From the NCBI RefSeq assembly GCF_003387475.1, contig NZ_QUNO01000036.1, positions 1 through 56,982 of the forward strand: a stretch of 56,982 bases of DNA, in the 5' to 3' direction. Both the position numbers and the translations under genes were made by a program. Numbering within the stretch: the stretch's first letter is position 1; every line of letters begins with the position of its first letter. This stretch comes from Kutzneria buriramensis (GTDB lineage Bacteria; Actinomycetota; Actinomycetes; Mycobacteriales; Pseudonocardiaceae). This document shows, piece after piece, positions 1-56,982 of the stretch. Below the pieces are notes generated by a model. It made no database searches. It had not been told where the DNA came from and worked only from the letters and a program-made list of their open reading frames with translations.

Positions 1-95
1 CACGTGCCTCCGGGCCCATGTGGTCGGCGTCGAGCAGGTATTCCCCGTCCCAGCCTCCTGGTGGCGCCGGTTGGGGCGGGGACGTCTCGGTGGCG
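1..95. repeat. Terminal direct repeat (circular contig overlap), left copy
   Basis: These 95 bases are identical to 56888-56982. The gene reading leftward through position 1 continues in frame at 56887, which is what overlapping ends of a circular assembly look like. A genuine terminal redundancy of a linear element is less likely because the repeat is short and lies inside a coding sequence. Confidence 0.95.
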
Positions 96-709
96 TGGAT
101 GTAGTGCAGCAGGCCCATGTTCGACACGAGCGTCTTCCACAAGTCGGGCTCCGGGTTGTGCTCCCGGGTCCAGGCGACGTAGGAGCGCATGTCGGCCCAC
201 CAGGTGATCCACCAGCCGCCGGCGACGGCCGGCCCCCAGTGCGCGGCGATGAGCTGCATGCCGTCGGCCGTGTAGCCCAGGCCCGACGGGCACAGCACCA
301 GCCCGTAGGGGGCCGGCGGCCGCAACGAGCCGATGCCCCGGGTGCGCAGGTCCGCGCCCACCTGGATCGCCAGCTCCCCTACCGGCGGCTCCAGGTAGAA
401 AAGCCGGGCGCGGGCCACGCGTTCGGCCTCGGCCTGCGCGAGCCAGTCCCCGAACTCCGGTGTCGCGTCCGGGCCGCAGACGCCGGCGGCGAGGGCGTCG
501 GAGGGCACCAGGTAGGGCCGGGCGCCGGTGGAGATCTCGGTGCGGAACAGCTCGCCGGCGATCTCGCCCAGGAAACGCTTCGCGAGATGCCGGGCCATGC
601 GCAGCTTGTCCGCGCTCCAGCCGAAGCCCTCGTCCAGGACCCAGGAATTGGTGGTCACGACCACGGTTGTACCGGACCCGGCCGGCCACGCCGGACCGTG
701 GCCCCGCAC
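1..709 (-). CDS. Hypothetical protein, 5' part of gene spanning the circle junction
   Basis: An open minus-strand frame runs from an in-frame stop at 725-727 down to base 1 and, because the ends overlap, continues at 56887 to the stop at 56691. Joined length is about 301 codons. I took the GTG at 709; GTGs at 664 and 658 and the ATG at 598 are alternatives and none has a strong ribosome site. The protein is soluble, with a tryptophan-rich middle (WWITWWADMRSYVAW) and no motif I recognise. It lies downstream of a 2H phosphoesterase gene on the same strand. Function unknown. Confidence 0.6.
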   Translation of the reverse strand, partial: MRGHGPAWPAGSGTTVVVTTNSWVLDEGFGWSADKLRMARHLAKRFLGEIAGELFRTEISTGARPYLVPSDALAAGVCGPDATPEFGDWLAQAEAERVARARLFYLEPPVGELAIQVGADLRTRGIGSLRPPAPYGLVLCPSGLGYTADGMQLIAAHWGPAVAGGWWITWWADMRSYVAWTREHNPEPDLWKTLVSNMGLLHYIHATETSPPQPAPPGGWDGEYLLDADHMGPEAR

Positions 710-895
710 GGTGTTGGTCAGTGATCAGCCCCAGGGAGAAGCGCGGATCGCGACTCCGGAGATATCTCCCCGACTCCCGTCGGGAGCATATGCCCCGAAC
801 TCGTGATCCGGTGGGCGAACGGCGGCGGCGATGGGCGGCCATCTCCTCGCGGCACGCCCGCGGGGCTGTCGGAGGGCCGGGTTCGAGCAGATGAT

Positions 896-1168
896 CTAGC
901 CGAGCCCTTCCCGCAGGGCGGTGGCGAACATTTCCGAGATGGTCTCCAGCCGGCCGGCGACCCGGTGCAGGGCTGCGGTCTGCTCCTGGGTCTGGAGGAT
1001 CTGCACGGCGGCGAGCACCTGGTCCATGGTCATCGTCTCGACCAACTCGCTGAGCTTGACCGTGCCCTGTCCTGACTCGGAGTACATCAGCGTCGGGTCC
1101 CCCTGGCCGGAGGGGCGCAGCAGCTCGTACAGCGCGACGTGTGGGGGCTTTCCGGCCGGAACGGGCAT
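896..1168 (-). CDS. Small hypothetical protein, 90 aa
   Basis: The ATG at 1168 is preceded by a strong Shine-Dalgarno sequence (GAGGAAGGA), which sets the start; longer upstream reading is spurious. The product is 90 residues, mostly helical, acidic to neutral, with no membrane segment and no cysteine cluster. The second half (about residues 35-90) reads like one long amphipathic helix pair (SELVETMTMDQVLAAVQILQ), suggesting a small oligomerising or protein-binding protein. No family recognised. It is alone on its strand, divergent from the zinc-finger gene at 1367. Confidence 0.6.
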   Translation of the reverse strand: MPVPAGKPPHVALYELLRPSGQGDPTLMYSESGQGTVKLSELVETMTMDQVLAAVQILQTQEQTAALHRVAGRLETISEMFATALREGLG

Positions 1169-1366
1169 GGCAGAAGTCCTTCCTCGGCAAGGGAAAAATC
1201 GGATCGTAGCGATCCCACCTCGTCGCAGGATGTCTGATCTGCCAGACCGGGCCGACCACCTCGGCCGCGACGCGCATTGTCGCTTCGCAGGCGTTCTGGC
1301 GGGGTTCTCAAGCGACGTGGCGGGAGGCCTTGGCCGCGACGGTGGAGGTGGCGGGATACTTGGCGA

Positions 1367-1771
1367 ATGGCCGAGGGGACTCGGCGACGGTGCGAGTTCT
1401 GCCGTCACGTACTCCGACGGGATGCCCGACCGGAGGCGCGGTTCTGCTCGGCACGATGCCGCGCCGGCGCATGGCGGCAGGTCCGGCGGCAAGGGCGTAT
1501 CGCGGCCGCCGAGCTGGAGCAGGAGCTGCGCGGGCGCACCCACGACTACCGGCGGTGCGCGCACTGCGGGCACCTGTTGTGGCCGGTTTACCGGTTCGGC
1601 GGACGCGCCGGTGGAGGGATCGAGGCAAAGGCCGTTCATCGCGCGGACCGCATGTACTGCGACGGTCGTTGCCGCACGCGCGCCTGGCGCGCCCGCCGGG
1701 CGTTCGCCGAAGCCGTCACCACGATGTGTGGCGGTGACGACAAGTCGAACGGATCACCTGGACGTGGCTGA
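1367..1771 (+). CDS. Double FCS-type zinc-finger protein, 134 aa
   Basis: The chosen ATG at 1367 begins just before the first conserved block. The protein holds two tandem copies of one Cys4 unit: CEFC followed by FCSARCRAGAWRQ (about residues 8-35), and CAHC followed by YCDGRCRTRAWRARR (about residues 65-110). The CxxC-x(n)-[FY]C-xx-[RC]CR-xxAWR pattern is that of short FCS/MYM-like zinc fingers. The same unit is seen in the mobilization protein at 48998-49540 and, more loosely, at the head of the coiled-coil protein at 3419. It is very arginine-rich, so nucleic-acid binding is likely. Role not known. Confidence 0.6.
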   Translation: MAEGTRRRCEFCRHVLRRDARPEARFCSARCRAGAWRQVRRQGRIAAAELEQELRGRTHDYRRCAHCGHLLWPVYRFGGRAGGGIEAKAVHRADRMYCDGRCRTRAWRARRAFAEAVTTMCGGDDKSNGSPGRG

Positions 1772-2107
1772 TCCGCAGGCCGGTTCGCCCGAAATCCCGC
1801 CACCAAACCCGAGAAGCACCCGGTGCCCGACGCGCGGGAGGCGAAGTGGCGGACCGCAGGTCGGAGGATCCGGCCCCCGTCGATCCACTGAGAAGCGTCA
1901 CGCATGGGTAGTTACCTAGCTTGACCTATGGGTTCAGTGACCACTGAAAGTGGACCCACTCAGTCCAGTCGACCACCTTCACTGCACTGCCAAAACGGCC
2001 GTTTTGGCAAGGGTGGTGGCGCGATTGGCCACCGCTGTGGCGAGGTAACACCGTTTGCTGCGGGGGCGAAGAACCAGGCACAGCGGTGTCCACAGTGGAG
2101 GGGAGCC
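1772..2107. promoter_or_regulatory. Intergenic control region with two inverted-repeat operators
   Basis: The 336-base gap holds TTCAGT-gacc-ACTGAA (1933-1948), AGTGG-ac-CCACT (1949-1960) and a 22-bp perfect palindrome with core AAAACGGCCGTTTT (1988-2009). The second looks like a contracted form of the AAGTGGGTACCCACTT operator found near 40.8 and 44.0 kb, and the order and spacing of the two sites resemble those at 44026-44079. Nothing protein-like is visible here. Confidence 0.5.
1988..2009. promoter_or_regulatory. Palindromic operator, AAAACGGCCGTTTT family, copy 1
   Basis: This is a perfect 22-bp palindrome centred on GGCC, the longest of the family. It sits about 100 bp upstream of the membrane-protein start at 2108. 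Exact cores recur at 13772, 39346 and 44066 and a one-mismatch copy at 32637. I infer a shared transcription-factor site. Confidence 0.6.
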
Positions 2108-2803
2108 ATGGCCCGCACACCTTCGCTCGCGCCTCGCGTGCTGTACGTGGCGATCCCGGTGATCGTGACGATCTTGCTCGTCGCGGCACTCGGGTCGATG
2201 TTCCTCGCCTTCGGCCGCCACGAGTCCCTGTTGCTCACGGTCTTCGTGGTCGAGGCGACGCTGGCAACCGTCGCCGGCGGCGTCTGGACCTGGTTCAGCT
2301 GGTGCTGGGGCCACAGCGCGACCCGGGCGATGGCTTCCCGCTACCGGCAGCTGCGCGAGCTAGTCGACGAGGCCGGCGACCAGTCCCGCCTGGATGCGGC
2401 CGGCGTGACGATCCTGATCGACAACGACTACAGCCGCGACGACGGCGGCAACTGCGACGTGCTCGTGCGCGTGCCGGCCCATATGCCCCGCGAGCTGGAG
2501 TTGGTGACGCGCTTTCCCGGGGCCCGGGCCGGCGAGCTGTTTGTGCTGCACGCCTACCAGCAGGTCGTGCGCCACCGGTTCGCGCCGGTGCTGATCAGGG
2601 GCGATCGGATGGCCGTGGACCGCGGCGACCAGCGCCGGCGGGAGCGCGGCCTGCGGGGCTTTCTCGCTCGCGCCCGGGCAGCCCGGGCCGACGCCGGCGT
2701 CGCCACCCTCGACCAGCTCGACGAACTGCTGGTCCAGCTGCGCACTGCGCTGGGCGAGACAGGCGCGGCTGAGGTGATCCCGCTGCGCCGGCGGCGGGGT
2801 TAG
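2108..2803 (+). CDS. Two-TM membrane protein with cytoplasmic domain, 231 aa
   Basis: The start is the ATG at 2108 behind TGGAGGGGAGCC. Residues about 11-35 and 39-65 form two hydrophobic segments, placing both ends in the cytoplasm. The remaining 165 residues are soluble and mixed alpha/beta (ILIDNDYSRDDGGNCDVLVR in the middle) with a basic coiled C-terminus. No catalytic motif is recognised. It is preceded by the AAAACGGCCGTTTT palindrome, which also precedes the PycTM-like membrane effector at 39435, so it may be regulated with that gene. Function unknown. Confidence 0.6.
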   Translation: MARTPSLAPRVLYVAIPVIVTILLVAALGSMFLAFGRHESLLLTVFVVEATLATVAGGVWTWFSWCWGHSATRAMASRYRQLRELVDEAGDQSRLDAAGVTILIDNDYSRDDGGNCDVLVRVPAHMPRELELVTRFPGARAGELFVLHAYQQVVRHRFAPVLIRGDRMAVDRGDQRRRERGLRGFLARARAARADAGVATLDQLDELLVQLRTALGETGAAEVIPLRRRRG

Positions 2804-2859
2804 ACGGCCGGTGCAGCGGCAGCGCCTCGCTCGCGCCCCGAGCGTGACCGCCCTCTGCT

Positions 2860-3147
2860 CTACGCAGACAGTTCGTCGAACATCGGCGGCCGGGTGTAGA
2901 GCTGCCCGGACTCGCGGCTGATGGCGAAGTAGTCGCCGTTCCAGCAGCGCCGCCACCCTTCCGGGCCCGGCGGCAGGCCGGTGACACCGACGTTCGTCGC
3001 GACGCCCTCGATCGGCTCCCCGGCAACCACCCGGGCGCCGGCGGGCAGGCGCTCCTCCAGCCAGGCCACCACCTCGGCCACGTTGTCGCTGGTCAGGCGG
3101 ATGTGCTCATCGGCTTCCCACCACGGAGCCCCGGTGCTGCCGGTCAT
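2860..3147 (-). CDS. Small hypothetical protein, 95 aa
   Basis: The ATG at 3147 follows a good GAGGAGAAG ribosome site. The product is a compact 95-residue acidic protein (SDNVAEVVAWLEERLPAGAR, then a Trp/Arg-rich WRRCWNGDYFAISRESGQLY) without membrane segments. It resembles small accessory proteins of actinomycete plasmids but I cannot name a family. It converges with the gene ending at 2803 and is divergent from the coiled-coil gene at 3419. Confidence 0.6.
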   Translation of the reverse strand: MTGSTGAPWWEADEHIRLTSDNVAEVVAWLEERLPAGARVVAGEPIEGVATNVGVTGLPPGPEGWRRCWNGDYFAISRESGQLYTRPPMFDELSA

Positions 3148-3352
3148 GTGTCGCTTCTCCTCGTGTTGGCGGTTGGCCTGCGCATGAGTCTTCCATCGGG
3201 TCCCGCCCGGCGGCGGCGACGCCTGGGGTCACCCCGCCACTTCCTCGCTACTTCCTCGCAAGAACCCGCCACCGACCCCGCCAGACCGGGCGCGAAGCGA
3301 CGGACATGCCTCGCTGAAGATCGTCGAGGGTTAGGACAGGAGGCTCTAGTTA

Positions 3353-3410
3353 TTGACTTTGATGAATAGAAAGTAGATTTAGATATTTTTAAGTCTTGAA
3401 GTGTGCTAAC
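3353..3410 (+). promoter_or_regulatory. AT-rich promoter region of the coiled-coil gene
   Basis: TTGACT at 3353-3358 with a 17-base spacer to GATTTA (3376-3381) fits a housekeeping-type promoter, inside a stretch far richer in A/T than its surroundings. It shares the octamer AGAAAGTA with the other AT-rich control region near 36411. A second -10-like TGCTAAC lies close to the GTG start. Confidence 0.5.
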
Positions 3411-3418
3411 ATGGCGGC

Positions 3419-4570
3419 GTGACGACGACGGATGAGCAGCCTGTGGTCCAACGTGAGCGCCCATGCGGGTACAGCGGGTGCGATCGCACCATCCCCTACT
3501 CCGGTCGCGGCCGACCGCGCGAGTACTGCGACCGGGTGTGGCCGGACGGCGAGACCTGCCAGCAGAAGGCCGAGCAGCAGCGCGCCGCAGCGAAGGCAGC
3601 CGGCCTCGACGGCCCGCTGGTCGCCTACCGGCAGGTCGCCGAGGCGACGCGGCCCGCGCTGGAAGCCGTCCAGGCCCAGCTCTCCGAGCTGCTGGCGTCC
3701 CTGCGCGCGGTCGAGGCTGGCGCGCTGGACCGCATCACCGCGGCCGAGGCCGCCGCGGTTGCCGCCGAGGAACGTGCCGAGCAGGCCGAGCACGACCGAG
3801 ACACCGCCGTCAGCCGGGCCGGTGTGGCTGACCAGCAGCGTCGCGAGGCGGTCGAGGCGCAGCGGGGTGCCGAGCGTCGCGCCCGTGACGCCGAGAAGGA
3901 CGCCGAGGACGCCAAGGTCAAGGCGTGGCGCGAGATCGCCGAGCACGACCACAAGCGCGGCAAGGCCGAGGCCGCCCGGGACGAGGCGCAGGCCAACCTC
4001 AAGGCGCTCAAAGAGCGGTTCGACCGCTTGGCGGACGATGCCGACGCGCTGGGCAAGAGCAACAAGGAACTGACCAAGCAGGCCGCCGCGGCCGAGAAGG
4101 CCCAGGCGGTCGCCGAGGCCGCCCAGCGGGCCGCCGAGAACGCCCAGGCCGCCGCCGAAGCGGCCCGGGACGAGGCGATCGTCAAGCGGGACGAGGCCGC
4201 TGACAAAGCCACCGCGGCGACCACCCGCGCGGAGCAGGCCGAGACCGAGCAGACCCGGCTGCGCGACGAGCTGGCCACCGCGCAGCAGACCGTCCAGGAA
4301 CAGCAGGACCGGGCCGCCGGCGCCGAAGCCGAACGCGACCAGCTCGCCAGCCGGCTCACCACGGCCGAGCAGCGCGTCGATGAACGCGACGCCGAGATCG
4401 AGCGGCTGCGCGACGAGGTCGAGCGCGTGCGCGGCGAGCGGGATCAGGCCCAGGCCCGCGCGGACGCCTCCCCCACCCACGAGCAGATCGCCGAGATGAT
4501 CCGCGCCGCCGTTCAGCCACCAGCTGCCGACGAGGGCGACGGACCACAGCCAGGCGATTCGCATAAATGA
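3419..4570 (+). CDS. Long coiled-coil protein with N-terminal zinc-finger-like head
   Basis: The GTG at 3419 starts a 383-residue protein. Residues about 13-50 carry CGYSGC ... YSGRGRPREYC ... C, a Cys-rich head similar to the FCS-type fingers elsewhere on this replicon. From about residue 60 to 350 the sequence is an almost unbroken Ala/Glu/Arg/Gln heptad pattern, i.e. a long coiled coil. This layout (DNA-binding head plus coiled coil) recalls KfrA-type plasmid nucleoid or stability proteins and coiled-coil proteins of actinomycete integrative elements, by architecture only. It has its own strong AT-rich promoter and is followed by the recombinase gene. Confidence 0.65.
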   Translation: MTTTDEQPVVQRERPCGYSGCDRTIPYSGRGRPREYCDRVWPDGETCQQKAEQQRAAAKAAGLDGPLVAYRQVAEATRPALEAVQAQLSELLASLRAVEAGALDRITAAEAAAVAAEERAEQAEHDRDTAVSRAGVADQQRREAVEAQRGAERRARDAEKDAEDAKVKAWREIAEHDHKRGKAEAARDEAQANLKALKERFDRLADDADALGKSNKELTKQAAAAEKAQAVAEAAQRAAENAQAAAEAARDEAIVKRDEAADKATAATTRAEQAETEQTRLRDELATAQQTVQEQQDRAAGAEAERDQLASRLTTAEQRVDERDAEIERLRDEVERVRGERDQAQARADASPTHEQIAEMIRAAVQPPAADEGDGPQPGDSHK

Positions 4571-4572
4571 TC

Positions 4573-4668
4573 AGTTGTGAGAGTTCTGCGAACGGGTCGG
4601 ATCGAGGCGCGTTCGCCCAGGTGGCGATTCGCAAAACCCCTCTCGCAACTGTAGGGTTGTGAGAGGGG
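4573..4668. repeat. Direct and inverted repeats upstream of the recombinase (possible res site)
   Basis: GTTGTGAGAG occurs directly repeated at 4574-4583 and 4656-4665. The second copy also forms an inverted repeat with 4637-4649 (CCCCTCTCGCAAC against GTTGTGAGAGGGG, one mismatch, six-base loop). Such subsites next to a serine recombinase gene are typical of a resolution site or autoregulatory operator. Crossover site not determined. Confidence 0.5.
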
Positions 4669-4688
4669 GTTCTGAGAGGCGGACGCGA

Positions 4689-5591
4689 ATGGTTCTCACC
4701 TCCGAGGAGGCCGCTCGCGCGGTCGAGCGGCACCCGTGCCCCAAGTGCGAGGTGCCGGCCGGCAGCGTGTGCCGGACCCGGTCGGGCACGGTCGCGGCGA
4801 AGTACCACACCGGCCGCTTCACGCTCGTGGCCGCGCTGCGCGAGGAGCTCGCCGTCCCCGTGCCGGCCGACCGCCACCCGGGCTGGAAGTGGGCGCCCGG
4901 TCCGGAGCCGGCCGAGGAGATCGTCGAGCAGGCCGGCGACCCGATCCGGATCGGCTACGCCCGCTGCTCCACCGCCCAGCAGGACCTCGACGTCCAGATC
5001 GAGGCGCTGACCAAGGCCCACTGCCGCACCATCTTCTCGGAGAAGATCAGCTCCCGGGTCCGGGTGCGGCCGGAGTTCGAGAAGGCGCTGGCGCTGGCCC
5101 GCCAGATCAAGGAGACCGCGCCGCACCAGCGGGTCATCTTCACCGTGCACGAGTACAAGCGGCCCGCCCGCAACTCCGCCGAGCTGATGGCCCTGACCGC
5201 CGACCTGCAGGCCGCCGGCGTCGAGTTGGAGCTGCTGACCGGCCCGCTGTCGGGGATCTACGACCCCAACGGCGCCGGGGCGCTGCTGTTCGCCGTGCTG
5301 GCCCACAATGCCCAGCTGGACCGCAACTACATCCGGGAAAAGACCCTGGAAGGCCAGCAGGCCGCGGCCGCGAAGGGCAACCACGGCGGCCGGCCGAAGG
5401 TGTTCGACGACGACATGCTGACCTTCGCCCGCGCGCTGCGCGCGAACGGCACGCCGGTGCCGGAGATCGCGAAGAAGCTGATGATCAAGACGGGCAAGAA
5501 CGCCGGCGCGAACCCGTCGGTGGCCTCGGTGTACCGGGCGCTGGCCGAACCCGATAATGCCGCCCTTGACCAGGAGGAAGCCGTCTCATGA
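4689..5591 (+). CDS. Serine recombinase (resolvase/invertase family) with extra N-terminal zinc-like domain
   Basis: I start at the ATG at 4689, which keeps an N-terminal Cys/His cluster (C17, C20, C28, H40) seen in actinobacterial DNA-binding modules. The resolvase domain follows from about residue 86: RIGYARCSTAQQDLDVQ with the expected nucleophilic serine at 94, then ARQIKETAPHQRVIFTVHEY and the long E-helix (NAQLDRNYIREKTLEGQQAA). The C-terminus (GGRPKVFDDDMLTFARALRANGTPVPEIAKKL) is the helix-turn-helix. At 300 residues it is somewhat longer than small Tn3-type resolvases because of the added head. Expected role: resolving plasmid multimers or inverting or excising DNA; repeats immediately upstream could be its site. 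Confidence 0.85.
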   Translation: MVLTSEEAARAVERHPCPKCEVPAGSVCRTRSGTVAAKYHTGRFTLVAALREELAVPVPADRHPGWKWAPGPEPAEEIVEQAGDPIRIGYARCSTAQQDLDVQIEALTKAHCRTIFSEKISSRVRVRPEFEKALALARQIKETAPHQRVIFTVHEYKRPARNSAELMALTADLQAAGVELELLTGPLSGIYDPNGAGALLFAVLAHNAQLDRNYIREKTLEGQQAAAAKGNHGGRPKVFDDDMLTFARALRANGTPVPEIAKKLMIKTGKNAGANPSVASVYRALAEPDNAALDQEEAVS

Positions 5592-6268
5592 GCCGTGCGC
5601 TAGCGAACCCGGCAGCGACCTGCCGAGAGCACCAGCACTTGCTGGACGAGGTGGCGCACTGCACACGCGATCTCTCCCGCTTCGCTGACGACGAGCCCGA
5701 TCATCGGCGGGCGCGGGAGATCCTGACCGAGCTCGCCGATCACTGCCGCAGCGCCGCCGGCGTGTTCACGACCGACCCGACCCTGGCCGATGAGCCGTAC
5801 GACACCGGCCGCTACCGGGCCATCGACCTGCTCGCCGAGTTGGCCCGTCAGACACGGCAGATGCTGCGCAGCGCCTGCAGCGACGTTCGCCTGGACCGCT
5901 GGCCCCGGCAGGACCGTTGGGACGAGGCGGAGGCGATCTTCACCCGCGCGGTGCACTACGCCACGGTCATCCCGCAGGCCGTCCCTCGCCGCGACCACGC
6001 CACCGAAGCCGGCTCCCGAAGGATCTCTCGGGACCGGCTCGCCGCGCACTCCCGGCAGCTGACCACTGCGGCGGATGACATCCGCGACGCCGTCGCGGCC
6101 GCATTGCGGCTGCCCTACCCCGATCCGCAGGCGCTTGCCCTGGTCGAGCTCGCCGACCAGCTCACCCAGCACGCCGAGGACCTGGCCGCCCACCACATGC
6201 AGCAGACCAACGCATTGGGCGCCGCGTGCGGCTTGCCCGGCTACGCGCCCGAGCCGAGCACCCGTTAA
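5588..6268 (+). CDS. Hypothetical helical protein, 226 aa
   Basis: The ATG overlaps the recombinase stop by four bases (ATGA), so the two genes are translationally coupled. The protein is almost entirely helical, rich in His, Asp, Arg and Ala, with no hydrophobic segment and no recognised motif. Repeated helices such as LLDEVAHCTRDLSRFADDEPD and LVELADQLTQHAEDLAAHHM suggest a helical bundle. Coupling to the recombinase suggests an accessory or unrelated passenger role; function unknown. Confidence 0.6.
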   Translation: MSRALANPAATCREHQHLLDEVAHCTRDLSRFADDEPDHRRAREILTELADHCRSAAGVFTTDPTLADEPYDTGRYRAIDLLAELARQTRQMLRSACSDVRLDRWPRQDRWDEAEAIFTRAVHYATVIPQAVPRRDHATEAGSRRISRDRLAAHSRQLTTAADDIRDAVAAALRLPYPDPQALALVELADQLTQHAEDLAAHHMQQTNALGAACGLPGYAPEPSTR

Positions 6269-6332
6269 TCAGGGCTGATGACCTGAGTCACTTGAACAAC
6301 GTCAACTGGAACCGATCCGGAGAGGACTCACG

Positions 6333-6842
6333 ATGACCACCCCCAACCTCGATCATCGAGAGGACACCGACGCCCGCCTGCACCAGCTCGTGCTTGAGCA
6401 CCTGCGGACCGCCGGCGCGGGCGACGCCGAGCAGCAGGCCGCCGACTTCGTCGAGCGGGTGCGGACCGGGCGGGCGGCGACACCGCCGGACAACGACGCG
6501 CGGCTGTGGGGCGCGACGTCGTTCGCGCTGGGCGAGACGCTGTCGCCCGAGCAGCGGACGGTCGTAGCACGGCAGCTGATCGCGATCCTGCGGCGCGTGC
6601 GGGAGCCGCACCGGCGGACCTGGGCGCCTGGCGACGAGCTGCCGTCGCCGCCACCCGAGCGCATGGCCGATCTCGACGGGGACGTGTGGATGCACCAGAA
6701 GGCGGGGAACGGCTGCTACCGCATGAGCGCGAAGGACCGCCGGCGGAACGCGTCCAGCATCCACGACTACGAGGGCGTGCAGGTCTGGCCGTTCCTGCTG
6801 GAGGCCGAGGGCCCGTTCACCGAGGTCACGTCACCGCGATAA
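6333..6842 (+). CDS. Hypothetical protein, 169 aa
   Basis: The ATG at 6333 follows GGAGAGGACTCACG, a reasonable ribosome site. The N-terminal half is acidic and helical; the second half holds the block WMHQKAGNGCYRMSAKDRRR followed by YEGVQVWPFLLEAEGPF, which looks like a small folded domain. No family recognised. The gene is third in the rightward set starting at 4689 and is closed by a very strong bidirectional hairpin. Confidence 0.6.
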   Translation: MTTPNLDHREDTDARLHQLVLEHLRTAGAGDAEQQAADFVERVRTGRAATPPDNDARLWGATSFALGETLSPEQRTVVARQLIAILRRVREPHRRTWAPGDELPSPPPERMADLDGDVWMHQKAGNGCYRMSAKDRRRNASSIHDYEGVQVWPFLLEAEGPFTEVTSPR

Positions 6843-6865
6843 CTGGCGGGCTCTGCATGTCCGCG

Positions 6866-6913
6866 GCCGCCGGCCTGACCGCGAGGTCTGGACTTCGCGG
6901 TCAGGCCGGCGGC
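6866..6913. terminator. Bidirectional terminator, 19-bp perfect stem
   Basis: Positions 6866-6884 and 6895-6913 are perfectly complementary over 19 bp with a ten-base loop. The hairpin lies between the convergent genes ending at 6842 and 6920. No T-run follows, as usual in high-GC actinomycetes. Confidence 0.8.
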
Positions 6914-6919
6914 TACCGG

Positions 6920-7816
6920 TCAGCCGGCCGCAGCGGCCGTTTCGTGGTGCTCCTGGGGCAGCAGCGCTACCACGTCGCTGTCGTCCTCGTCGGCCATCTT
7001 GGACAGCTCCATGGCCTCGTTGAGCAGCTCCATCGCGTTTGCGACGAGGGCCTGCACCTGGTCCCGGGTGGTGCCGACGGTCAGGCGCGTGCCTTTCGGC
7101 TGCTGTTCCACCCACCGCAGGACCGCCCGCCTGGTCGCCGCGTCGAAGGGGTGGCCGGGCGCATGGCGCATCACGTTCAGGAGCGTCTGGGTCGGCAGCG
7201 CGGTGCCGGCGGGGATCTTGAACGTGATGCCCCGGATCTTCTCGAGCTCAGGCAGCGCCGGGCTCCAGACGGCTGGGTCGATCATGATGGCCGAGCTGGA
7301 ACTGGGGTTGCGGATCTCTTCCCACAGCCGCACCACCCGGGCTACCTGGTCCGGTGACAGCCCGCAGGCCGTGACCAGGTCGCGCACCTGCTCGATCTTC
7401 GTCGGCAGCTTGCCGCGGCCGACGTCGGTCATCGAGTAGAGCTGGCTCACCGGCAGGCCCGCACGCTCGGCCAGCTTCACGCCCCGCAGGTTGGCTCGCG
7501 CCCTGAGCGTGTGCAGGAGCTGGACGAACTCCGTCACGGTCGTGGCCTGCAGCTCGCTGGCGGGCGTGGGAACGCCGGCGGTGGGCTCCGGCTCGGTCAG
7601 GTCGAGGTAGCGCGCCCGCATCCGGCGCACGTCCGCCGCCGGCACGTCGACGGAGTCGAGATTGTCGCCGTAGAACTCCCACGGCATCAGCTGGTTCGCG
7701 CGCTGGACCGTGAGTCGGCTGCCGCTGGCGTCGGTGACGATCCTGCTGAACTCGTTGTTGAAGGCGACGATCTCGTCGACGTGCCGGCCCGCCGGGGTCT
7801 TTTGGAGGACTGGCAC
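6920..7816 (-). CDS. HTH regulator-like protein, 298 aa
   Basis: The GTG at 7816 is the likely start, three bases from the stop of the upstream membrane-protein gene. A helix-turn-helix-like core lies near residues 110-165 (LRGVKLAERAGLPVSQLYSMTDVGRGKLPTKIEQVRDLV) resembling XRE domains that read LSxRAGLSxSxISRxExG. The N-terminal 100 residues look like a sensor or partner-binding part and the C-terminus is a helical region ending in MADEDDSDVVALLPQEH. It probably pairs functionally with the small membrane protein encoded just upstream. Target unknown. Confidence 0.6.
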   Translation of the reverse strand: MPVLQKTPAGRHVDEIVAFNNEFSRIVTDASGSRLTVQRANQLMPWEFYGDNLDSVDVPAADVRRMRARYLDLTEPEPTAGVPTPASELQATTVTEFVQLLHTLRARANLRGVKLAERAGLPVSQLYSMTDVGRGKLPTKIEQVRDLVTACGLSPDQVARVVRLWEEIRNPSSSSAIMIDPAVWSPALPELEKIRGITFKIPAGTALPTQTLLNVMRHAPGHPFDAATRRAVLRWVEQQPKGTRLTVGTTRDQVQALVANAMELLNEAMELSKMADEDDSDVVALLPQEHHETAAAAG

Positions 7817-7818
7817 GG

Positions 7819-8094
7819 TCAGGCCACCGCCGTCGCGCCGAGCAGCCGCAGCGCGAAGGCCCGCAGGGCGCTCACGCGGCAGTTGACGGCGAGCATGTCG
7901 CCGATGATCAGCACGAGTGCGGCGATCACCGCGTTGATCAGCCCGGCGCCGAGCACGTACAGCAGGGCCGTGAAGATCAGCTGCCCGATGACCAGCACCG
8001 GAGGCGGCCATTCCACGCGCGCCGCCGGCGCGGTGGGGCAGGACGTCCTCGGAACCGGCGCACCGAAATTCGAGTAATACTCATTCCCGTACAT
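7819..8094 (-). CDS. Small two-TM membrane protein, 91 aa
   Basis: The ATG at 8094 gives a 91-residue protein whose residues about 33-68 form two closely spaced hydrophobic segments (VLVIGQLIFTALLYVLGAGL and INAVIAALVLIIGDMLAV), preceded by a polar 30-residue N-terminus and ending in a basic helix. It lies directly upstream of the HTH gene, separated by two bases. Such membrane-protein/HTH pairs can form a membrane-sequestered regulator, which is inference only. A longer start upstream is possible. Confidence 0.6.
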   Translation of the reverse strand: MYGNEYYSNFGAPVPRTSCPTAPAARVEWPPPVLVIGQLIFTALLYVLGAGLINAVIAALVLIIGDMLAVNCRVSALRAFALRLLGATAVA

Positions 8095-8323
8095 AATAGA
8101 GCCCGTTCGCTTACAGGGGCCGCCGCGCATCCGGGATCGGACCGGAATACGCGACGGCATTCGTTGGCCTCAGCCGAGACTTCGACTGTGGTGTACGCCC
8201 ACCCCGGCAAGGGGGCAGGTCCGACGGCGGTTGGCGCCACCGTCGTGACCGCGATCTCTCGTGGCTGGGCGTAATGTTCTCACCAGGGCCCGCCGGACTC
8301 AAACGGCCGCGACCATGTTCGGC

Positions 8324-8411
8324 GGTGATTAACCTTCCAACCAGTTCCAACCAGTTCCAAAATCCCCGGTGAGCGCCATCACTATCGAGGGATGAAGGAT
8401 CGTTAATCACC
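8324..8411. repeat. Inverted repeat enclosing tandem TTCCAACCAG repeats
   Basis: GGTGATTAAC at 8324-8333 is exactly inverted at 8402-8411. Between them TTCCAACCAG is repeated directly (8335-8344, 8345-8354, partial to 8360), and TGGAACT at 8412-8418 inverts part of it. The arrangement looks like a multi-site operator upstream of the 8094 leftward genes or of the 8462 promoter. Confidence 0.5.
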
Positions 8412-8461
8412 TGGAACTCCGCAGGTCGACTCGATCACATCCCGTTCCAAACGGGTTCCGG

Positions 8462-8490
8462 TTGACACCCACCGTGGCTACGCTTGTAAA
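8462..8490 (+). promoter_or_regulatory. Near-consensus promoter TTGACA-N17-TGTAAA
   Basis: TTGACA at 8462-8467 and TGTAAA at 8485-8490 are separated by exactly 17 bases, the best sigma-A/HrdB-type match I noticed in the window. It reads rightward into a region with no gene on that strand, only a hairpin about 70 bases past the expected start. Confidence 0.6.
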
Positions 8491-8496
8491 CACACG

Positions 8497-8594
8497 AGAA
8501 AGTGGCGCACGCCACTCCGTAGCTCCCCAGAGCCCGCTGTGGCCTCAGCCGAGCATGGGGACCCGACGGCCTCCCGTTGGCGCGGGAGGCCGTC
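8497..8594 (+). ncRNA. Candidate small RNA of about 100 nt
   Basis: The predicted transcript starts about seven bases after TGTAAA and ends at the 8565-8594 hairpin. It contains an internal hairpin (AGTGGC-gcac-GCCACT near its 5' end) and no ribosome site followed by a credible open frame. It could be a regulatory antisense or trans-acting RNA. The hairpin might instead only terminate the convergent gene at 8633-8992, so this is tentative. Confidence 0.35.
8565..8594. terminator. Hairpin terminator, 12-bp stem
   Basis: GACGGCCTCCCG (8565-8576) pairs perfectly with CGGGAGGCCGTC (8583-8594) around a six-base loop. It lies 39 bases beyond the stop of the leftward gene 8633-8992 and downstream of the rightward promoter at 8462, so it can serve both strands. 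Confidence 0.7.
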
Positions 8595-8632
8595 ATCGTG
8601 TCCGCATCGAACTCGTCTTGGCGGACTACCAC

Positions 8633-8992
8633 CTACCACCGGGGTGGCCGGTCGTCCGCCGGGTCACGTTGGCGGAGGGCGACGCTCGGGACGGCCTGGC
8701 CGTCGAGCGCGAAGCTGACCATGCCGTTGGTCGAGCGGGCGACGCCGCGGATCCTGCCCCACCACTCGCCAGATCGCACCTGGATCCACTCGTAGACCTC
8801 GGCGGGGATGATCTCGCCGTTGTCCAGCCCGAAGGCGAGCACCCGCAGCGCGGTGTAGCCGGAGCCGACCCGGCTGGGTCGGAAGACGTAGGCGAGGTTG
8901 ACCCAGACCGGGTCGGGGGGATCGACCGGGCGAATCGTTCCTCGCCATCCGTCGGGCGCGCACGCTCCCCAGTCGAACGTTTGTTCGACCAT
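8633..8992 (-). CDS. Hypothetical protein, 119 aa
   Basis: The ATG at 8992 lies only about eight bases after a TACTAT -10-like hexamer and has no ribosome site, so the message may be leaderless. The 119-residue product is a compact alpha/beta protein with a Trp-rich centre (EVYEWIQVRSGEWWGRIRG) and no cysteine cluster or membrane segment. Family not recognised. It stands alone on this strand, divergent from the short gene at 9173. Confidence 0.55.
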   Translation of the reverse strand: MVEQTFDWGACAPDGWRGTIRPVDPPDPVWVNLAYVFRPSRVGSGYTALRVLAFGLDNGEIIPAEVYEWIQVRSGEWWGRIRGVARSTNGMVSFALDGQAVPSVALRQRDPADDRPPRW

Positions 8993-9172
8993 GTGGCTAT
9001 AGTAGCTGGTAGCGGCCGTGCCACCTCACCGTGACGCAGCACGCGAACGGGGTCCGTCTCGGCAGCCTCCGAACCGTCCGAGACGACCTTGAAGGAGGCG
9101 GGCCTGCGGCTGGGGAAGCGCCGCCGGCTCGCCTCCGCAGAGGCCGAGCAGCAGCTGGTGGAAGGGACGACG

Positions 9173-9391
9173 ATGGCCGACAACCCCTGGACCAGCCGTG
9201 CGGTGTTGGAGTTGGACGTCTCGGCGGCCGCAGTCTTCGTCGAGACGCCGGAGCGCACGCCGCGGTTGGGCGGCCGTTGGCTCGTGTACGACACCGAGGT
9301 GTGGTGGGAGCTGCCAGACGGCGGCGGCTACCAGCGCAGCGTCTACAAGCCGGACGCGTTCCCCGGCGTGGACTTCACGCCCGCGCAGTAG
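9173..9391 (+). CDS. Small hypothetical protein, 72 aa
   Basis: ATG at 9173 with a GGTGGAAGGGA ribosome site. The 72-residue protein has two beta-rich halves (AVLELDVSAAAVFVETPERT and GGRWLVYDTEVWWELPDGGG) that look like a small beta-barrel. It ends 34 bases before a strong hairpin terminator, so it forms a monocistronic unit. No function assigned. Confidence 0.6.
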   Translation: MADNPWTSRAVLELDVSAAAVFVETPERTPRLGGRWLVYDTEVWWELPDGGGYQRSVYKPDAFPGVDFTPAQ

Positions 9392-9424
9392 CCGCTTCGG
9401 CGAGGCCTCGCGCTCGCGGCGGCG

Positions 9425-9457
9425 GGCCCCGAGCGCCGGGGAGGAGCGCTCGGGGCC
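9425..9457. terminator. Hairpin terminator, 12-bp stem
   Basis: GGCCCCGAGCGC (9425-9436) pairs with GCGCTCGGGGCC (9446-9457) around a nine-base loop. It lies between convergent genes ending at 9391 and 9479. Confidence 0.75.
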
Positions 9458-9478
9458 TTGCCCTCGGGGGAAGGCTTC

Positions 9479-9838
9479 TCAACCAGGCAACGCCCGCTTC
9501 GTCACCGGCGCCAGCAGGATGCACGTGGTGCAGGGCATTCCTTTGGTGGACAACAGGAGATCGGCCTCGCCCGGCGCGATCCGGAACCCGCACACGGCCA
9601 CCAGCTCAGCGGGCACCGTCGTCAGGTCGACCGGCACTGGTACGAAGTGGATGACGAAGTCCCGTAGCCCCAGCGGCTTTGCGTCACCGCAGCGGCGGAT
9701 GCCGAGCAAGGCCTTCTTGATCCGGACGCCGAACACCGGCAAGTCGGGGTCCGAAGCCTCGACGATCCGCCCGAGCAGCAAGGCGACGACACCGTCCTCC
9801 GGCGGTGCCACGCCGATGTCGTCGCGCTCGTCGATCAT
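9479..9838 (-). CDS. Hypothetical protein, 119 aa
   Basis: I chose the ATG at 9838; an upstream start at 9886 would add 16 residues but lacks a ribosome site. The product is a 119-residue alpha/beta protein containing VFGVRIKKALLGIRRCGDAKPLGLRDFVIHFVPVPVD and a Cys pair (MPCTTC) near the C-terminus. No family recognised. It is downstream of, and possibly unrelated to, the regulator gene 10016-11245 (177-base gap). Confidence 0.5.
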   Translation of the reverse strand: MIDERDDIGVAPPEDGVVALLLGRIVEASDPDLPVFGVRIKKALLGIRRCGDAKPLGLRDFVIHFVPVPVDLTTVPAELVAVCGFRIAPGEADLLLSTKGMPCTTCILLAPVTKRALPG

Positions 9839-10015
9839 GCCGTCCCCAGTGGATTCCGATGCCTGCGCCACTGTGGCGCGCGGCAAGGCATCGACCGTAG
9901 AAACGGCTGGTCGACCGTGGGTCGTACTGTGCGTACGAGCTACCCGAACGGGTTACAGCACGCCGTGGCAGGCAGCTCGGCGAACGGGTTGTTCGGCCAG
10001 CAGCGGCATCGGAAG

Positions 10016-11245
10016 TCAGACCTCGACGCCCAACCGGCCGGCCAGCTCCAGCAGCGGCTTGTCCACCCGCCGTTGCTGGTCAACCAGCGCGCCGACGACC
10101 TGGCGGGGCAGGGATTGGTAGGGAATCCAGGCCGGTGCCATCTGCTCCACCGTCAACAGCGTGGTCAGCGCCTGGTCCTCCTGTCCGGTCTGCGACTGGC
10201 ACAGCGCGACGTCGGCCAGATGCCGGGCGCGCGTGGCCAGCGGCAGCGGCGCCTCCCGCGGCAGCGCGGCGGCCGCGACCAACGCGTCGTCGTAGTGTTC
10301 CCGCACCACGTGGCAGTCCGTCTTCAGCATGATCACCTTGCTGGGGCCGAACGTGCTCTGGTGGTCCGAGCGCTCGTGTCCGACCCGAGCGGCGATCTCG
10401 CCGGCGGCTTCGAGCAAATCGTCCGGGTCGGCCAGCACCTCCTTGGCGTCGCCCAGCGGCTCGGCCCGCGCGGCCGCCGTCGCAGCAGTGACCGTGAGCA
10501 GGCCGTAGGCGGTCAACTGCGACATCGTCGCCTCCCCGGCCGGCTCGATCGTCCGGGCGGCGGCCAACGCGACGGCCTGGGACTCCCGGTAGCGGCCCTG
10601 CACCAGCAGTTGCCAGCCACGGGAGATCCGCAGCGCGGCCGGCAGCAGCGCGTCCTGCCCGTTGTTGGCCGCGGCGATGGACTCGGTGATCGCCATCCAG
10701 GCCAGGTCCGGCTGTGCCAGGTGCACCAGCGTGTCGCCGGCGGCCTGGACAACGCGGGCGTGCGCCTCGGCCGCAGCCGCTTTCTCGCTGCTGGGCACGT
10801 CCCGCACCGTCGCTCGGACCTGCGGGATCGCGGTGGGCAGCAGCCGCGCCAGCTGCTCGTAGGCGCCGGACCAGTAGCAGCCCCACAGGTAGTCGGCAGT
10901 GCGCTGAGCCGCAGCCACCGTCAGCGGCTCGACCGGCTCCAACGCGTCGACCAGGTCCTCATCGACGGTCTGCAGCACGCGCCGGATCGCGACGATGCCC
11001 TCGGCGGTGGGATCCGTAGAGGGCAGCGAGTTCGGCTTGGACAACAGCCAGGCCGCCGTCGTGTCCAGCGCGGCGGCGATCCGCTGCAGGACCGGGATGG
11101 TCGGGATCCGGCGGCCCTGCTCGATCGACTCGATCGTGTGCACGCTGATGCCGGCCTTCACGGCCAGGTCGCTCCTGCGCTCGAACCCTGACCGCTTACG
11201 CTTCCACTCGAGCCGCGCGCTCAGACCCTCCGGCTCGCTCGCCAT
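10016..11245 (-). CDS. XRE-family transcriptional regulator with TPR-like C-terminal domain
   Basis: The ATG at 11245 follows AAAGGTGATC. Residues about 10-65 form a classic XRE helix-turn-helix (FERRSDLAVKAGISVHTIES, then IEQGRRIPTIPVLQRIAAAL). Residues about 95-400 are helical repeats typical of TPR regulators in actinomycetes (AEAHARVVQAAGDTLVHLAQ and similar). At 409 residues the length fits that class. Such proteins control plasmid or secondary-metabolism genes, often responding to a peptide or partner protein. It is divergent from 11364, so the 118-base gap probably holds its operator. Confidence 0.75.
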   Translation of the reverse strand: MASEPEGLSARLEWKRKRSGFERRSDLAVKAGISVHTIESIEQGRRIPTIPVLQRIAAALDTTAAWLLSKPNSLPSTDPTAEGIVAIRRVLQTVDEDLVDALEPVEPLTVAAAQRTADYLWGCYWSGAYEQLARLLPTAIPQVRATVRDVPSSEKAAAAEAHARVVQAAGDTLVHLAQPDLAWMAITESIAAANNGQDALLPAALRISRGWQLLVQGRYRESQAVALAAARTIEPAGEATMSQLTAYGLLTVTAATAAARAEPLGDAKEVLADPDDLLEAAGEIAARVGHERSDHQSTFGPSKVIMLKTDCHVVREHYDDALVAAAALPREAPLPLATRARHLADVALCQSQTGQEDQALTTLLTVEQMAPAWIPYQSLPRQVVGALVDQQRRVDKPLLELAGRLGVEV

Positions 11246-11363
11246 CACGATCACCTTTCGTCGGCGCCGCCCCCTGTTCAGGGTGGCAGATCCCGAGCCG
11301 GCGGCCGACACATCCGCCGACGTGCGACACCCAGCGGTGAGCGTGAGCCGACAGACTGGACGG

Positions 11364-12191
11364 GTGACCGAATCTCCCGCACCGGCCTACCCTCTCCCCG
11401 CGCCCGATCACCAGGAGCCCGCGCTGGAGCACCGCCTCACGACCCGGGCTGAACAGTGGTCGACGTTCACCGGCCGGGTGATCTCCGTGGTGTGGCCGGG
11501 GCTGCTGACCCCGAGCACCGGCTTCCATCCCCAGCCCGTCGGGCCGAAGACGATGGGGCTGGAGCACTTCCTCAAGCACGCCACCCACCTGGACGTGCAG
11601 GTCCTGTATGCGGACATCCTGCCGGCCGAGGGGACGGCTGACCCCAGCCAGGAGGTTCGCGTCGGCCAGGACCTGGTCGTGCAGTTCCTGCACGCCGGCG
11701 TGCTGCACACCTGGTCCGGCGCCGAGCACTACCGCCTGCCCAGCGGACAGGAGCACGACAGCCCGCACCCGACCGAACAGCAGCAAGAGGTCATCGACCG
11801 CGTGGTGGCCGTGCTGGTGGAGGACCCCGACTACCGGCGCATTCACCGCAAGACCGAACGCGACGGCTACGCCCGCACCAGCGTCGCGGAGCTGGACGCG
11901 GCCGCCCGTGGCGATCACCCCGTGTTGCCGCCCCGCCTGGTGTGGCGGGTGCTGCAGGCCGCTCACGACCAGGTCGAGCACGACGCCCGGCAGGCTTACA
12001 CCGACCTGGCGGACGACCTGGCCGACTTCCTCGAGGAACTCGACGACGACCGGGACTTGCGCGCCCTGTACGACAAGACCGCACGCCGACAGTTCGTGCG
12101 CGACGCACTGTTCGAGCGCACCGGCTACGCGCCCACGCCGGCGCTGGTCGGCAAGATCCTGGACCAGACCACACCACCCGGGCGGCGCTGA
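11364..12191 (+). CDS. Hypothetical protein, 275 aa
   Basis: The likely start is the GTG at 11364. The N-terminal 120 residues look like a beta-rich domain (VISVVWPGLLTPSTGFHPQP, later DLVVQFLHAGVLHTW) and the remainder is helical and acidic (DLADDLADFLEELDDDRDLR). No active-site motif or membrane segment is apparent. It is divergently arranged with the TPR regulator at 10016-11245, which may control it, and converges with the leftward gene 12202-13677 with only ten bases between the stops. Confidence 0.55.
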   Translation: MTESPAPAYPLPAPDHQEPALEHRLTTRAEQWSTFTGRVISVVWPGLLTPSTGFHPQPVGPKTMGLEHFLKHATHLDVQVLYADILPAEGTADPSQEVRVGQDLVVQFLHAGVLHTWSGAEHYRLPSGQEHDSPHPTEQQQEVIDRVVAVLVEDPDYRRIHRKTERDGYARTSVAELDAAARGDHPVLPPRLVWRVLQAAHDQVEHDARQAYTDLADDLADFLEELDDDRDLRALYDKTARRQFVRDALFERTGYAPTPALVGKILDQTTPPGRR

Positions 12192-12201
12192 TCCTGGTGC
12201 G

Positions 12202-13677
12202 TCAGTGCCCGCCCAGGCCGGGCAGGCCGCCGGTGACGGTGCGGACGCTGCCGCCCCGGGGGCGTTTGGTGATCTGGCCGTTGGCCAGCCGCCAGTCCTT
12301 GCCGCACATGTGGGCCCCGTGGTTGCCGCACCGCGTGCACTTGGCGTCCTTGACCGCCTCGCGCGTGGTGGTGCCCTCCAGCAGGGCGGCCAGCGCGGCG
12401 AACGCGTCGTCCCAGCTCGCGTGGGTGCTGACCGTCTTGCCGGCGGCGGTGTGCACGGTCCAGTCCACGGTGACCGGCGCGGCCTGGTCACCGGCGGGAC
12501 GTTGGATCTTGGCGCGGATCTCGCCGAGCAGCCCGCCGGCGCCCCGGTGTGGGTCCGAGAGCGGGGCGTGGCGGTGCACCCGGACCACCGGCTGGTCCGG
12601 GTCGGGCGCGATCACCACAGATGTGGCGGTGCCGGCGACCGGCAGTCTGCTGATCAGGTCGTCGCCGTGCATCACGGCCACCAGGTTCGGTGGCTGGTCC
12701 GGGTCGGAGCAGCCCGATTCGCCGGTGATGATGAGGACCTCGGCCAGCCGCTTGGCCAAGCCCATGTTCTCGGCCAGGTGGTCGCCGTACTGGTCCCACG
12801 CTGTGTCGGGACGCCGCAGGTACCAGCCGGCGGCGACGCCGCGCTGGTCGGCGGTCCGCCGGCCGACGCGTTCCATGACGTGGTCGACGCCGTCGTAGCG
12901 GGCGTGCAGTTGCCCGGGCCAGCCCGGCTTCGTCGACCACCCCATGATCCGGCCGAACCACAAGGGCTTCTGCGGTATGTCCAGCGGGGTCGCGGCACGC
13001 CCGCGGCGCGGGGCCGGGTCGGCGGCCGCGGCGCGCGTGGACGGCTGCATGGCGGCCTGACGGTGCGCGGCCTGACGGGCGACCGCCTGGCCGATGACGG
13101 CCCGCCGGGCGGAGGCCCGCTGCTCGGCGGCCTGACGGAAGGCGGCGAGCTGCTCGGCGGTCGCCGGGGCGAACCCCCGGATGGGGATGGTCTGCCCTGC
13201 GGCTTTCGCCGCGCACGGCAGGCACCGCCCCTGGACCAGCGTGCGCCGACGGAAGCTCTTGCGGCAGTCCGGGCACGGCACCAGCTGGCAGCCCTTGTGC
13301 ACGCCGCCGGCCACCTCGCGCTGCTTGCGCAGCGGCTTGCCGCACGCCATGCACGCCGGCTTCGCCGTCGGCGCGCTGCTGGTCGCCGACTCGTCAACGG
13401 GCTCGCTGGCGGGCTCGTCGACGAGCCGGCGTCGGCGGGCCGGTCGCTGGCGGGGCTGGTCGTCGGTCGGCGACTGCGGCAGGTCATCGAGCAGCTGCCG
13501 AGCCTGCTGCCATGCCTGGGCGACGTCGGGTGTCCCGGTCAGCTCGCACAGCTGGGCGGCCAGCCGCTGGTGCTCGATGAGCTTGGTGACGTTGAGCCGC
13601 CCGTTCTGCCGGCTGCGGGCGAGCACGGCGTAGGCCAGGGCGGTGGTGCGGAGTTGGGCGTGGTCGACGACGGTCAC
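12202..13677 (-). CDS. Zinc-ribbon protein at the end of the transfer region, 491 aa
   Basis: The open frame extends further upstream, but the GTG at 13677 sits behind an ideal GAGGAGGTG site and downstream of the AAAACGGCCGTTTT operator, so I place the start there. Residues about 105-150 hold several CxxC pairs (CMACGKPLRKQ, CPDCRKSFRRR, CLPCAAK) and the C-terminus another Cys set (CTRCGNHGAHMC). The middle is a Gln/Arg/Ala-rich linker, then a 250-residue globular part containing WFGRIMGWSTKPGWPGQLHA. The zinc ribbons suggest nucleic-acid binding. It is the last leftward gene of the conjugation block but has its own promoter region; function unknown. Confidence 0.6.
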   Translation of the reverse strand: MTVVDHAQLRTTALAYAVLARSRQNGRLNVTKLIEHQRLAAQLCELTGTPDVAQAWQQARQLLDDLPQSPTDDQPRQRPARRRRLVDEPASEPVDESATSSAPTAKPACMACGKPLRKQREVAGGVHKGCQLVPCPDCRKSFRRRTLVQGRCLPCAAKAAGQTIPIRGFAPATAEQLAAFRQAAEQRASARRAVIGQAVARQAAHRQAAMQPSTRAAAADPAPRRGRAATPLDIPQKPLWFGRIMGWSTKPGWPGQLHARYDGVDHVMERVGRRTADQRGVAAGWYLRRPDTAWDQYGDHLAENMGLAKRLAEVLIITGESGCSDPDQPPNLVAVMHGDDLISRLPVAGTATSVVIAPDPDQPVVRVHRHAPLSDPHRGAGGLLGEIRAKIQRPAGDQAAPVTVDWTVHTAAGKTVSTHASWDDAFAALAALLEGTTTREAVKDAKCTRCGNHGAHMCGKDWRLANGQITKRPRGGSVRTVTGGLPGLGGH

Positions 13678-13763
13678 GAACACCTCCTCGCGGCCTTCCA
13701 GGGTGCCACGAGCCACCGACAGTTCCCGGTACGTCACCGAAACGACAGGACAGCCGGTAGCGC

Positions 13764-13809
13764 GAAGCCCCAAAACGGCCGTTTTTGCATCCGGCTGTCT
13801 TGGGGCTTC
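13764..13809. promoter_or_regulatory. Operator copy 2 (AAAACGGCCGTTTT) nested in a hairpin
   Basis: The 14-bp palindrome lies at 13772-13785. It is enclosed by a 10-bp perfect inverted repeat GAAGCCCCAA (13764-13773)/TTGGGGCTTC (13800-13809), which could terminate the upstream gene ending at 13857. The palindrome is about 95 bp ahead of the start at 13677, a distance similar to that at the 2108 gene. Confidence 0.6.
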
Positions 13810-13856
13810 ATAGCAGCGTGTCGCACCAGGTCGAGTCCCCGCACCTGGCTGTTCGG

Positions 13857-15161
13857 TCACTCGTCTTCGTCTTCGTCCTCGTCATCGCCCTCAGGCTCGG
13901 GCTCGGCGTAGAACTTGTCGTAGTCGGCGATCACCTGTTCGTGCTGGGCGACGAAGTCGGGCACGTCCCAGGTCGCCCCCGTGGGCCAGTGCTTGATGGT
14001 GAACTCACCTGGCCCGATCGCGCGCAAGTCGAGGTCGGGGCCGCCGGCGAGCTCGTCGATGGTCGCGAAATGGGTCAGCATCCCGCGGTCTTTGGTCTGC
14101 CACATCGAGTACAGGGCCTGGAAGTCGGACTCGTCGGTCGGGTCGTATTCCGGCACGTACTCGTCAGGCGACCGCCCGAAGATCGCGTAGTGCTGGTCGA
14201 GGGTGAGCGGCCACTTGAAGTTCTCCAGCGATACTTTGCAGACGGGACAGCGGAAGCCGACCGTCGCGCTCGAGGTGAACTCGTCGTAGTAGAACACCCG
14301 CTTCGGATCCGGAGTGAGGATGGCTCCACATTCCCTCGTCCTCCACCTTCCGACCTTGTTGGTGCAGGCCACTTCCCAGGCTTCATCGGGAATCGGCGAC
14401 GGCTCCACCTTGAAGTATCCCCACGGCCCCGGAGGCAAGGAACGAGCGTCCGGGGGCGGCGGAAGTAGGCGATCGTCACCCGGGAGCAACAGGTTGTCCG
14501 GCACCTCGCCGTAGATCGCCTGATACTCCTCCCTGGAGACCTGCCACCTGTACAAACGGCCAGGTGAGCCGCAGCCGGCGGAGCAGCGCAGCGAGACGCT
14601 CGCGGAGCCGTCGGACTCACGGACCTCGGCTGGCCACGCCGGATCCGGGCACATTCCGGCGCCACACTGGGGGCACCGATCTTCCCCCGCCTCGGCGGGG
14701 ACGGCAGGCCCGGTGTTGTTCATAGCTGTGCTTCCTGGTGTGGGTTGGGGTTCAGCGTTGAGTGTCCCGTCTTCGGTGGTGACGAATTCCTTGCTGCCGG
14801 CGTCGGGGGTGGCGTTGTACGCGTCCTTGACGCCGCGGTGGCTTTCCAGCTCGGTCTGCAGGGACGCGGCGGCTGCGCCGGCCACTTCGAGCTGGGCCAG
14901 GGCGGCGTTCAGATCGGCGACGGCGCCGGTCATCTGCTCTTGCACGCTGGCGACGTCGGTCAGGGTATCGCCGGTGACGCCGCCGGCGGCGAGGTCGGCT
15001 TGGGCCTGCTCACAAGAGGCGGCGGCCTCGTCGCCGGTGGGCACCATGGCGCTGACCTGGCCGAAAGTGTGGGTGCAGTACGCCGAGAGCCCGCAGGCGT
15101 AATTGATGGCGGCCTCCAGGCCGATGATCTCCGTGCTCGTCACGGGAAGCTCCTGCGGCAT
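13857..15161 (-). CDS. Fusion of a duplicated helical domain with a Cys-rich protein, 434 aa
   Basis: The ATG at 15161 overlaps the Nudix stop; the GTG a few codons later (15146) with GCAGGAG upstream is an alternative. Residues about 1-130 duplicate the C-terminal domain of the protein at 20583-22289 at protein and DNA level. In that copy the domain ends in a stop; here reading continues into a second protein beginning near MNNTGPAVPAEAGEDRCPQC (14722), which has its own CAGGAAG site and may also be translated separately. The second part holds several Cys pairs (CPQCGAGMC, CSAGCG, FRCPVCKVS), suggesting zinc-binding knuckles, and ends in a Glu/Asp tail. Role in transfer unknown. Confidence 0.6.
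   Translation of the reverse strand: MPQELPVTSTEIIGLEAAINYACGLSAYCTHTFGQVSAMVPTGDEAAASCEQAQADLAAGGVTGDTLTDVASVQEQMTGAVADLNAALAQLEVAGAAAASLQTELESHRGVKDAYNATPDAGSKEFVTTEDGTLNAEPQPTPGSTAMNNTGPAVPAEAGEDRCPQCGAGMCPDPAWPAEVRESDGSASVSLRCSAGCGSPGRLYRWQVSREEYQAIYGEVPDNLLLPGDDRLLPPPPDARSLPPGPWGYFKVEPSPIPDEAWEVACTNKVGRWRTRECGAILTPDPKRVFYYDEFTSSATVGFRCPVCKVSLENFKWPLTLDQHYAIFGRSPDEYVPEYDPTDESDFQALYSMWQTKDRGMLTHFATIDELAGGPDLDLRAIGPGEFTIKHWPTGATWDVPDFVAQHEQVIADYDKFYAEPEPEGDDEDEDEDE
14775..15152. repeat. Duplicated 380-bp segment, copy A
   Basis: This segment matches 20586-20968 over its whole length, at high identity by eye, with substitutions mainly in third codon positions. Both copies are in coding sequence on the minus strand, but joined to different flanking reading frames. 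Confidence 0.85.
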
Positions 15162-15598
15162 CAAGACGTCCTGACCAGCGCCACGGCATCGGTGAGGATC
15201 TGGTGGTGATCGAATGCCAGGCTGGCCGGGCTGGCCAGCACGGTGTCGACCAGGAACCAACGGGCGGCACGGGCGTCGTCGCCAGCGGTGGGCTCGTGCA
15301 TGTGGTCCAGCCGGGCGACGAAGGCCCAGGTGACGTAGCGGCCGCGCGGATCGCGGCCAGGGGCGCCGTAGACGCCGACGAGGTCGAGCCGGGCGGTGGC
15401 CAACCCGGTCTCCTCGACGAGCTCGCGGCGGCCGGCGACTTCGGCATCCTCACCCTCGTCCAGGTGGCCGCCCGGGATCGCCCAGAGCCCCTCGAACGGT
15501 GGCCAGCCACGCTGAACAAGCAGCACGTACAGCTCGCCATCGTGCTCGGCCAGCAGCACCACGTCGGCGGCGAGATGGGCGGTTGCGTTGGTGGTCAT
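15161..15598 (-). CDS. Nudix hydrolase, possible Pif-like transfer-exclusion protein
   Basis: ATG at 15598. The 145-residue protein contains an exact Nudix box, G-x5-E-x7-REL-x-EE-x-G, at residues 44-65 (GGHLDEGEDAEVAGRRELVE onward), which coordinates the metal for pyrophosphate cleavage in nucleoside diphosphate-linked substrates. Overall fold and length fit a single-domain MutT/ADP-ribose-type Nudix enzyme. It lies inside the conjugation operon, one base overlapping the next gene. In the integrative element pSAM2 a Nudix-motif protein, Pif, blocks redundant transfer between element-bearing cells; by position this could be its counterpart, which is inference. Its leader carries the GATCCACAGCGA element. 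Confidence 0.85.
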   Translation of the reverse strand: MTTNATAHLAADVVLLAEHDGELYVLLVQRGWPPFEGLWAIPGGHLDEGEDAEVAGRRELVEETGLATARLDLVGVYGAPGRDPRGRYVTWAFVARLDHMHEPTAGDDARAARWFLVDTVLASPASLAFDHHQILTDAVALVRTS

Positions 15599-15611
15599 GA
15601 TCGTAAGTCCT

Positions 15612-15629
15612 TCGCTGTGGATCGGTTTC
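15612..15629 (-). promoter_or_regulatory. GATCCACAGCGA leader element, copy 1 (Nudix gene)
   Basis: On the minus strand this reads GAAACCGATCCACAGCGA, immediately before the AAGGA ribosome site of the Nudix gene. It is one of five copies on the replicon and shares 18 identical bases with the 23400 copy. Confidence 0.6.
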
Positions 15630-15687
15630 CTTGCGGCACAACGGGGGTGCCGACGCCTGATCAGGTGACTGACCTGAGCAGCCCACA

Positions 15688-15714
15688 GGCGCCACGGCGC
15701 GGGTCCGTGGCGCC
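15688..15714 (-). terminator. Hairpin between membrane-protein and Nudix genes
   Basis: GGCGCCACGG (15688-15697) pairs perfectly with CCGTGGCGCC (15705-15714) around seven bases. It follows the stop of 15724-16791 by about ten bases and precedes the Nudix leader element. It may be a terminator or an attenuator/processing hairpin within the long operon. Confidence 0.6.
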
Positions 15715-15723
15715 GAGTGCGGT

Positions 15724-16791
15724 TCAGGACTGGGTGGACAGGACCGGGCTGGCCGACACGGAGAGCAGATTGCGCAGGTCGCCGACCCCGTGGACGTCGG
15801 GGAGCGTGACCGGGTAGGGAACGACCGCGCGGATGCCCAGCTTGCGGCCACGCTGCAAGACGTTGGACCAACGCCATGCGGTCATTTGATCGGCGAACAC
15901 CCCTGCCGGGTCGGTGATGGTGAGTTCGATGATGTCTTCGGTCGGCCACTGGGCCAGAGACTCGGCGGCCAGCCGGTGACCACGTGCCCGCAGAAGGGAT
16001 TCCAGTTCGTCCAGCACCTGGTTGGTGTTGTCGGGCGTGACGTTCAGGTCGGGGAGCCCTTCCCCGCGGTGCGGGGTGCTGGTGGTGGAGCTGCGGTGCG
16101 CCGCGCGCTTCTCCTGGGCGATCTCGCGGTGGGCCGCGATCCAGTTCAGCCGGTGGGCGGTGAGGGCGTGCTGGCGGGTGGCCCAAGCCAGCAGCCGCCA
16201 GGCGGCCAGGATCAGTGCGAGCGGGGCCAGCGCGGCCAGGAACGGGACGTCCAGCCGGGTGAGCACCTCGAAGCCCACCACGCCGAATGCCAGGGACAGC
16301 ACGCCCAGCGCCACGCGGACCAGCCACCGCGAGCGGCCGCAGTGGGCGCTGGACACCACCACGTAGACGCCCTGCAACCAGCCGGCGTAGATCAGCGCCC
16401 ACAGCATGGTGCCGACCAGCGGCAGCGCGCTGGCCTGGTTTGCCACCCACACCAGCAGGCTGTTCGGGCTGTGGCTGAGCGGTTCCAGTGCCCGCAGGAC
16501 CTGCTCACGCACGACGGGCAGCAGCGCGAGCAGGGGAGCGGCGAGCAGGCCGCTGGCCGCGAACACGGCGGCGGCGATGACACCGGCGGCGCGGGCCACG
16601 CGGCTCTGCCGTTCGGCGAGGTTCCACGTCGGCAGGTCGGCCGGATCGACGTGCATGTCGCGCAGGTCGCGGCCGGTTCGGGTGGCCAGGTCTTCCTGGA
16701 ACTCGATGTAGGTCTTCGCGCGGTCGATCAAGGCGGCGCAGGTGGGGCCGATGTTGGTCTCGCCCAGCATGGAGCGGAAGTTGGTGGGCAC
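15724..16791 (-). CDS. Polytopic membrane protein of the transfer operon, 355 aa
   Basis: The GTG at 16791 is preceded by AAGGAGAAC. Four or more hydrophobic segments lie at about residues 68-95, 113-147, 156-177 and 182-203. The N-terminal 65 residues and the C-terminal 150 residues (from about 205) are cytoplasmic by charge balance. The C-terminal part contains DDIELTITDPAGV-like beta strands and ends without known motif. In TraB-type conjugation small and medium membrane proteins (Spd and similar) assist plasmid spreading through the mycelium; this gene's position between TraB and the Nudix gene fits such a role but the family is not recognised. Confidence 0.6.
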   Translation of the reverse strand: MPTNFRSMLGETNIGPTCAALIDRAKTYIEFQEDLATRTGRDLRDMHVDPADLPTWNLAERQSRVARAAGVIAAAVFAASGLLAAPLLALLPVVREQVLRALEPLSHSPNSLLVWVANQASALPLVGTMLWALIYAGWLQGVYVVVSSAHCGRSRWLVRVALGVLSLAFGVVGFEVLTRLDVPFLAALAPLALILAAWRLLAWATRQHALTAHRLNWIAAHREIAQEKRAAHRSSTTSTPHRGEGLPDLNVTPDNTNQVLDELESLLRARGHRLAAESLAQWPTEDIIELTITDPAGVFADQMTAWRWSNVLQRGRKLGIRAVVPYPVTLPDVHGVGDLRNLLSVSASPVLSTQS

Positions 16792-16889
16792 GTCGTTCTC
16801 CTTGGCTCACGGATTGGGTTGCGGCAGAAGAGAAAGCCCATCGGCCAGCAGCACGTCGGCGGCGAGGTGGGCGGTGGCGGTGGGCCGGC

Positions 16890-17081
16890 TCATGCCTTGC
16901 CCGCGAACACGCGACGGCGGCGACCGCTTCCCTGGCAGCGACCGCAGTCGCGCCACGCCTTGCCGGACGGGCTGGGGAACTTGCCGTTGCCGTCGCAGCG
17001 GCCGCAGGCGGTGTAGGGCCAGATCCGGCAGGCCAGCAGGTACAGGCCGATGACGACCAGGACGAACAGGAGGGCGGTCAT
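16890..17081 (-). CDS. Membrane-anchored DnaJ-type zinc knuckle, 63 aa
   Basis: ATG at 17081. Residues about 3-19 form one membrane segment (ALLFVLVVIGLYLLACRI). The rest holds two CxxCxGxG motifs (CGRCDGNG and CGRCQGSG), the repeat that binds zinc in DnaJ-type cysteine-rich domains; here only one zinc centre is present. It overlaps the upstream gene by four bases, so the pair is coupled. It may be a small membrane-tethered redox or protein-binding adaptor of the transfer apparatus. Confidence 0.65.
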   Translation of the reverse strand: MTALLFVLVVIGLYLLACRIWPYTACGRCDGNGKFPSPSGKAWRDCGRCQGSGRRRRVFAGKA

Positions 17082-17320
17082 GGCCGGGAAGTCCCTTCGA
17101 TGGGCTGGTAGCGGGTGGCTCGCCGCTGTACGAGGTCGGCGAACTCGGCGAGTTCGTGGATCGCCAGCGCCGCCCGGCCTTCGCAGGCCGCGAACAGCAC
17201 GCCGGCGCGTTCCCGGGCGGCGATCGCCACGACGGACAGTTCGGAAGCCAGGCATTCGCGTTCGCGCGGGCTGAGCCCGTCGACGGGCGGATGGGCGAGG
17301 GTGTCTAGGTGGTACGTCAT
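17078..17320 (-). CDS. Small helical protein, 80 aa
   Basis: ATG at 17320 overlaps the stop of the 34-aa gene upstream (TGATG-like junction) and its own stop overlaps the next gene by four bases. The product is an 80-residue helical protein (RECLASELSVVAIAARERAG) with no membrane segment. Its place in a coupled chain within the transfer operon suggests an accessory role; family unknown. Confidence 0.6.
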   Translation of the reverse strand: MTYHLDTLAHPPVDGLSPRERECLASELSVVAIAARERAGVLFAACEGRAALAIHELAEFADLVQRRATRYQPIEGTSRP

Positions 17321-17421
17321 CGCGACCCTCCCCCGCTGGCCCGCGCGACGAGCGCCTGGTCCTCGCCGACCAGCTCGCCGCCGGCGGCCGGGCCGGGCAG
17401 GTTCACGTTCGTGTGGTGCAT
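17317..17421 (-). CDS. Very small protein, 34 aa, first gene after structured leader
   Basis: ATG at 17421 with AGGAAGGACACGCCC upstream is a strong initiation site, and the stop overlaps the next start. The peptide (MHHTNVNLPGPAAGGELVGE onward) is polar. It follows the conserved leader stem-loop at 17453-17503, so it may serve to couple translation of the genes downstream. Too short for family assignment, but the SD and overlaps make it credible. Confidence 0.5.
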   Translation of the reverse strand: MHHTNVNLPGPAAGGELVGEDQALVARASGGGSR

Positions 17422-17452
17422 GGGCGTGTCCTTCCTGGGTTGGGAATGGCGA

Positions 17453-17503
17453 CCGGCGGGGCGCGGGAGTGCTTTCTCAGGGCGTCATCCGCGCCCCGGC
17501 CGG
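17453..17503 (-). ncRNA. Conserved leader stem-loop, copy L1
   Basis: On the minus strand the arms (17489-17503 and 17453-17466) form a GC-rich stem enclosing the invariant GACGCCCTGAGAA and a CTCC-containing side. Copies L2 (18267-18319) and L3 (35171-35222) share the loop while the stem bases change in a paired fashion (C-G here, U-G in L2, U-A in L3). Downstream come CCAACCCA and a GGAAGGA ribosome site. I read this as a cis-acting 5' leader RNA. Confidence 0.6.
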
Positions 17504-17570
17504 GGTCTTCGTGCAGTTCAGGCCGGGTTTCTGCCGTGGAACGTCAGGGTGGGCCGGTATCCTGAGTGGT

Positions 17571-17879
17571 GTGAGCGACGAGGAGGAGTTCTCCCACGCG
17601 GCGCGGCTGGGCGGCCTGCGCACGCTGGTGATCGACCGTTTTGTCGCCGCCGAAGCCGCGGTTCACGTCACCGGCCCGCCGAACGACAAGGACACGATCA
17701 AGCCGTTCGTGCGGTACTTCCTGGAATGGCTGCGCGACGCCGACGGGCCAGCCGATCGGGAGCTGCGCCGTCGCGTGCTGCTGATGGTCACCGAGGGGCG
17801 CGATCGCCAGGGCTGGTCGGAGAACGACGCCGCGAAGCTCATCAAGGTCGTTGACGAGGTGTACGGCAGCATCGCCTGA
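17571..17879 (+). CDS. Hypothetical protein on the strand opposite the transfer operon, 102 aa
   Basis: GTG at 17571. The product (DEEEFSHAARLGGLRTLVID, then WLRDADGPADRELRRRVLLM) is a well-composed helical protein with no membrane segment. It is the only rightward gene between about 12.2 and 27.9 kb and lies between two leftward transfer genes, with its stop two bases from the stop of 17881-18228. Transcription of the operon would produce antisense RNA over it. Family unknown; the reading frame quality suggests it is real. Confidence 0.55.
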   Translation: MSDEEEFSHAARLGGLRTLVIDRFVAAEAAVHVTGPPNDKDTIKPFVRYFLEWLRDADGPADRELRRRVLLMVTEGRDRQGWSENDAAKLIKVVDEVYGSIA

Positions 17880-17880
17880 C

Positions 17881-18228
17881 CTACGTGGCGTTCGCGGCGG
17901 TCAGGTCGGTGACGTGCCCCTGCCGCAGTTCCTCGACGATGGCCTCCACGCAGACGTCCAACACCGTGGACCAGTACTCGGCGAGGGCGTCGAGCTGCTC
18001 GTCGGTGAGGGTGGTCAGCGGGCCGGTCTCCTCCAGCGCCTCGGCGTAGCGCACCAGCGCCAGCGCCTCGTTCTGGGTGTAGAAGCACGTGGTGGTCCAG
18101 TTGGTGAACCAGACGCGCTCGGTCCGCCAGGTCCACGGCAGCCACTTCCGCCGCTGGCGGATGGTGCCGGTCCAGGCGTAGTAGGTGCCGCTGTCGCTGA
18201 TGATCCGGCCGTTTTCCAGCGTGGCCAT
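17881..18228 (-). CDS. Hypothetical protein, 115 aa, downstream of TraB-like gene
   Basis: ATG at 18228 with GGAAGGAACGCCCG upstream. The N-terminal half is basic and Trp-rich (WTGTIRQRRKWLPWTWRTER, VWFTNWTTTCFYTQNEALAL); the second half is acidic and helical (LTDEQLDALAEYWSTVLDVC). No membrane segment is certain. It follows the TraB-like gene by 105 bases that contain leader copy L2. A transfer accessory protein is likely by context. Confidence 0.6.
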   Translation of the reverse strand: MATLENGRIISDSGTYYAWTGTIRQRRKWLPWTWRTERVWFTNWTTTCFYTQNEALALVRYAEALEETGPLTTLTDEQLDALAEYWSTVLDVCVEAIVEELRQGHVTDLTAANAT

Positions 18229-18266
18229 CGGGCGTTCCTTCCATGATCAGGGTTGGGTTGGTGGTG

Positions 18267-18319
18267 CCAGGCGGGGCGCAGGAGTTGCGTTCTCAGGGCG
18301 TCATCCACGCCCCGCCTGG
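18267..18319 (-). ncRNA. Conserved leader stem-loop, copy L2
   Basis: The arms CCAGGCGGGGCG and CGCCCCGCCTGG (12 perfect pairs, then U-G, G-U and G-C) enclose the invariant GACGCCCTGAGAA. It lies between the TraB-like gene and 17881-18228 and is followed by CCAACCCAACCC and GGAAGGA. See L1 and L3 for covariation. Confidence 0.65.
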
Positions 18320-18333
18320 GGCTTGTGTGCTGC

Positions 18334-20484
18334 TCAGGCGGCCTCGCCGCGGGCGGTCAGCTCGTAGCGGACGGCCGGGCCGGCGCCGCTCTTGGTGACC
18401 AGCCCCTCCTCGAGGAGCGCGTTGAGCAGCGTGCCGACCTGCTGGCGGGTCAGGCCGACCTTCCCGGAGATCGCACCGGGCTGGGCGAAGCCGTCGCGCA
18501 CGGCCTGCAGCACCTTCTGCTGCGACTCGCTCAGCGCCGGCTTCGTGGCCACGGCCACGGACGTCTGGGCGGGTGCCGCCGTCGGCGCTGGCGGCGTGCT
18601 GGCCGCCGCAGCACGGATGCGCGGCACCGTCGGCAGCCCCATCCGGGTCGGCCGCGGCACCGTCGGCAGCCCGGCCTTCGCCGGCTGATCCGCCGGGTCC
18701 GGCTGCCCGGCGTCTGGGCCGCTGTCTTGCCGGGCGGCGGTGCCTCGGCGGGAGTGGTCGCCGGCCAGGGCCGTGCCCCGGTCGAGCTGGCGCACGCGGG
18801 CGTGCCGCGAACGCTCGTACCAGTCCTCGACTAGCAGCAGGCCCTTCGGCAGCGGCTTGCCCTCGGCAGCCCGGTTCTTGGCGTTCTTGCGCGAGGGCAG
18901 GAACTGCCCCTTGAACGGGGCGTGCCGAGAGGCCTCGCCCAGGGTGTGTCCGAAGCCGGGGATCGACGGCAGGTCGTGCAGGTTGAACTTGCCGTTGGAC
19001 ATGATCTGTCCCTGGGCGCGCTCGTCGGTCTTCAGGCCCACCGCGTTGCCCGCGCGCAGCGAGCCGCGCAGCACGGACTTGATGAACGTCTCCAGGCTGC
19101 CGTCCTGGTCGCCCATCACGATCGCGAGGCCGACCTTGCGGGCCTCCCGGGCCAGGGCCGCCCACTTCATGACGTTCTCTTTGGTGATCACCACGTGGGC
19201 CTCGTCGACGATGACGAGGATGCCGGGGAAGTCCGGGCTCGGAGTGAAGCCGGGGTCGCCGGCGGGCCGGTTGCGCTGCCGGTGGTGCTGCATCGCGGCC
19301 AGCCGCTTGAGCACGTAGTCGACCTCGTCGGAGCCGTAGCGCTCGTGGGCGTGCTCCCACAGCTGCGGGCAGCTGGCGCCATCCTGGCCGTCGACGTGGA
19401 TGACGTAGGTCTTGCCGGTAAACAGCGCGCCGAGGCCGATCACCTCGATCAGTCGGGACTTGCCCGATCCGGTGCCGCCGATGACCATGCCGCCCCACAT
19501 CGAGTCCTCGGTGTAGAGGCGCCACAGGGCGTGGCCGATGCCGTCGGCGTACGGGCCGAGCACGATCGAGCCGCCCCCGTTCTCGAACTGCGGCTCGCGG
19601 AAGAAGACGTCCTGCTTGACCGGCGAGGAGAGCACGACGCGGAAGCGCACCAGCGCCGGGTCGTCGCTGCCCTCGAACTCCTCGGCGATCAGCTGCGAGG
19701 CGGGGTGCCCCAGCCCGGTGGCGATCTTGGACAGGCTGGACAGGACCATGTCCAGGTCGTGTGTGCCGCGGTTGAGCAGCAGCGTGTACTCGATGCCGTG
19801 CTCGAACGGCTGGCCGGAGACCAGCTTCGACCCGGCCAGCACCTTGCCGCTGCCGCCGACGTGGTCGGCCCAGCGGCGCGGGTAGAGCGCGATCTGCGAC
19901 TCGTCCACGTCGACCGGCTCGGCCACGGGCTCAGCCTTGACCGGTGCCGCCGGAGCGACCGGCGCCGGATGCCGGTGCAGCGCCCACCAGCGGGCACCGA
20001 AGGCGTAGTCGGCGGCCAGCGCGAGCGCCAACGAACCCCAGGTCAGGCCCGTCAGGACGGCGACGACCATCCACACCGCGGTCGCGGTGGTCAACAGCGC
20101 CGACCACAACGCCCAGCCCTGCAGGATCTTCTCCCGCCGGCGCAGCATCCAGTAGCCGACCGTGCCGGTGGCCGCGCAGGCCAGACCGGTCAGCAGCGCG
20201 GCGGTGCCGGCGGCCTGCACCTGCATCGACAGCGTGTGGATCGCCTCGGCCAGACCGACCAGCCCCGCGGTGATGTAGTGCGGCATCAGCTGCTGGCGGT
20301 TGCGCTGCTCGATCTCCTTGAGCAGCTGCCGCTCCGCCTTGGCCTGCGCGCGCCGCTGCGACCGGTTCTGCTGGTCGGCCTGCTCGTCGGCGGTGGCGGT
20401 GTGGTCGGCGGCCAGCTCGTCGGGCAGCGTGTCCACGGCCTCCTGGACGGTGCGGTCGATCTCGGTCTCCAGTTGGGTGGTCAT
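18334..20484 (-). CDS. traB: FtsK/SpoIIIE-type conjugative DNA translocase (TraB/TraSA-like)
   Basis: ATG at 20484 behind GGGAAGGACC. Residues about 1-65 are a charged coiled region, 70-112 and 122-160 hold about four membrane segments, then an ATPase with Walker A GGTGSGKS near residue 335 and Walker B ILVIVDEAH near 425. A Pro-rich linker with a twice-repeated GLPTVPR leads to a C-terminal winged helix (about 650-716, LSESQQKVLQAVRDGFAQPG onward) in the position used by TraB proteins to read the plasmid's clt repeats. At 716 residues it matches septal translocases of actinomycete plasmids that move double-stranded DNA between hyphae. It anchors the leftward transfer operon. Confidence 0.85.
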   Translation of the reverse strand: MTTQLETEIDRTVQEAVDTLPDELAADHTATADEQADQQNRSQRRAQAKAERQLLKEIEQRNRQQLMPHYITAGLVGLAEAIHTLSMQVQAAGTAALLTGLACAATGTVGYWMLRRREKILQGWALWSALLTTATAVWMVVAVLTGLTWGSLALALAADYAFGARWWALHRHPAPVAPAAPVKAEPVAEPVDVDESQIALYPRRWADHVGGSGKVLAGSKLVSGQPFEHGIEYTLLLNRGTHDLDMVLSSLSKIATGLGHPASQLIAEEFEGSDDPALVRFRVVLSSPVKQDVFFREPQFENGGGSIVLGPYADGIGHALWRLYTEDSMWGGMVIGGTGSGKSRLIEVIGLGALFTGKTYVIHVDGQDGASCPQLWEHAHERYGSDEVDYVLKRLAAMQHHRQRNRPAGDPGFTPSPDFPGILVIVDEAHVVITKENVMKWAALAREARKVGLAIVMGDQDGSLETFIKSVLRGSLRAGNAVGLKTDERAQGQIMSNGKFNLHDLPSIPGFGHTLGEASRHAPFKGQFLPSRKNAKNRAAEGKPLPKGLLLVEDWYERSRHARVRQLDRGTALAGDHSRRGTAARQDSGPDAGQPDPADQPAKAGLPTVPRPTRMGLPTVPRIRAAAASTPPAPTAAPAQTSVAVATKPALSESQQKVLQAVRDGFAQPGAISGKVGLTRQQVGTLLNALLEEGLVTKSGAGPAVRYELTARGEAA

Positions 20485-20582
20485 CGAACTTGGTCCTTCC
20501 CTGGTTGGACCGGTGTCGGCCACGGCGCCCGCACACCCGCGAGGAAGCGGCAGGTATGCGGGACCGAAGACGGCACCAGCGA

Positions 20583-22289
20583 TTACTCGGCGGTGACGAA
20601 TTCCTTGTTGCCGGCGTCAGGGGTGGCGTTGTACGCCTCCTTGACACCGCGGTGGCTCTCCAGCTCGCCCTGCAGGCTGGTGGCGGCCGCGCCGGCCGCC
20701 TCCAGCTGGGCCAGGGCGGCGTTCAGCTCGGCGACGGCGGCGGTCATCTGCTCCTGCACGCTGGCGACGTCGGTCAGGGCCTGGCCGGTGACACCGCCGG
20801 CGGCGAGGTCGGCCTGGGCCTTCTCGCAGCTGGCGGCGGCCTCGTCACCGGTGGGCACCACGGCACTGATCTGGTCGCGGGTGTGGGTGCAGTACGCCGA
20901 GAGCTCGGCGGCGTACGAGATGGCGGCCTCCAGGCCGGTGATCTCCGTGCTCGTCACGGGAAGCTCCATTCGAGTGGTCGTGGTGCTGCGCTGCTTGAAC
21001 GGGATGACGTTGTCGGGAAGTGCGGTCGTGTTGTTGTCGGCGCTGGCCTCCTTCGTGCTGGTCGCGGCATCGGCGCTGGACTCCTCCGCAGCGCCGTCGG
21101 TCTTCTCGCCGGCCTTGGCGGCGGCTTCGGCTTCGGCGATGCGCCGCAGGTCCTCGGCGACGGCCTCCTGCACCTCCGGCGGCGCGTCGGGCGGCGCGCA
21201 GTAGATGTCGGCCGGATCGATCGCCCCGCCGTAACGCTGGCTGAGCAGCGCCAACGCCTCGACGTCCTCGCCGCCGGGGACGACCGTCGCGTGCACGCCA
21301 GGGGTGGTGCGGATGGCGTCGAGCATGTCCGCGCGGGTGGCCACCGGCAGCGCCATCCACTCCGAGGCCGGGATCTGCGTGTGCACCCCGGTGTTGATCG
21401 CGTTGTGCACCGCGTCGACCGTGTCCTGCTGGGCCGGGGTGATCGGGTACATCGCCTCGCTGGCCTTCGCGGCCATGTCGGTGCTGGCCGCGTACTGCGC
21501 GGCCCGCACGGTCAGGTCCGTCGCCAGGGCGCGCGTCGCGTCCCCGACCGGCCTGGTCCAGCCGCCGTGCACCTGCTCGTCGATCAGCTCGCGACGCGGC
21601 ACGCCGTTGACGTCGGCCGCCGTCGGGGCGGTCGCGTTGAAGCCGGCGCCGCCCCGAGCCGCAGCCGGCGCGGCCGGACCGGGCGCTGGGGCAGCCGCGG
21701 CCGCCGTCGGCGGCGTGGTCGCGGCGGTTCGAGAAACCCAATCGAGGTGCTGCTCACAGGTCGAACGCCCTTCCAGCGCGTCGTTCGTGCACCAGAAGGA
21801 CTTGCCATCGACGAAGTACGACACCACGCACTTCGGGCGGGCCGGCTTCGCCTCATCGCCTGCACCCGCCGGCGTCTCCGCGCCTGCGGCCGCGCCGTCA
21901 ATCACGGCGGGTTCCGGCAGCGTCGCGTCGAACCCGGCCGGGTCGACGGCCACCGGCTCGGCCGGGTCACCATCTGCCGCCGCGTCCTCGAGGGCCCACT
22001 TCTCCCGATCCCGGTTGATCTTCTCGGCGGCCTTGCGCTCGCGCTTTTCCTTGCGGTGCTCGGCCATGAGCTCGCGCTTGTGGTGTGCGGAGTCCCAGGC
22101 GTCGTCGAGCAGGCCGGCCATGTAGCGGCCGAACGACGAGGCCGGCACCGGACGGCCGCCGTCGGCGCGGGCCTCCAGCTTCTTCTTGCGGTACTCGTGC
22201 CGCGGCGGCTCGTGGCCGCGGATGGTGGCGGTGGTGTCCTCGTACAGGCGCACCACCAGGTAAGCGAGGAGCAGGGCGAACAGGAACAT
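20583..22289 (-). CDS. Membrane-anchored multidomain transfer protein, 568 aa, with duplicated C-terminal domain
   Basis: ATG at 22289 with AGGGAGGTGAAACCCC upstream. Residues 1-18 are hydrophobic (FLFALLLAYLVVRLY), an anchor or uncleaved signal. A charged coiled region follows (to about 110), then a short Cys motif (CVVSYFVDGKSFWCTNDALE ... C), an Ala/Pro linker, a helical domain (about 230-400) and from about residue 440 the domain duplicated at 13857-15161. The join at STTTTRMELPVTSTE retains an internal GTG with TGGAG before it, so the last domain might also be made alone. It lies directly upstream of the TraB-like gene. Structural role in the transfer complex is plausible but not shown. 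Confidence 0.6.
   Translation of the reverse strand: MFLFALLLAYLVVRLYEDTTATIRGHEPPRHEYRKKKLEARADGGRPVPASSFGRYMAGLLDDAWDSAHHKRELMAEHRKEKRERKAAEKINRDREKWALEDAAADGDPAEPVAVDPAGFDATLPEPAVIDGAAAGAETPAGAGDEAKPARPKCVVSYFVDGKSFWCTNDALEGRSTCEQHLDWVSRTAATTPPTAAAAAPAPGPAAPAAARGGAGFNATAPTAADVNGVPRRELIDEQVHGGWTRPVGDATRALATDLTVRAAQYAASTDMAAKASEAMYPITPAQQDTVDAVHNAINTGVHTQIPASEWMALPVATRADMLDAIRTTPGVHATVVPGGEDVEALALLSQRYGGAIDPADIYCAPPDAPPEVQEAVAEDLRRIAEAEAAAKAGEKTDGAAEESSADAATSTKEASADNNTTALPDNVIPFKQRSTTTTRMELPVTSTEITGLEAAISYAAELSAYCTHTRDQISAVVPTGDEAAASCEKAQADLAAGGVTGQALTDVASVQEQMTAAVAELNAALAQLEAAGAAATSLQGELESHRGVKEAYNATPDAGNKEFVTAE
20586..20968. repeat. Duplicated 380-bp segment, copy B
   Basis: Partner of 14775-15152. 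Here the reading frame ends with TAA just past the repeat, whereas copy A reads through. The upstream join is also different, so the duplicated unit is a complete small gene or domain. Confidence 0.85.
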
Positions 22290-22311
22290 GGGGTTTCACC
22301 TCCCTTTCTGA

Positions 22312-22704
22312 TCAGAAGATCGGGTGGACGGCTTGGATGACGGCCAGGACCAGCACGGCGGCGGCGATCACGCGCGACCACCGCTCGAAGATCCAGTCGA
22401 GATAGAGGAACAGGGCCCGGAACGGGATCAGCACGCCCGTGCCGGCGCGGGAGCCCAGCCGCACCTGCTCGTCGTCGGGCAGGTGCTGGCCGTACATCGC
22501 CCACATCCAGCTCTGCTTGAGGGCGGGCCGGCCGTTCTCCCACAAGTCCGGCGGGGTCCAGTGCTGCCGCATCCCGGTCGCCCATGCCTGGGCGTACTCG
22601 TTCAGCGACACCGGGGCGGTCTCGGTGCCGATGACCGGCGTGTCCGCCGGCGGGGTAGCCGTGGTGCCGGCGCTGGGCGCCGGGTCCACGTTCGGAGTGC
22701 TCAT
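22312..22704 (-). CDS. Single-TM protein of the transfer operon, 130 aa
   Basis: ATG at 22704; the start overlaps the stop of 22701-22949 by four bases. The N-terminal 90 residues are soluble (SLNEYAQAWATGMRQHWTPP and a Trp-rich block) and residues about 95-128 are hydrophobic (VLIPFRALFLYLDWIF, IAAAVLVLAVIQAV), so the protein is C-terminally anchored. Twenty-two bases separate it from the next gene. Probably part of the mating apparatus; family unknown. Confidence 0.6.
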   Translation of the reverse strand: MSTPNVDPAPSAGTTATPPADTPVIGTETAPVSLNEYAQAWATGMRQHWTPPDLWENGRPALKQSWMWAMYGQHLPDDEQVRLGSRAGTGVLIPFRALFLYLDWIFERWSRVIAAAVLVLAVIQAVHPIF

Positions 22705-22949
22705 GACTTTCGTCCTCGCGTCTCGTAGTGGGTGAGCAGCTCCTCGGCGGGGGCGACCAGGTCGGCCACCGCGGTGGCGACGATCGCTTTGCGCTGCTCA
22801 GGAGTGGCGCATTTGGAGAGTGCGAGCCGGAGCAGGTCGACGGCCGGGCCGAGCTGGTCGACGTCGGTCTTGATCTGCTTCACGCGCTGCCAGTAGCGGT
22901 TGCGCCAGGCGGCGACTCGCTCGGCGCGGCTTCCGCCGCGGCCAGCCAT
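22701..22949 (-). CDS. Small basic protein, 82 aa
   Basis: ATG at 22949 coincides with the end of the upstream gene, and its stop overlaps the next start, so it is fully coupled. The N-terminus is Arg-rich (GRGGSRAERVAAWRNRYWQR) and the remainder an amphipathic helical pair. No motif recognised. Context: small accessory gene of the transfer operon. Confidence 0.6.
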   Translation of the reverse strand: MAGRGGSRAERVAAWRNRYWQRVKQIKTDVDQLGPAVDLLRLALSKCATPEQRKAIVATAVADLVAPAEELLTHYETRGRKS

Positions 22950-23377
22950 CAGTGACCGCCCGCGACCAGGTAGCTCAGGCCACTGGTGCCGAAATGGGTC
23001 ACGGCGTCGACAAGCCCCGCGCCGTTGGCGGCGACCGGGCCGGAGGCGATGATGACCAGCAGCGGCAGCATGATCAGCCCGATCAGCTCCGGCTTGTCCG
23101 CCTTGCGGTCATGCCAGAACCCGTAGACCACCAACGGGATGCAGATCAGCACGGCCAGCGCCGCGAGTAGGGCCGCGCTGACGCCGATCCAGCCGGCCGG
23201 GATGCCCAGCAGGCCGCGCAGCAGGCCGGCCACCCAGGCGCCGAGGTTCGTGTTGGCGAACGAGCAGGCGCCGATCGCGGCGAAGATCGCCACGACCCAC
23301 CACTTGCGCCACTTCTTCCACTTCTTCTTGAGCAGGTACAACATTCCGAACGCGAACAGGCACACCAGCCAGCTCAT
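22949..23377 (-). CDS. Polytopic membrane protein, 142 aa
   Basis: I start at the ATG at 23377, eight bases after GGAGGTG; a longer frame upstream only reads through the leader. The protein has about four hydrophobic segments (residues about 3-16, 24-50, 57-88, 98-118) with a strongly basic loop KKKWKKWRKWW after the first, setting that loop in the cytoplasm. Resembles the small membrane proteins that accompany TraB in actinomycete plasmids. Its leader carries GATCCACAGCGA. Confidence 0.6.
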   Translation of the reverse strand: MSWLVCLFAFGMLYLLKKKWKKWRKWWVVAIFAAIGACSFANTNLGAWVAGLLRGLLGIPAGWIGVSAALLAALAVLICIPLVVYGFWHDRKADKPELIGLIMLPLLVIIASGPVAANGAGLVDAVTHFGTSGLSYLVAGGH

Positions 23378-23399
23378 GCGCGCACACCTCCATCTCAGG

Positions 23400-23417
23400 T
23401 CGCTGTGGATCGGTTTC
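23400..23417 (-). promoter_or_regulatory. GATCCACAGCGA leader element, copy 2
   Basis: Reads GAAACCGATCCACAGCGA on the minus strand, 8 bases before the GGAGG of the membrane-protein gene 22949-23377. A hairpin (23471-23506) lies about 55 bases upstream, as in the Nudix leader. Confidence 0.6.
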
Positions 23418-23470
23418 TTGCCCGGGATCTCGCCTGGTTGCCGCCAGGTGAGGCCCGTCTCGGGAGCCGG

Positions 23471-23506
23471 CGGCCGGGCGGGTTGGTGAGTTCGGGGCCG
23501 CCCGGC
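23471..23506 (-). terminator. Hairpin after gene 23526-24512
   Basis: GGCCGGGCGG (23471-23480) pairs perfectly with CCGCCCGGCC (23497-23506). It follows the stop at 23526 by about 20 bases and precedes leader element copy 2; terminator, attenuator or processing hairpin inside the operon. Confidence 0.6.
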
Positions 23507-23525
23507 CACCGACGTCAGGGGTGGG

Positions 23526-24512
23526 CTAGAAGCCCAGGAACTGCTTGGCCAGTCGCCGGCCCTCCATGTGGGCGATGCCGTTGGGCAGCGTCGCGCGCAG
23601 GTACTTGATCACCTGGTTCGCCGAGGCGTCCGGCGGCAGCTGCTTGTCCGCGACCGCCTGGCGCAGCAGCAGCAGCCGCTCGCGGGTCACCGGGTCGTCC
23701 TTGGACAGCGCGATCGCCGTGCCGTACAGGCTCGACGCCAGGTGCCAGGCGATCACCGCGGCGACCACCAGGGCCGGCACCAGCACGTGGGCGACAAGGT
23801 CGGTGGAGTGCCAGCCGAACCGGATGCCGGAGGGCACCACGTTGAGCAGCACCGACGCGCTGGCCAGCGCCCCGTCGAACCAGTAGAACTTGCGCGGCAC
23901 CTCGATCCCGCGCTTGCGGCCGGTGAACTGCGCGATCATCGAGATCGCCAGCAGCACCGAGGCCAGCGGCTCGACCAGGTACGCCGTCCACGTGCCGTCC
24001 GTGCCGACCAGGCCGTCGTGCACGTTGGCCGCCATGTACGCCACACCGCCCGCGATCAGCAGAAACGCGGCCGCCGAGGAGGCGGTGAGCTTGCGGTAGT
24101 CCGCGCCGATGGCCCGCGCCGGGTCCAGGATCCGGTCCCGCGCCCGCTCGGCCCGCTCGTCCCACCAGGACCAGCGCCGGTTCCGGCGCGACCGCCGGAC
24201 CTCGGCCTTGCCGGCCGTGCGGCGCTCCTTGCGCTGCACGGCCCGGATGTCCTCGGCGACCCGGCGGTCGGCGTCGCGCTCGGCCTTCGAGAGCACCGCG
24301 TCGAACACCTCGTCGGCCTCGATCTCGGCCAGCTGCTGGAGCAGGTCACGCTCGGCCGCGCGGTCGGCCACCTGCTGCCGGAGCTGCGTCACCCGCTCCG
24401 ACTCCTGGTGCACCGCGGGCGCGGCCAGCGTCGGCTCGACGCCGAGCGGCTGCATCGGCACCCCGAACTCCACGGTGTGCCCGTTGAGAGGCCGCTCGTC
24501 TACTGCAGTCAC
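23526..24512 (-). CDS. Membrane protein, DUF2637/Spd-like, 328 aa
   Basis: The GTG at 24512 overlaps the upstream stop (GTGA) and follows AAGGAGGAGAA. Residues 1-150 are a soluble, highly charged coiled region (RVTQLRQQVADRAAERDLLQ, later RRSRRNRRWSWWDERAERAR). From about residue 160 to 265 come four hydrophobic segments (FLLIAGGVAYMAANVHDGL, YLVEPLASVLLAISMIAQF and two more), resembling DUF2637-type proteins near plasmid spread genes in actinomycetes; the match is from memory. The C-terminus is a short helical domain. Likely part of the intramycelial spread or transfer machinery. Confidence 0.55.
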   Translation of the reverse strand: MTAVDERPLNGHTVEFGVPMQPLGVEPTLAAPAVHQESERVTQLRQQVADRAAERDLLQQLAEIEADEVFDAVLSKAERDADRRVAEDIRAVQRKERRTAGKAEVRRSRRNRRWSWWDERAERARDRILDPARAIGADYRKLTASSAAAFLLIAGGVAYMAANVHDGLVGTDGTWTAYLVEPLASVLLAISMIAQFTGRKRGIEVPRKFYWFDGALASASVLLNVVPSGIRFGWHSTDLVAHVLVPALVVAAVIAWHLASSLYGTAIALSKDDPVTRERLLLLRQAVADKQLPPDASANQVIKYLRATLPNGIAHMEGRRLAKQFLGF

Positions 24513-24787
24513 TTCTCCTCCTTCTTGCCGTTCCCGCTGCTCAGAGCCTCGACGATGTGATCCCATACGTCCCGCTCCTCGCGTACGAGGTCGGTCAGCC
24601 ACGTGCCGGAATCGACGAAACGACCGGCCATTTGGCGGTCCTGGGCGATCTCGTCCAGCTCGGAGAGCAGCCCCCGCACCCGACGACCGGTCTCGGTCTC
24701 GGCGGTGGCGGTGGTCAGGTAGGCGGCGAACAACTGCCGCTCGCTGGTCTTGCCGGTGCGGACGATGCCCTTGATCGTGCTCGTCAT
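24509..24787 (-). CDS. Small acidic helical protein, 92 aa
   Basis: ATG at 24787, with four-base overlaps at both ends, so translation is coupled with its neighbours. The protein is soluble and helical (SELDEIAQDRQMAGRFVDSG, EERDVWDHIVEALSS). No motif recognised. Context: accessory gene of the transfer operon. Confidence 0.6.
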   Translation of the reverse strand: MTSTIKGIVRTGKTSERQLFAAYLTTATAETETGRRVRGLLSELDEIAQDRQMAGRFVDSGTWLTDLVREERDVWDHIVEALSSGNGKKEEK

Positions 24788-25050
24788 CGCGACGCACCTC
24801 CCCGGCGGGTCAGCAGTCGGAACGCGATCACGCCGGCGACCGCGACGATCAGCAGGCTCACGACGCGCACCACGGTCACCGGGGTCAGCACCGCCAGGAC
24901 CGTTCCCAGGCCCGCGAGCAGCGCGAACACCAGCGGAGCGCCGATCGTTGCCTCGTCGACGCCGTACTCGTCGACGCCGACGGCCGCGCTGGCCGCCAGC
25001 TCCTCGTCCACGGCCGCGTGGGCCGGCTCGGTGTGCTCGATGTTCGTCAT
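24784..25050 (-). CDS. Small two-TM protein, 88 aa
   Basis: ATG at 25050 overlaps the WhiB stop by four bases. An acidic 33-residue N-terminus precedes two hydrophobic segments (about residues 36-57, GAPLVFALLAGLGTVLAVLT, and 62-80, VVSLLIVAVAGVIAFRLL) and a short basic tail. Small membrane proteins of this kind follow WhiB-like genes in several actinomycete mobile elements. Function unknown. Confidence 0.6.
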   Translation of the reverse strand: MTNIEHTEPAHAAVDEELAASAAVGVDEYGVDEATIGAPLVFALLAGLGTVLAVLTPVTVVRVVSLLIVAVAGVIAFRLLTRRGGASR

Positions 25051-25382
25051 TCCGACACCTCCGACCGGGCGCGGGCGCGGGTGCGGGCGTTGCGGCGCTT
25101 GAGCGCGCGGCGCTCGTCCTCGCTCATCCCGCCCCACACACCGGTGTCCTGCCCGGCCTCCAGCGCCCAGTTCAGGCACCCGGAGACCACCGGGCAGCGA
25201 CGGCAGACCGTCTTGGCCTCGGCGATCTGCAGCAGCGCGGGACCACTGTTGCCCACCGGGAAGAACAGCTCGGGATCCTCGTCGCGGCAGGCGGCGCGGT
25301 GGCGCCAGTCCAGTTGCGGCATCGGCCGCGGGGTGTCGTCGTCGCCATCGGCGACGGCGGTGGCGTTGGTGTAGAACTTCAC
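25047..25382 (-). CDS. WhiB-family iron-sulfur transcription factor
   Basis: ATG at 25382. The four [4Fe-4S] ligands are present: C32 (HRAAC), C60 and C63 (TVCRRC) and C69 (SGC), with the conserved GVWGG turn at residues 81-85 and a basic C-terminal DNA-binding tail (RRALKRRNARTRARARSE). At 111 residues this is a normal WhiB-like protein. WhiB proteins bind sigma-A and tune transcription in response to redox or NO. As the second gene of the transfer operon it probably regulates plasmid transfer or links it to host development. Confidence 0.92.
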   Translation of the reverse strand: MKFYTNATAVADGDDDTPRPMPQLDWRHRAACRDEDPELFFPVGNSGPALLQIAEAKTVCRRCPVVSGCLNWALEAGQDTGVWGGMSEDERRALKRRNARTRARARSEVSE

Positions 25383-25579
25383 GCCGCACCTCGCAGGGCC
25401 GAGCGCTTGTCCGGGGCCAGGCTGCGCAGCCGGCGGCGGTGCGCGCGCTGCTCCGCCAGCGACGGCACCTCGAACTCGGTCAGGTCGACGGCGGTCCTGC
25501 TGCTGACGCGCAGGACCAGGCGGTGGACAACGGGCTGTTCACCCCCGCCACAGATGGACGTCCCAGGTAGGCTGGACAT
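25379..25579 (-). CDS. Small protein, first gene of transfer operon, 66 aa
   Basis: I use the ATG at 25579 because GGAGGG lies seven bases before it; an ATG at 25594 overlaps that ribosome site. The product has a beta-rich N-terminus (VVHRLVLRVSSRTAVDLTEF) and a basic helical tail. It overlaps the WhiB start by four bases, so it is the coupled lead gene behind the promoter/hairpin/GATCCACAGCGA leader. No family recognised. Confidence 0.55.
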   Translation of the reverse strand: MSSLPGTSICGGGEQPVVHRLVLRVSSRTAVDLTEFEVPSLAEQRAHRRRLRSLAPDKRSALRGAA

Positions 25580-25594
25580 CGCAGAGCCCTCCAT

Positions 25595-25674
25595 TCGCTG
25601 TGGATCGGTACTTCTGCTGCTTGGGCCTCGTCCCGCTTGCCGGCGGGCGGGGCCACTTTTCTTCGCTGTGGATC
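25595..25674 (-). promoter_or_regulatory. GATCCACAGCGA leader elements, copies 3 and 4
   Basis: Two copies lie in the transfer-operon leader, at 25595-25606 (just before the ribosome site) and 25663-25674. Only this leader has two. Confidence 0.6.
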
Positions 25675-25685
25675 TCTCGTGGCCT

Positions 25686-25719
25686 CCTCCTGCACCCGGT
25701 TGCCGCCGTGAGCAGGAGG
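25686..25719 (-). ncRNA. Conserved hairpin leader of the transfer operon
   Basis: Eight-bp arms 25686-25693 and 25712-25719 enclose a loop sequence that is identical over 25 bases (25691-25715) to the leader at 34841-34865. The bases of the outer stem differ between the two while pairing is kept in seven of eight positions. The hairpin begins about 19 bases after the -10 box, so it forms the extreme 5' end of the transcript. Confidence 0.6.
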
Positions 25720-25737
25720 TTTGTTGTCTGCCAGGTT

Positions 25738-25769
25738 CAATTATGCAGTAGCTAGTGAATAAAACAAGG
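25738..25769 (-). promoter_or_regulatory. Promoter of the transfer operon (32-bp repeat, copy 1)
   Basis: Read leftward it gives TTGTTT, 16 bases, CATAAT, a plausible promoter. The whole 32 bp recurs inverted at 34788-34819. The subset TATGCAGT-N6-TGAATAAA also occurs at 27570-27591, so an activator or repressor may bind here. Confidence 0.65.
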
Positions 25770-25803
25770 GTGGAGGCTTGCGCTCCCCACGGAGTTGGTC
25801 CGG

Positions 25804-26625
25804 TCAGGTGATGCTGCGGTAGTCAGCAGCGATGCGCTCCAGGACTGGGCGAGCCTCGTCGCCGAAGGTGACGAACGGCTCCAGCTCCAGCCAGTGGCTT
25901 TCGAAGTCCTCGACCTCTTCCGAGTCGGTGAGCAGCGCGGTCGCGGTCTGCGTGCCGAACATGACCGCCCGCGAGTCGTAGAGGTCGAAGGCGTGTAGCA
26001 CCGGAACGGTGACTGGCGTGGTCCACGGAACCACTCCGAGCAGCACATTCTCCCGGTGGGACTCCTCGATCAGCCTCTCCAGCTGCTCCACCATCACCTC
26101 GGCGCCTCCCATGTTCCACCGCATCGCGCCCTCGGTGATCACGAAGACGAACTCGCGGTCGGTGTCGAGCAGGCGCTGCCGAGCGATCCGGGCCTCGACC
26201 GTGCGATCCAGTTCGTCGGGAGGCAGTGATTCGCCGAACAACGCCCGCGTGTACTGCCGGGTCTGGAGCAGGCCGGGCATCCCCGTAGGCGCGAGACAGC
26301 GGATCCGGCCGGCGATCTCCTCGATCCGGCCGATGCGCTCCTGCAGCCACCAGCCGCCGCGTTGCAGCACAAGGCGAGCCGAGATCCGCTCTTCCCGCAG
26401 CTCGCGAGCCATCTGCACCAGCTCACGCCGCACGGCGGCCGGAGCCTTGACGGCCTTGCACAGTGCCTCGACCTGCTGCGGCGTGGGCATGAACGCCCCG
26501 GTCTCCGTACGGGAGACCTTGGACTGGCTCAGCCCCGCCAGACGCGCGGCCTCGACGCCGGACAGACCAGCCGCCTTGCGCAGCTGCCGCAGGGTCGCCG
26601 AGAGCTTGTTGGTGGGTTCTTTCAT
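25804..26625 (-). CDS. XRE regulator with DUF5753-type domain
   Basis: ATG at 26625. Residues about 8-65 are an XRE helix-turn-helix (SATLRQLRKAAGLSGVEAAR, then LAGLSQSKVSRTETGAFMPT). The rest follows the actinobacterial DUF5753/Scr1 pattern: IRCLAPTGMPGLLQTRQYTR and RIARQRLLD, ending with a ligand-type domain. Length 273 is normal. Relatives often pair with small neighbour proteins and act on development genes. It is third in the leftward operon after the DUF6879-like gene, ten bases away. Confidence 0.85.
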   Translation of the reverse strand: MKEPTNKLSATLRQLRKAAGLSGVEAARLAGLSQSKVSRTETGAFMPTPQQVEALCKAVKAPAAVRRELVQMARELREERISARLVLQRGGWWLQERIGRIEEIAGRIRCLAPTGMPGLLQTRQYTRALFGESLPPDELDRTVEARIARQRLLDTDREFVFVITEGAMRWNMGGAEVMVEQLERLIEESHRENVLLGVVPWTTPVTVPVLHAFDLYDSRAVMFGTQTATALLTDSEEVEDFESHWLELEPFVTFGDEARPVLERIAADYRSIT

Positions 26626-26635
26626 GACGCCTTTC

Positions 26636-27184
26636 TCAGGCGGCCGACCGGTCCCGGTGGTACTGCGGGTGCCGGCGCCAGTAGTCGGTGAAGTCGATGC
26701 CCGCCGACCAGGCCGCGTCGCGGGCCGCGACGTACCTGGGGATCAACTCGGGCTCGCCGATGCTCGCGCCCCGGAACGTGCCGTCCGGCTCGTAGTGCAT
26801 CAGCACCAGGTGCTCGTCCCCGATCAGCCAGAAGTCCTCAGCTGGCACCTGGTCGGGTTTGCGCTGCTCAGCGGTGTCGATGATGCGAATGTGTTCGCCC
26901 GCCTCGAGGTTGAACACGTAGTTCCACTCGCACTCGTAGCGCAGGTAGTCGCTCAGTGGCGAGCGGACCACGTGCACCCGATAGGTGTGCAGGCCCCGCG
27001 CGACTTCGCCCCGGATCACGTCCATCCACGCCTGCTTGTCGAGCGGGCCGGGCTGGCCGGCCATGTAGCGGCGGTAGTCGTTGATCTCGCTGCTCACGTC
27101 GTACCGGTCGAGCGTCTCCAGCCGGAACAACGTGCTGGTGAAGTGGGCGTCGATGAATTCGCCCAGCTCCTGCTCGTTAAGCAT
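26636..27184 (-). CDS. DUF6879-like protein, 182 aa
   Basis: ATG at 27184, overlapping the upstream gene by eight bases. The protein shows the pattern of DUF6879 proteins found beside XRE/DUF5753 regulators: FTSTLFRLETLDRYDV near the N-terminus, HTYRVHVVRSPLSDYLRYEC in the middle and EDFWLIGDEHLVLMHYEPDG later. It is soluble. In actinomycetes these genes sit with XRE regulators and may modulate them, but the biochemical role is unknown. Family name given from memory of the conserved blocks. Confidence 0.7.
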   Translation of the reverse strand: MLNEQELGEFIDAHFTSTLFRLETLDRYDVSSEINDYRRYMAGQPGPLDKQAWMDVIRGEVARGLHTYRVHVVRSPLSDYLRYECEWNYVFNLEAGEHIRIIDTAEQRKPDQVPAEDFWLIGDEHLVLMHYEPDGTFRGASIGEPELIPRYVAARDAAWSAGIDFTDYWRRHPQYHRDRSAA

Positions 27185-27521
27185 CGGCCGTCACCAGCTC
27201 CGGCAGCAGCGCCTTCGGGATCTCCACGGCGTTCTCCCCGGCGGGGAGGTCCAGTTCGGCCAGGACCTCGACGTCGGTGATCTGCTTGCCGCGGACGTGA
27301 AGCGTGCCGTGGTCGGTGAGGACCAGGCCGTCCTGCAGCGCCGCCCCGGACAGCTCGGGCAGCAGCGACAATGGGATCTCCACCACCGCCTCATCCGAGC
27401 AAACCCGCTGCTCAGGGGCCACGATGTAGCCCTGCACCACGTAGGTGCCCCGGTCGCTGAGGTTGATGTTGGGGCACGTCCGGGCGTTACCGCAGTCCGC
27501 CCGCAAGAGCACGATCTTCAT
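27177..27521 (-). CDS. Small Cys-containing protein, 114 aa
   Basis: ATG at 27521 with GAGAGGAGACGAG upstream. The N-terminus MKIVLLRADCGNARTCPNIN carries two cysteines and the body is beta-rich with a repeated pattern VVEIPLSLLPELSG/AVEIPKALLPELVT, suggesting an internal duplication. It leads the operon with the DUF6879-like and XRE genes. Similar small proteins accompany DUF6879 genes in actinomycetes; function unknown. Confidence 0.6.
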   Translation of the reverse strand: MKIVLLRADCGNARTCPNINLSDRGTYVVQGYIVAPEQRVCSDEAVVEIPLSLLPELSGAALQDGLVLTDHGTLHVRGKQITDVEVLAELDLPAGENAVEIPKALLPELVTADA

Positions 27522-27539
27522 CTCGTCTCCTCTCGACAC

Positions 27540-27591
27540 GCGGAGCTTCAGGTGGCAGGCTCCGCAGTATATGCAGTCTCATCTGAATAAA
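27540..27591 (-). promoter_or_regulatory. Operator/promoter (TATGCAGT-N6-TGAATAAA, third copy) with 5' hairpin
   Basis: TATGCAGT (27570-27577) and TGAATAAA (27584-27591) match the two 32-bp promoter repeats exactly in these positions. Downstream in the leftward direction GCGGAGC (27540-27546 complement) and GCTCCGC form a 7-bp stem (27540-27565) at the expected transcript start, about 20 bases before the gene at 27521. Confidence 0.5.
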
Positions 27592-27801
27592 GGGCACCGT
27601 CAACAGGAGGTTGAGCGGCGCGCGTACGTTCCACCATCGGCAACGAGTCCTTTTGCGACAGTCGCGAGCGGATGCGGCTCCTGCTACACCCGTCCGACTC
27701 GTTGCCAGCTCAAGCTCTCGGCTTTGTGACCCCTGCGAGCAGCGAAGATGTCACTCTGGAGTTGTCAAAGAACGATGTTGAGAGCATCGATCGAGGGCGC
27801 C

Positions 27802-27862
27802 GGACATGGCCACAGGTTGACCCCGGACATCTGCGGGACATGGGCTGGACAATCGCGGACAT
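27802..27862. repeat. Helically phased GGACAT repeats
   Basis: GGACAT or GGACAA begins at 27802, 27825, 27836, 27847 and 27857, i.e. steps of 23, 11, 11 and 10 bases, one or two turns of DNA. They lie 60-120 bases upstream of the TPR regulator gene at 27923 in a non-coding stretch. The array looks like a multi-site operator or activator site on one face of the helix. Confidence 0.55.
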
Positions 27863-27922
27863 GGTGTAGGCGCAGCGGTGTCGGTGACACACGATCAAGG
27901 GGCGATGCGGAAGGAAGTGACC

Positions 27923-29194
27923 ATGTCGGAGCCTCGGACAGTCCTCGATGAACTGATCACTAAGTGGCACCTGACCAGGGACGCGGCAGCGAAGCTGGTC
28001 GACGAAGCTGGGTGCCCGGTGACCGGACGGCATCTCGCCGGCATCGCTCGTGGCCAACGACACGCGGGAGCCCAGCTCACCGCCGCCATCGAGCGTGCCT
28101 TCGGGAGGCCGATCACCGAACTGCTCGTCCCGTACACCGGGCAGTGGCTGCCGAGTAACCCGCCTGGTCAGACCGCATCTTCGGCAATCAGCACGGATAC
28201 CGAGGAGGCATTCGCCTTGGCCGCCCAGCGCGCATATCAGTACAAGCTCGCTTACCAGACCAGGATCGACACGTCCGCCCTGGCGGACGACGTGCGGTAC
28301 CTCGCCCAGGCGTACCCGCAGCAGCCGCTCGCCGAGGTGATCTCCCCGCTCGTTGCCGCCCAGCAGGCGGTCTACGAACAGCTCGAACAAGGCACGGTGC
28401 ACACCCAGTCCGCCCGTGAGCTGCACTTTCTTGCCGGGATCACGACCGGCATGATCGCGAGGGCTGCTCACGACTCCGGTGATCCGTCGCGTGCTGTCGA
28501 GCTGGCCCGCTCGGCTGCGATGGCTGGCGAACTGGCTGGGCACCGTGGCCTTCAGGCATGGATCTCCGGCCTGTTGTCGCTGGTCACCTACTGGGCTGGC
28601 CGTCCGCAGGAGTCAATCCGGCACGCGCAGCGCGCCGCACACCTTGCCAGCGGCACCGCGTCCACGGTCACGGTGTGGGCCGCGGTCAGCCAAGCCCGCG
28701 CCTGGGCCAAGCTGCGTAACCCCGGCGGTGTCGAAAGTGCTCTGAGCAGCGCCAACGCCGCTGAGGAACACGCCACAGGGGACGATCTCGACGCCTTCGG
28801 CGGATTGCTGACCTTCTCCCGGGCCCGTGCGCTCTACTACACCGCCGAGGCATCGGCGACAGTCGGCCTGACTGACGCTGCGGCCCGGTACGGCAACGAG
28901 GCGGTCGAGGCATACCGCGACCCGACCAGCGACTACTGGGCTTTCGGAGACTCGGCCGGCGCGTCCGCCGCACTCGCCACCGCCTACATTCAGCAAGGCG
29001 AGGTCGAGGGCGCGAACGCACTCCTGGTCCCCGTCTTCGATCTCCCGCCGGTCCAGCGGACCAACGGCATCATCAAGTGCATCCAACCCGTGTACGAAGC
29101 CGTGAGCAGCAGCGATACCGGCGAAGCGGGCCGCGAGCTCAGCGAACGAATCGAGGCGTTCAGCCGCGTGCCGATGCGAGCGGTGGGCCATTGA
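27923..29194 (+). CDS. HTH/TPR-type transcriptional regulator, 423 aa
   Basis: ATG at 27923 after GGAAGGAAGTGACC. The N-terminal 70 residues look like a divergent helix-turn-helix (LITKWHLTRDAAAKLVDEAG, then GRHLAGIARGQRHAGAQLTA). From about residue 110 the protein is a series of helical pairs in TPR style (AAQQAVYEQLEQGTVHTQSA, RSAAMAGELAGHRGLQAWIS). Length and layout match actinobacterial XRE-TPR regulators such as the one at 10016. It overlaps the GNAT start by four bases and is preceded by phased GGACAT repeats that may be its binding sites. Confidence 0.7.
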   Translation: MSEPRTVLDELITKWHLTRDAAAKLVDEAGCPVTGRHLAGIARGQRHAGAQLTAAIERAFGRPITELLVPYTGQWLPSNPPGQTASSAISTDTEEAFALAAQRAYQYKLAYQTRIDTSALADDVRYLAQAYPQQPLAEVISPLVAAQQAVYEQLEQGTVHTQSARELHFLAGITTGMIARAAHDSGDPSRAVELARSAAMAGELAGHRGLQAWISGLLSLVTYWAGRPQESIRHAQRAAHLASGTASTVTVWAAVSQARAWAKLRNPGGVESALSSANAAEEHATGDDLDAFGGLLTFSRARALYYTAEASATVGLTDAAARYGNEAVEAYRDPTSDYWAFGDSAGASAALATAYIQQGEVEGANALLVPVFDLPPVQRTNGIIKCIQPVYEAVSSSDTGEAGRELSERIEAFSRVPMRAVGH

Positions 29195-29736
29195 TCAGTC
29201 TCACTGGCGAACTGGTGACCCTGCGGGATCTCGCCAAGACCGACGTGGACGACGTGTTCGCCATCGTCGGCGACCCCGCAGTCACGAAGTGGCTGTCCTT
29301 CGACACCCGCACCCACGCGCAGGCCACCGAGATGGTGGCCGGCGTGCTCGAGCGCCAGGCGCACCAACCCCGCACCGAGTACTACCTTGCCGTTTGTGCT
29401 GCTCGGCACGGGTTCATCGGCTTCTGTCGACTCGGCCTGGCCGGCGTGCAGGCAGGCAAACTCGGCTACGCCATCCGCGCCGACGTTCAGGGCCGCGGCT
29501 ACGCCACGGATGCCTGCCGCACCATGCTCCGGTTCGCGTTCGATCGGTCGCGCCTGCACCGCGTGTCTGCGGCCGTCGGCCCAGACAACGCCGCCTCCAT
29601 CGCCGTCGTGCGCAAGCTCGGCTTCACCCACGAAGGCCGGCTTCGCGATCACGTGCACACCAACGGCGCCTGGCGAGACAGTGAGCTGTTCTCCCTCCTT
29701 GTCAACGAGTGGGAACGAGGCCTCGGCGGCCGATGA
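29191..29736 (+). CDS. GNAT-family N-acetyltransferase (RimJ/RimL type)
   Basis: A TTG at 29191 overlaps the upstream stop (TTGA). The 181-residue protein follows the RimJ/RimL layout: GELVTLRDLAKTDVDDVFAI at the start, the acetyl-CoA binding motif near VQGRGYATDACRTMLRFAFD (Q/R-G-x-G-Y/A) and the late signature HRVSAAVGPDNAASIAVVRK-LGF. It should acetylate an amino group of a small molecule or protein. Coupling to the TPR regulator suggests a joint transcription unit; substrate unknown. Confidence 0.85.
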   Translation: MISLTGELVTLRDLAKTDVDDVFAIVGDPAVTKWLSFDTRTHAQATEMVAGVLERQAHQPRTEYYLAVCAARHGFIGFCRLGLAGVQAGKLGYAIRADVQGRGYATDACRTMLRFAFDRSRLHRVSAAVGPDNAASIAVVRKLGFTHEGRLRDHVHTNGAWRDSELFSLLVNEWERGLGGR

Positions 29737-29879
29737 TGACTTCCTCCCTATCAGCGCGGACGCTGCCTGTCCGGCGAGTAACTGACAACTCGCCGGGCGA
29801 CTGCCGCCGGTCGAAAAACTTCAGTGGATCACGGCGTGTCGTCACCACCCCCGCAGTTTTCCCGGCAAAATCGGCTGCC

Positions 29880-30101
29880 ATGGCCGCAAGATCAGGTCGA
29901 AAGCACCGCCGTCACGGCACCCCGGCGCGAGACGTGGCTATCGCCACGTATCTGCTTGAGCAGGTCGACGCCGAGGGGGCTGCGCGGGGGCTCTCCTGCG
30001 CCTTGATGGCGGACCAACTGATCGAACTCGGCCTTCGCGCCCTTCGCGCAGGCCAGGGCGGTGGCCAACAAGACGACTTGGGAGTGCTGATGATCTCGTA
30101 A
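29880..30101 (+). CDS. Small basic protein upstream of rep, 73 aa
   Basis: I use the ATG at 29880; the reading frame upstream looks non-coding. The 73-residue product is basic at the N-terminus (ARSGRKHRRHGTPARDVAIA) followed by two helices (TYLLEQVDAEGAARGLSCAL, MADQLIELGLRALRAG). The layout suits a small DNA-binding protein of ribbon-helix-helix type. Located just before the structured rep leader, it may regulate replication; inference only. Confidence 0.45.
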   Translation: MAARSGRKHRRHGTPARDVAIATYLLEQVDAEGAARGLSCALMADQLIELGLRALRAGQGGGQQDDLGVLMIS

Positions 30102-30548
30102 AACAACGAAGCGGCCTCACCCTGCCAGGTAAGACCGCTTCCTCGAAGTTTTGGGCGACCCTGCCAGGTCGCCGTTTGTCCCTCGCTGATCGCTGTCCGG
30201 CTGCCAACCGGTAGCGACCAGAGGCCCACTTGCTAGGTGGGTCGTTCATCCCCTCGCCAAGGGATTTCGTGTGCCTACGATAACGCAGGCTCACGACACA
30301 CACCAGGCACTGCTTTGTGCTGCGTGTCGTGAGTCATGTCATCAGAACGTTTCCGCTGCTCGGAGGCAGTCCGCGCGCCTCCGAGCGATAGTGCGCGTCC
30401 CGTGCCGGACCGTCGGTGAGGCACGCTTTGTCGCGGAGCGAACCCTCGCCGACTCTGATTTCCCTTGCCGCGTAAGGGATATCGGCCGATCACCTCGGGA
30501 CGGCGCCCCTGGCCAGCCCACGGCCGCCCAGCGCGCGGTGGTGGTCGC
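30102..30548. other. 447-bp structured intergenic region upstream of rep
   Basis: Contains three stem-loops with related loops: 30108-30141 (GAAGCGG/CCGCTTC, inner ACC-ctgcca-GGT), 30154-30173 (GGCGACC-ctgcca-GGTCGCC) and 30225-30241 (CCCAC/GTGGG with ttgcta). A fourth, longer hairpin has 10-bp perfect arms at 30290-30299 and 30324-30333 with an inner GCAC-tgcttt-GTGC. The first may terminate the upstream gene; the series could be copy-number control RNA or an origin. No credible gene. Confidence 0.5.
30290..30333. repeat. Long hairpin before rep
   Basis: CTCACGACAC and GTGTCGTGAG are exact inverted repeats with 24 bases between, in which GCAC/GTGC pair again. It lies about 215 bases before the rep start and may be a terminator, attenuator or protein-binding site. 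Confidence 0.55.
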
Positions 30549-32468
30549 ATGACCACCACCGAACCGGCCCCGACTGCTGTTTTCGCTGCTCAGCGGCTTG
30601 AATGTGTGGCGTGTTGTCGCCCGTACGGGCGACGCCGCGCCCCGCTGGTCGATGGCGACGCGCTGTTCGACTGCGCCGATCTGGTCGTGTGCGACCAGTG
30701 CTGGCACCTGGCCGGCGGCGCCGACGCGGTCCAGACCGCCCTCGCCGGCGACGACGGGCCGATGGAGCCGCTGCTGGTGTTCGACCCGGCCTTCGAGCAG
30801 CTGCTGGTGGCCGCGGACGAGTACGACCAGCTGCACCCGATCGACCGGTTCCTGGTCGAGTCCGGCATCCGCTGGTCGGTCCTGCGGTACATCACCGTCC
30901 CGGCCCGCTGCGACCTAGTGCGCTGGGTGCTGGAACGCGTCCCACCAGCGCATACCCGACCGACCGACTCGCCGGCCGTGTGGATCGAGGCCGTCGAGGC
31001 CCGGATCCGCGAGCAGACCGGCGACGAGTTCAAGTACAACGCGAAGCGCCGGCGCTGGTGGCGCATTGCCAACGTGCTCCGCTGCTGCTCAGACAGGGGA
31101 CGGCGGCCGCTGACCTGGGTCGCGCAGGAGGAGATCGCGGCCGCGGTGGGCTGTTCGACGCGCACGGTGCGGCGGTGCGTGGCCTGGCTGCAGCGCGAGG
31201 GCCTGCTGTTCGAGGTGCTGCCCGGCTGCCAGCTGCCGCAGATGGTCGCCCCGGACGGCGAGACCGCCGAGGAACGCGCCGACCGGGACCGCCGGATGGC
31301 GGCGGCGATCGCCGCCGAGCAGGCCGCGATGGCCCGCGCCGAGGCCGAGCTGGACGCCGTGCGCGCCGGCCTGCTCGGCGACCAGGCGGCCGCGGCCGCC
31401 GAGGCGGCCCTCTCCCCCGAGGAGGCGGCCGCGCTGGCCGCCGTGGACGACCTGGAGCCCGGCCTGGTGCAGCTGGCGCCGGTGTACGAGCTGCGGGTGC
31501 CCGTCAGCGAGGCCGAGCAGGCCGAGGAGGCCGCGATCAGCCGCGCGCACACGGTGCTGCGCAGCCCCGGCGAGCAGCTGCTGGCCGAGCACCAGGCCGA
31601 GCAGGTGCACCCGGCCAACGTGCTGCTCTACAGCGCGGTGACCGTCGTCCACGCCGGCGGCGGGCACGCCGTGCACGACCCGCTGGACCTGGCCTACCTC
31701 GACCCCAGCCCGATCTGCCCCGACTGCGGGCCGGTCGTCGGCTACCTGCGCGGTGCCGACCTGGGCGCTGACCTGCACAAACACCAAAATGGCCACCCCC
31801 CGCAGGTGTGTTGGGCTGATCACTTGAAGTCCAGTTCCGTACAACCTGTGGATAAAGGACGGGCTTCGCCCGGCTCAGACATGGAGGAGTTGTCTTCAGT
31901 TAGCACTGAAGACTCAATAAGCAGGGAAACTAGCCCTGATTTGGCCGCTGAGCCCGGAACAGCGCCCGCCGAAGGGGATCACCCCAAAGCGCGTCAGTCG
32001 GAAGCTGTGCGGGCCGCTGAGTGGCTTCTCCGGTCCCGACTGCATCCAGTGGTCTGCGACGACGTGTCGGTGCGGTGGCTCGCCGCGCAGATCCGGGGCA
32101 GCCACCTGCTCGATCGGTGGGACTGGACCTGGGACGACCTGGCCGACCTGCTGCACGGCTTCCCGGAGAACACCCACCTCCCCCGGTTCATCCGGTCCGC
32201 CCGGGCCTGGATCCGCGCCCGGTTCCAGCGCGCGACGCCGGCGCTGTCGCCGAGCAAACTCAAGATCATCCGCGAGATCGAGCGGACCAGCCCGGCCCTT
32301 CGGGGCCGCCACCAGGCCGAGGCCGAGCACGTTCGTCAGGCCGAGATCGCCGCCCGCCGCGCGGCCGTCGCGGCGTGCGGGATGTGCGACGAACTCGGCT
32401 GGCTGCACGTGCCGGATGGGACGCCCACCGTGCGCTGCAACCACGACCCGGACACCAGCGGATGGTGA
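30549..32468 (+). CDS. Putative plasmid replication initiator with winged HTH, 639 aa
   Basis: I start at the ATG at 30549; a TTG at 30465 is possible. The N-terminus has two Cys pairs (CVACCRPYGRR, VVCDQC). Residues about 189-235 form a winged HTH (LTWVAQEEIAAAVGCSTRTV, RRCVAWLQREGLLF) resembling actinobacterial plasmid initiators. Residues about 420-490 are a low-complexity linker whose DNA holds a DnaA box and inverted repeats. The C-terminal part is helical and ends with a Cys motif (CGMCDELGWLHVPDGT, C). Its position beside parA and the origin-like DNA supports a Rep assignment, although no family signature is certain. Confidence 0.6.
   Translation: MTTTEPAPTAVFAAQRLECVACCRPYGRRRAPLVDGDALFDCADLVVCDQCWHLAGGADAVQTALAGDDGPMEPLLVFDPAFEQLLVAADEYDQLHPIDRFLVESGIRWSVLRYITVPARCDLVRWVLERVPPAHTRPTDSPAVWIEAVEARIREQTGDEFKYNAKRRRWWRIANVLRCCSDRGRRPLTWVAQEEIAAAVGCSTRTVRRCVAWLQREGLLFEVLPGCQLPQMVAPDGETAEERADRDRRMAAAIAAEQAAMARAEAELDAVRAGLLGDQAAAAAEAALSPEEAAALAAVDDLEPGLVQLAPVYELRVPVSEAEQAEEAAISRAHTVLRSPGEQLLAEHQAEQVHPANVLLYSAVTVVHAGGGHAVHDPLDLAYLDPSPICPDCGPVVGYLRGADLGADLHKHQNGHPPQVCWADHLKSSSVQPVDKGRASPGSDMEELSSVSTEDSISRETSPDLAAEPGTAPAEGDHPKARQSEAVRAAEWLLRSRLHPVVCDDVSVRWLAAQIRGSHLLDRWDWTWDDLADLLHGFPENTHLPRFIRSARAWIRARFQRATPALSPSKLKIIREIERTSPALRGRHQAEAEHVRQAEIAARRAAVAACGMCDELGWLHVPDGTPTVRCNHDPDTSGW
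31790..31930. other. Candidate origin of replication inside the rep coding sequence
   Basis: Within the linker-coding part of rep lie a perfect DnaA box TTATCCACA (complement of 31848-31856), a 9-bp inverted repeat GTCTTCAGT-tagc-ACTGAAGAC (31892-31913) and a GGGC-ttc-GCCC hairpin (31861-31871), in DNA visibly richer in A/T than the flanks. In RepA_N-type plasmids the origin lies in the middle of rep, so this is a reasonable candidate. Confidence 0.45.
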
Positions 32469-32492
32469 CTCACCAGGCCGGTCACTGTCCGT

Positions 32493-32613
32493 ACTGGAAA
32501 GTGGAAACTGGAAAGCCGGCACGCCGGCCGCGAAAGGGGGCCCCAACGCGCACCGCGCGCTGCGCGCGTGGAGCGAGGCTCGGAGCCTAACACGGAGCGT
32601 GACACTTTCCAGT
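32493..32613. terminator. Inverted repeat between convergent rep and par genes
   Basis: ACTGGAAAGTG (32493-32503) is exactly inverted at 32603-32613, with an extra direct ACTGGAAAG at 32507-32515. The interval contains a GCGC-dense patch (32548-32570). It may be a large terminator structure or a partition site. Confidence 0.45.
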
Positions 32614-32636
32614 TGCTGAGCCTCTCACCGGCCGCC

Positions 32637-32650
32637 AAAACGCCCGTTTT
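32637..32650. promoter_or_regulatory. Imperfect operator, AAAACGCCCGTTTT
   Basis: Differs from the AAAACGGCCGTTTT palindrome by one base in the centre. It lies between convergent genes rather than before a start, so its function is doubtful. Confidence 0.3.
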
Positions 32651-32666
32651 CGCAGACGTTCGACGG

Positions 32667-33473
32667 TCAGCGCCGCGGCCGCGGCTTGGCGACCGCGCCG
32701 GCGGCCTGGTCCACACCGAGCAGCGAGGCGAGATCGGCGGCCAGCTCCGGCGTGAGCCCGTGCCGTTCGGCAGCGGCCTCGACCGCCGCGGCGAGCTCCT
32801 CGGCGGTCACGCCGGCCTCCTGCGCGCGTTCGATCTCGGCGACGGCCATCGAGCCTCGGCTGTCGATTTCGGCGAGCAGCCGGGCCAGTCGGCCGGCCGC
32901 CGCCGACACCGGCAGCAGCGCCTGCGCGGCGACCTGCCGCCGGGCGCGGCGCGCCAGCCGTGCCGCCCGGCGCGCCACCACGTCGTCGGCCGGCTCGGCC
33001 ATGGGCGCCTTCGCGGCCGCCGCCGGCGCGCGTTCGGTTTTGCGGCCGGCAGCGCCGCTCGGTCGCCGCTGACTGGCGCGCACCGGCTTGTCCCGCGGTG
33101 CGGCTGCATCCGGCTCGCGTTGCGGCTCGGCGGCCGCCGAGACGGTCCCGTCCGAGCTGCTCACGGGCTTGTCACTGGCGGCGGGCGCGCTCGGCGTGGC
33201 CGGCAGCGCCGTGGCAGCCTCGCCGGCGGCCGCCGCCTGGCCCGCGCTGTCCTGCCCGGTCTCCTGCTCGGCGTCGGCCGAGTTTGCGCTGGTCGCCGCG
33301 CCCGATTCGGCAGGAGGCGTTGTTGCCGGGTGGCGCGGTGTCGGCGGCTGACGGTGCTTCCGGCGGCCCTCCGTGGTGCGGGCCGTGAGCGCACTGAGCC
33401 CGCCGCCGGGCTGTGGTTGAGCGGATCCCTGCTGCTCAGAGGTGGTTTCAGGCTGCGGCAGCGCGCTCGACAT
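32667..33473 (-). CDS. Putative ParA partner protein, 268 aa
   Basis: GTG/ATG start at 33473, overlapping the parA 3' end by 26 bases. The first 140 residues are low-complexity Pro/Ala/Gln/Thr with basic patches; residues about 150-262 are helical (DDVVARRAARLARRARRQVA, SMAVAEIERAQEAGVTAEEL) and may bind DNA. A gene directly downstream of and overlapping parA normally encodes the centromere-binding partner; this one lacks a recognisable ParB or RHH motif, so it would be a non-canonical partner. Confidence 0.5.
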   Translation of the reverse strand: MSSALPQPETTSEQQGSAQPQPGGGLSALTARTTEGRRKHRQPPTPRHPATTPPAESGAATSANSADAEQETGQDSAGQAAAAGEAATALPATPSAPAASDKPVSSSDGTVSAAAEPQREPDAAAPRDKPVRASQRRPSGAAGRKTERAPAAAAKAPMAEPADDVVARRAARLARRARRQVAAQALLPVSAAAGRLARLLAEIDSRGSMAVAEIERAQEAGVTAEELAAAVEAAAERHGLTPELAADLASLLGVDQAAGAVAKPRPRR

Positions 33474-34233
33474 GGGTCACCGCCTCCAGAGCGATGGTGT
33501 GGATCTCGGACACGTACGGCTCGTGCGCCTTGGGGATGGCTGGGGCGGCCGACACCGGCATGTACTTCTTGCGGGTCCGCAGCCACCGGTGGGCCGACAC
33601 CGGCGAGGACACCGGCGCCCCGACCTTCTCGGTCATCTGCGCCAGCCTCCGGACCTCGAAGCCCGGCGCGACCGACGGCACGGCGTTGGGCACCACGAGC
33701 AGCGGGAACGAGGCCAGGTCGTTGAGCATCTGCTCCAGCGCGTCCAGCGGTTTGGTCTCCAGCAAGGCCGGCGTGAGCGTCAGGTGCGCGGCCATCACCG
33801 CGCCGAACGCGGACTCGCCGTCGCCGGGGTGGGTGTCCACCACCACGACCCGGCCCCAGTGCTTCGCCCAGGCCGTGAGCAGGTCCGCCATGTGATCGCG
33901 GCTCGGCTCGTTTGGCTGGAAGTCCGGGTGGCACGGCAGGAGATCCGGGCGCCGGCGGGCCGTGCCCGGCACCAGCACCGGCGGCCGCCCCTTCTCGATC
34001 GCGTCCAGCAACGGAGCCCGAACCCGCTGGTCGTGCCGGTATCCCAGCGCCTTCGAGGCGTTGCCCTCGTTCCAGTCCAGGTCACACAGGACCGCGTCGA
34101 GCTGGTGCGCCAACTCGATCGCCAACGTCGTCTTCCCGACGCCGCCCTTGAACGAGGCCACCGTGATGATCAGGTAGCCGTACCGGTTGAGCAGCGCATC
34201 TATCCGCGCGCGGAGACCGTCCATGCGCGGCAT
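33448..34233 (-). CDS. parA: ParA-family partition ATPase
   Basis: ATG at 34233. A deviant Walker A (KGGVGKTT, residues 29-36), the switch motif VVVVDTHPGDGES and the later PNAVPS match ParA/Soj ATPases. At 261 residues and without an N-terminal HTH, it is of the short (type Ib-like) class, whose centromere usually lies upstream of parA. It should move plasmid copies over the nucleoid together with the overlapping downstream gene product. The GCGC-rich repeat region begins just upstream. Confidence 0.9.
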   Translation of the reverse strand: MPRMDGLRARIDALLNRYGYLIITVASFKGGVGKTTLAIELAHQLDAVLCDLDWNEGNASKALGYRHDQRVRAPLLDAIEKGRPPVLVPGTARRRPDLLPCHPDFQPNEPSRDHMADLLTAWAKHWGRVVVVDTHPGDGESAFGAVMAAHLTLTPALLETKPLDALEQMLNDLASFPLLVVPNAVPSVAPGFEVRRLAQMTEKVGAPVSSPVSAHRWLRTRKKYMPVSAAPAIPKAHEPYVSEIHTIALEAVTHVERAAAA

Positions 34234-34239
34234 CCTCCC

Positions 34240-34760
34240 GCACGACCGGTCGCCAAGGCACGCATGACACCTACGCGATTCGGGCGCGTCACGCTAAGCG
34301 CCCGGGCACTACGCCTAGCGCGCGCCGCGCGTCAGCCAGCGCAGCGCGCGCCGGGCGCTAACGCGACGCGTTCGCGCTGCTCGCAAGCTTGCCCAGGGCG
34401 CGCTGGCGCACATGACGCGCTGTCCGCGTTGCGCGTCACGAGCGCCCAGCGCGCGCAGCGCGCCATGGGCGAGACCGCGCCCGGCGAGCGCATTCGGATA
34501 GGCGTGCATCGAGCGTGAGCGCTCCGGCGAGAAGGGCGCGATGGGCGACTACGAGCGTCGTGCGTACAGGCGCGTTGCGCGCGTACGCGCATAACACAAA
34601 TAGGCGCTTACGCGCCAATCCGCGCATCGTGCCTGCTCGCGATACACGCGAGACCCGCGTAGCGAGCATGGGCGACCAGTGCGCGTACTCGCGATGGTCG
34701 GGTGGATCCGTCTCGCGCGTTCGCTCACCGCGGACATGGGCGACCACCTGCCAGTGTCAC
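34240..34760. repeat. GCGC-dense non-coding region, candidate centromere
   Basis: About 500 bases packed with GCGC, GCGCGC and short mirrored units such as CGCATAACACAAATAGGCGC and TACGCGC, unlike any other part of the window in density. ATGGGCGA recurs at about 34464, 34540, 34668 and 34735, the last two followed by CCA. There is no credible gene: reading frames through it are Arg-rich artefacts. Position directly upstream of a short-form parA suggests the partition centromere. Confidence 0.5.
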
Positions 34761-34787
34761 CGGTCCGGAGCAATCTCGCCCGGCACA

Positions 34788-34819
34788 CCTTGTTTTATTC
34801 ACTAGCTACTGCATAATTG
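34788..34819 (+). promoter_or_regulatory. Promoter of the 34.9-kb operon (32-bp repeat, copy 2)
   Basis: Exact inverted copy of 25738-25769. TTGTTT (34790-34795) and CATAAT (34812-34817) are 16 bases apart. Confidence 0.65.
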
Positions 34820-34836
34820 GCGGTGGTGACACGAAA

Positions 34837-34870
34837 CGCCCTGCTCACGGCGGCAACCGGGTGCAAGGCG
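34837..34870 (+). ncRNA. Conserved hairpin leader of the 34.9-kb operon
   Basis: CGCCCTGC (34837-34844) and GCAAGGCG (34863-34870) form the stem; the enclosed 25 bases (34841-34865) equal those of the transfer-operon leader at 25691-25715, while the outer stem bases have changed with pairing largely kept. It begins about 19 bases after the -10 box. Confidence 0.6.
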
Positions 34871-34880
34871 TCGGGACAAC

Positions 34881-34892
34881 GATCCACAGCGA
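34881..34892 (+). promoter_or_regulatory. GATCCACAGCGA leader element, copy 5
   Basis: Exact 12-mer located eight bases before the GGAGGA ribosome site of the gene at 34907, the same relative position as in the leftward leaders. Confidence 0.6.
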
Positions 34893-34906
34893 ACCTGGAG
34901 GAACTC

Positions 34907-35152
34907 GTGGCCGATCAGCGTTGGGCGCCTGCGGAGCAGCAGGTGCCGGAGCTGCTGGAAGACCTGATGCACATGGGCTCGGTCGAGTACAGCGGCAACG
35001 TGATCCAGCAGTACAAGCACGTCGACACCCGCCGCTACATCAACCTGGACGGCGCGGGCCAGGCGTGGCAGATCGCGGTGCATCCCGACACGGGGGACCT
35101 CGCCGCCCGGCGCATCGACCTCGACGAGGCCAAGGCCCTCGTCCTGCGCTGA
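34907..35152 (+). CDS. Small hypothetical protein, 81 aa
   Basis: The GTG at 34907 follows GGAGGAACTC; reading further upstream only translates the leader. The 81-residue protein contains QVPELLEDLMHMGSVEYSGN and a beta-rich second half (RRYINLDGAGQAWQIAVHPD). No membrane segment. First gene of the rightward operon; family unknown. Confidence 0.6.
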   Translation: MADQRWAPAEQQVPELLEDLMHMGSVEYSGNVIQQYKHVDTRRYINLDGAGQAWQIAVHPDTGDLAARRIDLDEAKALVLR

Positions 35153-35170
35153 GCAGCGCGAACAGAAGTT

Positions 35171-35222
35171 CCAGGCGGGGCGTGGACGACGCCCTGAGAA
35201 GCAACTCCCACGCCTCGCCTGG
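35171..35222 (+). ncRNA. Conserved leader stem-loop, copy L3
   Basis: Arms 35171-35185 and 35208-35222 pair over 15 bp with one G-U, enclosing GACGCCCTGAGAA. Compared with L1 and L2 the base pairs change compensatorily. CCAACCCAACCC and GGGAAGGAAC follow, then the start at 35256. Confidence 0.65.
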
Positions 35223-35255
35223 CTTCCAACCCAACCCATCGGGAAGGAACCCCCA

Positions 35256-35594
35256 GTGTCTCACCCGCTTGTTCTCACCGACCAGCAGCGCGCCCACCTC
35301 GCGGTCGCCGAGGCCGACACGGCCCGGCTGGTCGAGCTGGTGCGCGACGCGCGCACCGCCGGCCTGACCGGCCTGCAGTGGCAGACCGCGAGTTCGCTGG
35401 CCTCCGGCATCGCCGACCAGGCGCAGCGGATCGCGGACCTGGCCGCCGGCGACCGCATCGCCGGCCGCGTCTGGGCGACGTGCGCGCGACTGCTGCGCGA
35501 CACCGCCGCCCGGTTCGAGCTGTGGGCGGACCTGGCCGAGGCCGCTGGCGCTGTCCTCGAGGTGAGCAGTCATGCCGCGCACGAAGCTGCATGA
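35256..35594 (+). CDS. Hypothetical helical protein, 112 aa
   Basis: GTG at 35256 behind GGGAAGGAACC. The product is nearly all helix, Ala-rich and acidic (AVAEADTARLVELVRDARTA), without membrane segment or known motif. Its 3' end overlaps the next gene by 23 bases in another frame. Preceded by leader element L3, which may control translation. Confidence 0.6.
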   Translation: MSHPLVLTDQQRAHLAVAEADTARLVELVRDARTAGLTGLQWQTASSLASGIADQAQRIADLAAGDRIAGRVWATCARLLRDTAARFELWADLAEAAGAVLEVSSHAAHEAA

Positions 35595-35991
35595 CGTCCA
35601 GCTCTGGGACGGCACCTGGACCTGGTGCTACGGCTGGCGCGACGGCCTGCCGGTGTGGAAGTTCCGCACCGCCCCGGCCGGGCTGGTCACCAAGAAGCAG
35701 CTGTGGGCGCAGCGGCTGCGCCGTCGCCGCGGGCAGGACCCGTTCGGGCTGCTGGTGTTTCACCGGAGCGGCTGCGGGGAGCAGGTCGCCCCGCTGTTCC
35801 GGCTGGACCTGGCGATCCCGTCCCGACGCATGTCCGCCCGCTGGGCCGACTCGATCACGGCGATGGGCCGCGCGCACCGCACCTGCCGTCGCTGCGGCGC
35901 CAAGTCCACCACGTACCTGCCGACCAGCACCTGGAAGTGCTGGCCGTGCATGGAGGCGACCGGCGATTTCGGCGAGCCGGCTGTTGCCTGA
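35572..35991 (+). CDS. RRQRL-type zinc-binding protein, 139 aa
   Basis: ATG at 35572. The sequence GLVTKKQLWAQRLRRRRGQD fits the RRQRL-motif region and the C-terminal RTCRRCGAKSTTYLPTSTWK with CWPCMEAT supplies a Cys4 zinc site, as in the small zinc-binding proteins common on actinomycete plasmids and integrative elements. The N-terminus is a Trp-rich beta domain (WDGTWTWCYGWRDGLPVWKF). Function of the family is not established. Confidence 0.65.
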   Translation: MPRTKLHDVQLWDGTWTWCYGWRDGLPVWKFRTAPAGLVTKKQLWAQRLRRRRGQDPFGLLVFHRSGCGEQVAPLFRLDLAIPSRRMSARWADSITAMGRAHRTCRRCGAKSTTYLPTSTWKCWPCMEATGDFGEPAVA

Positions 35992-36033
35992 CCACCCCAC
36001 GCAACAACCACCTGACGAAGGAAGGAACACCCC

Positions 36034-36222
36034 ATGGGACTTCGTGACCGCATCCAGGCCGCCCTCGTGACGCGCGAGGTCCGCGGCGCCTTGAACGACC
36101 TCGTCGACGACCCGACCGAAACCGGCATCCACGGTCGGGCCGCGACTCACAGGCTGCACCAGGTCGCCCTGAGTCAGGCCCAGCGGCAGCAGGCTGCCGT
36201 TCGCCAGTCAGGCCGCAATTGA
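36034..36222 (+). CDS. Small hypothetical protein, 62 aa
   Basis: ATG at 36034 after GAAGGAAGGAACACCCC, a strong ribosome site. The 62-residue protein is polar and helical (GLRDRIQAALVTREVRGALN). No family. Last gene of this small operon; about 245 bases without genes follow. Confidence 0.6.
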   Translation: MGLRDRIQAALVTREVRGALNDLVDDPTETGIHGRAATHRLHQVALSQAQRQQAAVRQSGRN

Positions 36223-36393
36223 GCCGCCACCCGGGCCAGCACCCGCGTCCGCGCCGAGGCCCGGCAGCCGGCCTGCCGCCATGCTGCCCCCCCGTTGGCC
36301 AGGGGGAGATCACCCAGGCTGCCGCCCCTGCTGGCTCCTGCGTGGAAGCCGTAGTCGACTCCGGCGGTCCCGCGACCCGACGGGCCGAGAGAT

Positions 36394-36450
36394 TCTGATT
36401 TATAAAAATCAGAAAGTATTTTTAGTAGTTCAAAGTTAATAAATTGTCCA
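36394..36450 (+). promoter_or_regulatory. AT-rich promoter/operator with inverted repeat
   Basis: TCTGATTT-ataa-AAATCAGA (36394-36413) is a perfect inverted repeat inside a markedly AT-rich stretch that continues to 36450. It shares AGAAAGTA with the promoter at 3353-3410. It should drive the operon beginning at 36469; AT-rich islands like this are also typical Lsr2 binding sites. Confidence 0.5.
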
Positions 36451-36468
36451 ACGGGAAGGTTGCCTGTC

Positions 36469-36663
36469 ATGTCCTCGCTCACCCTCGATCGCCAGCCGCC
36501 GGCCGATGCCGGCACCTGGTGCCGCCACGAGTTCACCGACGGCAGCGGGCTGTGCGCGGCGGACGCCCTGCCCGGCAGTACCCGCTGCTCAGAGCACCAG
36601 GACGACGGCCAGCCCGACTTCGACCTGATCGAGCCGCGCGGCACCGGGAACGGCGGGCGGTGA
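36469..36663 (+). CDS. Small Cys-containing protein, 64 aa
   Basis: ATG at 36469 with GGGAAGG upstream (a TTG at 36460 is in frame). The peptide contains W-C-R-H-E-F and C-AADALPGSTRC-SEH, a spacing that could bind one metal (Cys3His). It is six bases upstream of the HNH gene, so both are probably co-expressed. No family recognised. Confidence 0.55.
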   Translation: MSSLTLDRQPPADAGTWCRHEFTDGSGLCAADALPGSTRCSEHQDDGQPDFDLIEPRGTGNGGR

Positions 36664-36669
36664 ACCGCC

Positions 36670-37059
36670 GTGCCCATCCGTCCCGAGAACCTCCACCGCT
36701 ACCCGCCCGACTGGCCGCAGATCAGCCTGGCGATCAAGGAGCGCGCCGAGTGGCGCTGCGAGTGCCGCGGCGAGTGCGGCCGGCCCGGCGACCACCTCGA
36801 TGTCGACGGCCGCTGCCGCAACCACCACAAGCAGCCCGCCCACGGCACCGGCAGCCGCGTCGTGCTCACCACCGCGCACCTCGACCACGTCCCGGAGCAC
36901 TGCGACCCGGACAACCTGCGCGCCTTCTGCAACGGCTGCCACCTGCACTACGACGCCGACCACCACGCCCAGACCCGGCAACGCACGCGCACCGCGCAGC
37001 TGGAAGCGCAGATGAACCCGCTGTTCGAGCTCGCCGCCGAAGGGAGCGCCTCGAAATGA
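36670..37059 (+). CDS. HNH-endonuclease-like protein, 129 aa
   Basis: GTG at 36670. The protein shows CECRGECG, CRNHH, then VVLTTAHLDHVPEHCDPDNL and FCNGCHLHYD, the arrangement of HNH nucleases (His-Asn-His core with structural zinc from CxxC pairs; here L-D-H as first His, N in PDNL, and H in CHLHYD). At 129 residues it is a small stand-alone HNH protein as found in phages and mobile elements. It may nick or cleave DNA. Its stop overlaps the GGDEF start by four bases. Confidence 0.75.
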   Translation: MPIRPENLHRYPPDWPQISLAIKERAEWRCECRGECGRPGDHLDVDGRCRNHHKQPAHGTGSRVVLTTAHLDHVPEHCDPDNLRAFCNGCHLHYDADHHAQTRQRTRTAQLEAQMNPLFELAAEGSASK

Positions 37060-37892
37060 GCACCACCACCGTGTTTCTCCTGCTCACGAGCATCGCCAGC
37101 GCCGTCGGCCTGGCCGGGTGGGCGATCTGCGCCCGCCGGCTGCGCGCCCGCGCCGCCCAACTGGAGCACGCCGAACACGACGGGCTGACCGGCCTGTGGC
37201 GCCGCGAGGCGTTCGAGACGCTGGCCCCGGCCGCCCTGGCGGCCGGCAACGCCATCGCCCTGATCGACCTCGACCGGTTCAAGCCGATCAACGACACCTT
37301 CGGCCACGCGGCCGGCGACCAGGTGCTGCACGCCGTCGCCGACCGCCTGGCCGCCGAGCTCGGCCAGACCGCCCTGCTCGCCCGGCTCGGCGGCGACGAG
37401 TTCGCCGTGATCGCCGAGCTGGAGTTCCCCGCCGTGCACGGCCAGCTGGAGCTGCTGGTCGCCGTGCTCACCGCCCCGGTCAGCGTGCCCGGCGTCGGCG
37501 ACCTGGCGGTGGGCGTGTCCATCGGCGTGGCCTGGCTGCGCGACCTGCCCGCCTTCGACATCGCCGGCGAGCCTGGCCCGGACGTTTCGCGCGGGCGCTC
37601 ACGCGCCCGAGCGCATAGGCGCGCACGCGCGCAAGACCTCGCACCGGCCTCCAGCAGCGCCGCACGCGGCCGTTCCGGCGAGTTCTGGGCCGAGGTGCTG
37701 TCCGAGGGCCTGGCCGCCGCCGACGCCGCCATGTACGCCGCGAAGGCGCTGCACCACGACTGGCGCCTGTACGACCGCGACCTGGACCCGGTCCGCCCGG
37801 CCGCGGCGATCAACCCCGTCCCCGCCCAGCGCTACCGCGAGCACGGCCCCGCCGCGCTCCGCGAAACCGCTGCTCAGGGGGTCACCGGATGA
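37056..37892 (+). CDS. Membrane-anchored GGDEF diguanylate cyclase
   Basis: ATG at 37056. Residues about 5-25 form one membrane segment (VFLLLTSIASAVGLAGWAIC). The GGDEF domain follows: DGLTGLWRREAFE, LIDLDRFKPINDTFGHAAGD, RLGGDEFAVIAEL with an intact GGDEF near residue 112, VSIGVAWL and AMYAAKA. Between SIGVA and AMYAAK is an in-frame insert of about 45 residues, partly Arg/Ala-rich, encoded by a GCGC-dense patch (37582-37640). It should make cyclic di-GMP from GTP. No receiver or PAS domain is present. In actinomycetes cyclic di-GMP controls development through BldD. Coupled to the HNH gene. Confidence 0.85.
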   Translation: MSTTTVFLLLTSIASAVGLAGWAICARRLRARAAQLEHAEHDGLTGLWRREAFETLAPAALAAGNAIALIDLDRFKPINDTFGHAAGDQVLHAVADRLAAELGQTALLARLGGDEFAVIAELEFPAVHGQLELLVAVLTAPVSVPGVGDLAVGVSIGVAWLRDLPAFDIAGEPGPDVSRGRSRARAHRRARAQDLAPASSSAARGRSGEFWAEVLSEGLAAADAAMYAAKALHHDWRLYDRDLDPVRPAAAINPVPAQRYREHGPAALRETAAQGVTG

Positions 37893-38272
37893 GCGACGAC
37901 GCAACGACCAGCGGCGAGCCGGCGTTGCCCGCCGGGTTCACCGTCGAGACCTGCATCGTGGTCGCCTGCCGCACCTGCCAGCGCGCCTACGGCGACGAGG
38001 AGGAGGGCGTCACCGTCCACTTCTCCGGCCTCGACGACGCGGCCCGCACCATCACCGCCGCCGGCTGGTGGGTCACCCAGCAGGGCACGCAGTGCTACGA
38101 CTGCGCCGCCTCCGAGGCGTGCGCGACGCTGGGCCACGCCTGGCCGGACTGGGCGCTGTGCCGCTGCGAGGGGCGCATCCCCGCGCACGTGCAGCAGATG
38201 GAGTTCCGCACCTGCGCCGGGTGCGGTGAGCAGGAAGAACGCCGCGCCCACACCACCACCGGCGGCGCGTGA
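37889..38272 (+). CDS. Cys-rich hypothetical protein, 127 aa
   Basis: ATG at 37889 overlapping the GGDEF stop by four bases. Contains CRTCQRAY, CYDCAASEAC, CRCEGR and CAGCGEQEE, enough cysteines for two zinc sites. No membrane segment. Coupled to the DUF1643 gene through a TGATG overlap. Unknown function; nucleic-acid or protein binding likely. Confidence 0.6.
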   Translation: MSDDATTSGEPALPAGFTVETCIVVACRTCQRAYGDEEEGVTVHFSGLDDAARTITAAGWWVTQQGTQCYDCAASEACATLGHAWPDWALCRCEGRIPAHVQQMEFRTCAGCGEQEERRAHTTTGGA

Positions 38273-38853
38273 TGCCCGCCGACCCGATCGCGGCGGCCGC
38301 CGCCGACACGGCCGCGTTGGACCTGTTCACCGCCGGCACCGCCGTGCTGAGCCCGTGCGGCACCTACCGCTACGAGCTGCGCCGCGTGTGGGGCGACCCG
38401 ACCCGCCTGGCCTGCTGGATCATGCTCAACCCCAGCCGGGCGGACGCGACCGCCGACGACCCGACCATCCGCCGCTGCGTCGGCTACGCGAAAGCCTGGC
38501 AGCTCGGCGGCATCGTCGTGCGCAACCTGTTCGCGCTGCGCGCCACCGACCCCGCCGCGCTGGCCGATCACTCCGACCCGATCGGCCCGGACAACGACCA
38601 CTGGCTGACCACGCCGGCCCCGGCCGCGGTCACCGTCGCGGCCTGGGGCGTCCACGGCACCCGGCACGGCCGCGACCAGCATGTCCGGGCGCTGCTGGCC
38701 GCCCGCGGGATCACCCTGCACCACCTCGGCGCGCTGACCCGCGACGGCTGCCCCCGCCATCCGCTCTACCTGCCCGCGTCCGCCCAGCTGCGCCCGCTCC
38801 CGCCGGCATCAGCGCCGTACTCGACGACCCGAGGAGTTTCCGACCATGACTGA
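38272..38853 (+). CDS. DUF1643-family protein, 193 aa
   Basis: ATG at 38272 (GTG at 38269 also possible). The core matches DUF1643: GTYRYELRRVWGD, then WIMLNPSRADATADDPTIRR and VGYAKAWQLGGIVVRNLFAL, later a TVAAWG-H strand. The family occurs widely in phages and mobile elements and resembles nucleotide- or DNA-modifying folds, but no activity is established. Lies in the chain of coupled genes behind the GGDEF cyclase. Confidence 0.85.
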   Translation: MPADPIAAAAADTAALDLFTAGTAVLSPCGTYRYELRRVWGDPTRLACWIMLNPSRADATADDPTIRRCVGYAKAWQLGGIVVRNLFALRATDPAALADHSDPIGPDNDHWLTTPAPAAVTVAAWGVHGTRHGRDQHVRALLAARGITLHHLGALTRDGCPRHPLYLPASAQLRPLPPASAPYSTTRGVSDHD

Positions 38854-39079
38854 CCAGTCCCGCAACGAATGGGTCGCCGAGCAGATGGCGACGATCGACG
38901 CGTTGGACGTGGACGAGGACGTGCGCGTCGGGATGCGCGACGCGGTCCTCGACGCCGTGAACTCGCTGGATCTGGCCGAGCGCTACCGGACCGCGGGATG
39001 CCCGCTGTGCAGCTCCCACGACCTCGACGAGCACCAGGGCATGGTGCTGTGCAAGGGATGCGGCAGGCGGGTGGCGTGA
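38846..39079 (+). CDS. Small zinc-ribbon protein, 77 aa
   Basis: ATG at 38846 overlapping the DUF1643 end by eight bases. Acidic helices are followed by CPLCSSHDLDEHQGMVLCKG-CGRR, a clear Cys4 zinc ribbon at residues about 52-73. TGATG overlap with the next gene. Probably an adaptor or nucleic-acid binder of the same operon. Confidence 0.65.
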   Translation: MTDQSRNEWVAEQMATIDALDVDEDVRVGMRDAVLDAVNSLDLAERYRTAGCPLCSSHDLDEHQGMVLCKGCGRRVA

Positions 39080-39297
39080 TGGGCGTCCCGTACAACCAGG
39101 TCCGTCGAAGCCCGGACGGCGCCGCGATCGCCTGGCGCCGACCGGAAGCCGAAGACGACGACGCGCAGCCGTGGCTGGTCATCGAGGAAGACCCGATCTG
39201 CGGCGTCGACCACACCTGGCACCCGGACGAGCACGTGGCGAACTGGACCGTGCTCGACACCGCCGCCCCTGACCAGGCGACCAGTGAGCAGCGATGA
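39079..39297 (+). CDS. Small hypothetical protein, 72 aa
   Basis: ATG at 39079 overlapping the upstream stop. The peptide (GVPYNQVRRSPDGAAIAWRR, then EEDPICGVDHTWHPDEHV) is soluble with one Cys and several His. Family not recognised. Last gene of the operon before the palindromic operator at 39346. Confidence 0.55.
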   Translation: MGVPYNQVRRSPDGAAIAWRRPEAEDDDAQPWLVIEEDPICGVDHTWHPDEHVANWTVLDTAAPDQATSEQR

Positions 39298-39345
39298 CCG
39301 CGCCCGTTCCGCCTCGCCGACCAGGAATCACCGCAGCCAGATGTG

Positions 39346-39359
39346 AAAACGGCCGTTTT
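39346..39359. promoter_or_regulatory. Palindromic operator AAAACGGCCGTTTT, copy 3
   Basis: Exact 14-bp core, about 75 bases upstream of the PycTM-like gene start at 39435. See copies at 1988, 13772 and 44066. Confidence 0.6.
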
Positions 39360-39434
39360 GGGTGCGCAGACCGCGAGCTGCCCGACCCGCGCCGTCGACC
39401 ACACCCCGAACCACGACCTGACGGGAGCCTGACC

Positions 39435-40148
39435 GTGACCACTGCAACCACCTGCGACCAGTGCGGATACGACTCGAACCGCTACACCGTCGAGGAGGAC
39501 GGCGGCGGCGCCGCGCGTGTCCTCGACCGGGGCGCGGTCATCGCGACCTACGGCCCGCACCGGGGCGGCGAGACCTTCGCCGGCGCGCACGCCGACGACC
39601 TCGACGACGCCGCATGGGACAAGCACCTGGCGCACCTCGAGGACAGCCTCCCGAGCCACCGTCACGCCGTCCTGGCCGCCGAGGACGCCGAGGTCGCCCG
39701 CCAGGAGGCGAGGGTCGACACCAAAGCGGCCCTGGTCGCCGGTGTCGCCGGGACGCTGTCCACCCTCGCGGTCGCCGGCGCCGGCGCGGTCGGCGTGATC
39801 GGCTCGCATCTGGGCTGGTGGGCGCTGCCGCTGGTGCTCGCCCTCGGCGTGGCCGCGACCTACTGGGGCACCGCGTTCGTGGTGCTGTGCCAGAAGATCA
39901 TCCGGCCTGACCTGACCGATCCCTCGCCGGGCTCGTTCGCCCGGGACAACCACGTCGACGAACTGCGGCAGATGACGCTGACCCACTACTACGTCAGCAA
40001 GATCAGTCGACTGGGTCCGCTCGTGCACACCCGCTACCGGCACATCGCCCAGGCCACCGACTTACTGCTGCGGGGCCTGGTGCCGCTGGCGATCGGCGTC
40101 GTGCTCGCCGCCGTCCTCGCCCTGCTGACCACGGCCCAGCTCATGTGA
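39435..40148 (+). CDS. Pycsar effector-like (PycTM) membrane protein, 237 aa
   Basis: The open frame extends upstream through the operator, so I place the start at the GTG at 39435 after ACGGGAGCC. Residues about 1-45 hold a CDQC pair in a beta-rich head. From RVDTKAALVAGVAGTLSTLA (near residue 97) the layout follows the PycTM/DUF5706 effectors: two central membrane segments (about 100-120 and 128-152), a polar stretch (SFARDNHVDELRQMTLTHYY), and a last membrane segment near 215-235. In Pycsar defence such proteins damage the inner membrane after binding cCMP or cUMP. No cognate uridylate or cytidylate cyclase is seen here; the only cyclase is the GGDEF protein upstream. Confidence 0.65.
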   Translation: MTTATTCDQCGYDSNRYTVEEDGGGAARVLDRGAVIATYGPHRGGETFAGAHADDLDDAAWDKHLAHLEDSLPSHRHAVLAAEDAEVARQEARVDTKAALVAGVAGTLSTLAVAGAGAVGVIGSHLGWWALPLVLALGVAATYWGTAFVVLCQKIIRPDLTDPSPGSFARDNHVDELRQMTLTHYYVSKISRLGPLVHTRYRHIAQATDLLLRGLVPLAIGVVLAAVLALLTTAQLM

Positions 40149-40268
40149 CAAGCCCTCCGACCAGGAAAAACCCGTGCACCGCGCCGCCACCGGCGTCCTG
40201 CGCCGGTGACCGCCACGGTCGACAGCCTGTCGAAACCAGATTTCTGTTACCAGCAAAGGAGAGCCACC

Positions 40269-40427
40269 GTGAACCAGGACCGGGACGCTGCCGACCAGCA
40301 ATTTCAGATCGCCGCCGAGGCGTCGATCTTCGCCAAGCGGATGAGCGACGACGGGTATGTGGACGCCGGTGACGGCACCGCCTGGGTGGAGACGCCTACA
40401 GGGATTGTGCGCGTGCCGAACAACTGA
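40269..40427 (+). CDS. Small acidic protein, 52 aa
   Basis: GTG at 40269 after AAAGGAGAGCCACC. The 52-residue protein (NQDRDAADQQFQIAAEASIF, AKRMSDDGYVDAGDGTAWVE) resembles small phage-like proteins. It ends 24 bases before a strong bidirectional terminator. Function unknown. Confidence 0.55.
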   Translation: MNQDRDAADQQFQIAAEASIFAKRMSDDGYVDAGDGTAWVETPTGIVRVPNN

Positions 40428-40450
40428 GAACACACGTGCAGGTCAGCACG

Positions 40451-40487
40451 CGTCGGCCCGCACCCGAGGCTCGGGTGCGGGCCGACG
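40451..40487. terminator. Bidirectional terminator, 17-bp stem
   Basis: CGTCGGCCCGCACCCGA (40451-40467) pairs perfectly with 40471-40487 around GGC. Between convergent genes ending at 40427 and 40499. Confidence 0.8.
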
Positions 40488-40498
40488 TGCTGTCATGG

Positions 40499-40762
40499 CT
40501 AGTCCCGGGCGCTGCTGTCCGTGCTGGTCGTGGCAGGTTTCGGGCTGCGCGGCCGCCCGGTGGGCCGAGGCTCGGGCCAATACGGGGCAAGGGCGGCCAG
40601 CGCGGCGTCCGGCTCGTGTTCGAGCCAGCGCAGGCACGCGCGCAGGTACGCGGTGATGCTCTGGCCCCGGTCGCTGAGCAGGGATTGCGCGGTCTCGTAC
40701 TCGTCGGGGTCCGGGCGCCACGAGCGCTGCGGCTGATCATGCTGGCTCGCCATGCCCGCCAT
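40499..40762 (-). CDS. Ribbon-helix-helix (CopG-like) repressor, 87 aa
   Basis: ATG at 40762 (a second ATG at 40753 is in frame). RSWRPDPDEYETAQSLLSDR, then GQSITAYLRACLRWLEHEPD has the strand-helix-helix pattern of CopG/Arc-type proteins, followed by a Pro/Arg-rich tail. The palindrome AAGTGGGTACCCACTT starts eight bases upstream of the ATG, so the gene is probably autoregulated. The same palindrome controls the divergent AAA+ gene. RHH proteins typically bind such short palindromes as pairs of dimers. Confidence 0.6.
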   Translation of the reverse strand: MAGMASQHDQPQRSWRPDPDEYETAQSLLSDRGQSITAYLRACLRWLEHEPDAALAALAPYWPEPRPTGRPRSPKPATTSTDSSARD

Positions 40763-40769
40763 TCTGACA

Positions 40770-40785
40770 AAGTGGGTACCCACTT
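40770..40785. promoter_or_regulatory. Operator AAGTGGGTACCCACTT, copy 1
   Basis: Perfect 16-bp palindrome next to the RHH start. Together with copy 2 it brackets a TATCGT -10-like box (40801-40806) in the divergent promoter region. Confidence 0.7.
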
Positions 40786-40816
40786 GTCGACCGCACGTGC
40801 TATCGTACGTTCCTAA

Positions 40817-40832
40817 AAGTGGGTACCCACTT
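40817..40832. promoter_or_regulatory. Operator AAGTGGGTACCCACTT, copy 2
   Basis: Exact second copy, 47 bases (centre to centre) from copy 1 and 28 bases before the AAA+ start at 40860, positioned to block transcription of the RavA/VWA operon. Confidence 0.7.
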
Positions 40833-40859
40833 AAAATGGCTGGTCACGAGGAGGACGGG

Positions 40860-42095
40860 ATGGCGAGTACAGACACCGCCACCACCACGGACACCACCGC
40901 AACGACGACCGCGACCGGCACGGCGGCGACGCTGCAGGCGATCGCCAAGGAGCTGGGGGAGCGCTTCTACGAGCGCGACGACGTGGCGCGCACCCTGATC
41001 ACGACCGTGCTGGCCGGCCAGCACAGCCTGCTGCTGGGCCCGCCCGGCACCGCCAAGAGCGAGCTGGCCCGCGAGCTGACCAGCCGAATCACCGGCGCGC
41101 GGTACTGGGAAATCCTGCTCAGCAAGTTCACCGACCCGAAGCGCATGTTCGGCCCGATCGACGTGGCCGCCCTGTCGCAGGGCCAGTACCGGCAGGTCTA
41201 CGAGGGCCGCGCCACCCAGTGCCACATCGCGTTCATGGACGAAATCTTCAAGTGCTCCACCGCCGCGCTCAACGAGACGTTGGCGCTGCTCAACGAGCGG
41301 CTGTACCACCCGGAAAACGGCGGATCCCCGATCGCGTGCCCGCTGATCGCCGCGATCACCGCCTCCAACGAGCTGCCCACCGGCGAGGACACCGCCGCGA
41401 TCTACGACCGGTTGCTGGTGCGGATCGAGGTGGGCTATCTGGCCGACCCGTCCAACTTCGCCGAGCTGGTTCGCTCGGCCGTCGTCGCCCCGGCCGCCAC
41501 GGCGCGCACCACCGTCGACCTGGCCGCCCTGGAGCACGCCGTGACCGTCGAGGTGCCCGCGATCGACGTGCCGGACGGCATCGTGGACGCGATCTGCACG
41601 CTGCGCGCCGGGCTGCGCCGCAAGGAGCTGATCGCCTCGGACCGCCGCTGGCGCCAGGCCGTGCGCCTGTTGCAGGCCTCGGCGTACCTGGACGGCCGGG
41701 CGGCGGTGTCCGACACCGACCTGTCGATCCTCACGCACGTGCTGTGGGACTCCCCGGCCGAACGGCCCACGGTCGAGCGGGCCGTGCTGGAGCTGGTCAA
41801 CCCGGACGCCGGCGAGGCACTGGACCTGGCCGACGCGATCGCCGAGCTGGAGACCGCCCTGGACGCCAAGGCCGGCCAGTCCGCCGAGAGCCTGTCCGAG
41901 TGGGCGATCAAGGAAGCCAACCCGAAGCTGAAGAAGGCCGGCAAGCGGCTGGCCAAGATGCGCGCCGACGCGACCGAGGCCGGCCGCTCCACGGCCACCT
42001 TGGACCGGGTGATCGGCCGCCAGCGCGCCGTGCTGGCCCGCGTGCTGTCCGAGGCGCTGGGCGTGGACGCCAGCGCCCTGTCCGACCAGATGTGA
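40860..42095 (+). CDS. MoxR/RavA-like AAA+ ATPase
   Basis: ATG at 40860 after GAGGAGGACGGG (an ATG at 40836 is possible). Walker A GPPGTAKS near residue 60, Walker B HIAFMDEIF near 122, sensor 1 AITASNELP and DRLLVRIEV follow the RavA subgroup: YWEILLSKFTDPKRMFGPID and LNETLALLNERLYHPENGG are close to its signatures. The C-terminal 100 residues are helical. RavA works with the VWA protein ViaA as a chaperone-like unit; here the VWA gene is next. Threonine/Ala-rich residues 2-22 are an unusual leader. Controlled by the RHH operators. Confidence 0.85.
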   Translation: MASTDTATTTDTTATTTATGTAATLQAIAKELGERFYERDDVARTLITTVLAGQHSLLLGPPGTAKSELARELTSRITGARYWEILLSKFTDPKRMFGPIDVAALSQGQYRQVYEGRATQCHIAFMDEIFKCSTAALNETLALLNERLYHPENGGSPIACPLIAAITASNELPTGEDTAAIYDRLLVRIEVGYLADPSNFAELVRSAVVAPAATARTTVDLAALEHAVTVEVPAIDVPDGIVDAICTLRAGLRRKELIASDRRWRQAVRLLQASAYLDGRAAVSDTDLSILTHVLWDSPAERPTVERAVLELVNPDAGEALDLADAIAELETALDAKAGQSAESLSEWAIKEANPKLKKAGKRLAKMRADATEAGRSTATLDRVIGRQRAVLARVLSEALGVDASALSDQM

Positions 42096-42129
42096 CCAGC
42101 CAGGAACCGCGCAGGGGAAGGGGACGTCG

Positions 42130-43737
42130 GTGGGCAAGGCACTGAGCAAGCTGCGGGAGGTGACCCAGCGGGCCGGGCGCTGGCTGGGTCTGGCCGAGAC
42201 ACCGACCGCGCCCAAGCACACCAACGCGATCGTGTCCGACCGGTTCGACCAGATGGCGTGGCGCGACACCTACGACCAGGCCGGCGCGCTGCGCACCTTG
42301 GCCGAGGACCTCAACGACCGCTACGACTACACGCAGGACCTGCTGTCCGACGTGTTCCTGGGCGCCTACAAGGCCGCCCCGCAGGTGCGCGAGGCCGCCG
42401 ACATGGACCCCTCGCGCGCGGTGAACCACCAGGTCATCGCCACGATGATGGCCAGCCCGGAGTTCACCGAGCTGCGCCGGGAAACCGCCGGCGACGCCTA
42501 CGCCGCCGCGATGGCCGTGCTGTCGCAGGGCGAGGGGCTGCGGACGATGCTGGAGTGCGCCCGCGACGCCCACGACAAGGCCCGCGAGCAGGCCGCTGCC
42601 CAGCAGGCCGCGGCCGAGGCCGCCCAGGCGGTGGCCGATGCCCTGGACGCCGCCGGCGAACACGCCGACGACAAGGGCCAGGTGCCCGCCGAGCAGGCCG
42701 CCGCCGTCGCCGAGGCGATCGAGCAGGCGCAGGCCGCCGACGCCGCCGCGGCTGCCGCCGGCCAAGCCGCCGAGCAGGCCCTGGCCGCCGCCACACCGGG
42801 CATCCGCGCGGCCGCCCGCGCCGCGATCGGCGAGGCCACCGAAGGCGCCCGCGAGGAAGCCGCCCTGATGCGCGCCTGGGGCATCGGGCCGGGCCAGCTG
42901 GAGCGCATGGACTTCGACACCCGCTCCCGGCTTGCCGCCCGACTGCGCTCGGGCCGGCTCGGGCAGTTCGCCGAGCTGATCGGCCGGTTCCGGCAGATGG
43001 CCAGCGGCGAACGCGCCCGGCGGGTCGAGCACGCGCCCGGCGAGCTGGTCGGCATCACCCTCGGCGACGACCTGGGCCGCGTCATCCCCTCCGAGCTGTC
43101 CCAGCTCGGCGTGCCCGCGCTGCGTCCGGTGTTCGCCGCCAAGTACGCCGAGGCCCGGCTGATGCTCTACGACAGCCGCGGCGCGCAGGTCACCGGCCAG
43201 GGCGCGATCATCGCCTGCGTCGACACCTCCGGCTCGATGGCCGGCCACCGGGAAGCCTGGGCCAAGGCCTGCGCGCTGGCGCTGTTGGACCAGGCCAGGA
43301 CCGCCAAGCGGGACTTCGTCGGCATCCTGTTCTCCAGCGCGCAGCAGGTGCGCACCTTCCGGTTCCACGCCGGCGCCAGCTACGACATCGCCACCGTGGT
43401 CGAGTTCGCCGAGACGTTCTTCAACGGCGGCACCGATTTCGAGACCCCGCTGTCGGCCGCGGCCGAGCTGCTGGCCGCCGAGTTCAACGCCGAAGGCCGC
43501 GCTCGCGGTGACATCGTGCTGATCACCGACGGCCACTGCGGCGTGCGCGAGGACTGGATGCGCGAGTGGAACGAGGCCAAGGCGGCCCTGGACTTCCGCA
43601 CCTTCGGCATCTCCATCGGCGACCACGGCCGCGCCACCGCGCCGGGCAGCGTTCTGGACGCCCTGTGCGACAACCTGCGCTCGATCGACGACCTGACCGA
43701 CACCGACGCCGCCGCGGACCTGTTCCGCGTCATCTGA
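42130..43737 (+). CDS. VWA-domain partner of the AAA+ ATPase (ViaA-like), 535 aa
   Basis: GTG at 42130 after GGGGACGTCG. Residues 1-150 are helical; residues about 150-240 are a long Ala/Glu/Gln helix array (QQAAAEAAQAVADALDAAGE). The VWA domain starts near residue 350 with the MIDAS motif CVDTSGSM, later NGGTDFETPL and IVLITDGHC supplying the other metal ligands. This is the ViaA-like arrangement (helical N-terminus, VWA at the C-terminus). MoxR-VWA pairs act in protein assembly and are often recruited to mobile-element conflict systems. Thirty-four bases after the ATPase gene. Confidence 0.85.
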   Translation: MGKALSKLREVTQRAGRWLGLAETPTAPKHTNAIVSDRFDQMAWRDTYDQAGALRTLAEDLNDRYDYTQDLLSDVFLGAYKAAPQVREAADMDPSRAVNHQVIATMMASPEFTELRRETAGDAYAAAMAVLSQGEGLRTMLECARDAHDKAREQAAAQQAAAEAAQAVADALDAAGEHADDKGQVPAEQAAAVAEAIEQAQAADAAAAAAGQAAEQALAAATPGIRAAARAAIGEATEGAREEAALMRAWGIGPGQLERMDFDTRSRLAARLRSGRLGQFAELIGRFRQMASGERARRVEHAPGELVGITLGDDLGRVIPSELSQLGVPALRPVFAAKYAEARLMLYDSRGAQVTGQGAIIACVDTSGSMAGHREAWAKACALALLDQARTAKRDFVGILFSSAQQVRTFRFHAGASYDIATVVEFAETFFNGGTDFETPLSAAAELLAAEFNAEGRARGDIVLITDGHCGVREDWMREWNEAKAALDFRTFGISIGDHGRATAPGSVLDALCDNLRSIDDLTDTDAAADLFRVI

Positions 43738-43766
43738 GCCAACTCGCCACGAGAACGGGGAGCAGT

Positions 43767-43799
43767 ATGTCCGACCAGGCCAGAGAGGTCGACCAGTGA
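43767..43799 (+). CDS. Ten-residue leader peptide (MSDQAREVDQ)
   Basis: ATG at 43767 after GGGGAGCAGT, ending in TGA that overlaps the GTG of the next gene (GTGA). A real ribosome site and tight coupling suggest translational coupling of the downstream gene, although a ten-codon frame could occur by chance. Confidence 0.35.
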   Translation: MSDQAREVDQ

Positions 43800-44020
43800 G
43801 CGCCGACTACGTCCGCCGCTACTACGGCGTGCCGGCCCGCCGCGGCGGCCGTGTCGAGTTCGACGGGCGGCCAGGTGTCATCACCAGCTGTCCCGGCGCG
43901 TATGTCCGCGTTCGGCTCGATGGGCAGCACCGCTCGGTGCCGGCCCACCCCGCCTGGCGAATGCGGTACCTGGACAGCGACCCGGCGACTAGCCAGGCCG
44001 GCGGCGGCCGTACCCCGTAA
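43796..44020 (+). CDS. Small phage-like protein, 74 aa
   Basis: GTG at 43796. DYVRRYYGVPARRGGRVEFD, then GRPGVITSCPGAYVRVRLDG looks like a small SH3-like barrel common in actinobacteriophage genomes (pattern from memory). Ends six bases before operator copy 3. Co-expressed with the AAA+/VWA pair; function unknown. Confidence 0.6.
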   Translation: MSADYVRRYYGVPARRGGRVEFDGRPGVITSCPGAYVRVRLDGQHRSVPAHPAWRMRYLDSDPATSQAGGGRTP

Positions 44021-44025
44021 CCCAT

Positions 44026-44041
44026 AAGTGGGTACCCACTT
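44026..44041. promoter_or_regulatory. Operator AAGTGGGTACCCACTT, copy 3
   Basis: Exact third copy, followed by a GGTGCTATCGTT -10 region that resembles GTGCTATCGTA after copy 1, so the two promoters share design. Upstream of the DUF6744-like gene. Confidence 0.7.
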
Positions 44042-44065
44042 GATACGGGCGGTGCTATCGTTGCT

Positions 44066-44079
44066 AAAACGGCCGTTTT
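44066..44079. promoter_or_regulatory. Palindromic operator AAAACGGCCGTTTT, copy 4
   Basis: Exact core, 39 bases (centre to centre) after operator AAGTGGGTACCCACTT copy 3 and about 50 bases before the start at 44130. Two regulators therefore probably act on this promoter. Confidence 0.65.
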
Positions 44080-44129
44080 TACAACAGTCGCGGGTCCGTG
44101 GAGATCGCGCAAAGGGGACGTGAGCAGGG

Positions 44130-45245
44130 ATGACGCAGCCAGCCCAGCACCTGCCCGACGAGGATGACGAGGCCGCCGGCGACGGAGGCGTCGTTGCCAC
44201 CGGAGACCGGCTGTTCGACGCCTACGCCGAGGCGATGGAGGCCAGTGAGGCGCCGCTGCTTGGGCACTTGGTGCTGTACTCGATCTTCGACGGGCGGGTG
44301 ACGCCGGACCGGCTGGAAAAGTGGTTCAAGGATCTGGACCTGGACCTGCAGGCGCTGCCTGGCGGGCTGCGCGCGGACGCGGCGTTCGAGAAGGTCACCG
44401 GCCCGGCCGGGGTGCGTCGGGTGTACCCGCTGGACGACCCGACCGCTGACCCTCGGCCCAAGTCGCGGCGCAAGGCCGACGCGATCAGCCGCCAGGCCAC
44501 GCTGATGGTCCGGCACGTGCGGCGGGACCGCCGCGAGATCGTGCGGCACATCGTGCGCGAGGTCCGCGACGAAGACGCGACCTCGCTGTCCTACGACAGC
44601 AAGCTGGGCGAGGCCATCTTCCGGTTCGACACCAGCGCGCAGAGCGACCCCGGTGCCGGCGCGTTGGGGGTGGCCCCGGACAACGGCGCGATCGCGAAGC
44701 TGCCCGAGGCCGAGCAAGGCGTGGTGCGCGACATGCTGGGCGAGATCACCACCGCGTTCCAGTACCGGCGCACCTTCTACTCGGGCGACCGACTCCGCGC
44801 GCTGGTCCGTGACTACGTGGAAGACCTCGGCGGCATCAAGGTCCGCCCGACCGGCGGGGTGTACTTCGTGCACCGCCAGCACGCCGCCACCCTTGCCGCG
44901 CTGCGCACACTGGTGGCCCGGTTCGGCGAGGGCAGCCACTTCGTGCGCATCCCGATCCCGGACCAGGACGAGATGCGGGAAATGATCATCACCGCGTTCA
45001 CCACGCAGACCCGCGACGAGCTGAACCAGCTGGCGATCGAGGTCGCCGCCGCGCGACGCGAGGGTGCCTCCGACCAGGCTGTGCAGAAGCTGTACCGGCG
45101 GTTCCGCGACGTGCAGAAGCTGACCGTCGAGCACTCCGAGCTGCTGTCCACCTCGCTGGACGACACGAAGACCGCCCTGGACCTGGTGAAGCTCCAGCTG
45201 GGCGCCCTGCTGGCCACCAGCGACGACGAGGACGACGACGAGTAG
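44130..45245 (+). CDS. DUF6744-like protein, 371 aa
   Basis: ATG at 44130 after GGGGACGTGAGCAGGG. The protein is acidic at both ends and helical in the middle: LFDAYAEAMEASEAPLLGHL, then AISRQATLMVRHVRRDRREI and a long helix near the C-terminus (RREGASDQAVQKLYRRFRDV). The pattern resembles proteins (DUF6744, from memory) that accompany MoxR and VWA genes in actinobacteriophages. With the ATPase and VWA protein it would form a three-component system, this protein perhaps being the client or effector. Own promoter with both operator types. Confidence 0.6.
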   Translation: MTQPAQHLPDEDDEAAGDGGVVATGDRLFDAYAEAMEASEAPLLGHLVLYSIFDGRVTPDRLEKWFKDLDLDLQALPGGLRADAAFEKVTGPAGVRRVYPLDDPTADPRPKSRRKADAISRQATLMVRHVRRDRREIVRHIVREVRDEDATSLSYDSKLGEAIFRFDTSAQSDPGAGALGVAPDNGAIAKLPEAEQGVVRDMLGEITTAFQYRRTFYSGDRLRALVRDYVEDLGGIKVRPTGGVYFVHRQHAATLAALRTLVARFGEGSHFVRIPIPDQDEMREMIITAFTTQTRDELNQLAIEVAAARREGASDQAVQKLYRRFRDVQKLTVEHSELLSTSLDDTKTALDLVKLQLGALLATSDDEDDDE

Positions 45246-45282
45246 CACCCGGCCAGGCGCGATCCAGGGAAGGCAACGACCA

Positions 45283-45675
45283 GTGCAGATCATCGTGAAA
45301 GCGGCCCGAGACCAAGACCTGTACGTCGAATGGTCGTCGAACGTGGACGGGCCGACGTTCGTCGGCACCCGCGCCGAGACCGCCGCGTACCTGGCCAGCA
45401 CCGGCCCGACCGGGCCGAGCGACTCAGTGGAGGACCGGCTGGCCCGCGCCGACCGGACAGGGACCAGTGCGAAGTCGATGCCTGGTGAGGTGCCGACCGG
45501 GGCCTGGGAAGACAGCGGGTTCGTGGTCGCCCGTGACGACGTGGAAGTCGGCACCCCGTTTGGGTGGCTGCCGCGTGGCCGGCTCGGCGCGTTCGCCCAC
45601 GCCTGTGCCCGCGACGATGCGCCGGCGGCCTACGCGCTGTTGGACCCATTCGACGTTAGCCCCGGACAGCTGTAG
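45283..45675 (+). CDS. Hypothetical protein, 130 aa
   Basis: GTG at 45283, 38 bases after the DUF6744-like gene. MQIIVKAARDQDLYVEWSSN, then a polar linker and SGFVVARDDVEVGTPFGWLP gives a small alpha/beta protein of the kind seen beside phage MoxR/VWA genes. No motif. The operon ends at the hairpin 45681-45713. Confidence 0.6.
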   Translation: MQIIVKAARDQDLYVEWSSNVDGPTFVGTRAETAAYLASTGPTGPSDSVEDRLARADRTGTSAKSMPGEVPTGAWEDSGFVVARDDVEVGTPFGWLPRGRLGAFAHACARDDAPAAYALLDPFDVSPGQL

Positions 45676-45680
45676 AACGA

Positions 45681-45713
45681 CTCAGCCCCAGCACGCACTG
45701 TGCTGGGGCTGAG
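45681..45713 (+). terminator. Hairpin terminator, 14-bp stem
   Basis: CTCAGCCCCAGCAC (45681-45694) pairs perfectly with GTGCTGGGGCTGAG (45700-45713), loop of five, six bases after the stop at 45675. Confidence 0.85.
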
Positions 45714-45896
45714 CGGGAACAGTGGGCTATTCGAACCCGACGGCGGCCCGTGGCCTGCCTCGCGTCTGCTCGACGCCAGCGGCGAGTCTGCCAGACCATC
45801 AGCCGCAGTCACCATCGCCCGATCCGGTCGAGCCGGCCGCATCGAGGACGCGCGTCGCGTGCGATGCGCGTCGAACGCGGTGGCAGGATCCCCGCC

Positions 45897-46904
45897 ATGC
45901 ACGGCAAGCGCAACGGACTCCTCGACCAGCTCCAAGCAGGTGTCGCCGACGACACCACGCCGCTGTCGTCGCTGCTGCAGAAGTGCATCCTGCTTGGCGG
46001 GCAGGCCGGATCCGAGAAGATGCGGGACTGGGCCGTCCAGGAACTGAACGGCTACGACTCGCTGAACGACCTGCCGGACTACCGCAAGGTCGCCGCTACG
46101 GTGATGATCCAGTTCACCAACCTCGGCGGGTACAACCCGATGACCAGGCGGCTGCGCATCGACGCCGAGATCCCCGCCCAGCTTCGCCATCTGGCCGAGT
46201 GGGAGACCGCGCAGCTGCCCGGCGGCGTTGGTGAGTTGGAGGCGATGGCCACCAGGGAGGAACTGCACCTCAGCACCCCGTGGGACGGCTGGCTGATCGA
46301 CTTGCTGAGCAACTACATCGACGAGTACAGCCGGATCTCCGCCATCTATTGGGACGTGTCTCCCGTGGTGCTCCGTGGAGTCCTGGTGCGTATCCGTACC
46401 GCCCTGGCCCAGTTGGTCGCCGAGCTGATCGCGTTGACCCCGCCGGACCAGTCGATCCCAAACCAGGCCGCTGCTGATGCCGCGATCCAGTTCGTGGTCA
46501 CCGGCAAGCGGGCGACGATCAACCTGACCACGCAGCACGCCGAGGGCGGCAGCACGAACACCGTCACGACGGCCGGCGCCGGCGGCACCGCCATCGGCAG
46601 CCAGAGCGCCGGCGACAACGCGACGGTTGTCGGGAGCCAAGCTGTGCACGGCGACCACAACACCGTCGCTGGCCGGGACACCGCTGGCGAGACCGAGCCG
46701 GCCACGAAGGGCGGATGGTGGACCCGGCTGCGCAAGCGCGGCGTTCTCGTTGCACTCGCCACCATCGTCGCCGGGATCATGGCCGTGCTCACGTGGCTCG
46801 GCTTGACCCCGCCTTCCCCGAATGGGAAGCCTCCGTCGACCCCACCAACCGCGACGAGCAGTCCGGCGCCAGCAAGCACCGCGGCCTCCCGCACCGGTCC
46901 GTGA
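45897..46904 (+). CDS. AbiTii-domain membrane protein (abortive-infection type), 335 aa
   Basis: ATG at 45897. The N-terminus LLDQLQAGVADDTTPLSSLL, then QKCILLGGQAGSEKMRDWAV and QELNGY matches the AbiTii domain of abortive-infection proteins, extending to about residue 190. A Gly/Asn/Thr-rich repeat stretch follows (GTAIGSQSAGDNATVVGSQA, VHGDHNTVAGRD). Residues about 282-303 form one membrane segment, then a Pro/Ser/Thr tail that ends early; the adjacent frame continues as VPPP repeats (46941-47024). The expected role is phage defence through membrane action. Not in an operon. Confidence 0.65.
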   Translation: MHGKRNGLLDQLQAGVADDTTPLSSLLQKCILLGGQAGSEKMRDWAVQELNGYDSLNDLPDYRKVAATVMIQFTNLGGYNPMTRRLRIDAEIPAQLRHLAEWETAQLPGGVGELEAMATREELHLSTPWDGWLIDLLSNYIDEYSRISAIYWDVSPVVLRGVLVRIRTALAQLVAELIALTPPDQSIPNQAAADAAIQFVVTGKRATINLTTQHAEGGSTNTVTTAGAGGTAIGSQSAGDNATVVGSQAVHGDHNTVAGRDTAGETEPATKGGWWTRLRKRGVLVALATIVAGIMAVLTWLGLTPPSPNGKPPSTPPTATSSPAPASTAASRTGP

Positions 46905-46940
46905 CCCCCGGTTCGCCGCGGCCGAGACTGGTCGAGGGTC

Positions 46941-47024
46941 CGTACCGCCGCCCGTACTGCCGCCCGTACTCCCCTCCGTACCACCCTCCGTGCCGCCGCC
47001 CGTACCGCCGCCCGTACCGGACCC
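46941..47024. repeat. Seven tandem 12-bp repeats (CGTACCGCCGCC type)
   Basis: Units at 46941, 46953, 46965, 46977, 46989, 47001 and 47013 with a few substitutions each. In the +1 frame relative to the AbiTii gene they read VPPP-like repeats followed by a stop at 47080-47082. Confidence 0.75.
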
Positions 47025-47140
47025 GCTGACGCTGGTCGAGCCGTTCTGGCTGGTCAGCAGGCGTTGTCGCGGATGTCGCTAACGCCGACATATCTCTATG
47101 GGGTGGTCCCTGCCCGGTGTCCCGCCGAGTTCTCCGTCTT

Positions 47141-47156
47141 TTTCGTCAGAACGAAA
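47141..47156. repeat. Inverted repeat TTTCGTCAGAACGAAA, copy 1
   Basis: Six-bp arms around CAGA. The 15 bases TTCGTCAGAACGAAA recur at 49567-49581, also intergenic. Confidence 0.5.
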
Positions 47157-47203
47157 CCGCCCATTGCGAATGCCAGGTGTGCCGGTAGTAGATCTTGGGT
47201 TGC

Positions 47204-47259
47204 GGGGGTGTCGCCGGCGGGGGACCCCGGGGGAGGACCAGCGGGGGATCCCGTGGGGG
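47204..47259 (+). other. Potential G-quadruplex, five GGGGG runs
   Basis: Runs of exactly five G at 47204, 47219, 47229, 47243 and 47255, with loops of 10, 5, 9 and 7 bases. Four are GGGGGA. About 150 bases before the gene at 47408. Confidence 0.5.
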
Positions 47260-47407
47260 AGCCTTCTAGGGCGGAAGTACTTGGATTGGTGACGTTGCAG
47301 GTCAGCGACCGCGTGAGGGGTCCGCTGGATACCCAGACTCACCAGCCGAATCGGTAGATGACGGCCACATCGGCTGCCCGGCGGCGGCCGACGCGGCACG
47401 CTGAGGC

Positions 47408-48145
47408 GTGACCTTGACCCTGACGCCGGAGCTGCTGCGTGCCGTCCGTGCCGACCAGGCGGTGGTGTTGGTCGTCGCCGAGTTCGGCTTCACCGTGCTG
47501 CCGAAGACGGCCGTCGACGAGCACCTGGTGGTGCCGCTCGCGGAGCTGGCCGTCGACGAGGTGGCGATCGGCGACGAACAGCGTCGGCATCGGCTTCCGG
47601 CCCCGGGCGTCGAGACGGTGGTCGTCGACGGGCCGAGTTGGGCGCAGGCGTGGTGGATCCCCCGGGCCGAACTGCGGCAGCTGACCGTCGCGGAGGCGCC
47701 GGTGAGTGTGTGGGCCACCAGCTCGGGTCGCTACCTGCGCCGCCATCCCAGCCGCGTCGACGCGGTCGGGCACGGGCGGTGGAGCGTGCTGGAGCAGCGC
47801 GCCGCGGCCGAGCTGCTCTACGCCGCCGAGTCGGCGCACGTGGTCGACGACGGGTCCCGGCTGGTCGCTGCGGTGCACGCCGCCCGTGCGGTGGCCACCA
47901 CGGTGACCGCGCCCGTCGACGGCGACGCGGCTGGGGAGGAGGAGGCGTTCGCGGCGTTGGCCACGCTGACCGAGTTGCTCAACCAGACGGTGACGGCGGA
48001 CTTGCGGCGGCAGCGCGCCGGGATCGCGGCCCGCGTTGCCGACCGGCACGACGGCGACCTGGCGGTGGTGACGCAGGCCTTGGGTGTGCGTCGGCCGCTG
48101 TCGCAGTGGACGTTGAAAGACCTGCTCAAGGGCCGGAGCCGCTGA
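47408..48145 (+). CDS. Hypothetical protein, 245 aa
   Basis: GTG at 47408. Residues 1-100 are beta-rich (TLTPELLRAVRADQAVVLVV, AEFGFTVLPKTAVDEHLVVP), and the rest helical (EEAFAALATLTELLNQTVTA) with a short C-terminal motif (QALGVRRPLSQWTLKDLLKG). No membrane segment or known catalytic motif. Its stop is immediately followed by the first 12-bp boundary repeat of the mobilization cassette. Confidence 0.6.
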   Translation: MTLTLTPELLRAVRADQAVVLVVAEFGFTVLPKTAVDEHLVVPLAELAVDEVAIGDEQRRHRLPAPGVETVVVDGPSWAQAWWIPRAELRQLTVAEAPVSVWATSSGRYLRRHPSRVDAVGHGRWSVLEQRAAAELLYAAESAHVVDDGSRLVAAVHAARAVATTVTAPVDGDAAGEEEAFAALATLTELLNQTVTADLRRQRAGIAARVADRHDGDLAVVTQALGVRRPLSQWTLKDLLKGRSR

Positions 48146-48155
48146 GCAAGATAGT
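48144..48155. repeat. 12-bp direct repeat GAGCAAGATAGT, left boundary of mob cassette
   Basis: Exact match to 52581-52592. It begins within the stop codon of the preceding gene; the mate lies just after the relaxase stop. The pair encloses the whole mobilization cluster. Confidence 0.6.
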
Positions 48156-48230
48156 GGGCTGGGGCGCCTTATGCGGACGCGTCGCGCGTCCCCGCGCAGT
48201 GTGCTGGAGTCGATGGCCAGCGGCGGTGGA

Positions 48231-48908
48231 CTACTTCCTGCCGTGCTTCCCGCGCCGTCGAGCGCGCCGGCTCACGCCGCCCAGCGGATGCTGCGCCGCC
48301 GGCTCCGGCGCGGCCGCCGGCGACGCGGGTGTCGACGTCGGCCAGGCGCTCGCGGTGGGCGTGTCCTCGAGGAGCGTCGGCGACGCCGGCGGCCCGTCGA
48401 CGGGCTTCGGCCGGCGCGGCGGCCGGTGCTGGGCGGCGCGCCGCTCCTGGATGTCGCGCTGCATCAGCGCCCAGTCGTGCGGGTTGATCCACGGCCGGGA
48501 GTAGGTCGGCCGCGGCGGCACGGTGCGCTCGGTGTCCTGCCGCTCGCGCAGCCGCTGCCCACACCACTGCCCGGTCCGGTCCAACTGCGCACCGAGCTGC
48601 GCCCAGGTCGCCCCGCGCGGAGCGACGTGGCGGGCCGCCACCATCGCCTCGTCCAACGCCGCCCCGGTGACCTCCTCGGCGAGCTCGGCCGTCATCTGCG
48701 CGAGCAGGTCGCGGATCTGGCCGGCGCGGCGCACCCGCGCCAGCGCGGCGGCCAACTCGTCGCCGACGCGGGGATCGGGCTCGCTCAGCGGGGCCGGTTC
48801 CGCCGCCAGGGCGTCCACCACGTGCTGGATGGCCGCGCGGAGCACGGCCCGGTGCTGATCGTGCGGCTCCGCCACGAGCGCCTCCCGGTCGCGTTGTGAA
48901 AGTGCCAT
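48231..48908 (-). CDS. HTH-like mobilization accessory protein, 225 aa
   Basis: ATG at 48908. A central block (ELAAALARVRRAGQIRDLLA, then RHVAPRGATWAQLGAQLDRT) is shared with the protein at 50435-51010 (ALARVRAAGRAR, RRVQPRGASWRELAEVLEVS), indicating paralogues with a common helix-turn-helix. The C-terminal 80 residues are Pro/Arg-rich and disordered. Probably a DNA-binding accessory or regulator of mobilization. Confidence 0.6.
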   Translation of the reverse strand: MALSQRDREALVAEPHDQHRAVLRAAIQHVVDALAAEPAPLSEPDPRVGDELAAALARVRRAGQIRDLLAQMTAELAEEVTGAALDEAMVAARHVAPRGATWAQLGAQLDRTGQWCGQRLRERQDTERTVPPRPTYSRPWINPHDWALMQRDIQERRAAQHRPPRRPKPVDGPPASPTLLEDTPTASAWPTSTPASPAAAPEPAAQHPLGGVSRRARRRGKHGRK

Positions 48909-48926
48909 TTTCAGCAATGCACTCAG

Positions 48927-48943
48927 GTATCCCTGCGGGATAC
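48927..48943. promoter_or_regulatory. Operator-like palindrome GTATCCC-tgc-GGGATAC
   Basis: Perfect 7-bp arms, 19 bases upstream of the start at 48908. A related palindrome (GTATCGCC-gt-GGCGATAC) lies at 50352-50369; both may bind the paralogous HTH proteins. Confidence 0.5.
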
Positions 48944-48997
48944 AGGTCGCCGGCGGCGTGTCGAGGCGAGCCAGGGCCAGCGTCGCGGGCGGGACGG

Positions 48998-49540
48998 TCA
49001 GTGGCGGGAGAGCCGGTCCAGGCCGCCGGGATGGGCGTGTCCGAGGGCGGCGGAGGCGCGCACCACGGCGTCGAACAACCGGCGGTGGTTCCAGTGCGCG
49101 CTGGCGATCGGGGACTGCGGGTCGAGCAGTTGCTGTTCGAGCTCGGCGAGCAGCGCGATCCAGCCCCGCGCGTCGGTGGGCGCCGCCGGCGCGCTCGGGA
49201 CCGGCATCGCCGGCGTGGACGGCGACACGTAGCCGGCGATCGGCACCGGCTTGACCGTCACGCGTTCGATGACGCGCTCGGTGGTGCGCTCCACGACCTC
49301 GCGAACCACCGGCGGCCGCGGGTCCTCGCCGGCGGCAAGCTGCTCGCCGGCGGCGCGCAGCGCCCACGCCTTCTGCCGGCATCTCGCCGAGCAGAACTGG
49401 CCCCGCCGGCCCCGGCCCTTGTACGTGATGGGGCCGCCGCAGCCGGCGCAGTCGCGCGCCACGACGGTCTCCGTGACGCGCTCGGAGACGGTGTCCTCGG
49501 TCGTCGCGGGCTCGCTTTCCGGGGTCTGGTCGTGGGCCAT
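48998..49540 (-). CDS. FCS zinc-finger mobilization accessory protein, 180 aa
   Basis: ATG at 49540. Residues about 30-65 carry CAGCGGPITYKGRGRRGQFC, then SARCRQKAWALR, a Cys4 FCS-type finger like those at 1367 and 3419. The middle has a Glu/Arg/Val repeat (REVVERTTERVIERVTVKPV) and the C-terminus is helical. Located 90 bases from the other accessory gene and divergent from mobC. It probably binds DNA at or near oriT or regulates the cassette. Confidence 0.6.
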   Translation of the reverse strand: MAHDQTPESEPATTEDTVSERVTETVVARDCAGCGGPITYKGRGRRGQFCSARCRQKAWALRAAGEQLAAGEDPRPPVVREVVERTTERVIERVTVKPVPIAGYVSPSTPAMPVPSAPAAPTDARGWIALLAELEQQLLDPQSPIASAHWNHRRLFDAVVRASAALGHAHPGGLDRLSRH

Positions 49541-49899
49541 AACTCCAGGTTGCACCTGGTTTGAGATTCGTCAGAACGAAATACGACCGGGTCGCACGTC
49601 GAGTGCAAGAGCTGGTGCAGCGAATCGGACAGGCAGCGCGGGCGGGTGGTGGCAGGGCGGGCGTGCCCGCCGCGCGAGGGCGACAGGCGGCGCGGTGTGC
49701 CGGGGACGGCAGGGAGCCGGCGGCGGCCGGCGGAGCGGGAGGCGGGGGAGCGAGATAGCCGGTAACCCCTGGTTACGGCCGTGGGCCCGGCGGCCGTGGC
49801 AGCATGGCCGTATCGGTCGCTGGCCCACCCATCCGGCCGACACGGCAACGCCGACCGCATGGGGGCGCGGGCGGCCGGACACACGGGGGCCAGCGGGGG
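49541..49899. promoter_or_regulatory. 359-bp divergent intergenic region of the mob cassette
   Basis: Contains CCAGGT-tgc-ACCTGG (49545-49559), directly before the start at 49540, and the repeat TTCGTCAGAACGAAA (49567-49581), also found at 47141. The rest is G-rich without a clear promoter. Possible oriT region. Confidence 0.45.
49567..49581. repeat. Inverted repeat TTCGTCAGAACGAAA, copy 2
   Basis: Same 15 bases as at 47142-47156, in the divergent mob promoter region. Likely a protein-binding site shared by two regions. Confidence 0.5.
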
Positions 49900-50334
49900 A
49901 TGGGACGACACAGGGGGCGACGGCCGCGCGTGCCGGGCGGCCGGCCGTTCAAGCGGGAGTTCACGCTCAGCCTGGAAGACGGTGCCGCGCTGGTGGCCGC
50001 CGCGGCGGTGGCCGAGATGGCCGACGGCGCGTACGCGGCCGAGGTGCTGCACCGGCACCTGGCCCAGCGCGCCGGCCTGGTGCCGGCCGACTGGCAGCAG
50101 GTGCTCGGCGAGCTGATCCGGCACCGCGCCGAGTTGGCCGAGCTACGCGCCGACGTCCGCGCGGTCGGCCGGTTGGTCAACCAGATCGCGGCGCACACCA
50201 ACATGGCCCGGGCCACGCCGGCGGTGGTGGTGCTGCAGCGGATGGACGCCCGGATCGCCGCGGTGGTCGACCGGGTCGCGCAGCAGTTGGCGGAGCTGGA
50301 CGAGGTGGCCGCGAAGGCGCGGGAGCGACTGTGA
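49900..50334 (+). CDS. mobC: MobC-like relaxosome accessory protein, 144 aa
   Basis: ATG at 49900 chosen because the upstream frame is Arg/Gly-rich and non-protein-like. RPFKREFTLSLEDGAALVAA, then the helices of a ribbon-helix-helix fold, and the MobC signature region GRLVNQIAAHTNMARATP near residue 90-110, followed by a coiled C-terminus (VDRVAQQLAELDEVAAKARE). MobC proteins help the relaxase melt and nick oriT. It is followed by palindromic DNA and the relaxase. Confidence 0.75.
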   Translation: MGRHRGRRPRVPGGRPFKREFTLSLEDGAALVAAAAVAEMADGAYAAEVLHRHLAQRAGLVPADWQQVLGELIRHRAELAELRADVRAVGRLVNQIAAHTNMARATPAVVVLQRMDARIAAVVDRVAQQLAELDEVAAKARERL

Positions 50335-50351
50335 CAGCGCCCGAAATGTCT

Positions 50352-50402
50352 GTATCGCCGTGGCGATACCTTAGCTCAAATTCTCGCAACCGCCGGTTGC
50401 GA
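50352..50402. other. Paired inverted repeats, candidate oriT
   Basis: GTATCGCC-gt-GGCGATAC (50352-50369) and TCGCAACC-gcc-GGTTGCGA (50384-50402) lie in the 100-base gap after mobC. Inverted repeats beside mobC and the relaxase are typical of oriT, but no nic site can be assigned. The first is related to the palindrome at 48927, so it may be an operator instead. Confidence 0.4.
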
Positions 50403-50434
50403 ATTCTTCGGGTCGGGCTAGCAGTCGGCGCTGG

Positions 50435-51010
50435 TCAGCGCTGCCGCTGGGCCCGCCAGAACGCCGCTCCCGTGCCGGCGGCCGGCACCGGCGTGGACGT
50501 CGTCGTCTTCCTCGCGGCGGCGTCGGCGGCCAGGCGCTGCCGGTGCTCGGCCGCCGCGGAGCGCCACCGCAACGTCTCGGTGCTGGGCTGGGAGACGGCC
50601 CGCAACGACGTGCCGGGCCGGCCGTCCAACGTGGTGCGCCCCGGGTCCAGGCCGCGCCGGCGGGCCCGCTTGCTCAGCGCCTGGTGGCTGACCTCGAGCA
50701 CCTCCGCCAGCTCGCGCCAGGACGCGCCGCGCGGCTGCACCCGGCGGGCGGCCAGCAGCTCGCCGTCCAGCACGGTCTCGGCCGCCTCGGTCACCAACTC
50801 GGCCACCAACTCCCGCACCGTGACGCGGGCCCGACCGGCGGCGCGCACCCGCGCCAACGCGGCCGCGAGCTCGGCGCCGCCGCCGGTGCCCTGCTCCGGC
50901 GGCGGCGCGGCCGCCAACTCGGCGGCCGCCACGGCATCGGCCAGCGCCGTGATCGCGGCCTTCGCGGCGGCGGCGCGGGCCCGGATCTCGTCGGTCTGTC
51001 CCACCCTCAT
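50435..51010 (-). CDS. HTH-like protein divergent from the relaxase, 191 aa
   Basis: ATG at 51010, six bases from the relaxase ATG on the other strand. Shares the block ELAAALARVRAAG ... RRVQPRGASWRELAEVLEVS, then HQALSKRARRRG with the 48231 protein: a helix-turn-helix of the type read as PRGxxWxxLxxxLxxS. The N-terminus is Ala-rich and helical. Likely a repressor or relaxosome component; its promoter must lie within the relaxase gene. Confidence 0.6.
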   Translation of the reverse strand: MRVGQTDEIRARAAAAKAAITALADAVAAAELAAAPPPEQGTGGGAELAAALARVRAAGRARVTVRELVAELVTEAAETVLDGELLAARRVQPRGASWRELAEVLEVSHQALSKRARRRGLDPGRTTLDGRPGTSLRAVSQPSTETLRWRSAAAEHRQRLAADAAARKTTTSTPVPAAGTGAAFWRAQRQR

Positions 51011-51016
51011 CCCGTC

Positions 51017-52576
51017 ATGATCGGCCGGGTGGTGCGCGGTTGGCGCGCGCACGGGCTGATCAACTACCTGTTCGGCCCCGGCCGGCACCACGAGCACAGC
51101 GACCCGCACCTGATCGCGACCTGGGACGGCTGCCCCGAGCTGCACCAGCCCCTGCCGCTGCCGACGCCGGAGGGCGAGCCGGTCTGGTTCGACGTCGGCC
51201 GCCTGGCGGCCGCGCTGACCGACCCGGCGGTGGCCGCCGGCATCCCGCAGCGGGAGCCGACGCCCGTCGCCGGCGCCGAGCGGCAGCAAGGCCCGGTGTG
51301 GCACTGCTCCCTGCGCACCGCGCCCGGGGACCGGGTGCTGACCGACCAGGAGTGGGCGGGGATCGTCGCGGACGTGCTGGACCGGACCGGCATCGCCAAG
51401 CGCGGCGACCCGGGCGGGTGCCGGTGGGTCGCCGTCCGGCACGCCGTCGATCACGTGCACGTCGCCGCCGTGCTGGTCCGCCAGGACACGCTGCGCCGCG
51501 TCAGCCCCTACCGCGACTTCCTGCGGGTGCGGGAGGTGTGCCTGGACGCCGAGCGCGAGTTCGGCCTGCGGGCGACCACACCGGCCGACCGGACCGCGCC
51601 CCGCCGCGCCAGCCGAGCCGAGACCGAGAAGGCCGCCCGGCGCGGCTGGCCGGAAGCCGCTGCTCGGGACCGGCTGCGCCAGGTGGTGCGCGCCGCCGCG
51701 GCGGCCGCGGCGAACGAGCAGGCGTTCCTGCAGCTGCTGGCCGCCGACGACACGATCGTCGTGCGGACCCGCCGCGATGTCGACGGGCGGCTGGTCGGCT
51801 ACGCGGTCGCTGACCCGCGCGACACCGAGACCGCCGACGCCAGCCCGCGCGAGCGGGACCGGCTGGTGTGGTTCGGCGGCCGTGCCCTGGCCGCCGACCT
51901 GTCGGCCGTGCGGCTGGCCGAACGCTGGGCCGGCGCGCCCGACCCCGACCCGGCGCCGGTCGACCGCGTCCTGGAGCGGCGGGAGGCGTTGGACTCGGCG
52001 GCCGCGGCCGCCGAGGACGCCCGGCGGGAGCTGCCCGTCGGCGGGGCGGGTGCGGCGCACGCGGTCGGCGACGTGCTGCTGGTGTTGGCCACGGCCGTCG
52101 AAGACGCCGCCGGCGGGCCGCTGACAGTGGCGGCCGCCGAGTTCGAGCCGGCGGCCCGCCATCCAGGCCGGGGCCAGCCCTCGGCGTGGTCGCAGGCCTC
52201 GGCGGACCTGCGGCACGCGGCCTGGCGGGTGGCGCGGGCCGGCAGGTTCCGCCCGACCAACCCGTCGAGCGGGCCGGCCCTGCTGGCGCTGCTGCTCGCG
52301 CTCGCGTCGCTGGTCGCGGAGCTGGCGGCGTGGCGGGACCAGCGCGGACAACTCGTCGCGGCCGCGGCGGCCCGCCGGGCGCAGGAGAGCCTGCAGACGG
52401 CGGCCGCGCCGCTGCGGGCCCGCTGGCCGGCGACGACGGTCCCCAAGGTCGCGGCCGGGCCGGCGCGCACCGGGCCGTCGGCGACGACGTCGACGTCCCG
52501 GCTGGATCGAGTGCGCCGCGCGGGCAGCTCGGTCGGTGGCCAGCCAGCCCGGCCACACGGCCCCGTGCGTAGCTGA
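51017..52576 (+). CDS. Mobilization relaxase (actinobacterial MOB family)
   Basis: ATG at 51017. The N-terminus MIGRVVRGWRAHGLINYLFG, then GPGRHHEHSDPHLIATWDG matches the relaxases of actinomycete plasmids (NYL[FY]GPGR..EH.DPHL), with the likely nicking tyrosine at residue 17. The metal-binding His motif is AVRHAVDHVHVAAVLV near residue 140. The C-terminal 250 residues are Ala-rich and helical. It should nick oriT and lead single-stranded DNA into a recipient with help from MobC. Remarkably this sits on a replicon that also carries a TraB-type double-strand translocase. Confidence 0.85.
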   Translation: MIGRVVRGWRAHGLINYLFGPGRHHEHSDPHLIATWDGCPELHQPLPLPTPEGEPVWFDVGRLAAALTDPAVAAGIPQREPTPVAGAERQQGPVWHCSLRTAPGDRVLTDQEWAGIVADVLDRTGIAKRGDPGGCRWVAVRHAVDHVHVAAVLVRQDTLRRVSPYRDFLRVREVCLDAEREFGLRATTPADRTAPRRASRAETEKAARRGWPEAAARDRLRQVVRAAAAAAANEQAFLQLLAADDTIVVRTRRDVDGRLVGYAVADPRDTETADASPRERDRLVWFGGRALAADLSAVRLAERWAGAPDPDPAPVDRVLERREALDSAAAAAEDARRELPVGGAGAAHAVGDVLLVLATAVEDAAGGPLTVAAAEFEPAARHPGRGQPSAWSQASADLRHAAWRVARAGRFRPTNPSSGPALLALLLALASLVAELAAWRDQRGQLVAAAAARRAQESLQTAAAPLRARWPATTVPKVAAGPARTGPSATTSTSRLDRVRRAGSSVGGQPARPHGPVRS

Positions 52577-52580
52577 AGCG

Positions 52581-52592
52581 GAGCAAGATAGT
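52581..52592. repeat. 12-bp direct repeat GAGCAAGATAGT, right boundary of mob cassette
   Basis: Mate of 48144-48155; five bases after the relaxase stop. Confidence 0.6.
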
Positions 52593-52657
52593 CGATCAGC
52601 CGTGCCAACCGGCTCGATATGTCGCGTCGGCGCTGCTGGTCGGCGGTGTGGTAGAGC

Positions 52658-53272
52658 ATGCGCGTGATCCCGCCCGATCAGTTGCCGCCAGTCAGCTCCG
52701 AGACAGCCCATCGGTTCGACGAGTACCTGGCTGGCTTCGACGGCTGGCTGGGCGGGTTCCCCCCGGTGCAGACGGCGCTGGACGACACCGCCGTGCCGTG
52801 GTCACGGCTGGGCTGGACGCCCGCCGGCGAGCGCTCGGACTGGCGCGGGCTCACCGAGTGGCTGCAGTGGCGCGGCATCGCCGGCGTCGAGCAGGACCAG
52901 GGCTACGTGGTGCTGCCCAACACGTGCTGCCCGCAGCTGAAGGCGATGATCCGCACGGCGATCGACGGCGTCGTCACCCTGGTGCCGTGGGAGCGGCGAG
53001 TGGACAGCGGCGGCTCGCGCCGCCCGCCCGCCGCGATCCTCGAGCACTACCGCTGGTGGGTGACCGAAGGGCTCCACGTTGAGCGGCAGCTGGTGATCAA
53101 CAACCACGGCGTGGAGCGCGTCGTGTGCTGCCCGCGCTGCGGAACCGACAACGGCCTGCTGCTCACCGCGGCCACCTTCCTGGTATGCCCCGTCGATCAC
53201 CACCAGTGGGTCGAGAACCTCTCGGCGCACGACGTCCTGCCGCAGATCTCGCCGCCGCCGACTCGGCTGTGA
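52658..53272 (+). CDS. Hypothetical protein with zinc-ribbon-like Cys, 204 aa
   Basis: ATG at 52658. The first 130 residues are mixed alpha/beta with a Trp-rich block (DGWLGGFPPVQTALDDTAVP, later RGLTEWLQWRGIAGVEQDQG). The C-terminal part has CCPRCGTDNGLLLTAATFLV and CPVDHHQW, a CxxC...C..HH arrangement that could bind zinc. No known family. First gene after the mobilization cassette. Confidence 0.6.
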   Translation: MRVIPPDQLPPVSSETAHRFDEYLAGFDGWLGGFPPVQTALDDTAVPWSRLGWTPAGERSDWRGLTEWLQWRGIAGVEQDQGYVVLPNTCCPQLKAMIRTAIDGVVTLVPWERRVDSGGSRRPPAAILEHYRWWVTEGLHVERQLVINNHGVERVVCCPRCGTDNGLLLTAATFLVCPVDHHQWVENLSAHDVLPQISPPPTRL

Positions 53273-53275
53273 CCT

Positions 53276-53293
53276 CACCGGCACTACGGTGAT
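53276..53293. promoter_or_regulatory. Inverted repeat TCACCG-gcacta-CGGTGA
   Basis: Six-bp arms (53275-53280 and 53287-53292) between the stop at 53272 and the ATG at 53297. May be an operator or a small hairpin that affects translation of the next gene. Confidence 0.4.
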
Positions 53294-53296
53294 CAC

Positions 53297-54028
53297 ATGG
53301 CTCGAGCGCACACCGACGCCGGCGACTCCGGCCGGAACACGACGTTGTGGGACGACGCCGTGGCCTGGGCCCACGAGTTCGCAGCCGCCGCCGATCCGCT
53401 GCTCGCGAACGATCCACAGGACTGGGACACCCGCGCGGTGGAGGGCATCCTCGCCGTCACCGCGTACGTGCTGGCGGTGCGCCATGACATCGCGGTCCGC
53501 GACCTCGGCCCCGAGGCCGTGATCGTGCCGTTCTTCACCCCGGACACGTACGCCGAGACGATGGCCGCCGGCCTGGCCACGGCCGGGCACCAGCCCAACG
53601 ACTCGGACGATCCGGTGTCACGCCAGTGGGCCTGGCTGACCCGGGAGTGGCCGCGCGATGAGTTCGGTGAGCTGCTGGGCAGCGGCCCGGCCTGGCCGCC
53701 GCGCTGGTCGATGGGCGGACGCTGCGCGCCGCGACCTGCTGTTGTGGCCTACGAGGTCATGGTCGGCAGCGTCCTCATCGACGCGCTGGCCGCCGAACGT
53801 GGCGCCCTGCCGGCCCGCGCGGCGGTGCGGATCACCGGCGGCGAGCACGCCGGGCGGACCGGGCGCGTTGAGAGCTCGGCCTGGGTGGTCGACGGGTGGG
53901 TCGTTCGAGCCGGCCCGCCGCCGGGATACGCGATCAACTTCGGCGCGGTGCCGGACAGCTCGCCCGTCGAGGTCGAGGTGCACAACATCGCCGCCGAGCA
54001 CGTCGCGCCGGCCCCCACCGAACATTGA
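53297..54028 (+). CDS. Hypothetical protein, 243 aa
   Basis: ATG at 53297. Residues 1-140 are helical (LWDDAVAWAHEFAAAADPLL), and from about residue 165 a beta-rich domain follows (ARAAVRITGGEHAGRTGRVE, SSAWVVDGWVVRAGPPPG) that resembles a KOW/SH3-like fold (GxxAGRxGxV). That motif is found in nucleic-acid or protein-binding modules. No enzymatic motif recognised. Confidence 0.6.
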   Translation: MARAHTDAGDSGRNTTLWDDAVAWAHEFAAAADPLLANDPQDWDTRAVEGILAVTAYVLAVRHDIAVRDLGPEAVIVPFFTPDTYAETMAAGLATAGHQPNDSDDPVSRQWAWLTREWPRDEFGELLGSGPAWPPRWSMGGRCAPRPAVVAYEVMVGSVLIDALAAERGALPARAAVRITGGEHAGRTGRVESSAWVVDGWVVRAGPPPGYAINFGAVPDSSPVEVEVHNIAAEHVAPAPTEH

Positions 54029-54122
54029 TCAACCGCCGGCGCGCCTCCCGGTCGCCGGCGTCGCGCTGTGTGGGACCGTGTCGCTGCCGGTGACGGGACG
54101 GGAACACGATGGGGGCGACAGG

Positions 54123-55313
54123 ATGGCGGCCGAGAAGGTCAGCTTCGCCAAGCGGACGCGCGACCAACTGCTTGGCACGCTGGTGCTGTTGGCGGTGATC
54201 TCGGAGGACCCGCAACAGGTCCAGGCTGCGATGAACGCCATCGACGCCGCCGGCGAGCTGACCTACCGCGGCGCGGCGGGGACGATCAGAAACTACGTCG
54301 CCCTCTGGTACGACTCGTTCCCGGAAGGCTTCGAGGTCCGGGAGGGGGCGTTCGCCGCCGGCACCGGCATGATCCTGGAGCGGGTCGTGCCGGAGTCCAA
54401 GCAGAGCGCGGTGCTGTTGGTGTACGGAGCGGTGTTGCGACGGGTCGCCGAACTGGGCCCTGACCAGAGCATCGTCCCCGGCCACACCGACGATCCCGAG
54501 GCCGACCTGTACCTGACCGCGATCTACGGGGCTTGGTACGCCTCCCAGCCGGAGCTGGACCCGGCCGGCAAGGTGGCGACGCTGGAGCGGATCGCCGCGC
54601 ACCTGGACCACGGGCAGCTGCATGACGGCGCCGAGCTGGACGAGGGCCAGGCCGAGCTCGCGTACACCGTGCTCGCCGCCGCCTTCGGCGACGCGTTCGC
54701 CGGCTCCGTGTCGCGCGAGCCCAACCAGCGGAAGTACTGGGAGAACGACCTGGTCGGCGCCGCCTACACCCATCACGCGCATCCCGACGAGGGCAGCCAG
54801 GAGTACCTGATCCAGCTGCACGGCCTGGTGGTGCAGGGCCGCCGCCAGGACGCCGAGGACGCCGCCGCACGGGTGCTCGCGAGGGTCCCCCGGTCTGATT
54901 GGCCCGTCATCTCGGCCCCCTCGTGGGCCGGCCCCGATGCCGTGGCCCGAGCCTGGCTGGGCTGCGAGCTCATCGCCCGCCACCACCCCTACATCCGGGT
55001 CGAGGCGTTGCCGCGCAACGGTTTCCGGATCTCCTGGACCGGCGAGCCCACGGTGGAGCAGATGCGGGAACTGGTCGCCGAGGTGATCACCACCCGGGGT
55101 ATCCCGTTGGACCCGGCGGCCGCCGACTACCGGCGCACCAAGCTGGACCTGGACAAGTTGGCCGACGAGGCGACGAGGCTGACCGCCAAGGGCGGCAACA
55201 AGATCGCGGTGCGCACGGCGATCCTCGACCAGTTCCGCAAGGCGCGGGCCGAACGTGGCGTCGCCGGCGTGCTCGGCCTGATGACCACGATCCGCGAGCG
55301 AGGCCTGGGCTGA
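54123..55313 (+). CDS. Hypothetical protein, 396 aa
   Basis: ATG at 54123 after GGGGGCGACAGG. The protein is largely helical and soluble (FAKRTRDQLLGTLVLLAVIS, then SKQSAVLLVYGAVLRRVAEL). A YWENDLVGAAYTHHAHPDEG block near the middle and a beta-strand region near residue 310 (RVEALPRNGFRISWTGEP) are the most distinctive parts. Family unknown. Its stop overlaps the start of the 2H phosphoesterase gene (TGATG), so the two products are probably used together. Confidence 0.6.
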   Translation: MAAEKVSFAKRTRDQLLGTLVLLAVISEDPQQVQAAMNAIDAAGELTYRGAAGTIRNYVALWYDSFPEGFEVREGAFAAGTGMILERVVPESKQSAVLLVYGAVLRRVAELGPDQSIVPGHTDDPEADLYLTAIYGAWYASQPELDPAGKVATLERIAAHLDHGQLHDGAELDEGQAELAYTVLAAAFGDAFAGSVSREPNQRKYWENDLVGAAYTHHAHPDEGSQEYLIQLHGLVVQGRRQDAEDAAARVLARVPRSDWPVISAPSWAGPDAVARAWLGCELIARHHPYIRVEALPRNGFRISWTGEPTVEQMRELVAEVITTRGIPLDPAAADYRRTKLDLDKLADEATRLTAKGGNKIAVRTAILDQFRKARAERGVAGVLGLMTTIRERGLG

Positions 55314-55939
55314 TGAAGCCCTACACGTTCATGTACGGGGCCGTCCCCTGGCCGGCCGACATCACCACCTTGCAGCTCTACGCGCCGGTCTGCCTCGAGG
55401 AGAACCCGGAGCTGGCCGTGCTGATCGGCCAGTGGCGGCAGGCCCTCGCGGACGCGCCGATCCGGCTGGTCGAGGACCGCTGGCTGCACGTGACCCTGGA
55501 GATGATCTCCGACGCGCCGGCCGGCGACATCGACGCCGGCGAGCGGGCCGCGCTGGCCGAGGCCGTGCGGGAGGCGCTGTCCGGCACGCCGGTGTACGAG
55601 GGGCGGGCCGGCTCGGCGTTGGCCTACGAGTCCGGCGCATTGATCGACATCTCGCCGGCGGCGCCGCTGGTCGCGGTGCACCAGGCGCTGCGGCAGGCCG
55701 TGCACGCGGTGCGGGGCCCGGACTCCACCGGCTACCGCGTCCCGAAGCCACACCTCAGCCTCGGCTATGCGACCGCCGAGGCGGACTCGGACCCGTGGCA
55801 GCGGGCGCTACGCCGGGTCGATCCGAACGGTGCGCCGCTGAGACTGACCCAGGTCGACCTTGTCGAGGTCGGCGTCGACCAGACCGCCGGGCAGCTGTGG
55901 TGGGACCAGGTCGCGAGCGTCCCGCTGCACGTTGACTGA
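55313..55939 (+). CDS. 2H phosphoesterase (LigT/CPDase-like), 208 aa
   Basis: ATG at 55313 overlaps the upstream stop. Two catalytic motifs are present: LHVTLE (H59-x-T) and PHLSLGY (H near 146-x-S), the H-x-[ST]-x pair of the 2H phosphoesterase superfamily, which opens 2',3'-cyclic nucleotides or removes 2'-5' linked ends. Length fits a two-lobed single domain. Family members include RNA-repair enzymes and the phage anti-CBASS enzyme Acb1; which applies is not known. Confidence 0.8.
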   Translation: MKPYTFMYGAVPWPADITTLQLYAPVCLEENPELAVLIGQWRQALADAPIRLVEDRWLHVTLEMISDAPAGDIDAGERAALAEAVREALSGTPVYEGRAGSALAYESGALIDISPAAPLVAVHQALRQAVHAVRGPDSTGYRVPKPHLSLGYATAEADSDPWQRALRRVDPNGAPLRLTQVDLVEVGVDQTAGQLWWDQVASVPLHVD

Positions 55940-55957
55940 CCGGCCGGTCCTGGTCTG

Positions 55958-56635
55958 CTAGTCGAGCGCCTGGCCCTCGACGTCGGCGCGGGCCCGCTCG
56001 CAGTGGTCGAGCGGCACCGGCAGGGCCTGGGACCAGCCCGGGCCGGCCGCGGCGAACGCGTCCATGTCGGCCACGAGCACCTGGTCGACGAGCATCTCCA
56101 CCGGCACCGGCCTGGGTTGGCCGGGCGCGGCCGCGGCGGTCAGTGTTCGGCCCAGGGTGGTGTCGTCGATGTCGTTGCGCCCGTAGGCGATGGCCAGGTG
56201 CGGCAGCGTCCGGGCCGGCTCCGGCGCGGCGGCCGCGCCGAACACCGCGCGCACGGCTCGCCGGCAGCGGCGGCCGAGCTCGGCGAAGTCGTCGTCGGCG
56301 CCGAGCACGTACAGCTCGACGCCGTAGGTGACCACTGTCGCCGGCCCAACCAGCGCCGGGAACGCAGTCATGCCGGTCAACTCCTCGCTCACCGCCTGCT
56401 CCAGGTCGGCCAGCGCGGTCGGCGCTGTAGCGATGGGCTGGTCCACCCAGGCCACGGTGACGTGCAGCGCCGACGGCGGCACCAGCTGCAGGTGCTCGGC
56501 CCAGTCCTCCCGCCACGCCGGCAGCGCGCCGGCGTAAACGGCGGCGAGCGCGGCGACCGACGGGGTGACTGGAACCAGCACGTGCGGCCGGGCCCCGTCC
56601 GGCGACCACACCTTGTCCCGCAGGAAGTTCCGCAT
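55958..56635 (-). CDS. 2H phosphoesterase-like protein with altered second motif, 225 aa
   Basis: ATG at 56635. The first motif is intact (LHVTVAW, H58-x-T), but the second reads PHLAIAYG, with Ala in place of Ser/Thr after H145, so activity may be reduced or altered. The fold is otherwise like its convergent neighbour at 55313-55939, with 18 bases between the two stops. It may be a paralogue or a binding-only partner. It is upstream of the junction-spanning gene on the same strand. Confidence 0.7.
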   Translation of the reverse strand: MRNFLRDKVWSPDGARPHVLVPVTPSVAALAAVYAGALPAWREDWAEHLQLVPPSALHVTVAWVDQPIATAPTALADLEQAVSEELTGMTAFPALVGPATVVTYGVELYVLGADDDFAELGRRCRRAVRAVFGAAAAPEPARTLPHLAIAYGRNDIDDTTLGRTLTAAAAPGQPRPVPVEMLVDQVLVADMDAFAAAGPGWSQALPVPLDHCERARADVEGQALD

Positions 56636-56690
56636 TCGCGCAGGCTACGGCCCTCAGAACGCCGGCGTGGTGATCAGCACACCCGTGCGG

Positions 56691-56982
56691 TCACACCGGG
56701 CCGGCCGCGTAGTCCCACAGCCGGTCCGGGTCGTCGGTCGAGGGCAACCACACGCGGGTGATCTTCGACGGCACGATCCCAAACTCGCGGTCCAGGGCGG
56801 CGTCGGCGGCGGTCGGGGACAGTCGCTCGCGGGCCACACTGTCCCCGGCGAGCAGGTGCCAGACCCCGGTCAGGGCGGCGAGCGCACCACGTGCCTCCGG
56901 GCCCATGTGGTCGGCGTCGAGCAGGTATTCCCCGTCCCAGCCTCCTGGTGGCGCCGGTTGGGGCGGGGACGTCTCGGTGGCG
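56691..56982 (-). CDS. Hypothetical protein, 3' part of gene spanning the circle junction
   Basis: Continuation of the frame annotated at 1-709 (bases 56888-56982 duplicate 1-95). This end encodes the last 65 residues not covered there, including ALTGVWHLLAGDSVARERLS and ending at the stop at 56691. The start codons within this part are not the real start. Confidence 0.6.
   Translation of the reverse strand, partial: ATETSPPQPAPPGGWDGEYLLDADHMGPEARGALAALTGVWHLLAGDSVARERLSPTAADAALDREFGIVPSKITRVWLPSTDDPDRLWDYAAGPV
56888..56982. repeat. Terminal direct repeat (circular contig overlap), right copy
   Basis: Identical to 1-95; see left copy. Confidence 0.95.

Follow-up and report, generated by a model that had tools for sequence, protein, structure and literature searches.

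We describe a family of hairpins that stand shortly before gene starts on plasmid-like elements of the Pseudonocardiaceae and that, judged from sequence, are best read as one family of cis-acting leader RNAs with a predicted regulatory role. What is new is the behaviour of the loop: its centre is common to an element and that element's close relatives and is replaced between other elements, whereas stem similarity does not have this pattern. The loop is specific to a group of elements, not a family-wide constant. The starting point was a window of 56,982 nt (the whole stretch of Kutzneria buriramensis DNA that was analysed), in which a first-pass annotation had proposed a cis-regulatory RNA family in three copies; that proposal is still the best reading with 18 accepted copies in 11 genomes, all Pseudonocardiaceae.

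Three hairpins in the Kutzneria buriramensis window

The copies in the window are L1 (17451-17504, minus strand), L2 (18266-18320, minus) and L3 (35170-35223, plus), and in predicted folds each is a hairpin of 54-55 nt with one long stem and a loop of 22-23 nt (shuffle z of -2.15, -2.79 and -3.55, respectively). L1 has a 14-bp stem with one bulged C, its loop string at 17474-17486 and a start codon at 17421, 29 nt on; L2 has a 15-bp stem, the string at 18290-18302 and a start codon at 18228, 37 nt on; and L3, also with a 15-bp stem, has the string at 35188-35200 and a start codon at 35256, 32 nt on. The 13-nt string itself, GACGCCCTGAGAA, is identical in the three copies and occurs exactly three times in the window, which are also all its occurrences in the 11,968,322-base genome; the numbers expected from base composition are 0.0018 (window) and 0.38 (genome). 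The stem-loops and their identical apical string are as the first-pass annotation described them, and the pair changes it listed are right when the alignment is read by eye (C-G, U-G and U-A at one pair; G-C, G-U and G-C at the next). Like the families of Rfam 15, the hairpins look like structured RNA with covariation, but no Rfam 15 family reaches its gathering score anywhere in the window, and a permissive scan of 17300-18500 (E up to 5) gives a single match, at E 2.8 and outside the hairpins.

Each hairpin is followed by CAACCCA and a GGAAGGA ribosome site (17429-17435, minus, for the L1 ORF; 18236-18242, minus, for the L2 gene; 35242-35248, plus, for the L3 gene) and then by the gene start. 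This arrangement, which the annotation had pointed out, is present at all three copies but is not specific to them: since hairpin-less genes with starts at 20484 and 36034 also have a GGAAGG-type site after C/A-rich sequence, neither the ribosome site nor the C/A-rich stretch is particular to the motif. The genes themselves differ. Behind L1 lies a 34-aa ORF (17317-17421, minus), with a similar 32-aa ORF behind the orthologous Solihabitans copy Sol_L1; the following gene (17078-17320) begins within this 34-aa ORF, which is possibly a leader peptide or a coupling ORF. Behind L2 lies a 115-aa gene (17881-18228, minus), 84% identical in Solihabitans, with no Pfam or NCBIfam match. The 112-aa gene behind L3 (35256-35594, plus) has homologues behind leaders in Prauserella muralis and in genomes G254 and G302, and its product is predicted to be a three-helix bundle (mean pLDDT 89). 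The gene after it (35572-35991, plus) encodes an RRQRL motif-containing zinc-binding protein (NF041638; mean pLDDT of the predicted structure 77), and neither of these two predicted structures has a PDB match at E 0.001 or better.

The annotation had also placed two of the copies in a conjugation operon. L2 does stand directly behind an FtsK/HerA-like ATPase gene (18334-20484, minus), but L2's gene and L1 are separated by an opposite-strand gene (17571-17879, plus), so the two leaders need not belong to one transcript. This 102-aa gene starts with a GTG only a few bases past a TATCCT box and looks leaderless; it has homologues in P. muralis (62%), Solihabitans (85%) and G302 (34%).

Relatives, position before genes and pairing

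An exact search for the loop pattern in 297 Pseudonocardiaceae genomes matched five, of which one besides the window's own, P. muralis, holds a true relative. The covariance-model search that the annotation had suggested found relatives, with all accepted copies in Pseudonocardiaceae. A model built from five copies (R1) matched 25 of 390 genomes of the family at E 0.05 or better, and one built from 11 copies (R2) matched 20 of 390 family genomes at E 0.01 or better, together with 14 of 397 genomes of the order and 14 of 394 of the class; these searches apply stricter filters to sets of more than 40 genomes, and weak relatives may escape them. With the FtsK/HerA-like protein as query we retrieved the P. 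muralis plasmid pPmurDSM45305 and a Solihabitans fulvus contig with two more leader copies. Plasmid pLS2-1 of Pseudonocardia sp. HH130630-07 is likewise leader-bearing, with copies pLS_P1 and pLS_P2.

We accepted forward-strand R2 matches of at least 45 bits (16 copies) and added Sol_L1 (41.3 bits) and the P. muralis copy Pmur_S2 (25.2 bits) since both carry the exact string GACGCCCTGAGAA. Ten of the 20 genomes of the R2 family search are thereby included, and the remainder were either left out or kept as undecided. Undecided and outside the count are G295 (L121, 42.2 bits, with a qualifying start at 47 nt), pBCI2-2 (L109 17693, 40.1 bits), G379 (L122), G387 (L127) and a second hairpin of G302 (G302_b, L071 4555-4605), and five weak model matches (L113-L117) also fall outside the set. 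Forty-five model rows (44 places) were rejected, most of them by eye as coding-like or without the loop edges, as was a match on a Rhodococcus plasmid (H85) after inspection; no copy was accepted from the order and class genomes searched with R2 outside the Pseudonocardiaceae. Among viral contigs, the 22 stretches with the exact loop pattern that we inspected have no stem, and against phage records the leader sequence gives two weak matches, both to one Xanthomonas phage. A narrow search found no published description of this leader RNA, which does not establish its absence from print. The uncounted hairpin of G302 is a perfect 17-bp one with the loop ATCCGACGCCGGGAT, placed before a homologue of the window's 63-aa gene 16890-17081, and is possibly a different leader type.

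The position of the copies is regular. A ribosome-site motif followed by ATG or GTG and an ORF of at least 28 codons is found behind all 18 copies, a count that was not made blind, as the context was seen before acceptance (the score criterion alone gives 16/16). The distance to the start codon is 29-45 nt in 16 copies, the longer ones being 65 nt in G366 and 66 nt in the G084_2 copy. On the opposite side of the hairpins the same rule finds no start in 18 attempts, at random places in the same sequences it finds 320 in 3000 (62 at 29-45 nt), and among the rejected model matches 9 in 45 (2 at 29-45 nt). One ORF of the set, that of Pmur_S1, is doubtful, for it runs over an opposite-strand homologue of 17571-17879. 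The genes behind the leaders are of many kinds: besides the 115-aa protein, the 32-34 aa ORF and the 112-aa helical protein, there are a protein of 288 aa that shows FtsK-like similarity, a member of the HNH endonuclease family and, in G116, an MMGRTHA-type protein of 256 aa, which we take to be a membrane metal-dependent hydrolase. Different genes can even follow a conserved leader site, as L1 precedes its 34-aa ORF and then an 80-aa gene, and behind its Solihabitans counterpart the 32-aa ORF is followed by an MMGRTHA protein of 267 aa.

The stem is supported by changes on both of its sides. In a model-fitted alignment of 14 copies, standard pairs account for 96.6% of 207 cells and both sides change in six of the 15 stem pairs; the covariation score is 0.291, compared to 0.147 for shuffles that ignore relatedness (sd 0.021; none of 500 reaches it), and slid versions score no more than 0.085. 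The covariation seen by the annotation in three copies is borne out when more copies are aligned. Further pair types, 10 in number, are not exceptional (133 of 500 shuffles as high). The annotation had also named a coding segment as the outcome that would count against it; one-base indels distinguish the loops of the copies, and upstream genes, where present, stop before the stem, so the segment is not coding-like. A mini-ORF ATG ACG CCC TGA was considered and rejected: its ATG is found only in L1, L2, Sol_L1 and Sol_L2, with other triplets in four other copies that share their loop string. The common scaffold is a stem of about 15 pairs, of nearly constant length across copies, usually with GGA(C/U)GA at the loop's 5' edge and often with GCAC near its 3' edge.

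Pair types also bear on the strand. The 15 copies with equal arms have 15 G-U pairs and no A-C, which points to an RNA of the gene strand; the model may prefer G-U over A-C when picking copies, but the copies with GACGCCCTGAGAA can be recognised from the loop string alone, and five of these with equal arms have eight G-U and no A-C (counted by eye from the arms). The opposite strand folds more stably in 16 of the 18 copies, probably since the loop is A/C-rich and its complement can pair, so folding energy cannot tell the strand, and pair type and position do. Compensatory changes and a sense-strand position before starts (18/18) are both as expected of a structured cis-regulatory leader RNA, which would also change the expression of the gene behind it.

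The same evidence weighs on a reading of the hairpins as DNA. A single-strand conjugation promoter of the Frpo type was rejected by argument: L1 and L2 are oriented opposite to L3 on the contig, which would not suit one entering strand. More generally, the inverted repeat might be a cruciform or an operator, a class-specific site for the FtsK/HerA-like translocase or for a repressor. Relatives of the ATPase are encoded in nine of the 11 leader-bearing stretches, the window's included, and in six of these nine (window, P. muralis, Solihabitans, pLS2-1, G116 and G084) the ATPase gene has a leader no more than 0.45 kb behind it; the distance is within 2.4 kb in G366 and G033 and about 8 kb in G302. 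The ATPase was not found in G254, where the contig ends near the leader, and has no match in the whole G163 genome. The C-terminal stretch of the ATPase has weak winged-helix matches, below curated cut-offs, and the FtsK-family transfer protein TraB of Streptomyces plasmids recognises 8-bp clt repeats (clt/TRS; PMC4170104). Here too an FtsK-family gene is carried on a plasmid, but the recognition sequences of TraB are short DNA repeats, unlike strand-specific hairpins before genes. The sps palindrome is also a conserved palindromic motif of actinomycete plasmids, but it is located inside spdA2 in pIJ101 (upstream of spdA in pSVH1), and SpdA2 binds it as DNA (PMC4170104). A DNA site accounts neither for 15 G-U against no A-C nor for the single orientation before starts in 18 of 18 copies; moreover, L3 is about 15 kb from the ATPase gene, and TRF at a score of at least 40 finds no period-8 array near that gene, a search that shorter or spaced repeats would escape. 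We judge a DNA site very unlikely and continue with a leader RNA as the preferred reading.

Loop classes follow the element

The loops fall into seven classes. Class A, GACGCCCTGAGAA, comprises the three copies of the window, three of P. muralis and two of Solihabitans; class B, GACGCCGACCA, the two copies of pLS2-1; class C, CTTCCACAG, those of G254, G033 and G116; class D, AAGGCCCTAGGAAGC, that of G302; class E, GACGCTTGCCTGC, that of G366; class F, GACACCTCTCACAGC, the two copies of G084, some 57 kb apart; and class G, GAGCCGCCAAGC, that of G163. The two G084 copies are nearly the same from end to end, and one may have arisen through recent duplication. Each of the five elements with at least two accepted copies keeps to one class; the other six of the 11 elements are single-copy, and three of the five are relatives of one another. 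Mean loop similarity is 0.86 within an element (9 pairs), 0.82 between elements of the same class (24) and 0.56 between classes (120), compared to mean stem similarities of 0.73, 0.71 and 0.75 for the same three groupings; as classes were assigned from the loops, the class values partly restate that choice, but the within-element value does not. None of 20000 permutations of loops over copies reaches the within-element loop value, in a procedure that treats copies as independent though the class A elements are related.

The exchange can be seen at a single orthologous site, that of L3 before the 110-112 aa gene, where the window and G254 are alike in the stem (0.93) and differ in the loop (0.52); the G254 loop is of the class found in G033 and G116, from another genus. 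Classes differ inside one genus (B and E in g5; C and G in g33), and class C spans two genera (g21 and g33), so loop classes follow the element and not the host. A leader RNA would be expected to drift in its stem and to hold its recognition part constant, and copies of one class do so; between classes it is the stem that stays and the presumed recognition part that changes. Kissing loops were rejected as an account of the loops, since by eye only the class D loop is partly palindromic.

This distribution bears on two further readings. The hairpins might be processing or stability elements, polycistronic mRNA being divided into protected segments by a host nuclease, or by the hairpin alone, with the loop kept for the nuclease. 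Several copies do stand between genes (L2, L3, Pmur_S1, pLS_P1, pLS_P2 and G254), the nearly constant stem length would suit such a role, and other plasmids have unrelated strong hairpins behind an FtsK-like gene and before a ribosome site (L107 8478, L106 16585). A host nuclease, however, predicts neither differing loops in one genus nor one loop in different genera, nor does it predict identical loops within an element on diverged stems; we think this reading unlikely, if the most deserving of attention among those set against ours. An antisense small RNA of the element, rather than a protein, would likewise give element-specific loops. No 9-nt complement to the class A loop end CCCTGAGAA occurs elsewhere in the window, in P. 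muralis (38.5 of 124 kb) or in the Solihabitans contig (14.4 of 15.7 kb), and though a shorter seed or a chromosomal RNA could still serve, we hold this to be highly improbable.

Predicted mode of action and element context

The reading we prefer, a portable leader RNA that is read by an element-specific trans factor and probably acts on translation, is one that, taken as a whole, we regard as having about an even chance. The hairpin would form in RNA of the gene strand, as the pairing changes indicate, on a scaffold that by computation precedes the start codons of unrelated genes by some 30-45 nt. The centre of the loop, which as a pattern is specific to an element or its close relatives, would be the specificity element; a factor of that element, probably an RNA-binding protein, would read it in several mRNAs and so control the translation of several genes together, beside the ribosome site. 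Transcription of the leaders and the sign of the effect are likewise parts of the scheme that we infer. Action on translation is suggested by the set distance to the start, which the shared spacer and ribosome site could also keep. Translational control would need a factor because the hairpin itself leaves the ribosome site uncovered in the predicted folds of L1, L2 and L3. More tentatively, and with some doubt, we suggest private RNA regulons: each element would tag its own genes with the common scaffold, the loop being the address for its own factor, co-resident relatives with other loops would be controlled separately, and as elements diverge the stem would be conserved and its loop replaced, with lock and key changing together.

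Two kinds of known system invite comparison. Phage coat protein hairpins and ribosomal protein leaders are hairpins near a ribosome site that are bound by protein. Our leaders share that position, but they precede unrelated genes in several units rather than one autoregulated gene, and stand upstream of the ribosome site, not over it. In lambdoid phages, the nut sites (boxA and boxB) are the best-known partner-specific case: the hairpin recurs in several leaders of one mobile element, and its loop differs between relatives together with the cognate protein, as is the rule for boxB and N. The present hairpins also recur in several leaders, with loops that differ between relatives, but their stem is about 15 bp long, their loop has 17-23 nt and their distance before start codons is near-fixed, and no partner protein was found. 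The boxB loop is where N binds, and Rho and N have the nut region in common (PMC3526286).

Control of transcription of the nut type would have a linear box and the hairpin recruit an element-encoded antiterminator, or have the hairpin complex shield a Rho site in the C-rich spacer. Boxes of the form CTGARCWGCRC, much like the class A loop string and in the same direction, do precede the hairpins of the window: CTGAACTGCAC at 17511-17521 (minus), intergenic, before L1; CTGAGCAGCAC at 18327-18337 (minus), overlapping the stop codon of the FtsK/HerA-like gene, before L2; and CTGAGCAGCGC at 35149-35159 (plus), overlapping the stop codon of ORF 34817-35152, before L3. The box is kept before Pmur_S2 and Pmur_S3, as CCGAACAGCAC in G302 and partially before Sol_L1, and no intrinsic terminator was found at the hairpin sites (in a scan allowing loops of 3-8 only, with no T run behind the hairpins by eye). 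The pattern occurs elsewhere in the window too, and in the flanks inspected it is absent before pLS_P1, pLS_P2, G254 and G033; nor does antitermination need a near-fixed distance to the start codon. A nut site should have a boxA-like element before every hairpin, which was not found, and the boxes present need not be boxA. We rate control of this type as quite unlikely, and by analogy would describe the hairpins as leader RNAs of one family, constant in the stem and exchangeable in the loop, that resemble partner-specific RNA sites of mobile elements, lack the regular box of nut sites and have no Rfam match.

The putative trans factor was sought among the 569 called ORFs of the 11 stretches, where no gene family is present in all 11; WhiB-like genes occur in seven. 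The RRQRL zinc protein adjoins leaders in the window, P. muralis, G254, G302 (as the second gene) and pLS2-1 (as the gene before P1), and is found in six of the eight leader-bearing genomes searched, the exceptions being G366 and G033. We rejected the leader as an RNA operator of this protein, for which the protein should be present in every leader genome. Its zinc part has a weak likeness to L37Ae (E 0.03-0.07), which is a lead only. Loop swaps on a kept stem would make the hunt for a partner well defined: the partner gene should change with the loop class. If the preferred reading holds, an RNA family absent from Rfam would give shared post-transcriptional control to accessory genes on plasmid-like elements in a family with many antibiotic producers, with the loop as an exchangeable specificity tag, and it could yield orthogonal RNA-protein pairs for actinomycetes.

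Other features of these elements were noted in passing. Plasmids of Amycolatopsis sp. TNS106 and Saccharothrix sp. AJ9571 have unrelated strong hairpins behind an FtsK-like gene or before ribosome sites (L107 8478 and 12073; L106 16585), which are perhaps further leader families. In the window, genes for a MoxR-type AAA ATPase, a VWA protein and a DUF6744 protein lie in a row (40860-45245, plus), kept in P. muralis and G254. An AbiTii-like protein is encoded at 45897-46904 (plus; PADLOC, E 3.7e-33), and a MobA/VirD2-like relaxase at 51017-52576 (plus) has relatives in the stretches of G366 (43%) and G084 (30%).
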